From: Cristatella mucedo
Lineage: Eukaryota; Bryozoa; Phylactolaemata; Cristatellidae
DNA: 64,000 nucleotides
Reading direction: 5' to 3'
Assembly (NCBI GenBank): GCA_009760855.2
Contig: WPIO01000183.1
Span: 62,001-126,000, forward strand
The position numbers were made by a program, and so were the translations under genes. Shown piece after piece: positions 1 through 64,000 of this stretch. Below the pieces are notes generated by a model, which had not been told where the DNA came from, did not search any database, and was given only the letters and a program-made list of their open reading frames with translations. Within the stretch, counting starts at the first letter, position 1; the number at the start of each line of letters is the position of its first letter.

Positions 1-958
1 ACGAACATACGTTTCGGAAAGGAAAGACGCGTAAATACTTTTAGGAGGGGATTTACTCGGGACACCCGCGCTTTGAAGGTACTACCAGAAAGATAATAAA
101 TTGTTAAATGACAATATTTAAAGGTAAACGATCCCGAGATGCGTGCGTTGATAAATTTTGCGGCGGCGATAATTTACGCCCGACGCCTGTGGTTTAAAGG
201 CACAACTAGTAGGATAATTCTTGATTTAGTCGGACTAATTCAAACATTAAATGATACATATTTGCCATGGAAAAGACGTGTAATTTGTATGTGGGCGATA
301 AACAGTACTTATTCGGAATGCCTTCGCTTAGAAAGTTGTACCAGTAAGATTATAAATTACGAAATGAGACTATGTATGCAACTGAAGGATATATATTTCT
401 CGAAAAAAACACGCGAAAAGGTTTATACAGGAGATGAGAGCTTTATCGAAACGCTGGCGCTGTGAAGATCGACCAACGGGAAAACGAAGTATTAATTAAG
501 ACTAATAATTGCACTAGAGGACATATATTTCTAAAAGAAAAAAAGCGAAAACAATGCCGGCTTGGGATTTAATGTACCCGCAACGCCGTGGCTTTAAAGG
601 CCCTACAAGCGGGCTTACGAGTTATTCATTAGGACAAATAATAACAAGAGAGCATATACGTTCACGGAGAAAAAGACGCGTCAATGGTTTTAGTATGTGT
701 GATAAGTAACTCGGAACGCCTGCGGATAGAAGATACTGCAAGTAAGATAATAAATATTTATTGAGACTATGTATACAACAAAAGGATATATGTTTCCCAA
801 CGAAAAGACGCCAGCTAAAGGCAAATCGAGCAAGATTGATGCCATCCGCAGCAGCTACCCGTAGCATACGGTTATCGCAAAAGATGTTGACAGTCCGCTC
901 CAGATAGGGGAAGAATTAAATAGGTCGTGGAGACTTGCCGTTGCTTTCAGTGCTCGGG
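1..958 (+). repeat. Partial unit U0 (M4 tail to J)
   Basis: The window opens in the tail of M4. M5 starts near 26, M6 near 138, M7 near 275, M8 near 410, M9 near 543, M10 near 675 and J near 807. Variants such as cgtttcgg and gatgcgtgcg match 5806-6762, two units downstream, better than 2831-3785, one unit downstream. A 108-codon open frame from 139 crosses M6-M8. It is broken by indels in the near-identical stretch of U2, so I do not call it a gene. Confidence 0.85.
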
Positions 959-3785
959 GACGTCATCGGGCTCGAAATAATCGGGTACGTAATAATCAGA
1001 CAAAATAACTGCAAACGTAATAATTAGTTCCGTGGTAATCAGGTACGTAATAATCGGATACGAAACACTTAAAGGTAATAATCGGGCACGTACTATTCGG
1101 GCTCGTATTGTTTGGGCAGATAATAATTGGTGACGTGATAATCGGGTATGAAGTAATAGAGCACCTAATAATCGGTGACGTAGTAATAGAAGACGTAATA
1201 ATCGGTGACGAAAAAAAAAGGGAAATAAAAGTAGGCCTCATAATAATCGGGCGGAGAATAGTCTATGACGTGATAATCGGGTATGTAATAATCAGGCACC
1301 TAATAATCGCGGACGTAATAATCGGGGACGTTGTAATCGGGCTTGTATTGATCGGGCACCTAATAATCGCGGACGTAGTAATCGGGCTTGTATTGATCGG
1401 GCACATAATAATTGGTGACGTGGTAGTCGGTGACGTAATATTCGGGTATGTAATAATCGGGCACTTGATAATCGTGAATGTAATAATCGAGGACGTCATA
1501 ATCGGGGACGAAAAAATAAAGTAAATAAATAAAAGTAGGCCTCATAATAATCGGGCTGATAATAGTCCATGACGTGATAATCGGGTATGTAATAATCAGG
1601 CACCTAATAATCGCGGACGTAATAATCGGGGACGTTGTAATCGGGCTTGTATTGATCGGGCACATAATAAACGGGCTGATGATAATCCGTGACGTGGTAA
1701 TCGGGTATGTAATAATCGGGCACTTGATAATCGTGTACGTAATAATCGAGGACGTAATAATCGGGGACGAAAAAATAAAGTAAATAAATAAAAGTAGGCC
1801 TCATAATAATCGGGCAGATAAGAATCCGTGACGTGATAATCGGGTATGTAATAATCAGGCACCTAATAATCGCGGACGTAGTAATCGGGGACGTAGTAAT
1901 CGGGCTTGTATTGATCGGGCACATAATAATCGGTGACGTGATAATCGGTGACGTGATAGTCGGGTATGTAATAATCGGGCACTTGATAATCGTGCACCTA
2001 ATAATCGCTGCCGTAATAATACAAGAGGTAATAATCGGTGGCGAAAAATCAGGGAAATAAAAGTAGGCCTCATAATAATTGGGGTGATAATAATCCGTGA
2101 CGTGATAATCTGGTATGTCATAATCAGGTACCAAATAATCGCGGACGTAATAATCGGGGACTTAGTAATCGGGCTTGTATTGATCAGGCACATAATAATC
2201 GGTGACGTGATAATCGGGTATGTAATAATCGGGCACTTAATAATCGAGGACGTAATAATCGGGGACTTAATAAACAGGCAAGTAATCATCGGGTACGTAT
2301 AAATCGGGCTCGTACCAATCGGCTCTGTTTATATCGTGTACGTAACAATCGTGTACGCAACAAGGCCTGCGCTTAGAAGCAACTACAAGTAAGATAATAA
2401 AAATTTATTAAGACTATTTATACACCTAAAGGAGATTTGTTTCCTCAAGAAAAGACGCCTGAATGGTTTTAACGGGAAAGATAATTTACTCGGAACGCCA
2501 GGCATTTATAAGAATGTTCTAGCTGCATCACAATGCATTATATTAGACTATTTACAACACTAAAGGATGCATATTTCCAGAAGCAAAGACGCGCAAATGG
2601 CTATAGCAGGAAAATAGCTTACTCGGAATGCCTGTGCTTGGTTGGTACAAGTTGTGAGAAATATATATGCATTCATTGAGACTATTTATAATACTAAAGG
2701 AGCTATATTACCAGAAACGAGGACGCGTAAATGGCTATAGCTTACAAAATAACTTTCTCGAAACGCCGGCGGCTTGAAGGATCGACAAGTTGGATAATGC
2801 AGTACTTGTTAAGACTAATTGTAACAATAACGAACATACGTTCCGGAAAGGAAAGACGCGTAAATACTTTTTGGAGGGGATTTACTCGGGACACCCGCGC
2901 TTTGAAGGTACTACCAGAAAGATAATAAATTGTTAAATGACAATATTTAAAGGTAAACGATCCCGAGACGCTTGCGTTGATAAATTTTGCGGCGGCGATA
3001 ATTTACGCGGGACGCCAGTGGTTTAAAGGCACTACTAGTAGGATAATTCTTGATTTAGTCGGACTAATTCAAACATTAAATGATACATATTTGCCATGGA
3101 AAAGACGTGTAATTTGTTTCAGGCGATAAAAGTACTTATTCAGAATGCCTTCGCTTAGAAGGTTGTACCAGTAAGATTATAAATTACGAAATGAGACTAT
3201 GTATGCAACTGAAGGATATATATTTTTCGAAAAAAACACGCGAAAAGGTTTATACAGGAGATGAGTGCTTTATCGAAACGCTAGCGCTGTGAAGATCGAC
3301 CAACGGGAAAACGAAGTATTAATTAAGACTAATAATTGCACTAGAGGACATATATTTCTAAAAGAAAAAAAGCGAAAACAATGCCGGCTTGGGATTTAAT
3401 GTACCCGCAACGCCGTGGCTTTAAAGGCTCAACAAGCGGGCTGACGAGTTATTCATTAGGACAAATAATAACATGAGAGCATATACGTTCACGGAGAAAA
3501 ACACGCGTCAATGGTTTTAGCACGTGAGATAACTTACTCGGAACGCCTGTGGTTAGAAGATACTACAAGTAAGATAATAAAAATTTACTGAGACTACGCA
3601 TACAACAAAAAGATATATGTTTCTTAAAGAAAAGAAGCCAGCTAAAGGCAAATCGAGCAAGATCGATGCCATCCGCAGCAGCTACCCGTAGCATAAAGTT
3701 ATCGCAAAAGATGTTGACAGTCCGCTCCAGAGAGGGGAAGATGCAAATAAGTCGTGGAGACTTGCCGTTGCTTTCAGTGCTCGGG
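959..3785 (+). repeat. Unit U1, expanded minisatellite
   Basis: Minisatellite 959-2361 (about 1,403 bp), monomers M1-M10 2362-3633, J 3634-3785. The minisatellite carries the aggcctcat marker four times, where an ordinary unit has one, which accounts for its extra length of about 800 bp. The monomer part has the standard length of about 1,270 bp. Confidence 0.87.
1108..2310 (+). repeat. Supra-repeat expansion in U1 (four copies)
   Basis: The word aggcctcat lies near 1232, 1536, 1797 and 2065, giving steps of about 304, 261 and 268 bp. Each supra-repeat runs from aggcctcat through gataatcgggtatg, gggcttgtattgatc and gggcac to a closing run of gacgaaaaa and ataaaagt. The closing run breaks the 15-bp phase. 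Confidence 0.85.
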
Positions 3786-6762
3786 GACGTCATCGGGCTC
3801 GAAATAATCGGGTACGTAATAATCAGACAAAATAACTGCAAACGTAATAATTAGTTCCGTGGTAATCAGGTACGTAATAATCGGATACGAAACACTTAAA
3901 GGTAATAATCGGGCACGTACTATTCGGGCTCGTATTGTTTGGGCAGATAATAATTGGTGACGTGATAATCGGGTATGAAGTAATAGAGCACCTAATAATC
4001 GGTGACGTAGTAATAGAAGACGTAATAATCGGTGACGAAAAAAAAAGGGAAATAAAAGTAGGCCTCATAATAATCGGGCGGAGAATAGTCCATGACGTGA
4101 TAATCGGGTATGTAATAATCAGGCACCTAATAATCGCGGACGTAATAATCGGGGACGTTGTAATCGGGCTTGTATTGATCGGGCACCTAATAATCGCGGA
4201 CGTAGTAGTCGGGCTTGTATTGATCGGGCACATAATAATTGGTGACGTGGTAGTCGGTGACGTAATATTCGGGTATGTAATAATCAGGCACTTGATAATC
4301 GAGCGACGAATAATCGGTGACGTAAAAATAGAAGACGTAATATTCGGTGACGAAATATCAGGTAAATAAAAGAAGGCCTCATAATAATCGGGCTGATGAT
4401 AATCCGTGACGTGATAATCGGGTATGTAATAATCGGGCACTTGATAATCGTGTATGTAATAATCGAGGACGTAATAATTGGGGACGAAAAAATAAAGTAA
4501 ATAAATAAAAGTAGGCCTCATAAAAATCGGGCTGATAATAGTCCATGACGTGATAATCGGGTATGTAATAATCAGGCACCTAATAATCGCGGACGTAATA
4601 ATCGGGGACGTTGTAATCGGGCTTGTATTGATCGGGCACATAATAAACGGGCTGATGATAATCCGTCACGTGGTAATCGGGTATGTAATAATCGAGCACT
4701 TGATTATCGTGTACGTAATACTCGAGGACGTAATAATCGGGAACGAAAAAATAAAGTAAATAAATAAAAGTAGGCCTCATAATAATCGGGCAGATAAGAA
4801 TCCGTGACGTGACAATCGGGTATGTAATAATCAGACACCTAATAATCGCGGACGTAATAATCGGGGCCGAAGTAATCGGGCTTGTATTGATCGGGCACAT
4901 AATAATCGGTGACGTGATAATCGGTGACGTGATAGTCGGGTATGTAATAATCGGGCACTTGATAATCGAGCACCTAATAATCGGTGCCGTAATAATAGAA
5001 GACGTAATAATCGGTGGCGAAAAATCAGGTAAATAAAAGTAGGCCTCATAATAATAGGGCTGATAATAATCCGTGACGTGATAATCGGGTATGTCATAAT
5101 CAGGCACCAAATAATCGCGGACGTAATAATCGGGGACTTAGTAATCGGGCTTGTATTGATCAGGCACATAATAATCGGTGACGTGATAATCGGGTATGTA
5201 ATAATCGGGCACTTAATAATCGAGGACGTAATAATCGGGGACTTAATAAACAGGGAAGTAATCATCGGGTACGTATAAATCGGGCTCGTACCAATCGGGT
5301 CTGTTAATATCGTGTACGTAACAATCGGGTACACAACAAGGCCAGCGGTTAGAAGCAACTACAAGTTAGATAATAAAAATTAATTAAGACTATTTATACA
5401 CCTAAAGGAGATTTGTTTCCTAAAGAAAAGACCCCAGAATGGTTTTAACGGGAAAGATAATTTGCTCGGAACGCCAGGCGTTTATAAGAATGTTCTAGCT
5501 GCATCACAATGCATTATATTAGACTATTTACAACACTAAAGGATGCATATTTCCAGAAGCAAAGACGCGCAAATGGCTATAGCAGGGAAATAGCTTACTC
5601 GGAATGCCTGTGCTTGGTTGGTAGAAGTTGTGAGAAGTATATATGCATTTATTGAGACTATTTATAATACTAAAGGAGCTATATTACCAGAAACGAGGAC
5701 GCGTAAATGGCTATAGCTTACAAGATAACTTTCTCGAAACGCCGGCGGCTTGAAGGATCGACAAGTTGGATAATGCAGTACTTGTTAAGACTAATTGTAA
5801 CAATAACGAACATACGTTTCGGAAAGGAAAGACGCGTAAATACTTTTAGGAGGGGATTTACTCGGGACACCCGCGCTTTGAAGGTACTACCAGAAAGATA
5901 ATAAATTGTTAAATGACAATATTTAAAGGTAAACGATCCCGAGATGCGTGCGTTGATAAATTTTGCGGCGGCGATAATTTACGCCCGACGCCTGTGGTTT
6001 AAAGGCACAACTAGTAGGATAATTCTTGATTTAGTCGGACTAATTCAAACATTAAATGATACATATTTGCCATGGAAAAGACGTGTAATTTGTATGTGGC
6101 GATAACAGTACTTATTCGGAATGCCTTCGCTTAGAAAGTTGTACCAGTAAGATTATAAATTACGAAATGAGACTATGTATGCAACTGAAGGATATATATT
6201 TCTCGAAAAAAACACGCGAAAAGGTTTATACAGGAGATGAGAGCTTTATCGAAACGCTGGCGCTGTGAAGATCGACCAACGGGAAAACGAAGTATTAATT
6301 AAGACTAATAATTGCACTAGAGGACATATATTTCTAAAAGAAAAAAAGCGAAAAACAATGCCGGCTTGGGATTTAATGTACCCGCAACGCCGTGGCTTTA
6401 AAGGCCCTACAAGCGGGCTTACGAGTTATTCATTAGGACAAATAATAACAAGAGAGCATATACGTTCACGGAGAAAAAGACGCGTCAATGGTTTTAGTAT
6501 GTGTGATAAGTAACTCGGAACGCCTGCCGATAGAAGATACTACAAGTAAGATAATAAATATTTATTGAGACTATGTATACAACAAAAGGATATATGTTTC
6601 CCAACGAAAAGACGCCAGCTAAAGGCAAATCGAGCAAGATTGATGCCATCCGCAGCAGCTACCCGTAGCATACAGTTATCGCAAAAGATGTTGACAGTCC
6701 GCTCCAGATAGGGGAAGAATTAAATAGGTCGTGGAGACTTGCCGTTGCTTTCAGTGCTCGGG
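3786..6762 (+). repeat. Unit U2, expanded minisatellite
   Basis: Minisatellite 3786-5337 (about 1,552 bp, five aggcct markers), monomers 5338-6610, J 6611-6762. Its start is nearly base-for-base the start of U1 for about 300 bp and diverges once the supra-repeats begin. The monomer part resembles U0. Confidence 0.87.
3935..5285 (+). repeat. Supra-repeat expansion in U2 (five copies)
   Basis: The aggcctcat markers lie near 4059, 4374 (aaggcctcat), 4513, 4773 and 5040. One step is only about 139 bp, so one supra-repeat is a half-length version; the others are about 260-315 bp. Confidence 0.85.
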
Positions 6763-9700
6763 GACGTCATCGGGCTCGAAATAATCGGGTACGTAATAAT
6801 CAGACAAAATAACTGCAAACGTAATAATTAGTTTCGTGGTAATCAGGTACGTAATAATCGGATACGAAACACTTAAAGGTAATAATCGGGCACGTACTAT
6901 TCGGGCTCGTATTGTTTGGGCAGATAATAATTGGTGACGTGATAATCGGGTATGAAGTAATAGAGCACCTAATAATCGGTGACGTAGTAATAGAAGACGT
7001 AATAATCGGTGACGAAAAAAAAAGGGAAATAAAAGTAGGCCTCATAATAATCGGGCGGAGAATAGTCCATGACGTGATAATCGGGTATGTATTCATCAGG
7101 CACCTAATAATCGCGGACGTAATAATCGGGGACGTTGTAATCGGGCTTGTATTGATCGGGCACCAAATAATCGCGGACGTAGTAATCGGGCTTGTATTGA
7201 TCGGGAACATAATAATTGGTGACGTGGTAATCGGTGACGTAATATTCGGGTATGTAATAATTAGGCACTTGATAATCAAGCACAGAATAATCGGTGACGT
7301 AAAAATAGAAGACGTAATATTCGGTGACGAAATATCAGGTAAATAAAAGAAGGCCTTATATTAATCGGGCTGATGATAATCCATGACGTGATAATCGGGT
7401 ATGTAATAATCAGGCACCTAATAATCGCGGACGTAATAATCGGGGACGTTGTAATCGGGATGGTATTGATCGGGCACCTAATAAACGGGCTGATGATAAT
7501 CCGTGACGTGGTAATCGGGTATGTAATAATCGGGCACTTGATAATCGTGTACGAAATAATCGAGGACGTAATAATCGGGGACGAAAAAATAGAGTAAATA
7601 AATAATAGTAGGCCTCATAATAATCGGGAAAATAAGAATCCGTGACGTGATAATCGGGTATGTAATAATCAGGCACCTAATAATCGCGGACGTAGTAATC
7701 GGGGCCGTAGTAATCGGGCTTGCATTGATCGGGCACATAATAATCGGTGACGTGATAATCGGCGACGTGATAGTCGGGTATGTAATAATCGGGCACTTGA
7801 TAATCGAGCACCTAATAATCGGTGCCGTAATAATAGAAGACGTATTAATCGGTGGCGAAAAATAAGGGAAATAAAAGTAGGCTTCATAATAATCGGGCTG
7901 ATTATAATCCGTGACGTGATAATCGGGTATGTAATAATCAGGCACCTACTAATCGCGGACGTAGTAATCGGGGACGTTGTAATCGGGCTTTTATTGATCG
8001 GGCACATAATAATCGGTGACGTGATAATCGGGTATGTAATAACCAGGAACCTAATAATCAGGAACGTAGTAATCGGGCTTGTATTGATCGGGCCCGTAAT
8101 AACCGATGACGTGATAATCGGTGACGTAATAGTCGGGTATGTAATAATCGGGCACTTGATAATCGAGCACCGAATAATCGGTGACGTAAAAATAGAAGAC
8201 GTAATAATCGGTGACGAAATATTAGGTAAATAAAAGTAGGCCTCATAATAATCGGGCTGATGATTATCCGTGACGTGGTAATCGGGTATGAAATAATCGG
8301 GCACTTGATAATCGTGTACGTAATAATCGAGGACGTAATAATTGGGGACGAAAAAATAAAGTAAATAAATAAAAGTAGGCCTCATAAAAATCGGGCTGAT
8401 AATAGTCCATGACGTGATAATCGGGTATGTCATAATCAGGCACCTAATAATCGCGGACGTAATAATCGGAGACGTAGTAATCGGGCTTGTATTTATCAGG
8501 CACATAATAATCGGTGACGTGATAATCGGGTATGTAATAGTCGGGCACTTAATAATCGAGGACGTAATAATCGGGGACTTAATAAACAGGAAAGTAATCA
8601 TCGGGTACGTATAAATCGGGCTCGTACCAATCGGGTCTGTTAATATCGTGTACGTAACAATCGGGTACACAACAACGCCTGCGCTTAGAAGCAACTACAA
8701 GTAAGATAATAAAAATTAATTAAGACTATTTATACACCTAAAGGAGATTTGTTTCCTAAAGAAAAGACCCCTGAATGGTTTTAACGGGAAAGATAATTTA
8801 CTCGGAACGCCAGGCGTTTATAAGAATGTTCTAGCTGCATCACAATGTATTATATTAGACTATTTACAACACTAAAGGATACATTTTTCCAGAAGCAAAG
8901 ACGCGCAAATGGCTATTGCAGGGAAATCACTTACTCGGAATGCCTGTGCTTGGTTGGTACAAGCAGTAAGAAATATATGTGCATTCATTGAGACTATTTA
9001 TAATACTAAATGAGCTATATTTCCAGAAATGAGGACGCGTAAATGGTTATAGCTTACAATATAACTTTCTCGAAACGCCGGCGGCTTGAATGATCGACAA
9101 GTTGGATAATGCAGTACTTATTAGGACTTATTGTAACAATAACGAACATACGTTTCCGAAAGAAAAGACGCGTAAATGGTTTTAGGAAGGGATTTACTCG
9201 GGACACCCGCGTTTGGAAGTTACTACCAGAAAGATAATAAATTGTTAAATGAGACTATTTTAAGGTAAACGATCCCGAGACGCGTGCGTTGATAAATTTT
9301 GCGGCGGCGATAATTTACGCGGGACGCCTGTGGTTTAAAGGCACTACTAGTAGGATAATTCTTGATTTAGTCGGACTAATTCAAAAATTAAATGATACAT
9401 ATTTGCCATGGAAAAGACGTGTAATTTGTTTCAGGCGATAAAAGTACTTATTCGGAATGCCTGCGCTTAGAAGGTTGTACCAGTAAGATTATAAATTACG
9501 AAATGAGACTATGTATGCAACTGAAGGATATATATTTCCCGAAAAAAACACGCGAAAAGGTTTATACAGGAGATAAGAGCTTTATCGAAACGCTGGCGCT
9601 GTGAAGATCGACCAACGGGAAAACGAAGTATTAATTAAGACTAATAATTGCACTAGAGGACATATATTTCTAAAAAAAAAAAAAGCGAAAACAATGCCGG

Positions 9701-10098
9701 CTTGGGATTTAATGTACCCGCAACGCCGTGGCTTTAAAGGCCCTACAAGCGGGCTGACGAGTTATTCATTAGGACAAATAATAACAAGAGAGCATATACG
9801 TTCACGGAGAAAAAGACGCGTCAATGGTTTTAGTATGTGTGATAAGTTACTCGGAACGCCTGCGGATAGAAGATACTACAAGTAAGATAATAAATATTTA
9901 TTGAGACTATGTATACAACAAAAAGATATATGTTTCCCAAAGAAAAGACGCCAGCTAAAGGCAAATCGAGCAAGATCGATGCCATCCGCAGCAGCTACCC
10001 GTAGCATACAGTTATCGCAAAAGATGTTGACAGTCCGCTCCAGATAGGGGAAGATGCAAATAAGTCGTGGAGACTTGCCGTTGCTTTCAGTGCTCGGG
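6763..10098 (+). repeat. Unit U3, longest minisatellite
   Basis: Minisatellite 6763-8673 (about 1,911 bp, the longest in the window, six aggcct-like markers), monomers 8674-9946, J 9947-10098. It contains the longest open frame of the window, 341 codons on the minus strand at 7669-8694. That frame is an effect of the 15-bp period. Confidence 0.87.
6912..8625 (+). repeat. Supra-repeat expansion in U3 (six copies)
   Basis: Markers lie near 7037, 7351 (aaggccttat), 7611, 7880 (taggcttcat), 8237 and 8372. Steps are about 314, 260, 269, 357 and 135 bp. A stretch with rare words (aaccaggaacc, gggcccgtaataacc) near 8040-8105 is private to this unit. Confidence 0.84.
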
Positions 10099-12305
10099 GA
10101 CGTCATCGGGCTCGAAATAATCGGGTCCGTGGTAATCAGGTACGTAATAATCGGATACGAAATACTTAAAGGTAATAATCGGGCACGTACTGATTGGGCT
10201 CGTGTTGTTTGGGCAGATAATAATTGGTGACGTGATAATCGGGAATGAAGTAATAGAGCACCTATTAATCGGTGACGTAATAATAGAAGACGTAATAGTC
10301 GGTGACGAAAAAATCAGGGTAATAAAAATAGGCCTCATAATAATCGGGCAGATAATAATCCCTGACGTGATAATCGGGTATGTAATAATCAGGCACCTAA
10401 TAATCGTGGACGTAATAATCGGGGACGTAGTAATCGGGCACATAATAATCGGTGACGTGATAATCGGTGACGTAATAGTCGGGTATGTAATAATCGGGCA
10501 CTTGATAATCGCCCACCGAATAATCGGTGCCGTAATAATAGAAGACGTAATAATCGGTGGCGAAAAATCAGGGAAATAAAAGTAGGCCTCATAATAATCG
10601 GGCTGATAATAATCCGTGACGTGATAATCGGGTATGTCATAATCAGGCATTAACTAATCGCTGACGTAAGAATCGGGGACGTAGTAATCGGGCTTGTATA
10701 TATCAGGCACATAATAATCGTTGACATGATAATCGGGTATGTAATAATTGGGCACTTAATAATCGAGGACGTAATAATCGGGGACTTAATAAACAGGGAA
10801 GTAATCATTGTGTACGTATAAATCGGGCTCGTACCAATCGGGTCTGTTAATATCGTGTACGTAACAATCGGGTACGTAACAATGCCTGCCGTTAGAAGGA
10901 ACTACAAGTAAGATAATAAAAATTTATTAAGACTATTTATACACCTAAAGGAGATTTGTTTCCTAAAGAAAAGACGCCTGAATGGTTTTAACTGGAAAGA
11001 TAATTTACTCGGAACGCCAGGCGTTTATAAGAATGTTCTAGCTGCATCACAATGCATTTATATTAGACGATTTACACCACCTAAGGATGCCTACTTCCAG
11101 AAGCAAAGACGCGCAAATGGCTATAGCAGGGAAATAGCTTACTCGGAATGCCTGTGCTTGGTTGGTACAAGTTGTGAGAAATATATATGCATTCATTGAG
11201 ACTATTTATAATACCAAAAGAGCTATATTACCAGAAACGAGGACGCGTAAATGCCTATAGCTTACAAGATAACTTTCTCGAAACGCCGGCGGCTTGAAGG
11301 ATCGACAAGTTGGATAATGCAGTACTTATTAAGACTAATTGTAACAATAACGAAAATACGTTTCCGAAAGAAAAGACGCGTAAATACTTTTAGGAGGGGA
11401 TTTACTCGGGACACCCGCGTTTGGAAGGTACTACCAGAAAGATAATAAATTGTTAAATGAGAATATTTTAAGGTAAACGATCCCGAGACGCGTGCGTTGA
11501 TAAATTTTGCGGCGGCGATAATTTACGCCCGAAGCCTGTGGTTTAAAGGCACTACTAGTAGGATAATTCTTGATTTAGTCGGACTAATTCAAAAATTAAA
11601 TGATACATATTTGCCATGGAAAAGACGTGTAATTTGTTTCAGGCGATAAAAGTACTTATTTGAACGCCAGCGCTTAGAAGGTTGTACCAGTAAGATTATA
11701 AATTACGAAATGAGACTATGTATGCAACTGAAGGATATATATTTCTCGAAAAAAACACGCGAAAAGGTTTATACAGGAGATGAGAGCTTTATCGAAACGC
11801 TGGCGCTGTGAAGATCGACCAACGGGAAAACGAAGTATTAATTAAGACTAATAATTGCACTAGAGGACATATATTTCAAAAAGAAAAAAAAGCGAAAACA
11901 ATGCCGGCTTGGGATTTAATGTACCCGCAACGCCGTGGCTTTAAAGGCCCTACAAGCGGGCTGACGAGTTATTCATTAGGACAAATAATAACAAGAGAGC
12001 ATATACGTTCACGGAGAAAAAGACGCGTCAATGGTTTTAGTATGTGTGATAAGTTACTCGGAACGCCTGCGGATAGAAGATACTACAAGTAAGATAATAA
12101 ATATTTATTGAGACTATGTATACAACAAAAGGATATATGTTTCCCAAAGAAAAGACGCCAGCTAAAGGCAAATCGAGCAAGATCGATGCCATCCGCAGCA
12201 GCTACCCGTAGCATACAGTTATCGCAAAAGATGTTGACAGTCCGCTCCAGATAGGGGAAGATGCAAATAAGTCGTGGAGACTTGCCGTTGCTTTCAGTGC
12301 TCGGG
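10099..12305 (+). repeat. Unit U4, two supra-repeats
   Basis: Minisatellite 10099-10880 (about 782 bp, two aggcctcat markers), monomers 10881-12153, J 12154-12305. It is a size step between the swollen blocks of U1-U3 and the ordinary 570-600 bp blocks downstream. The block start also lacks about 30 bp found in its neighbours: the stretch with gacaaaataactgcaaacg is missing after position 10120. Confidence 0.86.
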
Positions 12306-14291
12306 GACGTCATCGGGCTCGAAATAATCGGGTACGTAATAATCAGACAAAACAACTGCAAACGTAATTATTAGGTCCTTTGTAATCAGGTACGTAATAA
12401 TCGGATACGACAAACTTAAAGGTAATAATCGGACACGTAATAATCGGGCTCGTATTGTTTGGGCAGATAATAATTGGTGATGTGATAATCGGGTATGAAC
12501 TAATAGAGCACCTAATAATCGGTGACGTATTAATAGAAGACGTAATAATCGGTGACGAAAAATCAGGGAAATAAAAGTAGGCCTCATAATAATCGGGCTG
12601 ATAATAATCCGTGACGTGATAATCGGGTATGTCATAATCAGGCATCATTTAATCGCGGACGTAATAATCGGGGACGTAGTAATCGGGCTTGTATTGATCA
12701 GGCACATAATAATCGGTGACGTGATAATCGGGTATGTAATAATCGGGCACTTAATAATCGAGGACGTAACAATCGGGGACTTAAAAAACAGGGAAGTAAT
12801 CATTGGGTACGTTTAAATCGGGCTCGTACCAATCGGGTCTGTTAATATCGTGTACGTAACAATCGGGTACGCAACAAGGCCTGCGCTTAGAAGGAACTAC
12901 AAGTAAGATAATAAAAATTTATTAAGACTATTTATACACCTAAAGGAGATTTGTTTCCTAAAGAAAAGACGCCTGAATGGTTTTAACTGGAAAGATAGTT
13001 TACTCGGAACGCCAGGCGTTTATAAGAATGTTCTAGCTGCATCACAATGCATTTCATTAGACTATTTACAACACTAAAGGATACATATTTCCAGAAGAAA
13101 TGACGCGTAAATGGTTATAGCAGGGAAATAACTTACTCGGAATGCCTGTGCTTGGTTGGTACAAGTAGTGAGAAATATATATGCATTCATTGACACTATT
13201 TATAATAACAAAGGAGCAATATTTCCAGAAATGAGGACGCGTAAATGGTTATAGCTTACAATATAACTTTCTCGAAACGCCGGCGGCTTGAATGATCGAC
13301 AAGTTGGATAATGCAGTACTTATTAGGACTAATTGTAACAATAACGAACATACGTTTCCGAAAGAAAAGACGCGTAAATGGTTTTAGGAAGGGATTTACT
13401 CGGGACACCCGCGTTTGGAAGTTACTACTAGAAAGATAATAAATTGTTAAATGAGACTATTTTAAGGTAAACGATCCCGAGACGCTTGCGTTGATAAATT
13501 TCGCGGCGGCGATAATGTACGCCGGACGCTTGTTGTTAAAAGGCAACACTAGTAGGATAATTATCGATTGAGTCGGACAAATTCTAACATTACCTGATAC
13601 ATATTTGCCACGGAAAACACGTGTGAACTGTTTTAGGCGATAAAAGTACTTATTCGGAACGCCAGCGCTTAGAAGGTTGTACCAGTAAGACTATAAATTA
13701 CGAAATGAGACTACGTATACAACTAAAGGATATATATTTTCCGAAAAAAACACGCGAAAAGGTTTATACAGGAGATCAGAGCTTTATCTAAACGCTGGCG
13801 CTGCGACCAACGGGAAAACGAAGTGTTTATTGAGACTAATAATTACACTAGAGGATATATATTCCTAAAAGAAAAAAGCAAAGACAATGTCGGCTTGGGA
13901 TTTAATGTACCCGCAACGCCGTGGCTTTAAAGGCCCTACAAGCGGGCTGACGAGTTATTCATTAGGACAAATAATAACAAGAGAGCATATACGTTCACGG
14001 AGAAAAAGACGCGTCAATGGTTTTAGTATGTGTGATAAGTTACTCGGAACGCCTGCGGATAGAAGATACTACAAGTAAGATAATAAATATTTATTGAGAC
14101 TATGTATACAACAAAAAGATATATGTTTCCCAAAGAAAAGACGCCAGCTAAAAGCAAATCGAGCAAGATCGATGCCATCCGCAGCAGCTACCCGTAGCAT
14201 TCAGTTATCGCAAAAGATGTTGACAGTCCGCTCCAGATAGGGGAAGATGCAAATAAGTCGTGGAGACTTGCCGTTGCTTTCAGTGCTCGGG
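12306..14291 (+). repeat. Unit U5, ordinary form
   Basis: Minisatellite 12306-12875 (570 bp, 38 x 15), monomers 12876-14139, J 14140-14291. M8 is a little short: the usual gtgaagatc part is missing near 13802. Confidence 0.86.
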
Positions 14292-16300
14292 GATGTCATC
14301 GGGCTCGAAATAATCGGGTACGTAATAATCAGACAAAACAACTGCAAACGTAATAATTAGGTCCGTTGTAATCAGGTACGTAATAATCGGATACGACATA
14401 CTTAAATGTAATGATCGGACACGTAATAATCGGGCTCCTATTGTTTGGGCAGATAATAAATGGTGATGTGATAATCGGGTATGAACTAATAGAGCACCTA
14501 ATAATCGGTGACGTAATAATAGAAGACGTAATAATCGGTGACGAAAAATCAGGGAAATAAAAGTAGGCCTCATAATAATCGGGCTGATAATAATCCGTGA
14601 CGTGATAATCGGGTATGTCATAATCAGGCATCTAATAATCGTGGACGTAATAATCGGGGACGTAGTAATCGGGCTTGTATTGTTCGGGCACATAATAATC
14701 GGTGACGTGATAATCGGGTATGTAATAATCGGGCACTTGATAATCGTGTACGTAAAAATCGAGGACGTAATAATCGGGGACTTAATAAACAGGGAAGTAA
14801 TCATCGGGTACGTATAAATCGGGCTCGTACCAATCGGGTCTGTTAATATCGTGTACGTAACAATCGGGTACGTAACAATGCCTGCGCTTAGAAGGAACTA
14901 CAAGTAAGATAATAAAAATTTATTAAGACTATTTATACACCTAAAGGAGATTTGTTTCCTAAAGAAAAGACGCCTGAATGGTTTTAACTGGAAAGATAAT
15001 TTACTCGGAACGCCAGGCGTTTATAAGAATGTTCTAGCTGCATCACAATGCATTTCATTAGACTATTTACAACACTAAAGGATACATATTTCCAGAAGAA
15101 ATGACGCGTAAATGGTTATAGCAGGGAAATAACTTACTCGGAATGCCTGTGCTTGGTTGGTACAAGTAGTGAGAAATATATATGCATTCATTGACACTAT
15201 TTATAATACCAAAGGAGCAATATTTCCAGAAATGAGGATGCGTAAATGGTTATAGCTTACAATATAACTTTCTCGAAACGCCGGCGGCTTGAATGATCGA
15301 CAAGTTGGATAATGCAGTACTTATTAGGACTAATTGTAACAATAACGAACATACGTTTCCGAAAGAAAAGAAGCGTAAATACTTTTAGGAGGGGATTTAC
15401 TTGGGACACCCGCGTTTGGAAGGTACTACCAGAAAGAAAATAAATTGTTAAATGAGAATATTTAAAGGTAAACGATCCCGAGACGCGTGCGTTGATAAAT
15501 TTTGCGGCGGCGATAATTTACGCCGGACGCCTGTGGTTTAAAGGCACTACTAGTAGGATAATTATTGATTTAGTCGGACTAAGTTAAACAATAAATGATT
15601 CATATTTGCCACGGAAAAGACGTGTAAACTGTTTTAGGCGATAAAAGTACTTATTCGGAACGCCAGCGCTTAGAAGGTTGTACCAGTAAGATTATAAATT
15701 ACGAAATGAGACTACGTATACAACTAAAGGATATATATTTTCCGAAAAAAACACGCGAAAAGGTTTATACAGGAGATAAGAGCTTTATCGAAACGCTGGC
15801 GCTGTGAAGATCGACCAACGGGAAAACGAAGTATTAATTAAGACTAATAATTGCACTAGAGGACATATATTTTCTAAAAGAAAAAAAAGAAAACAATGCC
15901 GGCTTGGGATTCAATGTACCCGCAACGCCGTGGCTTTAAAGGCTCTACAAGCGGGCTGACGAGTTATTCATTAGGACAAATAATACCATGAGAGCATATA
16001 CGTTCACGGAGCAAAATACGCGTCGATGGTTTTAGCATGTGAGATAACTTAGTCGGAACGCCTGCGGTTAGAAGATACTACAAGTAAGATAATAAAAATT
16101 TATTGAGACTATGTATACAACAAAAAGATATATGTTTCCCAAAGAAAAGACGCCAGCTAAAGGCAAATCGAGCAAGATCGATGCCATCCGCAGCAGCTAC
16201 CCGTAGCATACAGTTATCGCAAAAGATGTTGACAGTCCGCTCCAGATAGGGGAAGATGCAAATAAGTCGTGGAGACTTGCCGTTGCTTTCAGTGCTCGGG
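14292..16300 (+). repeat. Unit U6, ordinary form
   Basis: Minisatellite 14292-14876 (585 bp, 39 x 15), monomers 14877-16148, J 16149-16300. The start landmark reads gatgtcatcggg here. Its monomers are very close to those of U5. Confidence 0.86.
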
Positions 16301-18045
16301 GACGTCATCGGGCTCGAAATAATCGGGTACGTAATAATCAGACAAAATAACTGCAAACGTAATAATTAGGTCCGTTGTAATCAGGTACGTAATAAACGGA
16401 TACGACAACTTTAAGGTAATAATCGGACACGTAATAATGGGGCTCGTATTGTTTGGGCAGATAATAATTGGTGATGTGATAATCGGGTATGAACTAATAG
16501 AGCACCTAATAATCGGTGACGTAATAATAGAAGACGTAATAATCGGTGACGAAAAAAGTATAAATCGGGCTCGTACCAATCGGGTCTGTTAATATCGTGT
16601 ACGTAACAATCGGGTACGTAACAATGCCTGCGCTTAGAAGGAACTACAAGTAAGATAATAAAAATTTATTAAGACTATTTATACACCTAAAGGAGATTTG
16701 TTTCCTAAAGAAAAGACGCCTGAATGGTTTTAACTGGAAAGATAATTTACTCGGAACGCCAGGCGTTTATAAGAATGTTCTAGCTGCATCACAATGCATT
16801 TCATTAGACTATTTACAACACTAAAGGATACATATTTCCAGAAGAAAAGACGCGTAAATGGTTATAGCAGGGAAATAACTTACTCGGAATGCCTGTGCTT
16901 GGTTGGTACAAGTAGTGAGAAATATATATGCATTCATTGACACTATTTATAATACTAAAGGAGCTATATTTCCAGAAATGAGGACGCGTAAATGGTTATA
17001 GCTTACAATATAACTTTCTCGAAACGCCGGCGGCTTGAATGATCGACAAGTTGGATAATGCAGTACTTATTAGGACTAATTGTAACAATAACGAACATAC
17101 GTTTCCGAAAGAAAAGACGCGTAAATGGTTTTAGGAAGGGATTTACTCGGGACACCCGCGTTTGGAAGGTACTACCAGAAAGAAAATAAATTGTTAAATG
17201 AGAATATTTAAAGGTAAACGATCCCGAGACGCGTGCGTTGATAAATTTTGCAGGGGCGATAATTTACGCCGGACGCCTGTGGTTTAAAGGCAACACTAGT
17301 AGGATAATTATCGAGTGAGTCGGACTAATTCTAACATTAACTGATACATATTTGCCACGGAAAAGACGTGTAAACTGTTTTAGGCGATAAAAGTACTTAT
17401 TCGGAACGCCAGCGCTTAGAAGGTTGTACCAGTAAGATTATAAATTACGAAATGAGACTATGTATACAACTAAAGGATATATATTTTCCGAAAAAAACAC
17501 GCGAAAAGGTTTATACAGGAGATAAGAGCTTTATCGAAACGCTGGCGCTGTGAAGATCGACCAACGGGAAAACGAAGTATTAATTAAGACTAATAATTGC
17601 ACTAGAGGACATATATTTCTAAAAGAAAAAAGCGAAAACAATGCCGGCTTGGGATTTAATGTACCCGCAACGCCGTGGCTTTAAAGGCCCTACAAGCGGG
17701 CTGACGAGTTATTCATTAGGACAAATAATAACAAGAGAGCATATACGTTCACGGAAAAAAAGACGCGTCAATGGTTTAAGTATGTGTGATAAGTTACTCG
17801 GAACGCCTGCGGATAGAAGATACTACAAGTAAGATAATAAATATTTATTGAGACTATGTATACAACAAAAAGATATATGTTTCCCAAAGAAAAGACGCCA
17901 GCTAAAGGCAAATCGAGCAAGATCGATGCCATCCGCAGCAGCTACCCGTAGCATACAGTTATCGCAAAAGATGTTGACAGTCCGCTCCAGATAGGGGAAG
18001 ATGCAAATAAGTCGTGGAGACTTGCCGTTGCTTTCAGTGCTCGGG
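16301..18045 (+). repeat. Unit U7, deleted minisatellite
   Basis: Minisatellite 16301-16622 (about 322 bp), monomers 16623-17893, J 17894-18045. The block jumps near 16556 from the run gacgaaaaa straight to gtataaatcgggctcg, which normally lies at its far end. The aggcctcat marker and the middle supra-units are lost. Monomers are unaffected. Confidence 0.85.
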
Positions 18046-18630
18046 GACGTCATCGGGCTCGAAATAATCGGGTACGTAATAATCAGACAAAATAACTGCA
18101 AACGTAATAATTAGGTCCGTTGTAATCAGGTACGTAATAAGCGGATACGACATGCTTAAAGGTAATAATCGGACACGTAATAATCGGGCTCGTATTGTTT
18201 GGGCAGATAATAATTGGTGATGTGATAATCGGGTATGAAGTAATAGAGCACCTAATAATCGGTGACGTATTAATAGAAGACGGAATAATCGGTGACGAAA
18301 AATCAGGGAAATAAAAGTAGGCCTCATAATAATCGGGCTGATAATAATCCGTGAATTGATAATCGGGTATGTCATAATCAGGCATCAATTAATCGCGGAC
18401 GTAATAATCGGGGACGTAGTAATCGGGCTTGTATTGATCAGGCACATAATAATCGGTGACGTGATAATCGGTGACGTGATAGTCGGGTATGTAATAATCG
18501 GGCACTTAATAATCGAGGACGTAACAATCGGGGACTTAATAAACAAGGAAGTAATCATTGGGTACGTATAAATCGGGCTCGTACCAAACGGGTCTGTTAA
18601 TATCGTGTACGTAACAATCGGGTACGTAAC
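18046..18630 (+). repeat. 15-bp minisatellite block (reference copy)
   Basis: About 39 units of 15 bp, consensus aataatcggg followed by five bases that usually end in acgt. Common variants end gacgt, tacgt, tatgt, cacct or gctcg, and they recur in a fixed order, so longer supra-periods exist. Landmarks in order are gtattgtttgggcag, gatgtgataatcgggtatg, aggcctcat, gggcttgtattgatc and gggtctgttaatatcg. The first units after the landmark are degenerate. The period is a multiple of three and stop codons fall in only one plus frame, which creates long meaningless open frames on both strands. Confidence 0.93.
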
Positions 18631-18722
18631 AATGCCTGCGCTTAGAAGGAACTACAAGTAAGATAATAAAAATTTATTAAGACTATTTATACACCTAAAG
18701 GAGATTTGTTTCCTAAAGAAAA
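18631..18722 (+). repeat. Monomer M1 (truncated, about 92 bp)
   Basis: It begins at aatgcctgcgcttagaagg, the point that lies about 40 bp into a full monomer, so the front of the monomer is replaced by minisatellite. Diagnostic words are acacctaaaggag and tttgtttcc. The same join is seen in almost every unit, which points to one founding event. Confidence 0.85.
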
Positions 18723-18855
18723 GACGCCTGAATGGTTTTAACGGGAAAGATAATTTACTCGGAACGCCGGCGTTTATAAGAATGTTCTAGCTGCATCACC
18801 ATGCATTTCATTAGACTATTTACAACACTAAAGGATACATATTTCCAGAAAAAAA
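18723..18855 (+). repeat. Monomer M2 (about 133 bp)
   Basis: Begins gacgcctgaatgg. Diagnostic words are gttctagctgcatc and cattagactatttac. It ends with the family-wide tail of aaaggata(c/t)atatttcc. Confidence 0.82.
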
Positions 18856-18989
18856 GACGCGTAAATGGTTATAGCAGGGAAATAGCTTACTCGGAATGCC
18901 TGTGCTTGGTTGGTACAAGTAGTGAGAAATATATATGCATTCATTGAGACTATTTATAATACTAAAGGAGCTATATTTCCAGAAATGAG
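18856..18989 (+). repeat. Monomer M3 (about 134 bp)
   Basis: Begins gacgcgtaaatggttatag. Diagnostic words are ggaatgcctgtgcttggttg and gagaaatatatatgcattc. It carries the palindrome acgcgt at its head. Confidence 0.82.
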
Positions 18990-19122
18990 GACGCGTAAAT
19001 GGTTATAGCTTACAATATAACTTTCTCGAAACGCCGGCGGCTTGAATGATCGACAAGTTGGATAATGCAGTACTTATTAGGACTAATTGTAACAATAACG
19101 AACATACGTTTCCGAAAGAAAA
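18990..19122 (+). repeat. Monomer M4 (about 133 bp)
   Basis: Begins gacgcgtaaatggttatagc. Diagnostic words are cgaaacgccggcggcttga, gttggataatgcagtac and acaataacgaacatacg. It carries acgcgt at its head. Confidence 0.82.
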
Positions 19123-19234
19123 GACGCGTAAATACTTTTAGGAGGGGATTTACTGGAGACACCCGCGTTTGGAAGGTACTACTAGAAAGATAATAAATTG
19201 TTAAATGAGACTATTTTAAGGTAAACGATCCCGA
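19123..19234 (+). repeat. Monomer M5 (short, about 112 bp)
   Basis: Begins gacgcgtaaatac; gacacccgcgtttggaagg is diagnostic. It ends with aaggtaaacgatcc and lacks about 20 bp compared with its neighbours: the tail atatatttcc is absent. The same shortening appears in every unit, so it predates amplification of the higher-order unit. Confidence 0.82.
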
Positions 19235-19371
19235 GACCCGTGCGTTGATAAATTTTGCGGCGGCGATAATTTACGCCCGACGCCTGTGGTTTAAAGGCAA
19301 CACTAGTAGGATAATTATCGATTGAGTCGGACTAATTCTAACATTAACTGATACATATTTGCCACGGAAAA
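19235..19371 (+). repeat. Monomer M6 (about 137 bp)
   Basis: Begins gacccgtgcgttgataaatt (usually gacgcgtgcg or gacgcgcgcg elsewhere). Diagnostic words are gcggcgataatttacg, ctgtggtttaaaggc and actagtaggataatt. M6 is the place where the 7.7-kb duplication recombined. Confidence 0.82.
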
Positions 19372-19503
19372 GACGTGTAAACTGTTTTAGGCGATAAAAG
19401 TACTTATTCGGAACGCCAGCGCTTAGAAGGTTGTACCAGTAAGATTATAAATTACGAAATGAGACTACGTATACAACTAAAGGATATATATTTTCCGAAA
19501 AAT
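19372..19503 (+). repeat. Monomer M7 (about 132 bp)
   Basis: Begins gacgtgtaaactgttttagg. Diagnostic words are gaaggttgtaccagtaagat and attacgaaatgagac. Confidence 0.82.
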
Positions 19504-19636
19504 CACGCGAAAAGGTTTATACAGGAGATAAGAGCTTTATCGAAACGCTGGCGCTGTGAAGATCTACTGACGGAAAAACGAAGTATTTATTAAGACTAAT
19601 TATTGCACTAGAGGATATATACTCCTACAAGAAAAA
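19504..19636 (+). repeat. Monomer M8 (about 133 bp)
   Basis: Begins cacgcgaaaaggtttatac. Diagnostic words are tcgaaacgctggcgctgtg, ggaaaaacgaagtattt and attgcactagagg. Confidence 0.82.
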
Positions 19637-19768
19637 AAGCGAAAACAATGTCGGCTTGGGATTTAATGTACCCGCAACGCCGTGGCTTTAAAGGCTCTAC
19701 AAGCGGGCTGACGAGTTATTCATTAGGACAAATAATAACATGAGAGCATATACGTTCACGGAGAAAAA
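19637..19768 (+). repeat. Monomer M9 (about 132 bp)
   Basis: Begins aagcgaaaacaatgtcggc. Diagnostic words are cgcaacgccgtggctttaa and caagcgggctgacgag. It is one of the monomers furthest from the family pattern at its head. Confidence 0.8.
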
Positions 19769-19900
19769 GACGCGTCAATGGTTTTAGCATGTGAGGGAAC
19801 TTACTCGGAACGTCTGCGGTTAGAAGATACTACAAGTAAGATGATAAAAATTTATTGAGACTATGTATACGACAAAAGAATATATGTTTCCCAAAGAAAA
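19769..19900 (+). repeat. Monomer M10 (about 132 bp)
   Basis: Begins gacgcgtcaatggttttagc. Diagnostic words are tgcggttagaagatactac and attgagactatgtatac. It is the monomer closest in look to a family consensus and directly precedes J. Confidence 0.82.
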
Positions 19901-20052
19901 GACGCCAGCTAACGTCAAATCGAGCACGATCGATGCCATCCGCAGCAGCTACCCGTAGCATACAGTTATCGCAAAAGATGTTGACAGTCCGCTCCAGATA
20001 GGGGAAGATGCAAATAAGTCGTGGAGACTTGCCGTTGCTTTCAGTGCTCGGG
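19901..20052 (+). repeat. Segment J (about 152 bp, non-monomeric)
   Basis: Starts with the monomer head gacgcc and then leaves the family pattern: agctaa, gatcgatgccatccgc, the 12-bp palindrome gctacccgtagc, gttatcgcaaaagatgttg, acagtccgctccag, and finally cttgccgttgctttcag leading into ctcggggacgtcatcggg. It is 152 bp in most units and strongly conserved across the window. Read on the minus strand, the region around J keeps a 92-codon open frame in about half of the units. I see no known domain in that frame and do not call it a gene. Confidence 0.85.
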
Positions 20053-22071
20053 GACGTCATCGGGCTCGAAATAATCGGGTACGTAATAATCAGACAAAAT
20101 AACTGCAAACGTAATAATTAGTTCCGTGGTTATCAGGTACGTAATAATCGGATACGAAATACTGATAGGTAATAATCGGGCACGTACTAATCGGGCTCGC
20201 ATTGTTTGGGCAGATAATAATTGGTGACGTGATAATCGGGTATGAAGTAATAGAGTACCTAATAATCGGTGACGTAATAATAGAAGACGTAATAATCGGT
20301 GACGAAAAAATAAGGGAAATAAAAGTAGGCCTCATAATAATCGGGCAGATAATAATCCGTGACGTGATAATCGGGTATGTAATAATCAGGCACCTAATAA
20401 TCGCGGACGTAATAATCGGGGACGTAGTAATCGGGCTTGTATTGATCGGGCACATAATAATCGGTGACGTGATAATCGGGTATGTAATAATCGGGCACTT
20501 GATAATCGTGCACGTAATAATCGAGGACGTAAAAATCGGGGACGTAAAAATTAAGGACGTGATAAACATGGAAGTAATCATCGGCTACGTATAAATCGGA
20601 CTCGTAATAATCGGGTCTGTTAATATCGTGTACGTAATAATCGGGTACATACCAATGCCTGCGCTTAGAAGGAACTACAAGTAAGATAATAAAAAATTTA
20701 TTAAGACTAGGTATACACATAAAGGATATTTGTTTCCCAAAGAATTGACGCCTTAATGGTTTCAACGGGAAAGATAATTTACTTGGAACGCCGGCGTTTA
20801 TAGGAACGTTCTAGCTGCATAACTATGCATGTCATTAGACTATTTACAACATTAAGGAATTTTTCCAGGAGAAAAGACGCGTAAGTGGTTATAGCAGGGA
20901 AATAGCTTACTCGGAATGCCTGTGCTTGGTTGGTACAAGTAGTGAGAAATATATATGCATTTATTGAGACTATTTATAATACTAAATGAGCTATATTTCC
21001 AGAAAAGAGGACGCGTAAATGGTTATAGCTTACGAGATAACTTTCTCGAAACGCCGGCGGCTTCAAGGATCGACAAGTTGGATAATGCAGTACTTATTAG
21101 GACTTATTGTAGCAATAACGAACATGCGTTTCCGAAAGAAAAGACGCGTAAATGGTTTTAGGAGGGGATTTACTCGGGACACCCGCGTTTAGAAGGTACT
21201 ACCAGAATGATAATAACTTGTTAAATGAGACTATTTTAAGGTAAACGATCCCGAGACGCGCTCGTTGATAAATTTTGCGGCGGCGAATATTTACGCCCGA
21301 CGCCTGTGGTTTAAAGGCACTACTAGAAGGATGATTATTGATTTTGTGAGATTAGTTATAACAAAATTATACATAATTGCCACAGAAAAGACGTGTAAAT
21401 GGTTTTAGGCGATAAAAGTACTTATTCGGGACGCCTGCGCTTAGAAGGTTGTACCAGTAAGATTGTAATTTACGAAATAAGACTTTGTTTACAACTGATG
21501 GATACACGATTTCCGAAAAAAACACGCCCAAATGTTTTTACAGGAGATGACAGCTTTATCGAAACGCTGGCGCCGTGAAGATCGACCGACGGGAAAACGA
21601 AGTAATTAATAAGACTAATTATTGCACCAGAGGATATATATTTCTAAAAGAAAAAAAGCGAAAACATATTCGGCTTGGGATTTAATGTATCCGCATCGCC
21701 GTGGCTTTAAAGGCTCTGCAAGCGGGCTGACGAGTTATTCACTAGGACAAAAAATAACATGAGAGCATATACGTTCACGGAGAAAAAGACGCGTCAATGG
21801 TTTTAGCATGTGAGATAACTTACTCGGAACGCCTGCGGTTAGAAGATACTACAAGTAAGATTTTAAAAATTTATTGACACTATGTATACAACAAAAGGAT
21901 ATATGTTTCCCAAAGAAAAGACGCCAGCTAAAGTCAAAACGAGCACGATCGATGCCATCAGCAGCAGCTACCCGTAGCATACAGTTATCGCAAAAGATGT
22001 TGACAGTCTGCTCCAGATAGGTGAAGATTCCAATAAGTAGTGGAGACTTGCCGTTGCTTTCAGTGGTCGGG
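20053..22071 (+). repeat. Unit U9, ordinary form
   Basis: Minisatellite 20053-20653 (about 601 bp, 40 x 15), monomers 20654-21919, J 21920-22071. Supra-period steps are easy to measure here: gataatcgggtatg lies at 20231, 20366 and 20471, so spacings are 135 (9 x 15) and 105 (7 x 15). The monomers carry more private substitutions than those of U5-U8. Confidence 0.86.
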
Positions 22072-23008
22072 GACGTCATCGGGCTCGAAATAATCGGGTA
22101 CGTAATAATCAGACAAAATAACTGCAAACGTAATAATCAGTTCCGTGGTAATCAGGTACGTAGTAATCGAATACGAAATACTTAAAGGTAATAATCGGGC
22201 ACGTACTAATCGGGCTCGTGTTGTTTGGGCAGATAATAATTGGTGACGTGATAATCGGGTATGAAGTAATAGAGCACCTCATAATCGGTGACGTAATAAT
22301 AGCAGACGTAATAATCGGTGACGAAAAAATAAGGGAAATAAAAGTAGGCCTCATATAAATCGGGCTGATAATAATCCGTGACCTGATAATCGGGTATGTA
22401 ATAATCAGGCACCAAATAATCGCGGACGATATAATTGTGGACGTAGTAATCGGGCTTGCATTGGTCGGGCACATAATAATCAGTGACGTAATAATAGTAG
22501 ACGTATTAATCGGTGTCACAAAAATCAGGGAAATAAAAGTAGGCATCATAATAATCGGGCACATAATAATCGGTGACGTGATAATCGGGTACGTAACAAT
22601 CGGGCACTTGATACTCGTGTACGTAATAATCGAGGACGTAATAATCGGGACGTAATAATCCAGGACGTGATAAACAGCGAAGTAATCATCGGGTACGTAT
22701 GAATCGGGCTCGTAATAATCGGGTCTGTTAATATCGTGTACGTAACAATCGGGTACGTAACAATGCCTGCCGTTAGAAGGAACTACAAGTAAGATAATAA
22801 AAATTTATTGAGACTATGTATAGAACAAAAGGATATATGTCTCCCAAAGAAAAGACGCCAGCTAAAGGCAAATCGAGCAAGATCGATGCCATCCGCAGCA
22901 GCTACCCGTAGCATACAGCTATCGCAAAAAATGTTGACAGTCCGCTCCAGATAGGGGAAGATGCAAAAAAAAAGTCGTGGTGACGTGCCGCTGCTTTCAG
23001 TGCTCGGG
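22072..23008 (+). repeat. Unit U10, minimal unit lacking nine monomers
   Basis: Minisatellite 22072-22761 (690 bp, 46 x 15), one hybrid monomer 22762-22853, J 22854-23008. The hybrid has the head of M1 (ccgttagaaggaactac) and the tail of M10 (attgagactatgtatag). About 1,180 bp is absent from the monomer part, which fits an in-register exchange between M1 and M10. J has a 3-bp longer A-run. Confidence 0.87.
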
Positions 23009-24899
23009 GAAGTCATCGGGCTCAAACAAATCGGGTACTTAATAATCAGACAAAATAACTGCAAACATAATAATTAGGTCCGTGGTAATCAGGTACGTAA
23101 TAATCGGATACGAAATACTTAAAGGTAATAATCGGGCACGTACTAATCGGGCTCGTATTGTTTAAGCAGATAATATTCAGTGACTTGATAATCGGGTATG
23201 TAATAATCAGGCACCTAATACTCGCTGACGAAATAATAGGGGACGTAGTAATCGGGCTTGTATTGATAAGGCACAATATAATCGGTGACGTGATATTCGG
23301 GTATGTAATCATCGGGGACTTGATAATCGTGTACGTAATAATCGAGGACGTAATAATCGGGGACGTACAAATCAAGGACGTGATAAATACGGAAGTAATC
23401 ATCGGGTACGTATAAATCGTGCTCGTAGTAATCGGGTCTGTTAATGTCGAATACGTAACAATCGGGTACGTGACAATGCCTGCGGTTAGAAGGTACTACA
23501 ATAAGATAATAAAAATGTAATAAGACTATGTATGCACCTAAAGGAGGTTTGTTCCACAAAGAAAAGACGCCTGAATGGTTTTGACAGGATGGATAATTTA
23601 TTCGGAACGCCTGCGTTTATAAAAATCTTCTAGCTGTATCACAATGCATTTCATTAGACTATTTACAACACTAAAGGATACATATTTCCAAAAGAAAAGA
23701 CACGTAAATGGTTATAGCAAATAAACAGCTTACTTTGAATGCCTGTGCTTAGTTGATACAAGTACTGAGAAATATATATGCAGTCATTAAGAATATTCAC
23801 AATACTAAAGGAGCTATATTTTCAGAAAACAGGTCGCGTAAATTTTTATAGCTTACAAGATAACTTTCTCGAAACGCCGGCGGTTTGAACGATCGACAAG
23901 TTAGATAATGATGTACTTATTAAGACTAATTTTAACGATAACGAACATACGTTTCCGAAGAAAAGGCGCGTAAATAGTTTTAGGAGGGGATTTACTCGGG
24001 ACACCCGCGTTTGGAAGGTAATACCAGAAAGATAAAAAATTGTTAAATTAGACAATTTATAAGGTAAACGATCCCAAGATGCGCGCGTTGATAAATTTTG
24101 CAGCGGCGATAATTTACGCGGGACGCCTGTGGGTTAAAGGCACTCCTAGTAGGATAATTATTTATTTAGTCGGACTAATTTAAACATTAAATGATACATA
24201 TTTGCCACAGAAAAGACGTTTCAACTGTTTTAGGAGGTAAAAGTACTTATTCGGAACGCCTGTGCTAATAAGGTTGTACCAGTAAGTTTATAAATTACGA
24301 AATGAGACTGTGCATACAACTGAAGGATATATTTTTCCCAAAAAAACACGCGAAAATGGTTTTTCAGGAGATGATAGCTTTATTAAAACGCGGGCACTGT
24401 AAAGATCTACATACGCGATAACGAAGTAATAATTAAGACTAATTATTACACTAAAGGACATATATTTCTAAAAGAAAAAAAAGCGACAACAGTGTCGGCT
24501 GGGGATATAATTTACCCTCAACGCCGGGGCTATAAAGGCTCTACAAGCGGGCTGACGAGTTATTCATTAGGAGAAATAATAACATTAGAGGATGTACGAT
24601 CACGGAGGAATGGACGTGTCAATAGTTTTAGCATGTGAGATAACTTACTCGGAACACCTGTGGTTAGAAGATACTAAAAGTAACATAATGAAAAATTATT
24701 TAGACTCTGTATGCAACAAAAGGATATATATTTCCCAATGAAAAGACGCCAGCTAAAGGCAAATCGAGCAAGATCGATGCCATCCGCAGCACCTACCCGT
24801 AGCATACAGTTATCGCAAAAGATGTTGACAGTCCGCTCCATATAGGGGAAGATGCAAAAAAAAAGTCGTGGTGACGTGCCGCGGCTTTCAGTGCTCGGG
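23009..24899 (+). repeat. Unit U11, 466-bp minisatellite
   Basis: Minisatellite 23009-23474 (about 466 bp, 31 x 15, no aggcct marker), monomers 23475-24744, J 24745-24899. J has the same long A-run and gaagtcatcggg ending as U10. Many substitutions set this unit apart from U1-U9. Confidence 0.86.
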
Positions 24900-26785
24900 G
24901 AAGTCATCGGGCTCGAAAAAATCAGGTACTTAATAATCAGACAAAATGACTGCAAACATAATAATTAGGTCCGTGGTAATCAGGTACGTAATTATCGGAT
25001 ACGAAATACTTAAAGGTAATGATCGGGCTCGTACTAATAGGACTCGTATTGTTTAGGCAGATAATAATCAGTGACGTGATAATCGGGTATTTAATAATCA
25101 GGCACCTAATGATCGCGGATGTAATACTCGGGGACGTAGTAATCGGGCTTGTAATGATAAGGCACAAAATAATCGGTGACGTGATATTCGGGTATGTAAT
25201 CATCGGGCACTTGATAATTGTGTACGTAATAATCGAGGACGTAATAATCGGGGACGTACAAATCAAGGAAGCGATAAATACGGAAGTAATCATCGGGTAC
25301 GTATAAATTGGGCTCGTAATAATCGGGTCTGTTAATGTCGTATACGTAACAATCGGGTACGTAACAATGCCTGCGGTTAGAAGGTACTACAATAAGATAA
25401 TAAAAACCTATTAAGACTATGTGTGCACCTAAAAGAGATTTGTTTCACGAAGAAAAGACGCCTGAATGGTTTTAACGGGATAAATAATTTACTCGGAACG
25501 CCAGCGTTTATAAGAATATTCTAGCTGTATTACGATGCATTTCATTAGACTATTTACAACACTAAAGGATACATATTTCCAGAAAAAATGACGCATCAAT
25601 GGTTATAGCAGGGAAATAGCTTACTCAGAATGCCTGCGCTTATTTAGTACCAGTAGTGAGAAATATATATGCATTCTTTGAGACTGTTTATAATACTAAA
25701 GGAGCTATATTTCCAGAAAAGATGACGCGTAAAAGGTTATAGCTTACAAGATAACTTTCACGAAACGCCGGCGGCTTGAAGGATTGACAAATTGGATAAT
25801 GCAGTACTTATTAAGACTAATTGTTACAATAACGAACATACATTTACGAAAGAAAAGACGCGTAAGTGGTTTTAGGAGGGGATTTACTCGGCAACCGTCG
25901 TATGGAAGGTACTACCAGAAAGATAATAAATTATTAAATGAGACCATTTATAGGGTAAACGATCCCAAGACGCCTGCATTGATAAATTTTGCAGCGGCTA
26001 AAATTTACGCCGCTTGCCTCTGGTTTAAAGGCACTACTAGTAGGATAATTATTGATTTAGTCGGACTAATTCAAACATTAAATGGTACATATTTGCCACG
26101 GAAAAGACGCGTTAACTGTTTTAGGCGATAAAAGTACTTATTCGGAACGCCTGCGCTTATAAGGTTGTACCAGTAAGATTATAAAATACGAAATAAGACT
26201 ATGTATGCAACTTGAGGACATATATTTCCCGAAAAAACACGCTAAAATGTTTATACAGGTGATGACAGTTGTATCGAAAGGCTGGCGCTGTGAAGATCTA
26301 CCGACGGGAAAACGAAGTATTTATTATGACTAATTATTGCACTAGTGAATATAAATTTCTAAAAGAAAAAAAGCAAAAAGAATGTCGGCTGGTGATATAA
26401 TGTACCCGCAACGCCAGGGCTTTAAAGGCACTACAAGCGGGTTGACGAGTTATTCATCAGGAAAATAATAACAACAGAGCATATCCGTTCACGGAGAAAA
26501 AGACGCGTCAATGGTTTTAGCATGTGAGATAACTTACTCAGAACGTCTGCGGATAAAAGATACTACAAGTAAGATAATAAATATTTATTGAGACTATGTA
26601 TGCAACAAAAGGATATACGTTTCCCAAAGAAAAGAAGCCAGCTAAAGGCAAATCGAGCAAGATCGATGCCATCCGCAGCAGCTACCCGTAGCATACAGTT
26701 ATCGCAAAAGATGTTGACAGTCCGCTCCATATAGGGGAAGATGCAAATAAGTCGTGGAGACTTGCCGTTGCTTTCAGTGCTCAGG
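24900..26785 (+). repeat. Unit U12, 466-bp minisatellite
   Basis: Minisatellite 24900-25365 (about 466 bp, no aggcct marker), monomers 25366-26633, J 26634-26785. The minisatellite is a close relative of that of U11. J is back to the ordinary 152-bp type, so the two parts of this unit have different closest relatives. Confidence 0.86.
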
Positions 26786-29542
26786 GACGTCATCAGGCTC
26801 GAAATAATCGGGTACGTAATAATCTGACAAAATAACTGCAAACGTAATAATTAGGTCCGTGGTAATCAGGTACGTAATAATCGGATACGAAATACTTAAA
26901 GGTAATAATCGGGCACGTACTAATCGGGCTCGTATTGTTTTGGCAGATAATAATTGGTGACGTGATAATCGGGTATGAAGTAATAGAGCAACTATATATC
27001 GGTGACGTAATAGTACAAGACGTAATATTCGGTGACGAAAAAATAAGGGAAATAAAAGTTGGCCTCATAATAATCGGGCTGATAATAATGCGTGACGTGA
27101 TAATCGGGTATGTAATAATCAGGCACCTAATAATCGCGGACGTAATAATCGGGGACGTTGTAATAGGGCACATAATAATCGGTGACGTGATAATCGGGTA
27201 AGTGATAATCGGGCACTTGATACTCGTGTACGTAATAATCGAGGACGTAATAATCGGAGACGTAGTAATCAAGGACGTGATAAATAGGGAAGTAATCATC
27301 GGGTACGTCTAAATCGGGCTTGTAATAATCGGGTCTGTTAATATCGTGTACGTAACAATCGGGTACGTAACAATGCCTGCCGTTAGAAGGAACTACAAGT
27401 AAGATAATAAAAATTTATTGAGACTATGTATACACCTAAAGGAGATTTTTTTCCCAAAGAAAAGACGCCTGAATGGTTTTAACGGGAAAGATAATTTACT
27501 CGGAACGCCGGCGTTTATAAAAACGTTCTAGCTGCATCACAATGCATTTCAGTAGACTATTTACAACACTAAAGGATACATATTTCCAGAAGAAAAGACG
27601 CGTAAATGGTTATAGGAGGGAAATAGCTTACTCGGAATGCCTGTGCTTGGTTGGTACAAGTAGTGAGATATATATGCATTCATTAAGACTATTTATAATA
27701 CTAAAGGAGCTATATTTCCAGAAGGGAGGACGCGTAAATGGTTATAGCTTACAAGGTAACATTTTTGAAACGCCGGCGGCTTGAAAGGTCGACAAGTTGG
27801 ATAATGCAGTACTTATTAGGGCTAATAGAAACAATAACGAACATACGTTTCGGAAAGAACAGACGCGTAAACGGTTTTAGAAGGGGATTTACTCGGGACA
27901 CCCGCGTTTGGAAGGTATTACCAGAAACATAATAATTTGTTAAATGAGACTTATTTAAGGCTAACGATCCCGAGACGTGTGCGTTGATAAATTTTGCGGC
28001 GGCGATAATTTACGCGGGACGCCTGTGGTTTAAGGCACTACTAGAAGGATAGTTATTGATTTTGTTAGGTTAATTCTAACATTATTGATACATGATTGCT
28101 ACAGAAAAGACGTGTAAACCGTTATAGGCGATAAAAGTATTTATTCGGAACGCCTGTGCTTGGAAGGTTGTACCAGTAAGGATATAAATTACGAAATAGG
28201 GCTATGCATGCAACATATGGATATATATTTCCCGAAGAAAACAAGCGAAAATGTTTATACAGGACATTGCAGCTTTTTCGAAACGCTGGCGCTGTGAAGA
28301 TCGACCAACGGAAAAACGAAGTATTTATTAAGACTAATTACTGCACTAGAGGATATATATTTCTAAAAGAAAAAAAGCGAAAACAATTTCGGCTTGGGAT
28401 TTAATGTAGTGAGAAATATATATGCATTCATTGAGACTATTTATAATACTAAAGCAGCTATATTTCCAGGAAAGAGGACGCGTAAATGGTTATAGCTTAC
28501 GAGATAACTTTTTCGAAACGCCGGCGGCTTGAAGGATCGACAAGTTGGATAATGCAGTACTTATTAGGGCTAATGGTAACGATAACAAACATATATTTCC
28601 GAAAGAAAAGACGCGTAAACGGTTTTAGGAAGGGATTTACTCGGCTCACTCGCATTTGGAAGTTACTATGAGAAAGATAACAAATTGTTAAATGAAACTA
28701 TTTATAGGGTAAACGATCCCAAGACGCGCACGTTGATGAATTTTGCAACGGCGCTAATTTATGCGGGACGCCTGTGGTTTAATGGCAGTACTAGTAGGAT
28801 AATTATTGATTTAGTCGGACTAACTTAACCATTAAATGATACATATTTGCCACGGAAAAAACGTGTAAACTGTTTTAGGTGATAAAAGTACTTATTCGGA
28901 ACGCCATCGCTTAGAAGGTTGTACCAGTAAGATTATAAATTACGAAACGAGACCGCGTATACAACTGAAGGATAAATATTTCCCAAAAAAAGACGCGAAA
29001 TTGGTTATTCAGGAGATGACAGTTTATCGAAACGCTGGCGCTGTGAAGGTCTACCAACGGGAAAACGAAACATTAATAACGACTAATTATTGCACTAGAC
29101 GATATATATTTCTTAAGGGAAAAAAAGCCAAAACAATGTGGGCTAGGAATATAATTTACCCGCAACGCCGAAGCTTTAAAGGCTATACAAATGGGCTGAC
29201 GAGATATTCATTAGGAGAAATAAAAACATTAGAGGATATACGATCAAGGATGAATTAGACATGTCAATAGTTTGAGCATGTGAGATAACTTACTCCCAAC
29301 GCCGGCGGTTAGAACATACTACAAGTAAGATAATAAAAAATTTATGGAGACTATGTATACAACAAATGGAAATATATTTCCCATAGAAAAGACGACAGCT
29401 TATGGCGAATCGAGCAAGATCGATGCCATCTGCAGCAGCTACCCGTAGCATACAGTTATCGCAAAAGATGTTGGCAGTCCGCTCCAGAGAGTGGAAGGTT
29501 CAAATAAGTCGTCAAGGCTTGCTGTGTCTTTCAGTGCTCCGG
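26786..29542 (+). repeat. Unit U13, extra run of monomers
   Basis: Minisatellite 26786-27371 (about 586 bp), monomers 27372-29390 (about 2,019 bp), J 29391-29542. The first run goes M1 to M9 and stops near 28408. A second run restarts inside M3 and continues to M10. About 750 bp is therefore present twice in diverged form. The join is out of register with the monomer. Confidence 0.85.
28400..28415. other. Out-of-register junction M9 to M3
   Basis: M9 (ggcttgggatttaatgta) passes directly into M3 (gtgagaaatatatatgc). The join skips about 28 bp of monomer phase. Both sides share the three bases gta at 28406-28408. This fits end joining at microhomology more than aligned exchange. Confidence 0.8.
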
Positions 29543-31566
29543 GACGTCATCGGGCTCGAAATAATCGGGTACGTAATAATCAGATGAAATAACTGCAAAC
29601 GTAATAATTAGGTGCGTGGTAATCAGGTACGTAATAATTGGATACGAAATGCTTAAAGGTAATAATCGGGCACGTACTAATCGGGCTCGTATTGTTTGGG
29701 CAGATAATAAGTAGTGACCCGATTATCCAGTATGAAGTAATAGAGCACCTAATTATCGGTGACGTAATCATAGAAGACGTAATAATCAGTGACGAAGAAA
29801 TCACTGAAATTGAATTAGGCCTCATAATAATCGGGCAGATAATAATCAGAGACGAGATAGTCGGGTATGTGATAATCAAGCACCTAATAATCGCAGACGT
29901 AATAATCGGGGACGTAGTAATTGGGCCTGTATTGATCGGGCACATAATAATCAGTTAAGTGATAATCGGGTATGTAATAATCGGGCACTTGATAATCGGG
30001 TACGTAATAATCGAGGACGTAATAATCGCGGACGTTATAATCAAGGACGTAATAAACAGGGAAGTAATCATCGCCTACGTATGAATCAGGCTCGTAATAA
30101 TCGGGTCTCTTAATATCGGGTACATAACAATCGCATACGTAGCAATGCCTGCGGTTAGAATGTAGTACAAGTAAGATAATAAAACTTTATTAAGACTATG
30201 TATACGCCTAAAGGAGATTTGTTTCCCAAAGAAAAGACGCCTGAATGGTTTTAGCGGGAAATATAATTTCCTCTGAACTCCGGCGTTTATAAGAATGTTC
30301 TAGCTGCATCACAATGCATTTCATTAGACTATATATAACAGTAAAGGATTTATATTTTCAGAAGGAAAGACTGGTAAATGGTTATAGCAGTGAAATAGCT
30401 TACTCGGAATGCCTGCACCTGTTTGGTACAAGTAGTGAGAAATATATATGCATTAATTGAGACTATTTATCACACTAAAGGAGCTAAATTTCCAGGAAAG
30501 AGGACGCGTAAATGGTTATGGCTTAGAAGATAACTTACTCGAAACGCTGGCGGCTTGAAGGATCGACAATTTGGATAATGCGGTACTTATTAAGACTAAT
30601 TGTAACAATAACGAACATACGTTTCTGAAAGAAAAGACGCGTAAATGGTTTTAGGAGAGGCTTTACTCGGGACTCCCGCGTTTGGAAGGTACTACCAGAA
30701 AGATAATAAATCGTCAAATGAGACTATTTATAGGGTAAACGATCCCAGACGCGTTGATAAATTTTGCAGAGGCGATAATTTACGCGTGACGCCTGTGGTT
30801 TACCGGCACTTCTAGTAGGATGATTATTGATTTAGTGAGACTAATTTAAACAATAAATGATACATATTTGCCACAGAAAAGACGGGTAAACTGATTTAGG
30901 AGATAAAAACTACTTTTTTCGGAACGCCTGCGCTTACAAGGTTGTACCCGTAAGATTATAAATTACGAAACGAGACTATGTATACGACTGCAGGATATAT
31001 ATTTCTCAAAAAAGACGCGAAAATGGTTATATGGGAGATGATAGGTTTATCGAAACGCTGGTGCTGTGAGGATCTACCAACGGGAAAACGAAGTATTTAT
31101 TAAGACTAATTATTGCATTAAAGGATATATATTTCTAAAAGAAAGAAAAGAAAAAAACAATGTCGGCTGGAGATATTATTTACCCACAACTCCGGGGCTT
31201 TAAAGGCTCTAAACGTGGGCTGACATGGTAATCATTAGGACAAATAATAATATATGAGAGGATATTCCTTCATGGGGAAAAAACTTGTTAATGGTTTTAG
31301 CATGTGAGATAACTTACTGGGAACCCCTGCGGTTAGAACATACTACGCGTAAGATAATAAACATTTATTGACACTATGTATACAACACAAGGATATATAT
31401 TTCCCAAAGAAAAGACACCAGCTAAAGGCAAATCTAGCAAGATCAATGCAATCCGCAGCTGCTACCCCCTAGCATACAGTTATCGCAAAAGATGTTGACA
31501 GTCTGCTTGAGAAAGGGGAAGATGCAAATAAGTCGTGGAGTCTTGCCGTTGCTTTCAGTGCTCGGT
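29543..31566 (+). repeat. Unit U14, first unit of duplication copy A1
   Basis: Minisatellite 29543-30143 (about 601 bp), monomers 30144-31413, J 31414-31566. It matches U18 about 7,710 bp downstream almost base for base. J ends in a derived form (ggtgacttcatcgggc). Confidence 0.86.
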
Positions 31567-33363
31567 GACTTCATCGGGCTCGAATATTCGGGTACGTAAT
31601 AATCAGACAAAATAACTGCACACGTAATAATTAGGTCAGTGGTAATCAGGTACGTAATAATCGGATACTAAATACTTAAAGGTAATAATCGGGCACGTAC
31701 TAATCGGGCTCGTATTGTTTGGGCAGATAATATTTGGTGACGTGATTATCGGGTATTAAGTAACAGAGCACCTAATAATCGGTGTCGCAATAATAGAAGA
31801 CGAAATGGCGATAATTTACGCGGGACACCTGTGGCTTAAAGGCACTACAAGTAGGATAATATTTGATTTAGTGAGACTAATTCTAACATTAAAGGATACA
31901 TATTTGCCGCTGAAAAGACGTGTAAACTGTTTTAGGAGATACAAGTATTATTCGGAACGCCTGCGCTTAGAAGGTTGTACCAGTAAGATTATAAATTACG
32001 AAATGAGACTAAGTAAAAAACTGAAGGATAAATATTTCCCAAAAAAGACGCGAAAATGGTTATACAGGACATGATAGCTTTATCAAAACACTGACGCTGT
32101 GAAGATCTACCAACGGGAAAACGAAGTATTAATTACGACTAATTGTTGCACTAGACGATACATATTTCTAAACGAAAAAAGCGAAAACAATGTCGGCCGT
32201 GGATATAATTTACCCGCGACGCCGGTGCTTTGAAGGCTCTACAAGCGGGCTGACGAGTTATTCATCAGGAAAAATAATAACATTCGAGGATATACGATCA
32301 CAGAGGAATAGACCTGTAAATAGTTTTAGCATGTGATATAACTTACTCGGAACACCTGTGGTTAGAAGATACTACAAGTAAGATAATGAAAATTTATTGA
32401 GACTCTGTAAACAACAAAAGGATATATATTTCGCAAGGAAAGGTCGCCAGCTGAAGTCAAATCGAGCAAGATCGATGCAATCCACATCGATACAATCGAA
32501 ACGAAATGTTAAATGAGACGATTTATAGGGTAAACGCTCACGAGACGGGCGCGTGGATAAATTTCGCAGAGGCGATAATTTACGCGGGACGCCTGTGGTT
32601 TAAAGGCACTACTATTTGGATAATTATTGATTTAGTGAGACTAATTCTAACATCAACTGATACATATTTGCCACGGTAAAGACGTTAAACTGTTTTAGGC
32701 TATACAAGTACTTATTCGGAACGCCTCCGCTTAGATGGTTGTACCAATAAGATTATAAATTACGAAATGAGGCTATGTATACAACTGAAGGATAAAGATT
32801 TTACAAAAAAAAGACGCGAAAATAGGTATACAGATGATGGTAGCTTTATCGAAACGCTCGCACTGTGAAGATCTATCAAGGGGAAAACGAAGTATTTATT
32901 AAGACTAATTATTGCACTAGAGGATATATATTTCTACAAGAAAAAAAGCGAAAACAATTTCGGCTGAAGATATAATGTACCCGCAACGCCGGGGCTTTAA
33001 AGGCTTTACAAGTGGGCTGACGAGTTATTCTTTAGGACAAATAATAGCATTAGAAAATATACGTTCACGGAGAAAAAAAGACGCGTCAATAGTTTTAGCA
33101 TGTGGGATAACTTACTCGGAACGCCTGCGGTTAACAGATACTACAAGTAAGATAATAAATATTTATTGAGACTATGTATAGAACAAAAGGATATATATTT
33201 CCCAAAGAAAATACGCCAGCTAAAGGCAAATCGAGCAAGATTGATGCCATCAGCAGCAGCTACCCGTAGCATACGGTTATCGCAAAAGAAGTTGACAGTC
33301 CGCTCCAGATAGGGGAAGATGCAAACAAGTCGTGGAGATTTGCCGTTGCTTTCAGTGCCCGGG
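31567..33363 (+). repeat. Unit U15, rearranged composite unit
   Basis: Minisatellite 31567 to about 31804 (238 bp) breaks off and joins the middle of M6. M6-M10 follow, then only the first 40 or so bases of a J (32443-32484), then the tail of M5 near 32500. A second run of M6-M10 leads to a complete J at 33212-33363. It reads as two truncated units fused. The same structure is present in U19. Confidence 0.85.
31800..31812. other. Minisatellite-to-M6 junction
   Basis: The minisatellite word agaagacga runs straight into M6 (ggcgataatttacg). The rest of the minisatellite, M1-M5 and the head of M6 are absent at this point. The same join occurs near 39509-39521 in the duplicated copy. Confidence 0.82.
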
Positions 33364-35241
33364 GACGTCATCGGGCTCGAAATAATCGGGTACGTAATAA
33401 TCAGACAAAATAACTGCAAACGTAATACGTAGGGCCGTGGTAATCAGGAACGTAATAATCGGATACGAAATACTTAAAGGTAATAATCGGGCATGTACTA
33501 ATCGGGCTCGTATTGTTTGGGCAGATAATAATCAGTGACGTGATATTCAGGTATGAAAAAATCAGGCACCTAATAATCGCGGACGTAATAATCGGGGACG
33601 TTGTAATCGGGCTTGTATTAATCGGGCACATAATAACCGGTGACGTGATAATCGGGTATGTAATAATCGGGCACTTGATAATCGGGTACGTAATAATCGA
33701 GGACGTAGTAAGCGGGGACGTAATAATCAAGGACGTGATAAACAGGGAAGTAATCATTGGTTCGTATAAATCGGGCTCGTAATAAGTGGGTCTGTTAATA
33801 CCGTGTACGTAGCAATCGGGTATGTAAAAATGCCTGTGGTTAGAAGGTACTACAAGTAAATAATAAAAACTTATCTAGACTATGAATACACCTAAAGGAG
33901 ATTTGTTTCCCAAAAAAAAGACGCCTCAATGGTTTTAGCGGGGAGGATAATTTACTCGGAACGCCGGCGTTTGTAAGAATGTTCTAGCTGCATCACAATG
34001 CACCTTAATAAACTATTTACAACACTAAAGGATATATATTTCCAGAGGAAAAGAGACGTAAATGGTTATAGCAGGGAAATAGCTTACTCGGAATGCCTGT
34101 GCTTGATAGGTACATGTAGTGAGAAATATATGTGCAATCGTTGAGAGTATTTATATTACTAAATGAGCTATATTTCCAGAAAAGAAGACGCGTAAATAGT
34201 TATAACTTAGAAGATAACTTAGTCAAAACCCGGCGGCTAGAAGGATCGACAAGTTAGATAATGCAGTACTTATTAAGAATAATCGTAACATACGTTTGCG
34301 AAAGAAAAGACGCGTAACTGGTTTTAGGAGATTATTTACTCGGGCTACCTGCGTTTGAAAGGTACAACCAGAAAGACAATAAATTGTCAAATGAGACTAT
34401 TTATAGGGTAAACGATCCCGAGACGCGCGCGTTGATAAACTTTGCAGAGGCAATAATTTACCCGGGACGCCTGTGGTTTAATGGCACTACTAGTAGGATA
34501 ATTATAATTTCAGTAAGACTAATTCTAACTTTAAATGATACATAATTGCCTTAGAAAAGACGTGTAAATTGTTTTAGGAGGAAAAGTGCTTTTTTCGGAA
34601 CGCCTGCGCTTAGAAGGTTGTACCAGTAAGATTATAAATTACGAAACGAAACTATGTATACGACTGAAGGATATATATTTCCCAAAAAAAAGACGCGAAA
34701 ATGGTTATACTAGAGATGATAGGTTTATCGAAACGCTGGCACTGTGAAGATCGACCAACGGGAAAACGTAGCATTTATATTGACTAATTATTGCACTAAA
34801 GGATATATATTTCCAACAGAAAAAAAAGCGAAAAAAATGTCGGCTGGGGATATAATTCACCCGCACCTCCAGGTCTTTAAAGGGTCTACGAGCTGGCTGA
34901 CCAGGTAATCATTAGGACGAATGATAACATTAGAGGATATATGTTCACAGGGGAAAAGACGCGTCAATGGTTTTAGCATGTGAGTTAACTTACTCGGAAT
35001 GCCAGCGGTTAGAAGATACTACAAGTACGATAATAAAATTTATTGAGACTATGTATACAACAAAAGGATATATATTCCCGAAGAAAAAAGACGCCAGCTA
35101 AAGGCAAATCGAGCAAGATCGATGCCATCCGCAGCAGCTACCCGTAGCATACAGTTATCGCAAAAGATGTTGACAGTCCGCTCCAGAAAGGGGAAGGTGC
35201 AAATAAGTCGTGGAGACTTGCCGTTGCTTTCAGTGCCCGGG
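33364..35241 (+). repeat. Unit U16, 465-bp minisatellite
   Basis: Minisatellite 33364-33828 (465 bp, no aggcct marker), monomers 33829-35089, J 35090-35241. The duplicate in U20 is nearly identical. The few differences I noticed are mainly single-base length changes in runs of one base. Confidence 0.86.
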
Positions 35242-37252
35242 GACGTCATCGGGCTCGAATTAATCGGGTACGTAATGATCAGACAAAGTAACTGCACGCG
35301 TAATAAATAGGTCCGACGTAATCAGGTACGTACTAATCGGATGCGAAATATTTAAAGGTAATAATCGGGCACGTACTAATCGGGCTCGTATTGTTTGGGC
35401 AGATAATAATTGGTGACGTGATAATCGGGTATGAAGTAATAGAGCACTTAATAATCGGTGACGCAACAATAGAAGACGTAATAATCGGTGATGAAAAAAT
35501 AAGGGAACTAAAAGTAGGCTTCATAATAATCGGGCATATAATAATCAGTGACGTGATATTCGGGCATGTAATATTCAGGCACCCAATAATCGCTTACGTA
35601 ATAATCTTGGACGTAGTAATCGGGCTTGTAGTGATCGGGCACATAACAATAGGTGACGTGATAATCGGGTATGTAATAATCGGGCACTTGATAATCGTGT
35701 ACGTAATTATCGAGGACGTAATAATCGGGGACGTAATAATCAACTGCGTGAGAAAGAGGGAAGTAATCATCGGGTACCAATAATCGGGCTCGTAACAATC
35801 GGGTCTGTTACTATCGGTTACGTAACAATCGGGTACGTAACAATCCCTGCAGTTAGAAGGTACTACAAGTAAGATCATAAAAATGTATTGAGGCCATGTA
35901 TACAACTAAAGGATATTTATTTCCCACAGAAAAGATGCCCGAATAGTTTTAGCGGGAAAGATAATTTACTCGGAACGCTGGCGTTTTTAAGATTCTTCTA
36001 GCTGCATTACAATGCATTTCATTAGACTAACTAAAACACTAAAGGATACATGTTTCAAGAGGAAAAGACGCGTAAAAGGTTATAGCAGGGAAATAGCTTA
36101 CTCGGAATGCCTGTGCTTGGTTGGTACAAGTAGTGAGAAATATATGTGCATTCGTCGAGAGTATTTATAATACTTAATGAGCTATATTTCCAGAAAAAAG
36201 GACGCGTAGATAGTTATAGCTTACAAGATAACTTACTCAAAACCCGGCGGCTAGAAGGATCGACAAGTTAGATAATGCAGTACTTATTAAGAATAATCGT
36301 AACATACGTTTGCGAAAGAAAAGAAGCATAAATGGTTTCAGGAGATAATTTACTCGGGATACCCGCGTTTGAAAGGTACAACCAGAAAGACAATAAATTG
36401 TCAAATGAGACTAGTTATAGGGTAAACGATCCCGAGACGTGCGCGTTGATGAATTTTGCAACGGCGCTAATTTATGCGGGACGCCTGTGGTTTAATGGCA
36501 GTACTAGTAGGATAATTATTGATTTAGTCGGACTAACTTAACCATTAAATGATACATATTTGCCACGGAAAAAACGTGTAAACTGTTTTAGGTGATAAAA
36601 GTACTTATTCGGAACGCCATCGCTTAGAAGGTTGTACCAGTAAGATTATAAATTACGAAACGAGACCGCGTATACAACTGAAGGATAAATATTTCCCAAA
36701 AAAAGACGCGAAATTGGTTATTCAGGAGATGACAGTTTATCGAAACGCTGGCGCTGTGAAGGTCTACCAACGGGAAAACGAAACATTAATAACGACTAAT
36801 TATTGCACTAGACGATATATATTTCTTAAGGGAAAAAAGCCAAAACAATGTGGGCTGGGAATATAATTTACCCGCAACGCCGAAGCTTTAAAGGCTATAC
36901 AAATGGGCTGACGAGATATTCATTAGGAGAAATAAAAACATTAGAGGATATACGATCAAGGATGAATAGACATGTCAATAGTTTGAGCATGTGAGATAAC
37001 TTACTCCCAACGCCGGCGGTTAGAACATACTACAAGTAAGATAATAAAAATTTATGGAGACTATGTATACAACAAATGGAAATATATTTCCCATAGAAAA
37101 GACGACAGCTTATGGCGAATCGAGCAAGATCGATGCCATCTGCAGCAGCTACCCGTAGCATACAGTTATCGCAAAAGATGTTGGCAGTCCGCTCCAGAGA
37201 GTGGAAGGTTCAAATAAGTCGTCAAGGCTTGCTGTGTCTTTCAGTGCTCCGG
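35242..37252 (+). repeat. Unit U17, spans the A1/A2 boundary
   Basis: Minisatellite 35242-35841 (600 bp, 40 x 15), monomers 35842-37100, J 37101-37252. The duplication boundary falls in M6 at about 36444, so M1-M5 belong to copy A1, and M7-M10 and J to copy A2. The J therefore matches that of U13 and not that of U16. Confidence 0.86.
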
Positions 37253-39275
37253 GACGTCATCGGGCTCGAAATAATCGGGTACGTAATAATCAGATGAAAT
37301 AACTGCAAACGTAATAATTAGGTGCGTGGTAATCAGGTACGTAATAATTGGATACGAAATGCTTAAAGGTAATAATCGGGCACGTACTAATCGGGCTCGT
37401 ATTGTTTGGGCAGATAATAAGTAGTGACCCGATTATCCAGTATGAAGTAATAGAGCACCTAATTATCGGTGACGTAATCATAGAAGACGTAATAATCAGT
37501 GACGAAGAAATCACTGAAATTGAATTAGGCCTCATAATAATCGGGCAGATAATAATCAGAGACGAGATAGTCGGGTATGTGATAATCAAGCACCTAATAA
37601 TCGCAGACGTAATAATCGGGGACGTAGTAATTGGGCCTGTATTGATCGGGCACATAATAATCAGTTAAGTGATAATCGGGTATGTAATAATCGGGCACTT
37701 GATAATCGGGTACGTAATAATCGAGGACGTAATAATCGCGGACGTTATAATCAAGGACGTAATAAACAGGGAAGTAATCATCGCCTACGTATGAATCAGG
37801 CTCGTAATAATCGGGTCTCTTAATATCGGGTACATAACAATCGCATACGTAGCAATGCCTGCGGTTAGAATGTAGTACAAGTAAGATAATAAAACTTTAT
37901 TAAGACTATGTATACGCCTAAAGGAGATTTGTTTCCCAAAGAAAAGACGCCTGAATGGTTTTTAGCGGGAAATATAATTTCCTCTGAACTCCGGCGTTTA
38001 TAAGAATGTTCTAGCTGCATCACAATGCATTTCATTAGACTATATATAACAGTAAAGGATTTATATTTTCAGAAGGAAAGACTGGTAAATGGTTATAGCA
38101 GTGAAATAGCTTACTCGGAATGCCTGCACCTGTTTGGTACAAGTAGTGAGAAATATATATGCATTAATTGAGACTATTTATCACACTAAAGGAGCTAAAT
38201 TTCCAGGAAAGAGGACGCGTAAATGGTTATGGCTTAGAAGATAACTTACTCGAAACGCTGGCGGCTTGAAGGATCGACAATTTGGATAATGCGGTACTTA
38301 TTAAGACTAATTGTAACAATAACGAACATACGTTTCTGAAAGAAAAGACGCGTAAATGGTTTTAGGAGAGGCTTTACTCGGGACTCCCGCGTTTGGAAGG
38401 TACTACCAGAAAGATAATAAATCGTCAAATGAGACTATTTATAGGGTAAACGATCCCAGACGCGTTGATAAATTTTGCAGAGGCGATAATTTACGCGTGA
38501 CGCCTGTGGTTTACCGGCACTTCTAGTAGGATGATTATTGATTTAGTGAGACTAATTTAAACAATAAATGATACATATTTGCCACAGAAAAGACGGGTAA
38601 ACTGATTTAGGAGATAAAACTACTTTTTTCGGAACGCCTGCGCTTACAAGGTTGTACCCGTAAGATTATAAATTACGAAACGAGACTATGTATACGACTG
38701 CAGGATATATATTTCTCAAAAAAGACGCGAAAATGGTTATATGGGAGATGATAGGTTTATCGAAACGCTGGTGCTGTGAGGATCTACCAACGGGAAAACG
38801 AAGTATTTATTAAGACTAATTATTGCATTAAAGGATATATATTTCTAAAAGAAAGAAAAGAAAAAACAATGTCGGCTGGAGATATTATTTACCCACAACT
38901 CCGGGGCTTTAAAGGCTCTAAACGTGGGCTGACATGGTAATCATTAGGACAAATAATAATATATGAGAGGATATTCCTTCATGGGGGAAAAAACTTGTTA
39001 ATGGTTTTAGCATGTGAGATAACTTACTGGGAACCCCTGCGGTTAGAACATACTACGCGTAAGATAATAAACATTTATTGACACTATGTATACAACACAA
39101 GGATATATATTTCCCAAAGAAAAGACACCAGCTAAAGGCAAATCTAGCAAGATCAATGCAATCCGCAGCTGCTACCCCTAGCATACAGTTATCGCAAAAG
39201 ATGTTGACAGTCTGCTTGAGAAAGGGGAAGATGCAAATAAGTCGTGGAGTCTTGCCGTTGCTTTCAGTGCTCGGT
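37253..39275 (+). repeat. Unit U18, copy of U14
   Basis: Minisatellite 37253-37853 (601 bp), monomers 37854-39123, J 39124-39275. It is near-identical to U14; one visible change is a J shorter by one c (ctacccctagc against ctaccccctagc). Confidence 0.87.
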
Positions 39276-41070
39276 GACTTCATCGGGCTCGAATATTCGG
39301 GTACGTAATAATCAGACAAAATAACTGCACACGTAATAATTAGGTCAGTGGTAATCAGGTACGTAATAATCGGATACTAAATACTTAAAGGTAATAATCG
39401 GGCACGTACTAATCGGGCTCGTATTGTTTGGGCAGATAATATTTGGTGACGTGATTATCGGGTATTAAGTAACAGAGCACCTAATAATCGGTGTCGCAAT
39501 AATAGAAGACGAAATGGCGATAATTTACGCGGGACACCTGTGGCTTAAAGGCACTACAAGTAGGATAATATTTGATTTAGTGAGACTAATTCTAACATTA
39601 AAGGATACATATTTGCCGCTGAAAAGACGTGTAAAATGTTTTAGGAGATACAAGTATTATTCGGAACGCCTGCGCTTAGAAGGTTGTACCAGTAAGATTA
39701 TAAATTACGAAATGAGACTAAGTAAAAAACTGAAGGATAAATATTTCCCAAAAAAGACGCGAAAATGGTTATACAGGACATGATAGCTTTATCAAAACAC
39801 TGACGCTGTGAAGATCTACCAACGGGAAAACGAAGTATTAATTACGACTAATTGTTGCACTAGACGATACATATTTCTAAACGAAAAAAGCGAAAACAAT
39901 GTCGGCCGTGGATATAATTTACCCGCGACGCCGGTGCTTTGAAGGCTCTACAAGCGGGCTGACGAGTTATTCATCAGGAAAAATAATAACATTCGAGGAT
40001 ATACGATCACAGAGGAATAGACCTGTAAATAGTTTTAGCATGTGATATAACTTACTCGGAACACCTGTGGTTAGAAGATACTACAAGTAAGATAATGAAA
40101 AATTTATTGAGACTCTGTAAACAACAAAAGGATATATATTTCGCAAGGAAAGGTCGCCAGCTGAAGTCAAATCGAGCAAGATCGATGCAATCCACATCGA
40201 TACAATCGAAACGAAATGTTAAATGAGACGATTTATAGGGTAAACGCTCACGAGACGGGCGCGTGGATAAATTTCGCAGAGGCGATAATTTACGCGGGAC
40301 GCCTGTGGTTTAAAGGCACTACTATTTGGATAATTATTGATTTAGTGAGACTAATTCTAACATCAACTGATACATATTTGCCACGGTAAAGACGTTAAAC
40401 TGTTTTAGGCTATACAAGTACTTATTCGGAACGCCTCCGCTTAGATGGTTGTACCAATAAGATTATAAATTACGAAATGAGGCTATGTATACAACTGAAG
40501 GATAAAGATTTTACAAAAAAAGACGCGAAAATAGGTATACAGATGATGGTAGCTTTATCGAAACGCTCGCACTGTGAAGATCTATCAAGGGGAAAACGAA
40601 GTATTTATTAAGACTAATTATTGCACTAGAGGATATATATTTCTACAAGAAAAAAAGCGAAAACAATTTCGGCTGAAGATATAATGTACCCGCAACGCCG
40701 GGGCTTTAAAGGCTTTACAAGTGGGCTGACGAGTTATTCTTTAGGACAAATAATAGCATTAGAAAATATACGTTCACGGAGAAAAAGACGCGTCAATAGT
40801 TTTAGCATGTGGGATAACTTACTCGGAACGCCTGCGGTTAACAGATACTACAAGTAAGATAATAAATATTTATTGAGACTATGTATAGAACAAAAGGATA
40901 TATATTTCCCAAAGAAAATACGCCAGCTAAAGGCAAATCGAGCAAGATTGATGCCATCAGCAGCAGCTACCCGTAGCATACGGTTATCGCAAAAGAAGTT
41001 GACAGTCCGCTCCAGATAGGGGAAGATGCAAACAAGTCGTGGAGATTTGCCGTTGCTTTCAGTGCCCGGG
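39276..41070 (+). repeat. Unit U19, copy of rearranged U15
   Basis: Minisatellite 39276 to about 39513 (238 bp), first run M6-M10 and J remnant at 40153-40194, second run M5 tail to M10, full J 40919-41070. Every rearranged join of U15 is reproduced, which proves that the joins predate the 7.7-kb duplication. Confidence 0.87.
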
Positions 41071-42947
41071 GACGTCATCGGGCTCGAAATAATCGGGTAC
41101 GTAATAATCAGACAAAATAACTGCAAACGTAATACGTAGGGCCGTGGTAATCAGGAACGTAATAATCGGATACGAAATACTTAAAGGTAATAATCGGGCA
41201 TGTACTAATCGGGCTCGTATTGTTTGGGCAGATAATAATCAGTGACGTGATATTCAGGTATGAAAAAATCAGGCACCTAATAATCGCGGACGTAATAATC
41301 GGGGACGTTGTAATCGGGCTTGTATTAATCGGGCACATAATAACCGGTGACGTGATAATCGGGTATGTAATAATCGGGCACTTGATAATCGGGTACGTAA
41401 TAATCGAGGACGTAGTAAGCGGGGACGTAATAATCAAGGACGTGATAAACAGGGAAGTAATCATTGGTTCGTATAAATCGGGCTCGTAATAAGTGGGTCT
41501 GTTAATACCGTGTACGTAGCAATCGGGTATGTAAAAATGCCTGTGGTTAGAAGGTACTACAAGTAAATAATAAAAACTTATCTAGACTATGAATACACCT
41601 AAAGGAGATTTGTTTCCCAAAAAAAAAGACGCCTCAATGGTTTTAGCGGGGAGGATAATTTACTCGGAACGCCGGCGTTTGTAAGAATGTTCTAGCTGCA
41701 TCACAATGCACCTTAATAAACTATTTACAACACTAAAGGATATATATTTCCAGAGGAAAAGAGACGTAAATGGTTATAGCAGGGAAATAGCTTACTCGGA
41801 ATGCCTGTGCTTGATAGGTACATGTAGTGAGAAATATATGTGCAATCGTTGAGAGTATTTATATTACTAAATGAGCTATATTTCCAGAAAAGAAGACGCG
41901 TAAATAGTTATAACTTAGAAGATAACTTAGTCAAAACCCGGCGGCTAGAAGGATCGACAAGTTAGATAATGCAGTACTTATTAAGAATAATCGTAACATA
42001 CGTTTGCGAAAGAAAAGACGCGTAACTGGTTTTAGGAGATTATTTACTCGGGCTACCTGCGTTTGAAAGGTACAACCAGAAAGACAATAAATTGTCAAAT
42101 GAGACTATTTATAGGGTAAACGATCCCGAGACGCGCGCGTTGATAAACTTTGCAGAGGCACTAATTTACGCGGACGCCTGTGGTTTAATGGCACTACTAG
42201 TAGGATAATTATAATTTCAGTAAGACTAATTCTAACTTTAAATGATACATAATTGCCTTAGAAAAGACGTGTAAATTGTTTTAGGAGGAAAAGTGCTTTT
42301 TCGGAACGCCTGCGCTTAGAAGGTTGTACCAGTAAGATTATAAATTACGAAACGAAACTATGTATACGACTGAAGGATATATATTTCCCAAAAAAAAGAC
42401 GCGAAAATGGTTATACTAGAGATGATAGGTTTATCGAAACGCTGGCACTGTGAAGATCGACCAACGGGAAAACGTAGCATTTATATTGACTAATTATTGC
42501 ACTAAAGGATATATATTTCCAACAGAAAAAAAAGCGAAAAAAATGTCGGCTGGGGATATAATTCACCCGCACCTCCAGGTCTTTAAAGGGTCTACGAGCT
42601 GGCTGACCAGGTAATCATTAGGACGAATGATAACATTAGAGGATATATGTTCACAGGGGAAAAGACGCGTCAATGGTTTTAGCATGTGAGTTAACTTACT
42701 CGGAATGCCAGCGGTTAGAAGATACTACAAGTACGATAATAAAAATTTATTGAGACTATGTATACAACAAAAGGATATATATTTCCCGAAGAAAAGACGC
42801 CAGCTAAAGGCAAATCGAGCAAGATCGATGCCATCCGCAGCAGCTACCCGTAGCATACAGTTATCGCAAAAGATGTTGACAGTCCGCTCCAGAAAGGGGA
42901 AGGTGCAAATAAGTCGTGGAGACTTGCCGTTGCTTTCAGTGCCCGGG
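41071..42947 (+). repeat. Unit U20, copy of U16
   Basis: Minisatellite 41071-41535 (465 bp), monomers 41536-42795, J 42796-42947. Near-identical to U16. A later three-unit duplication begins in M8 of this unit at about 42411. Confidence 0.86.
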
Positions 42948-44957
42948 GACGTCATCGGGCTCGAATTAATCGGGTACGTAATGATCAGACAAAGTAACTG
43001 CACGCGTAATAAATAGGTCCGACGTAATCAGGTACGTACTAATCGGATGCGAAATATTTAAAGGTAATAATCGGGCACGTACTAATCGGGCTCGTATTGT
43101 TTGGGCAGATAATAATTGGTGACGTGATAATCGGGTATGAAGTAATAGAGCACTTAATAATCGGTGACGCAACAATAGAAGACGTAATAATCGGTGACGA
43201 AAAAATAAGGGAACTAAAAGTAGGCTTCATAATAATCGGGCATATAATAATCAGTGACGTGATATTCGGGCATGTAATATTCAGGCACCCAATAATCGCT
43301 TACGTAATAATCTTGGACGTAGTAATCGGGCTTGTAGTGATCGGGCACATAACAATAGGTGACGTGATAATCGGGTATGTAATAATCGGGCACTTGATAA
43401 TCGTGTACGTAATTATCGAGGACGTAATAATCGGGGACGTAATAATCAACTGCGTGAGAAAGAGGGAAGTAATCATCGAGTACCAATAATCGGGCTCGTA
43501 ACAATCGGGTCTGTTACTATCGGTTACGTAACAATCGGGTACGTAACAATCCCTGCAGTTAGAAGGTACTACAAGTAAGATCATAAAAATGTATTGAGGC
43601 CATGTATACAACTAAAGGATATTTATTTCCCACAGAAAAGATGCCCGAATAGTTTTAGCGGGAAAGATAATTTACTCGGAACGCTGGCGTTTTTAAGATT
43701 CTTCTAGCTGCATTACAATGCATTTCATTAGACTAACTAAAACACTAAAGGATACATGTTTCAAGAGGAAAAGACGCGTAAAAGGTTATAGCAGGGAAAT
43801 AGCTTACTCGGAATGCCTGTGCTTGGTTGGTACAAGTAGTGAGAAATATATGTGCATTCGTCGAGAGTATTTATAATACTTAATGAGCTATATTTCCAGA
43901 AAAAAGGACGCGTAGATAGTTATAGCTTAGAAGATAACTTACTCAAAACCCGGCGGCTAGAAGGATCGACAAGTTAGATAATGCAGTACTTATTAAGAAT
44001 AATCGTAACATACGTTTGCGAAAGAAAAGACGCACAAATGGTTTCAGGAGATAATTTACTCGGGATACCCGCGTTTGAAAGGTACAACCAGAAAGACAAT
44101 AAATTGTCAAATGAGACTAGTTATAGGGTAAACGATCCCGAGACGTGCGCGTTGATGAATTTTGCAGAGGCGATCATGTACGCGGGACGCCTGTGGTTTA
44201 AAGGCTCTTCTAGTAGGATAATTATTGATTTAGTGAGACAAATTCTAACATTATCTGATACATATTTGCCACAGAAAAAACGTGTAAACTGTTTTAGGAG
44301 ATACAAGTATTTTTCGGAACGCCTACGCTTAGAAGGTTGTACCAGTAAGATTATAAATTACGAAATGAGACTAAGTAAACAACTGAAGGATAAAGATTTT
44401 ACAAAAAAAGACGCGAAAATGGTTATACGGGAGATGGTCGGTTTATCGAAACGCTTGTGCTGTGAAGATCTACCAACGGGAAAACGAAGTATTTATTAAG
44501 AATAATTATTGCACTAGAGGATATAAATTTCTACAAGAAAAAAGCGAACACAATGTCGGCTGAAGATATAATGTACCCGCAACGCCGGGGCTTTAAAGGC
44601 TGTACAAGCGGGCTGACGAGTTATTCTTTAGGACAAATAATAGCATTAGAAGATATACGTTCACGGAGAAAAAGACGCGTCAATGGTTTTAGCATGTGAG
44701 ATAACTTACTCGGAAAGCCGGCGGTTAAGAGATACTACAAGTAAGATAATAAAAATTTATTGAGACTATGTATACAACAAAAGAAAATATATTACCCAAA
44801 GAAAAGATGCCAGCTAAAGGCACATCGAGCAAGATCGATGCCATCCGCAGCAGCTACCCGTAGCATACAGTTATCGAAAAAGAAGTTGACAGTCCGCTCC
44901 ACATAGGGGAAGATGCAAAAGGGTCGTGGAGATTTGCCGTTGCTTTCAGTGCCCGGG
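42948..44957 (+). repeat. Unit U21, spans the end of copy A2
   Basis: Minisatellite 42948-43547 (600 bp), monomers 43548-44805, J 44806-44957. It matches U17 up to M6 (about 44150), where the 7.7-kb duplication ends. It also matches U24 through its whole length. Confidence 0.86.
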
Positions 44958-46842
44958 GACGTCATCGGGCTCGAAATAATCGGGTACGTAATGATCAGAC
45001 AAAATAACTGCACGCGTAATAAATAGGTCCGACGTAATCAGGTACGTACTAATCGGATGCGAAATATTTAAAGGTAATAATCGGGCACATACTAATCGGG
45101 CTCGTATTGTTTGGGCAGATAATAATTGGTGACGTGATAATCGGGTATGAAATAATCAGGCACCTAATAATCGCGGACGTAATAATGCGAAACGTAGTAA
45201 TCGGGCTTGTATTGATCGGGCACGTAATAACCGGTGACGTGATAATCGGGTATGTAATAATCGGGCACTTGATAATCGGGTACGTAATAATTGAGGACGT
45301 AGTAAGCGGGGACGTAATAATCAAGGACGTGATAAACAGGGAAGTAATCATCGGTTCGTATAAATCGGGCTCGTAACAAGCGGGTCTGGTAATATCGTTT
45401 ACGTAACAATTGGGTACGTAAAAATGCCTGCGGTTAGAAGGTACTACAAGTAAGATAATAAAAATTTATCAAGACTATGAGTGCACCTAAAAGAGATTTG
45501 TTTCCCAAAGAAAAGACGCCTGAATGGTTTTAGCTGGAAAGATAATTTACTCGGAATGCCGGCGTTTATAAGAATGTTGTAGCTGTATCACAATGCATTT
45601 CATTAGACTATTTACAACACTAAAGGATACATATTTCCAGAAGAAAAGACGCGTAAATGGTTATAGCAGGGAAATAGCTTACTCGGAATGCCTGTGCTTG
45701 GTTGGTACAAGTAGTGAGAAATATATATCCATTCATTAAGAATATTTATAATACTAAAGAAACTATATTTCTAAAAAAGAGGACGGATAAATGGGTATAG
45801 CTTACAAGATAACTTTCTCGAAACGACGGCGGCTTGAAGGATCGACAAGTTGGATAATGCAGTACTTATTAAGACTAATTGTAACAATAACGTACATACG
45901 ATTCCGAAAGAAAAGACGTGTAAATAGTTTTAGAAGGGGATTTACTCGGGACACCTGCGTTTGGAAGGTACTACCAGAAAGATAATAAATTGTTAAATTA
46001 GACAATTTATAAGGTAAACGTCCCAAGATGCGTGCGTTGATAAATTTGGCAGCGGCGATAATTTATGCGGGATGCCTGTGGTTTAAAGGCACTACTAGTA
46101 AGATAATTATTGATTTATTCGGACTAAGTTAAACATTAAATGATACATATTTGCCATGGAAAAGACGTGTAAACTGTTTTAGGAGATAAAAGTACTTTTT
46201 CGGAACGCCTGTGCTTAGAAGGTTGTACCAGTAAGATTATAAATTACGAAATGAGACTACGTATACAACTGAAGGATATATATTTCCCAAAAAAAGACGC
46301 GAAATGGTTTAACATGAGATGATAGCTTTATTGAAACGCTGGCTCTGTCAAGATCTACATACGGGAAAACGAAGTAATTATTAAGACTAATTATTACACT
46401 AAAGGGCATATATTTCTACATTAAATAAGCGAACTCAATGTCGGCTGAAGATATAATGTACCAGCAACGCCGAGGCTTTAAAGGCTGTACAAGCGGGCTG
46501 ACGAGTTCTTCATTAGGACAAATAATAGCATTAGAAGATATACGTTTACGGTGAAAAAGACGCGTTAATGGTTTTAGCATATGAGATAACTTACTCGGAA
46601 CGCCTGCAGTTAACAGATACTACAAGTACGATAATAAACATTTATTGATAATATGTATAGAACAAAAGGATATATATTTCCAAAAGAAAAGACGCCAGCT
46701 AAAGGCAAATCGAGCAAGATCGAAGCCATCCGCAGCAGCTACCCGTAGCGTACAGTTATCGCAAAAGATGTTGACAGTCCGCTCCAGATAGGGGAAGATG
46801 CAAATAAGTCGTGGAGTCTTGCCGTTGCTTTCAGTGCCCGGG
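44958..46842 (+). repeat. Unit U22, 465-bp minisatellite
   Basis: Minisatellite 44958-45422 (465 bp, no aggcct marker), monomers 45423-46690, J 46691-46842. Its counterpart in the second three-unit copy is U25, which is visibly scrambled relative to this clean version. Confidence 0.86.
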
Positions 46843-48866
46843 GACGTCATCGGGCTCGAAATAATCGGGTACGTAATAATCAGACAAAATAACTGCAAAC
46901 GTAATAATTAGGTCCGTGGTAATCAGGTACGTAATAATCAGATACGAAATGATTAAAAGTAAAAATTGGGCACCTACTAATTGAGCTCGTATGGTTTGGG
47001 CAGATAATAATTGGTTACGTGATAATCGGGTATGAAGTAACAGAGCACCTAATAATCGGTGACGCAATAATAGAAGACGAAATAATAGGTGACGAAAAAA
47101 TCAGGGAAATAAAAATTTGCCACATAATAATCGGGCATATAATAATCAGTGACGTGATAATCAGGTACGTAATAATCAGACACCTAATAATCGCGGACGT
47201 AATAATCGGGGAGGTAGTAATCGGGCTTGTATTGATTGGGCACATAATAATCGGTGACGTGATAATCGGGTATGTAATACTCGGGCACTTGATAATCGGG
47301 TACGTAATAATCGAGGACGCAATAATCGGGGACGTAAAAATCAAGGGTGTGATAAAGAGGGAAGTAATCATCGGGTAAGTATAAATCGGGCTCGTAATAA
47401 TCGGGTCTGTTAATATCGGATACGTAACAATCGGGTACGTAACTATGCCTGCGGTTAGAAGGTACTACAAGTAAGATAATACAAATTTATTAAGACTACC
47501 TATACGACTAAAGGACATTTATTTCCCTAAGAAAAGACGCCAGAATGGGTTTAGTGGGAAAGATAATTTACTCGGAAAGCCGGCGTCTTTAACTATCTTC
47601 TAGCTGCTTTACACTGTATTTCATTGGACAATTTATAACACTTAAGGATACATATTTTCAGAAGAAAGACGCGTAACTGGTTATAGCAGGGAAATAGCTT
47701 ACTCGGAATGCCTGAGCATGGTAGGTACAAGTAGTAAGAATTATATAGGCATTCATTGAGAGTATTTATATTACTAAAGGAGATATATTTCCAGAAATGA
47801 GGACGCGTAAATGGTTATAGCTTAGAAGATAACTTAGTAGAAACGCCGGCTGTTTGAAGGATCTACAAGTTGGATAATGCAGTACTTTTTAAGACTAATT
47901 GTAACAATAAAGAACATACTACTGCGAAAGAAAAGACGCGTAAATAGTATTAGGAGAGGATTCACTCGTTACTCCCGCGTTTGGAAAGTACTACCAGAAA
48001 GAAAATAAATTGTTAAATAAGACTATTTATAGGGTAAACGATCCCGAGACGCGCTCGTTGATAAATTTTGCAAAGGCAACAATTTACGCGGACGCCTGTG
48101 GTTTATTGGCACTACTAGTAGGATAATTATTAATTCAGTAAGACTAATTCTAACATTAAATGATACATAATTGCCACATAAAAGAAGTGTAAATTGTTTT
48201 AGGAGATAAAAGTACTTTTTCGGAACGCCTGTGCTTAGAAGGTTGTACCAGTAAGGTTATAAAATACGAAACGAAACTATGTATACGACTGAAGGATATA
48301 TATTTTCCAAAAAAAAGACGCGAAAATGGTTATACTAGAGATGATAGGTTTATCGAAACGCTGGCACTGTGAAGATCGACCAACGGGAAAACGTAGCATT
48401 TATATTGACTAATTATTGCACTAAAGGATATATATTTCCAACAGAAAAAAAAGCGAAAAAAATGTCGGCTGGGGATATAATTCACCCGCACCTCCAGGTC
48501 TTTAAAGGGTCTACGAGCTGGCTGACCAGGTAATCATTAGGACGAATGATAACATTAGAGGATATATGTTCACAGGGGAAAAGACGCGTCAATGGTTTTA
48601 GCATGTGAGTTAACTTACTCGGAATGCCAGCGGTTAGAAGATACTACAAGTACGATAATAAAAATTTATTGAGACTATGTATACAACAAAAGGATATATA
48701 TTTCCCGAAGAAAAGACGCCAGCTAAAGGCAAATCGAGCAAGATCGATGCCATCCGCAGCAGCTACCCGTAGCATACAGTTATCGCAAAAGATGTTGACA
48801 GTCCGCTCCAGAAAGGGGAAGGTGCAAATAAGTCGTGGAGACTTGCCGTTGCTTTCAGTGCCCGGG
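46843..48866 (+). repeat. Unit U23, founder-like copy of the tripled unit
   Basis: Minisatellite 46843-47443 (601 bp), monomers 47444-48714, J 48715-48866. From its start to about 48353 it is nearly identical to U26, U27 and U28. After that point it switches to the sequence seen at 42411 onwards. Confidence 0.86.
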
Positions 48867-50881
48867 GACGTCATCGGGCTCGAATTAATCGGGTACGTAA
48901 TGATCAGACAAAGTAACTGCACGCGTAATAAATAGGTCCGACGTAATCAGGTACGTACTAATCGGATGCGAAATATTTAAAGGTAATAATCGGGCACGTA
49001 CTAATCGGGCTCGTATTGTTTGGGCAGATAATAATTGGTGACGTGATAATCGGGTATGAAGTAATAGAGCACTTAATAATCGGTGACGCAACAATAGAAG
49101 ACGTAATAATCGGTGACGAAAAAATAAGGGAACTAAAAGTAGGCTTCATAATAATCGGGCATATAATAATCAGTGACGTGATATTCGGGCATGTAATATT
49201 CAGGCACCCAATAATCGCTTACGTAATAATCTTGGACGTAGTAATCGGGCTTGTAGTGATCGGGCACATAACAATAGGTGACGTGATAATCGGGTATGTA
49301 ATAATCGGGCACTTGATAATCGTGTACGTAATTATCGAGGACGTAATAATCGGGGACGTAATAATCAACTGCGTGAGAAAGAGGGAAGTAATCATCGAGT
49401 ACCAATAATCGGGCTCGTAACAATCGGGTCTGTTACTATCGGTTACGTAACAATCGGGTACGTAACAATCCCTGCAGTTAGAAGGTACTACAAGTAAGAT
49501 CATAAAAATGTATTGAGGCCATGTATACAACTAAAGGATATTTATTTCCCACAGAAAAGATGCCCGAATAGTTTTAGCGGGAAAGATAATTTACTCGGAA
49601 CGCTGGCGTTTTTAAGATTCTTCTAGCTGCATTACAATGCATTTCATTAGACTAACTAAAACACTAAAGGATACATGTTTCAAGAGGAAAAGACGCGTAA
49701 AAGGTTATAGCAGGGAAATAGCTTACTCGGAATGCCTGTGCTTGGTTGGTACAAGTAGTGAGAATATATGTGCATTCGTCGAGAGTATTTATAATACTTA
49801 ATGAGCTATAAAAAAAAAAAAAAGGACGCGTAGATAGTTATAGCTTAGAAGATAACTTACTCAAAACCCGGCGGCTAGAAGGATCGACAAGTTAGATAAT
49901 GCAGTACTTATTAAGATAATCGTAACATACATACGTTTGCGAAAGAAAAGACGCACAAATGGTTTCAGGAGATAATTTACTCGGGATACCCGCGTTTGAA
50001 AGGTACAACCAGAAAGACAATAAATTGTCAAATGAGACTAGTTATAGGGTAAACGATCCCGAGACGTGCGCGTTGATGAATTTTGCAGAGGCGATCATGT
50101 ACGCGGGACGCCTGTGGTTTAAAGGCTCTTCTAGTAGGATAATTATTGATTTAGTGAGACAAATTCTAACATTATCTGATACATATTTGCCACAGAAAAA
50201 ACGTGTAAACTGTTTTAGGAGATACAAGTATTTTTCGGAACGCCTACGCTTAGAAGGTTGTACCAGTAAGATTATAAATTACGAAATGAGACTAAGTAAA
50301 CAACTGAAGGATAAAGATTTTACAAAAAAAGACGCGAAAATGGTTATACGGGAGATGGTCGGTTTATCGAAACGCTTGGTGCTGTGAAGATCTACCAACG
50401 GGAAAACGAAGTATTTATTAAGAATAATTATTGCACTAGAGGATATAAATTTCTACAAGAAAAAAAGCGAACACAATGTCGGCTGAAGATATAATGTACC
50501 CGCAACGCCCGGGGCTTTAAAGGCTGTACAAGCGGGCTGACGAGTTATTCTTTAGGACAAATAATAGCATTAGAAGATATACGTTCACGGAGAAAAAGAC
50601 GCGTCAATGGTTTTAGCATGTGAGATAACTTACTCGGAAGCCGGCGGTTAAGAGATACTACAAGTACGATAATAAAAATTTATTGAGACTATGTATACAA
50701 CAAAAGAAAATATATTACCCAAAGAAAAGATGCCAGCTAAAGGCACATCGAGCAAGATCGATGCCATCCGCAGCAGCTACCCGTAGCATACAGTTATCGC
50801 AAAAAGAAGTTGACAGTCCGCTCCACATAGGGGAAGATGCAAAAGGGTCGTGGAGATTTGCCGTTGCTTTCAGTGCCCGGG
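48867..50881 (+). repeat. Unit U24, copy of U21
   Basis: Minisatellite 48867-49466 (600 bp), monomers 49467-50728, J 50729-50881. Near-identical to U21 up to about 49760. Beyond that it gains small insertions, including a run of about 15 A at 49809-49822 where U21 has tttccag plus a shorter A-run. J is 153 bp, one base long. Confidence 0.85.
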
Positions 50882-52822
50882 GACGTCATCGGGCTCGAAA
50901 TAATCGGGTACGTAATGATCAGACAAAATAACTGCAAACGCGTAATAAATAGGTCCGACGTAATCATCAGGTACGTACTAATCGATATGCGAAATATTTA
51001 AAGGTAATAATCGGGCACATACTAATCGGGCTCGTATTGTTTGGGCAGATAATAATTGGTGACGTGATAATCGGGTATGAAAACAGAGCACCTAATAAGT
51101 GACGCACCTAATAATCGCGGACGTAATAATCGGGCATATAAAACGTATCGGGTAATAATCGGGCCTAATAATGTATTGATCGGGCACGTACATAACCGGT
51201 GACGTGATAATCGGGTATGTAATAATCGGGCACTTGATAATCGGGTACGTAATAATTGAGGACGTAGTAAATCGGGGACGTAATAATCAAGGGGTGTGAT
51301 AAACAGGGAAGTAATCATCGGTTCGTATAAATCGGGCTCGTAACAAGCGGGTCTGGTAATATCGTTTACGTAAAAATTGGGTACGTAAAAATGCCTGCGG
51401 TTAGAAGGTACTACAAGTAAGATAATAAAAATTTATCAAGACTATGAGTGCACCTAAAAGAGATTTGTTTCCCAAAGAAAAGACGCCTGAATGGTTTTAG
51501 CTGGAAAGATAATTTACTCGGAATGCCGGCGTTTTATAAGAATGTTGTAGCTGTATTACAATGCATTTCATTAGACACTATTTACAACACTAAAGGATAC
51601 ATATTTCCAGAAGAAAAGACGCGTAAATGGTTATAGCAGAGAAATAGCTTACTCGGAATGCCTGTGCTTGGTTGGTACAAGTAGTGAGAAATATATATCC
51701 ATTCATTAAGAATATTTATAATACTAAAGAAGATATATTTCAGAAAAAAAGAGGACGGATAAATGCTTATAGCTTACAAGATAGCTTTCTCGAAACGACG
51801 GCGGCTTGAAGGATCGACAAGTTGGATAATGCAGTAATTATTAAGACTAATTGTAACAATAACGAACGTTCGTTTCCGAAAGAAAAGACGCGTAAATAGT
51901 TTTAGGAGGGGATTTACTGGAGACACCCGCGTTTGGAAGGTACTACTAGAAAGATGATAAATTGTTAAATGAGACTATTTATAGGGTAAACGATCCCGAG
52001 ACGCGCTGCGTTGATAAATTTGGCAAAGGCGATAATTTATGCGGGACGCCTGTGGTTTAATTGGCACTACTAGTAGGATAATTATTGATTTCAGTCGGAC
52101 TAATTCTAACATTAAATGATACATAATTTGCCATGGAAAAGAAGTGTAAACTGTTTTAGGAGATAAAAGTACTTTTTCGGAACGCCTGTGCTTAGAAGGT
52201 TGTACCAGTAAGGTTATAAAATACGAAACGAAACTATGTATACGACTGAAGGATATATATTTTCCAAAAAAAAGACGCGCGAAATGGTTTAACATGAGAT
52301 GATAGCTTTATCGAAACGCTGGCTCTGTCAAGATCTACATACGGGAAAACGAAGTAATTATTAAGACTAATTATTACACTAAAGGGCATATATTTCTACA
52401 TTAAATAAGCGAACTCAATGTCGGCTGAAGATATAATGTACCAGCAACGCCGAGGCTTTAAAGGCTGTACAAGCGGGCTGACGAGTTCTTCATTAGGACA
52501 AATAATAGCATTAGAAGATATACGTTTACGGTGAAAAAGACGCGTTAATGGTTTTAGCATATGAGATAACTTACTCGGAACGCCTGCAGTTAACAGATAC
52601 TACAAGTACGATAATAAACATTTATTGATAATATGTATAGAACAAAAGGATATATATTTCCAAAAGAAAAGACGCCAGCTAAAGGCAAATCGAGCAAGAT
52701 CGATGCCATCCGCAGCAGCTACCCGTAGCGTACAGTTATCGCAAAAGATGTTGACAGTCCGCTCCAGATAGGGGAAGATGCAAATAAGTCGTGGAGTCTT
52801 GCCGTTGCTTTCAGTGCCCGGG
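50882..52822 (+). repeat. Unit U25, scrambled copy of U22
   Basis: Minisatellite 50882-51389 (about 508 bp, the one recent block not close to a multiple of 15), monomers 51390-52670, J 52671-52822. Between about 51080 and 51200 the 15-bp phase is lost, and words from two block types are interleaved. M6 near 51990-52070 mixes the forms seen at 46030 and 48060. Confidence 0.8.
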
Positions 52823-54292
52823 GACGTCATCGGGCTCGAAATAATCGGGTACGTAATAATCAGACAAAATAACTGCAAACGTAATAATTAGGTCCGTGGT
52901 AATCAGGTACGTAATAATCAGATACGAAATGATTAAAAGTAAAAATTGGGCACCTACTAATTGAGCTCGTATGGTTTGGGCAGATAATAATTGGTTACGT
53001 GATAATCGGGTATGAAGTAACAGAGCACCTAATAATCGGTGACGCAATAATAGAAGACGAAATAATAGGTGACGAAAAAATCAGGGAAATAAAAATTTGC
53101 CACATAATAATCGGGCATATAATAATCAGTGACGTGATAATCGGGTACGTAATAATCAGACACCTAATAATCGCGGACGTAATAATCGGGGAGGTAGTAA
53201 TCGGGCTTGTATTGATTGGGCACATAATAATCGGTGACGTGATAATCGGGTATGTAATACTCGGGCACTTGATAATCGGGTACGTAATAATCGAGGACGC
53301 AATAATCGGGGACGTAAAAATCAAGGGTGTGATAAAGAGGGAAGTAATCATCGGGTAAGTATAAATCGGGCTCGTAATAATCGGGTCTGTTAATATCGGA
53401 TACGTAACAATCGGGTACGTAATTTTATTAAGACTACCTATACGACTAAAGGACATTTATTTCCCTAAGAAAAGACGCCAGAATGGGTTTAGTGGGAAAG
53501 ATAATTTACTCGGAAAGCCGGCGTCTTTAACTATCTTCTAGCTGCTTTACACTGTATTTCATTGGACAATTTATAACACTTAAGGATACATATTTTCAGA
53601 AGAAAGACGCGTAACTGGTTATAGCAGGGAAATAGCTTACTCGGAATGCCTGAGCATGGTAGGTACAAGTAGTAAGAATTATATAGGCATTCAGTGAGAG
53701 TATTTATATTACTAAAGGAGATATATTTCCAGAAAAAAGGACGCGTAAATGCTTATACCTTAGAAGATAACTTAGTAGAAACGCCGGCTGTTTGAAGGAT
53801 CTACAAGTTGGATAATGCAGTACTTTTTAAGACTAATTGTAACAATAAAGAACATACTACTGCGAAAGAAAAGACGCGTAAATAGTATTAGGAGAGGATT
53901 CACTCGTTACTCCCGCGTTTGGAAAGTACTACCAGAAAGAAAATAAATTGTTAAATAAGACTATTTATAGGGTAAACGATCCCGAGACGCGCTCGTTGAT
54001 AAATTTTGCAAAGGCAACAATTTACGCGGACGCCTGTGGTTTATTGGCACTACTAGTAGGATAATTATTAATTCAGTAAGACTAATTCTAACATTAAATG
54101 ATACATAATTGCCACATAAAAGAAGTGTAAACTGTTTTAGGAGATAAAAGTACTTTTTCGGAACGCCTGTGCTTAGAAGGTTGTACCAGTAAGGTTATAA
54201 AATACGAAACGAAACTATGTATACGACTGAAGGATATATATTTTCCAAAAAAAAAAGACGCGAAAATAGTTATACAGGAGATGATAGGTTTA
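52311..54292 (+). repeat. Tripled 2-kb unit, copy D1
   Basis: Runs from tcgaaacgctggctctgtc in M8 to the same word one unit later. It is about 40 bp shorter than D2 because of the M1-head deletion at 53421. A fourth relative lies at 46331-48352. Confidence 0.9.
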
Positions 54293-54807
54293 TCGAAACG
54301 CTGGCTCTGTCAAGATCTACATACGGGAAAACGAAGTAATTATTAAGACTAATTATTACACTAAAGGGCATATATTTCTACAGAAAAATAAGCGAACTCA
54401 ATGTCGGCTGAAGATATATAATGTACCAGCAACGCCGAGGCTTTAAAGGCTGTACAAGCGGGCTGACGAGTTCTTCATTAGGACAAATAATAGCATTAGA
54501 AGATATACGTTTACGGTGAAAAAGACGCGTTAATGGTTTTAGCATATGAGATAACTTACTCGGAACGCCTGCAGTTAACAGATACTACAAGTACGATAAT
54601 AAACATTTATTGATAATATGTATAGAACAAAAGGATATATATTTCCAAAAGAAAAGACGCCAGCTAAAGGCAAATCGAGCAAGATCGATGCCATCCGCAG
54701 CAGCTACCCGTAGCGTACAGTTATCGCAAAAGATGTTGACAGTCCGCTCCAGATAGGGGAAGATGCAAATAAGTCGTGGAGTCTTGCCGTTGCTTTCAGT
54801 GCCCGGG
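52823..54807 (+). repeat. Unit U26, first of the tripled units, M1 head deleted
   Basis: Minisatellite 52823-53421 (about 599 bp), monomers from 53422 to 54655, J 54656-54807. About 45 bp spanning the minisatellite end and the M1 head (tgcctgcggttagaagg and following) is missing at 53421. Otherwise it is nearly identical to U27. Confidence 0.87.
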
Positions 54808-56320
54808 GACGTCATCGGGCTCGAAATAATCGGGTACGTAATAATCAGACAAAATAACTGCAAACGTAATAATTAGGTCCGTGGTAATCAGGTACGTAAT
54901 AATCAGATACGAAATGATTAAAAGTAAAAATTGGGCACCTACTAATTGAGCTCGTATGGTTTGGGCAGATAATAATTGGTTACGTGATAATCGGGTATGA
55001 AGTAACAGAGCACCTAATAATCGGTGACGCAATAATAGAAGACGAAATAATAGGTGACGAAAAAATCAGGGAAATAAAAATTTGCCACATAATAATCGGG
55101 CATATAATAATCAGTGACGTGATAATCGGGTACGTAATAATCAGACACCTAATAATCGCGGACGTAATAATCGGGGAGGTAGTAATCGGGCTTGTATTGA
55201 TTGGGCACATAATAATCGGTGACGTGATAATCGGGTATGTAATACTCGGGCACTTGATAATCGGGTACGTAATAATCGAGGACGCAATAATCGGGGACGT
55301 AAAAATCAAGGGTGTGATAAAGAGGGAAGTAATCATCGGGTAAGTATAAATCGGGCTCGTAATAATCGGGTCTGTTAATATCGGATACGTAACAATCGGG
55401 TACGTAACTATGCCTGCGGTTAGAAGGTACTACAAGTAAGATAATACAAATTTATTAAGACTACCTATACGACTAAAGGACATTTATTTCCCTAAGAAAA
55501 GACGCCAGAATGGGTTTAGTGGGAAAGATAATTTACTCGGAAAGCCGGCGTCTTTAACTATCTTCTAGCTGCTTTACACTGTATTTCATTGGACAATTTA
55601 TAACACTTAAGGATACATATTTTCAGAAGAAAGACGCGTAACTGGTTATAGCAGGGAAATAGCTTACTCGGAATGCCTGAGCATGGTAGGTACAAGTAGT
55701 AAGAATTATATAGGCATTCAGTGAGAGTATTTATATTACTAAAGGAGATATATTTCCAGAAAAAAGGACGCGTAAATGCTTATACCTTAGAAGATAACTT
55801 AGTAGAAACGCCGGCTGTTTGAAGGATCTACAAGTTGGATAATGCAGTACTTTTTAAGACTAATTGTAACAATAAAGAACATATACTACTGCGAAAGAAA
55901 AGACGCGTCAATAGTATTAGGAGAGGATTCACTCGTTACTCCCGCGTTTGGAAAGTACTACCAGAAAGAAAATAAATTGTTAAATAAGACTATTTATAGG
56001 GTAAACGATCCCGAGACGCGCTCGTTGATAAATTTTGCAAAGGCAACAATTTACGCGGACGCCTGTGGTTTATTGGCACTACTAGTAGGATAATTATTAA
56101 TTCAGTAAGACTAATTCTAACATTAAATGATACATAATTGCCACATAAAAGAAGTGTAAACTGTTTTAGGAGATAAAAGTACTTTTTCGGAACGCCTGTG
56201 CTTAGAAGGTTGTACCAGTAAGGTTATAAAATACGAAACGAAACTATGTATACGACTGAAGGATATATATTTTCCAAAAAAAAAGACGCGAAAATAGTTA
56301 TACAGGAGATGATAGGTTTA
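54293..56320 (+). repeat. Tripled 2-kb unit, copy D2
   Basis: Near-identical to D1 and D3. A small private difference lies near 54379 (acagaaaaataagcg where D1 and D3 have acattaaataagcg), and a two-base insertion lies in agatatataatg near 54413. Confidence 0.9.
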
Positions 56321-56832
56321 TCGAAACGCTGGCTCTGTCAAGATCTACATACGGGAAAACGAAGTAATTATTAAGACTAATTATTACACTAAAGGGCATA
56401 TATTTCTACATTAAATAAGCGAACTCAATGTCGGCTGAAGATATAATGTACCAGCAACGCCGAGGCTTTAAAGGCTGTACAAGCGGGCTGACGAGTTCTT
56501 CATTAGGACAAATAATAGCATTAGAAGATATACGTTTACGGTGAAAAAGACGCGTTAATGGTTTTAGCATATGAGATAACTTACTCGGAACGCCTGCAGT
56601 TAACAGATACTACAAGTACGATAATAAACATTTATTGATAATATGTATAGAACAAAAGGATATATATTTCCAAAAGAAAAGACGCCAGCTAAAGGCAAAT
56701 CGAGCAAGATCGATGCCATCCGCAGCAGCTACCCGTAGCGTACAGTTATCGCAAAAGATGTTGACAGTCCGCTCCAGATAGGGGAAGATGCAAATAAGTC
56801 GTGGAGTCTTGCCGTTGCTTTCAGTGCCCGGG
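54808..56832 (+). repeat. Unit U27, second of the tripled units
   Basis: Minisatellite 54808-55408 (601 bp), monomers 55409-56680, J 56681-56832. The distance to U28 is exactly that from U28 to U29 by my count (2,025 bp). Only scattered single-base and short-indel differences from U26 and U28 were noticed. Confidence 0.88.
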
Positions 56833-58342
56833 GACGTCATCGGGCTCGAAATAATCGGGTACGTAATAATCAGACAAAATAACTGCAAACGTAATAATTA
56901 GGTCCGTGGTAATCAGGTACGTAATAATCAGATACGAAATGATTAAAAGTAAAAATTGGGCACCTACTAATTGAGCTCGTATGGTTTGGGCAGATAATAA
57001 TTGGTTACGTGATAATCGGGTATGAAGTAACAGAGCACCTAATAATCGGTGACGCAATAATAGAAGACGAAATAATAGGTGACGAAAAAATCAGGGAAAT
57101 AAAAATTTGCCACATAATAATCGGGCATATAATAATCAGTGACGTGATAATCGGGTACGTAATAATCAGACACCTAATAATCGCGGACGTAATAATCGGG
57201 GAGGTAGTAATCGGGCTTGTATTGATTGGGCACATAATAATCGGTGACGTGATAATCGGGTATGTAATACTCGGGCACTTGATAATCGGGTACGTAATAA
57301 TCGAGGACGCAATAATCGGGGACGTAAAAATCAAGGGTGTGATAAAGAGGGAAGTAATCATCGGGTAAGTATAAATCGGGCTCGTAATAATCGGGTCTGT
57401 TAATATCGGATACGTAACAATCGGGTACGTAACTATGCCTGCGGTTAGAAGGTACTACAAGTAAGATAATACAAATTTATTAAGACTACCTATACGACTA
57501 AAGGACATTTATTTCCCTAAGAAAAGACGCCAGAATGGGTTTAGTGGGAAAGATAATTTACTCGGAAAGCCGGCGTCTTTAACTATCTTCTAGCTGCTTT
57601 ACACTGTATTTCATTGGACAATTTATAACACTTAAGGATACATATTTTCAGAAGAAAGACGCGTAACTGGTTATAGCAGGGAAATAGCTTACTCGGAATG
57701 CCTGAGCATGGTAGGTACAAGTAGTAAGAATTATATAGGCATTCAGTGAGAGTATTTATATTACTAAAGGAGATATATTTCCAGAAAAAAGGACGCGTAA
57801 ATGCTTATACCTTAGAAGATAACTTAGTAGAAACGCCGGCTGTTTGAAGGATCTACAAGTTGGATAATGCAGTACTTTTTAAGACTAATTGTAACAATAA
57901 AGAACATACTACTGCGAAAGAAAAGACGCGTCAATAGTATTAGGAGAGGATTCACTCGTTACTCCCGCGTTTGGAAAGTACTACCAGAAAGAAAATAAAT
58001 TGTTAAATAAGACTATTTATAGGGTAAACGATCCCGAGACGCGCTCGTTGATAAATTTTGCAAAGGCAACAATTTACGCGGACGCCTGTGGTTTATTGGC
58101 ACTACTAGTAGGATAATTATTAATTCAGTAAGACTAATTCTAACATTAAATGATACATAATTGCCACATAAAAGAAGTGTAAACTGTTTTAGGAGATAAA
58201 AGTACTTTTTCGGAACGCCTGTGCTTAGAAGGTTGTACCAGTAAGGTTATAAAATACGAAACGAAACTATGTATACGACTGAAGGATATATATTTTCCAA
58301 AAAAAAAGACGCGAAAATAGTTATACAGGAGATGATAGGTTT
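56321..58342 (+). repeat. Tripled 2-kb unit, copy D3
   Basis: Near-identical to D2. It shares with D2, but not D1, the change gcgtcaatagtatt in M5 (D1 has gcgtaaatagtatt). That suggests D2 and D3 are the most recent pair. Confidence 0.9.
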
Positions 58343-58857
58343 ATCGAAACGCTGGCACTGTGAAGATCTACCAATGGGAAAACGTAGCATTTATATTGAC
58401 TAATTATTGCACTAAAGGATATATATTTCCAACAGAAAAAAAAAGCGAAAAACTGTCGGCTGAGGATATAATTTACCGGCAACTCCAGGTCTTTAAAGGG
58501 TCTACGAGCGGGCCGACCAGATAATCATTATGACGAATGATAACATTAGAGGATATATGTTCACAGGGGAAAAGACGCGTCAAGGGTTTTAGCATGTGAG
58601 TTAACTTACTCGGAATGCCAGCGGTTGGAAGACACTACAAGTAAGATAATAAAAATTTATTGAGACTATGTATACAACAAAAGGATATATGTTTCCCAAA
58701 GAAAAGACGCCAGCTAAAGGCAAATCGAGCACGATCGATGCCATCCGCAGCAGCTACCCGTAGCAGACAGTTATCGCAAAAGAAGTTGACAGTCCGCACC
58801 AAATAGATAAAGATGCAAATAAGTCGTGGAGACATGCCCCTGCTTTCAGTGCCCGGG
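56833..58857 (+). repeat. Unit U28, third of the tripled units
   Basis: Minisatellite 56833-57433 (601 bp), monomers 57434-58705, J 58706-58857. Near-identical to U27 until about 58345 in M8. After that it changes to a different version (ggcactgtgaagatctacc) related to that at 48361. Confidence 0.87.
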
Positions 58858-60870
58858 GACGTCATCGGGCTCTAATTAATCGGTACGTAATAATCAGACA
58901 AAATAACTGCAAACGTAATAATTAGGTCCGTGGTAATCAGGTACGTAATAATCGGATACGAAATAATTAAAAGCAAAAATCGGGCACGTACTAATCGGGC
59001 TCATATTGTTTGGGCAGATAATAATTGGTGACGTGATAATTGGGTATGAAGTTATAGAGCACCTAATAATCGGTGACGTAATAATAGAAGACGTAATAAT
59101 CGGTGACGAAAAAATCAAGGAAATAAAAATATGCCTTAGAATAATCCGGCAAATACTAATCAGTGACTTGATAATCGGGTATGTAATAATCAGGCACCTA
59201 ATAATTGCGGACGTAATAATCGGGGACGTAGTAATCGGGCTTGTATTGATCGGGCACATAATAATCGGTTACGTGATAATCGGGTATTTAATAATCTGGC
59301 ACTTGATAATCGTTTACGTAATAATCGAGGACGTAACAATCGGGGACGTAATAATCAAGGACGTGATAAACATGGAAGTAATCATCGGGTACGTATAAAT
59401 CAGGCTCCTTATAATCGGGTCTGTTAATATCGTGTAAGTAACAATCGGGTACGTAACAATGCCTGCGCTTAGAAGGAACTACAAGTAAGATAATAAAAAT
59501 CTATTAAGACTATTTATACACCTAAAGGAGATTTGTTTCACAAAGAAAATACGCCTGAATGGTTTTAACGAGATAGATAATTTAATCGGAAAGCTGGCGT
59601 TTATAAGAATGTTCTAGCTGCATCGCAATGCATTTCATTAGACTATTTACACCACTAAAGGATACATATTTCCAGAAGAAATGAAGCGTAAATGGTTATA
59701 GCAGGGAAATAGCTTTCTCGGAATGCCTGTGCTTGGTTGGTACAAGTAGTGAGAAATATATATGCATTCATTGACACTATTTATAATACTAAAGGAGCTA
59801 TATTTCCAGAAAAGAGGACGCGTAAATGGTTATAGCTTACAAGATAACTTTCTCGAAACGCCGGCGGTTTGAAGGATCGACAAGTTGGATAATGCAGCAC
59901 TTATTAAGACTAATTGTAACAATAACGAACTTACGTTTCCGAAAGAAAAGGCGCGTAAATGGTTTTAGGAGGGGATTTACTCGGGACACCTGCGTTTGGA
60001 AGGTACTACCAGATAGATAATAAATTTTCGAATGAGACTATTTATAGGGTAAACGATCCCAAAACGCGTTGTCAAGTTTTATTGAGGCGATAATTTACGC
60101 GGGACGCTTGTGGTTTAAAGGCACTACAAGTAGGATAATTATCGATTTAGTCGGACTAATTCTAACATTAAATGACATATATTTGCCACAGAAAAGACGT
60201 TTAAACTGTTTTAGGAGATAAAAGTATTATTCGGAACGCCAGGCTGAGAACGTTGTACCAGTAAGGCTCTAAATTACGAAACGAGACTACGTATACAACT
60301 GAAGGATAAACATTTCCCCAAAAAGAAGCGAAAATGGATATATAGGAGATGATAGCTTTATCGAAACGCTGGCGCTGTGAAGATCTACCAAAGGGAAAAC
60401 GAAGTAATAATTACGACTAATTATTGCACTACACGATATATATTTCAAAAAGAACAGAAACGAAAACAATATCGGCTTGCAATATAATTTACCTGCAACG
60501 CCGGGGCTTTAATGGCTCTACAAGCGGGCTGACAAGTTATTCATTAGGAGAAATAATAACATGAGAGCATATACGATCACGGAGGAATAGACTTGTCAAT
60601 AATTTTAGCATGTGAGATAACTTACTCGGAACGCCTGCGGTTAGACGATACTACAAGTAAGATAATACAAATTTATTCAGACTATCTAAACAAAAGGATA
60701 TATATTTCGGAAAGAAAAGACGCAGGCTGAAGTCAAATCAAGCGAGATCGATGCCATTCGCAGCAGCTACCGGTAGCATAAAGTTATCGCAAAAGATGTT
60801 GACAGTCCGCTCCAGATAGGGAAAGATGCAAATAAGTCGGGGAGACTTGCCGGTGCTTTCAGTGCTCGGG
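58858..60870 (+). repeat. Unit U29, ordinary form
   Basis: Minisatellite 58858-59457 (600 bp), monomers 59458-60718, J 60719-60870. It is an independent copy with private changes in many monomers, such as a shortened M6 head near 60064 (gcgttgtcaagttttattg). Confidence 0.85.
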
Positions 60871-62853
60871 GACGTCACCGGGTTCGAAAAAATCGGGTAC
60901 GTAACAATCAGAAAATATAATTGCAAACGTAATAATTAGGTCCCTAGTAATGAAGGTACGTAATAATCGGATACGAAATACTTAAAGGTAATAATCCGGC
61001 ACGTACTAATCGGGCTCGTATTGTTTGGGCAGATAATAATTGGTGAGGTGATAATCGGGTATGAAGTAATAGAGCACCTAATAATCGGTGACGAAAAAAT
61101 CAGGGAAATAAAAATAGGCCTCATAATAATCGGGCAGATAATAATCCATGACGTGATAATCAGGTATGTAATAATCAGGCACGTAATAATCGCGGACGTA
61201 ATAATCGTGACGTAGTAATCGGGCTTGTATTGATCAGGCACATAATAATCGGTGATGTGATAATCGGGTATGTAATAATCAGCCACTTGATAATCGGGTA
61301 CGTGATAATCGAGGACGTAATAATCGGGGACGTTATAATCAAGTACGTGATAAACAGGGAAGTAATCATCGGTAACGGATAAATCGGGCTCATAATAATC
61401 AGGTCTGTTAATATCCGGTACATAAGAATCGGGTACGTTACAATACCTGCGGTTGGAAGGTACTTGAAGTAAGATAATAAAAATTTATTAAGACTATATA
61501 TAGACCTAAAGGAGGATTATTCCCCAAAGAAAAGACGCCTGAATGGTTTTAGTGGAAACGATAATTTACTAGGAACGCCTGCGTTTTTAAGTATTTTCTA
61601 GCCGCAATAAACTGCATTTCATTGGACAATTTATAACACTTGAGGAAACATATTTTCAGAAGAAAAGACGCGTAAATGGTTATAGCAGGGAAATAGCTTA
61701 CTTGGAATGCCTGAGCTTGGTAGGTACAAGTAGTGAGAAATATATATCCATTCATTGAGACTACTTATATTACTAAAGGATCATTATTTCCAGAAATAAA
61801 GACGCGTAAATGGTTATAGCTTAGAAGATAACTTAGCAGAAACGCTGGCGGATTGAAGGATCGACAAGTTAGATAGTGCAGTACTTATTAAGATTAATCG
61901 TAAAATACGTTTCTGAAAGAAAAGACGCGTAAATGGTTTTAGGAGAGGTTTAACTCGGGACTCCCACGTTTGGAAGGTACTACCAGAAAGATAATAAGTT
62001 GTCAAATGAGACTATTTATAGGATAAACGCTCTTAACACGTGTTGATAAATTTTGCAGACACGATAATTTACACCGGACGCCTGTGGTTTAAAGGCAATA
62101 CTAGCAGGATAATTATTGATTTAGTGAGACTAATTCTAACACTAAATAATACATATTTGCTACAGAAAAGACTTGTAAACTGATTTAGGAGATGAAAGTA
62201 CTTTTTCGGAACGCCTGCGCTTAGAAGCTTGTACCAGTAAGATTATAAATTCCGAAACGAGACTTTGTATACGACTGAACGATATATATTTCCCAAAAAA
62301 AAGACGCAAAAATGTTTTTACAGGAGATGATAGCTTTATCGAAACGCTGGTGCTGTGAAGATCTACTAACGGGAAAACAAAGCATTTATTAAGACTAATA
62401 ATTGCACTAAAGGATATATATTTCCAAAAGAAAAAAAAGCGAAAAAAATGCCGGCTGGGGATTTAATTTACCCGCAACTCCAGGTCTTTAAAGGGTCTAC
62501 GAGCGGGCTGACCAGGTAATCATTAGTACAAATAATGACATTAGAGGATATATGTTCACCAGGGAAAAGACGCGTCAATGGTTTTAGCATGTGAGATAAC
62601 TTACTCGGAACGCCTGCGGTTAGAAGATACTACAAGTAAGATAATAAAAATTTATTGAGACTATGTATAGAACAAAAGGATATATATTTCGCAAAGAAAA
62701 ACGCCAGCTAAAGGCTAATCGAGCAAGATCGATGCAATCCGCAGCAGCTACCCGTAGCATACAGTTATCGCAAAAGATGTTGACAGTCTGCTCCAGATAG
62801 GGGAAGATGCAAAAAAAAGTCGTGATGACGTGCCACTGCTTTCAGTGCTCGGA
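60871..62853 (+). repeat. Unit U30, ordinary form
   Basis: Minisatellite 60871-61441 (about 571 bp, 38 x 15), monomers 61442-62699, J 62700-62853. J has the long A-run and agaagtcatcggg ending otherwise seen only in U10 and U11, about 38-40 kb away. Confidence 0.85.
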
Positions 62854-64000
62854 GAAGTCATCGGGCTCGAAATAATCGGGTACGAATAAATCAGACAAAG
62901 TAACTGCAAATGTAATAATTTGGTCCGTGGTAATCAGGTACGTAATAATCAGATACGAAATACTTAGAGGTAAGACTCGGGCACGTACTAATCGGGCTCG
63001 TATCGTTTGAGCGCATAATAATGGGTGACATAATAATTGAAGACGAAATAATCGGTGACGAAAAAATCAGGGAAATACAAATAGGCCTAATAATAATAGG
63101 GCAGATAATAATCAGTGACGTGATGATCGGATATGTAATAATCAGGCACCTAATAATCTCGGACATAATAATCGGGGACGTAGTAATCGGGCTTGTATTG
63201 ATCGGGCACATAATAATCGGGCACTTGATAATCGGGAACGTAATAATCGAATACGTAATAATCGGGGACGTAATAGTCTAGGACGTAATAAACAGGGAAG
63301 TAATCATCGGGTACGTGTAAATCGGGCTTGTAATAATCGGGTCTGTTACTATCGTGTACGTAACAATTGGGTACGTAACAATGCATGCGGTTAGAAGGTA
63401 GTACAAGTAAGATAATAAAAATTTATTAAGACTACGTATACACCTAAATAAGATTTGTTTCACAAAGAAAAGACGCCTGAATGGTTTTAACGAGATAGAT
63501 AACTTAATCGGAAAGCTGGCGTTTATAAGAATGTTCTAGCTGCATCACAATGCATTTCATTAGACTATTTACAACACTAAAGGATACATATTTCCAGAAG
63601 AAATGACGCGTAAATGGTTATAGCAGGGAAATAGCTTACTCGGAATGCCTGTGCTTGGTTGGAACAAGTAGTGAGAAATATATATGCATTCATTGAGAAT
63701 ATTTTTAATACTAAAGGAGCTATATTTCCATAAAAGCGGACGCGTAAATGGTTATAGCTTAGAAGAATACTTACTCGAAACGCCGGTGGCTTGAAGGATC
63801 GAGGAGTTGGGTAATGCAGTACCTATTAAGACTAATTGTAACAATAAAGAACATACTTTGGCGAAAGAAAAGACGCGTAAATGGTTTTAGGAGAGGATTT
63901 ACTCGGGACTCCCGCGTTTAGAAGGTACTACCAGAAATTAAATAAATTGTCAAATGAGACTGTTTATAGGGTAAACGTTCCCAAGACGCGCGCGTTGATG
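62854..64000 (+). repeat. Partial unit U31, cut by the window end
   Basis: Minisatellite 62854-63379 (about 526 bp), M1 from 63380, M2 from about 63472, then M3, M4, M5, ending at the head of M6 (gcgcgttgatg). Nothing shows that the array stops here. Confidence 0.85.

Follow-up and report, generated by a model that had tools for sequence, protein, structure and literature searches.

A 64-kb stretch of Cristatella mucedo DNA raises the question of how sequences that do not resemble one another came to be joined in one regularly repeated unit, and what kind of satellite has resulted. The window analysed here is the whole of this stretch, 64,000 nt (GCA_009760855.2, contig WPIO01000183.1, positions 62,001-126,000 of the forward strand). 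A first-pass annotation, made from the letters of the window, had described a higher-order unit in three parts: a 15-bp minisatellite (S), ten 132-bp monomers (M1–M10) and an unrelated segment of 152 bp (J).

Materials and methods

The window was segmented with ten reference monomers and J, and short periods were identified by TRF. Units are referred to by their first position in the window. The slot identity averages exclude copies covering <85% of the reference, and unit-by-unit identities were obtained from the 24 units with all eleven parts. The diagnostic bases applied to unit 21926 drew on nine M1 and nine M10 copies of neighbouring units.

Results

Organization of the array

Segmentation assigned 63,422 of the 64,000 bases to J, S or M parts, with one strand throughout, and the J/M library gave no minus-strand match in the window. 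The parts were arranged in the order J (a 143-bp unique core), S (a 15-bp minisatellite) and M1 to M10 (132-bp-type monomers), so that the proposed three-part higher-order unit was borne out over the whole window. Among the 32 J-to-J intervals, 26 were canonical, i.e., the ten slots were complete and in sequence; in two of these intervals, one monomer gave only a partial match (M4 of unit 35096 and M1 of unit 52677). The earlier estimate of at least 30 amplifications as one block also held, as 33 J starts (31 full and 2 cut to 38 bp) were found on one strand, together with 31 S blocks. Slot transitions were nearly fixed: M10 led to J in 33 of 33 cases, the steps M6 to M7, M7 to M8 and M8 to M9 occurred 33 times each, and J was followed, through S, by M1 in 28 of 33. 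The J-to-J interval had a median of 2,008 bp (range 766–3,336 bp). The six noncanonical intervals (units 21926, 26640, 31420, 32449, 39130, and 40159) represent four rearrangements if the 31420/32449 pair, found again 7.7 kb further along at 39130/40159, is counted once. The coordinates of the main features are listed in Table 1.

Table 1. Features of the composite array, in window coordinates.
Feature	Position	Strand	Basis and remarks
Composite HOR satellite array, units all head to tail	1..64000	+	Segmentation, TRF; neither array end within the window
Example canonical unit, J–S–M1..M10	12160..14145	+	1,986 bp
J, unrelated 143-bp segment	12160..12302	+	Segmentation; mean pairwise identity 92.8%, n=31
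S, 15-bp minisatellite, TAATAATCGGGNACG-like	12303..12877	+	575 bp; TRF
M array: M1 (95-bp partial) and M2–M10	12878..14145	+	Segmentation, consensus comparison
M1, right-hand copy of the stretch flanking J–S	12878..12972 (end approximate)	+	Resembles 3′ part of M10
M10, left-hand copy of the J–S-flanking stretch, continuing into next J	14013..14145	+	
Longest unit, S expanded to 1,917 bp	6617..9952	+	Segmentation, TRF
Short unit J–S–(M1/M10 hybrid), M1–M9 lost via M1×M10 crossover	21926..22859	+	Diagnostic bases
Long unit, junction between M9 (position 30) and M3 (position 59)	26640..29396	+	
Two shortened units: S of 243 bp to M6; truncated J of 38 bp to M5	31420..33217	+	Pair recurs at 39130–40924
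Exchange product at M7/M8	54662..56686	+	J–M7 100% identical to unit 56687
Exact TTCGNNNNANNCGGG (CENP-B-box core) within S	33761..33775	+	Also at 41468, 45355, 51322, 60883
Other full J copies, starts (part 1)	813, 3640, 6617, 9953, 14146, 16155, 17900, 19907, 21926, 22860	+	
Other full J copies, starts (part 2)	24751, 26640, 29397, 31420, 33218, 35096, 37107, 39130, 40925, 42802	+	
Other full J copies, starts (part 3)	44812, 46697, 48721, 50735, 52677, 54662, 56687, 58712, 60726, 62706	+	

Copies of the same slot were on average 83.5–89.1% identical across units (27–33 copies per slot), compared with 54–80% between the consensuses of different slots, M1/M10 aside, and this difference rules out chance as the source of the pattern. 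Monomer consensus lengths were 113–137 bp with the exception of M1 (95 bp); the ten slots of the earlier description therefore stand, while their content is nine monomers and a partial M1 rather than ten 132-bp monomers. The unrelated segment was likewise recovered, with a unique core of ~143 bp in place of 152 bp and the minisatellite grading into the J end. TRF found the 15-bp period throughout, and the length of S across the 31 blocks (243–1,917 bp) agreed with the variability ascribed to it. Internal periods were also detected in S, of 139 bp in unit 6617 and of 259 bp in both units just before it. Comparisons of S with M, J with M and J with S scored no better than shuffles, so that no relationship among the parts was detectable. 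Derivation of S or J from M was ruled out by the same scores, which lay at shuffle level; separate shuffling of the ten related monomers makes this control run high.

With 33 unit starts in 64 kb on one strand and no coding signal, the array is a long head-to-tail satellite; the identity within slots relative to that between them makes it a higher-order repeat (HOR; for the definition, see PMC4053949), and the mutual unlikeness of S, J and M makes it composite. It is thus a real, well-ordered, non-coding composite HOR satellite, of a known kind with published precedents.

A duplicated stretch flanks J–S

The M1 consensus was identical to the 3′ part of the M10 consensus at 87 of 95 positions (92%), compared with 61–80% for the monomers other than M10; individual M1 and M10 copies had a mean identity of 82%. 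M10 was also the monomer nearest to most others (0.60–0.80). The 92% likeness indicated that M1 repeats the last ~95 bp of M10, with J–S between the two copies. At the left junction, GACGCC directly followed by AGCTAA was present at 19 of the 33 J starts, and at the right junction GCCTG came directly after S in 21 of 27; the remaining junctions mostly differed through point changes. Both junctions fall in ACGCC-type boxes conserved between monomers, which is a weak test, as 16% of 6-mer windows are equally conserved (0.025 for both together). No sign of J–S excision by M10×M1 recombination was found, i.e., none of the 33 M10 copies continued directly into M2, and no copy lacking J–S (empty site) occurred in the window. 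Ongoing local conversion between the M10 and M1 around one J–S was not seen either (0.823 vs. 0.821 across units, with 29 of 300 permutations as high).

Exchange and block duplication

The sole monomer of unit 21926 carried three M1-like diagnostic bases followed by five M10-like ones. M8–M10 of unit 54662 were 83, 77, and 86% identical to unit 56687, compared with 95, 100, and 100% to unit 50735. Moreover, larger blocks had been duplicated, with identities over J and M of ~100% (29397 vs. 37107), 99% (33218 vs. 40925), and 99% (42802 vs. 48721), and units 44812 and 50735 were 96% identical over the same parts. An assembly artefact could account for part of the near-identical 7.7-kb blocks. 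Units 813–17900 formed a locally homogenised layer at 92–97% identity, and most units differed from one another by roughly 10–15%. Amplification has thus proceeded by block copying, and the M frame changes mainly through like-slot exchange, as in the multi-unit duplications and in units 21926 and 54662.

J is less variable than the monomers

The mean fraction of copies off consensus was 0.040 in J vs. 0.063–0.101 across the ten M slots. In 20-bp blocks, it was 0.038 in J and 0.076 in M, with a block permutation p of 0.0001, which is optimistic because the copies are not independent. The first ~60 bp of S were likewise low in variability (0.027–0.042). J and the S start are thus about half as variable as M, which suggests weak constraint, such as that on a bound site. 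J distance scaled with rest-of-unit distance (slope 0.57, intercept about 0), and none of 233 distant unit pairs had identical J; these results favoured slower J divergence somewhat over recent spread. Conservation of J by wholesale recent conversion was disfavoured by the same 233 pairs. Against a slower divergence, the correlation of J with the rest of the unit was the lowest among all segments (r 0.46) and the slopes of M10 and the S start were similar (0.55 and 0.48, with positive intercepts), so the low divergence of J may partly reflect exchange. The reduction in variability lay mainly at G/C sites. GC-biased conversion in J was rejected, as W>S changes were not raised. Six-frame stop counts and synonymous fractions over the 31 J copies gave no coding constraint in any frame. 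RNA folding of J and its flanks (window 800–975) was no better than in shuffles (z -0.65 and +0.90 on the two strands), and no DNA folding excess was found in the J consensus, the ten M consensuses or 4 S pieces.

CENP-B-box-like sites in S

Allowing <=1 mismatch, 95 sites matched TTCGNNNNANNCGGG (5 exact and 90 with one mismatch), compared with 10.9±3.2 expected in shuffles. All were on the + strand, inside S or at its start, at about three per unit, and the one-mismatch sites listed mostly lacked either of the first two T residues. Because 7–8 of the 9 CENP-B core bases are already present in the S consensus variants, this excess is in effect one coincidence repeated. Among random 15-mers of S composition (20,000 trials), >=8 of 9 was reached in 0.15% and >=7 in 2.1%. 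Published claims of CENP-B-box likeness rest on 4–5 of 9 bases in PMC3694981 and on 5 of 9 in PMC7644632, as far as the consulted portions of these papers go. The likeness in S is a lead only, since the motif was chosen after the array had been seen.

Composition, coding potential and database searches

The observed/expected CpG ratio was 1.58 overall (S 2.05, M 1.40, J 0.90), and GC was 0.49 in J and 0.37 in M. In M, transitions were 1.2–1.6 times as common at CpG sites as at the remaining C/G sites. Together with the CpG excess, this low ratio makes heavy CpG methylation of the array unlikely, and an invertebrate or a fungus would then fit better than a vertebrate or a plant. In J, C-to-T changes were 4.3 times as frequent at CpG as at the remaining C (12/248 vs. 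9/806 site-copies) and the corresponding ratio for G was 1.6, both ratios being based on few changes. The value of 4.3 speaks against absence of methylation.

S was open end to end in 1 of 31 blocks for one frame and in 0 of 31 for the other five. A Pfam scan of 5 of the 29 listed ORFs of >=120 aa returned two without a match and three with weak Extensin_1 matches far below cut-off, one of which also had a Cohesin_HEAT match below cut-off. Rfam gave no match at gathering scores over 64 kb, nor with E allowed to reach 1 in window 1–3000, and identified no rRNA genes in the window. Window 1–6000 had no match among plasmids and phages. One exact pattern each of J, M and S had no match in viral_contigs, nor had one J pattern in genome_contigs (prokaryotic); distant relatives would be missed in these look-ups because exact patterns were used. 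We infer a eukaryotic origin for the array. Among the papers that the literature searches listed, judged from titles and abstract openings, none presented a satellite with a J–S–M composite unit. The S core string, looked up in the literature, brought up work on turtle eDNA and on snake identification.

Discussion

The most plausible account of how unrelated sequences became one unit is that J–S was inserted into an older monomer array with a ~95-bp flanking duplication and that the whole was then amplified as one ~2-kb block, which we consider probable. A tandem array of diverged 132-bp monomers would have come first, and a foreign J–S, or J with an S seed, would then have entered one of the monomers at its end. 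In the repair of a staggered break, ~95 bp of the host monomer may have remained on each side, as M10 and M1, after which J–S and nine-and-a-part monomers would have multiplied together, through unequal exchange or rolling-circle reinsertion, in units of ~2 kb. S presumably changes length via slippage and exchange in its 15-bp register. The M1 and M10 consensuses differ by 8% and most units differ from one another by ~10–15%, values that point to a similar age for the duplication and the HOR. The likeness of M1 to M10 could also stem from later conversion, or from the capture of neighbouring monomers by an amplified unit at an array edge. The identity of 82% between individual M1 and M10 copies and the nearness of M10 to most other monomers likewise weigh against the insertion account.

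Such edge capture would require no insertion: J–S would have adjoined the M array where it ended, a circle across that edge would have been excised and amplified by rolling circle, and closure of the circle within a monomer would have left M1 truncated. The truncated M1 is compatible with circle closure, J–S has no terminal inverted repeats, and no classical short target-site duplication was seen at the junctions by eye. However, edge capture alone fails to predict that M1 shares 92% with M10 and only 61–80% with the other monomers, and we regard it as rather unlikely. The missing terminal inverted repeats (initial 80 bp of J compared with the reverse-complemented final 80 bp of S, mean score 12.2 vs. 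12.8 in shuffles, 31 units) weigh in turn against J–S being a mobile-element remnant with an internal minisatellite that jumped into the satellite. Moreover, the 5 ORFs scanned held no protein remnant, and no transposase is known to make a flanking duplication as long as ~95 bp. Although J–S is foreign in sequence, J is foreign in composition too, and elements of this type are published satellite sources (PMC4079207, in the part consulted), this origin of the insert, which is compatible with the insertion account, is distinctly unlikely.

The unit might also have been kept for centromere function, with S as a putative CENP-B-box-like array and J as a second bound site, again compatibly with insertion. 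The excess of near-TTCGNNNNANNCGGG sites on one strand, inside S or where it begins, the rarity of >=8 of 9 among random 15-mers and the lower variability of J than of M would agree with such a platform. In contrast, repetition inflates the count of what is effectively one motif, the S variants extend down to the 7 of 9 that random 15-mers reach more readily, the motif was picked post hoc, folding potential shows no excess, and many eukaryotes are not known to have a clear CENP-B counterpart; a centromere platform is very unlikely. It is highly doubtful that J and the S start form a selected element (binding site or promoter) and that S is a tunable CENP-B-like array imported into a centromeric satellite. 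If true, the composite unit would be an insertion-built, centromere-competent module whose binding-site number is free to vary within a fixed frame. In rDNA spacers, which commonly differ in length, unique segments are often found alongside several families of subrepeats, and the array might descend from such an intergenic spacer after gene loss, with two subrepeat families and a promoter-like J; the Rfam searches described above gave no rRNA match, and this derivation is extremely improbable. The likelihoods of these alternatives overlap with that of the J–S insertion where they are compatible with it.

Three traits set the array apart: its ten-slot HOR encloses a minisatellite, a duplicated ~95-bp stretch flanks the insert, and J evolves more slowly. 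HORs with unrelated components are rarely found with so legible a construction history. The flanking ~95-bp stretch connects the insert with the origin of the HOR and, in unit 21926, also acts as a recombination site, and unit 54662 records in-register exchange between distant copies. Furthermore, the slower divergence of J provides a concrete place to seek function in satellite DNA.

Alpha-satellite-type HORs likewise have diverged monomers in fixed order, homogenised units, local layers and block duplications; unlike them, the present unit has two non-monomer components and slots of unequal length. In bovine satellite 1.711b, a satellite unit is interrupted by an unrelated insert and both are amplified together. 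The likeness to our array, compared by description rather than by sequence, lies in this co-amplified insert. The length of 1.711b is given as ~2.6 kb (PMC7644632, in the part consulted). In Tetris/TIR-220 of Drosophila virilis, as described in the consulted part of PMC4079207, tandem repeats inside a mobile element feed satellite growth in a similar manner, whereas J–S has no terminal inverted repeats and its repeat is 15 bp as opposed to 220.

The first-pass annotation had put the unit forward as a candidate for something undescribed. That it is so in kind is not supported, since both HORs of unrelated satellites (PMC3694981) and satellite/microsatellite composites (PMC13081366) are published, as the consulted portions of these two papers report. 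The complex HORs of Meloidogyne chitwoodi and M. fallax combine unrelated satellites in one unit, with an element inserted in a monomer array and junctions at conserved motifs, one of which is CENP-B-box-like at 4–5 of 9 essential bases, compared with 7–8 of 9 for the S consensus. There, an equal length of monomer was extruded, whereas ~95 bp were duplicated in the present array, and the portion of PMC3694981 drawn on here describes no minisatellite in the Meloidogyne units. TmSat4/(AC)n of Tribolium madens and the Penaeus vannamei satellite/CCTAA composite cited with it resemble our array in that monomers alternate with a short-period repeat. In these composites, which the same paper calls scarce in the record, the short-period part is a microsatellite, and the portion of PMC13081366 drawn on here describes neither a J-like segment nor a ten-slot frame of the kind found in Cristatella mucedo.

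Repeat organization above the unit and within the minisatellite

Beyond the higher-order repeat itself, the array has a second level of repetition made up of multi-unit duplications, spaced at ~7.7 and ~5.9 kb. Across both spacings, the matched units that were compared shared 96–100% identity.

Multi-unit duplications and the evidence for each
Spacing	First block	Second block	Evidence
~7.7 kb	29397-35095	37107-42801	Identity between units
~5.9 kb	42802-46696	48721-52676	Identity between units

The 15-bp minisatellite S is 2–3 fold longer in the first three units (956-8676) than its common length of ~609 bp, and these expanded blocks carry a longer internal period of 259 bp in units one and two and 139 bp in unit three. 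Stop codons are rare on the minus strand of S (2.2–3.7 per 100 codons), which explains the long ORFs found there (7669-8694; maximum 341 aa); the Extensin_1 match of these ORFs was weak and under the cut-off. The plus strand displays a positive AT skew of 0.16–0.17 common to the three unrelated parts (core J, S and monomers M), and the window overall (1-64000) shows a CpG excess.

Homogenized and diverged units

Units 813–17900, named by J start (813-19906), constitute one homogenized layer with 92–97% identity, whereas those from unit 22860 onward (22860-62705) mostly show 84–91% identity, the duplicated units excepted. A homogenized layer beside more diverged units resembles layered centromeric arrays.
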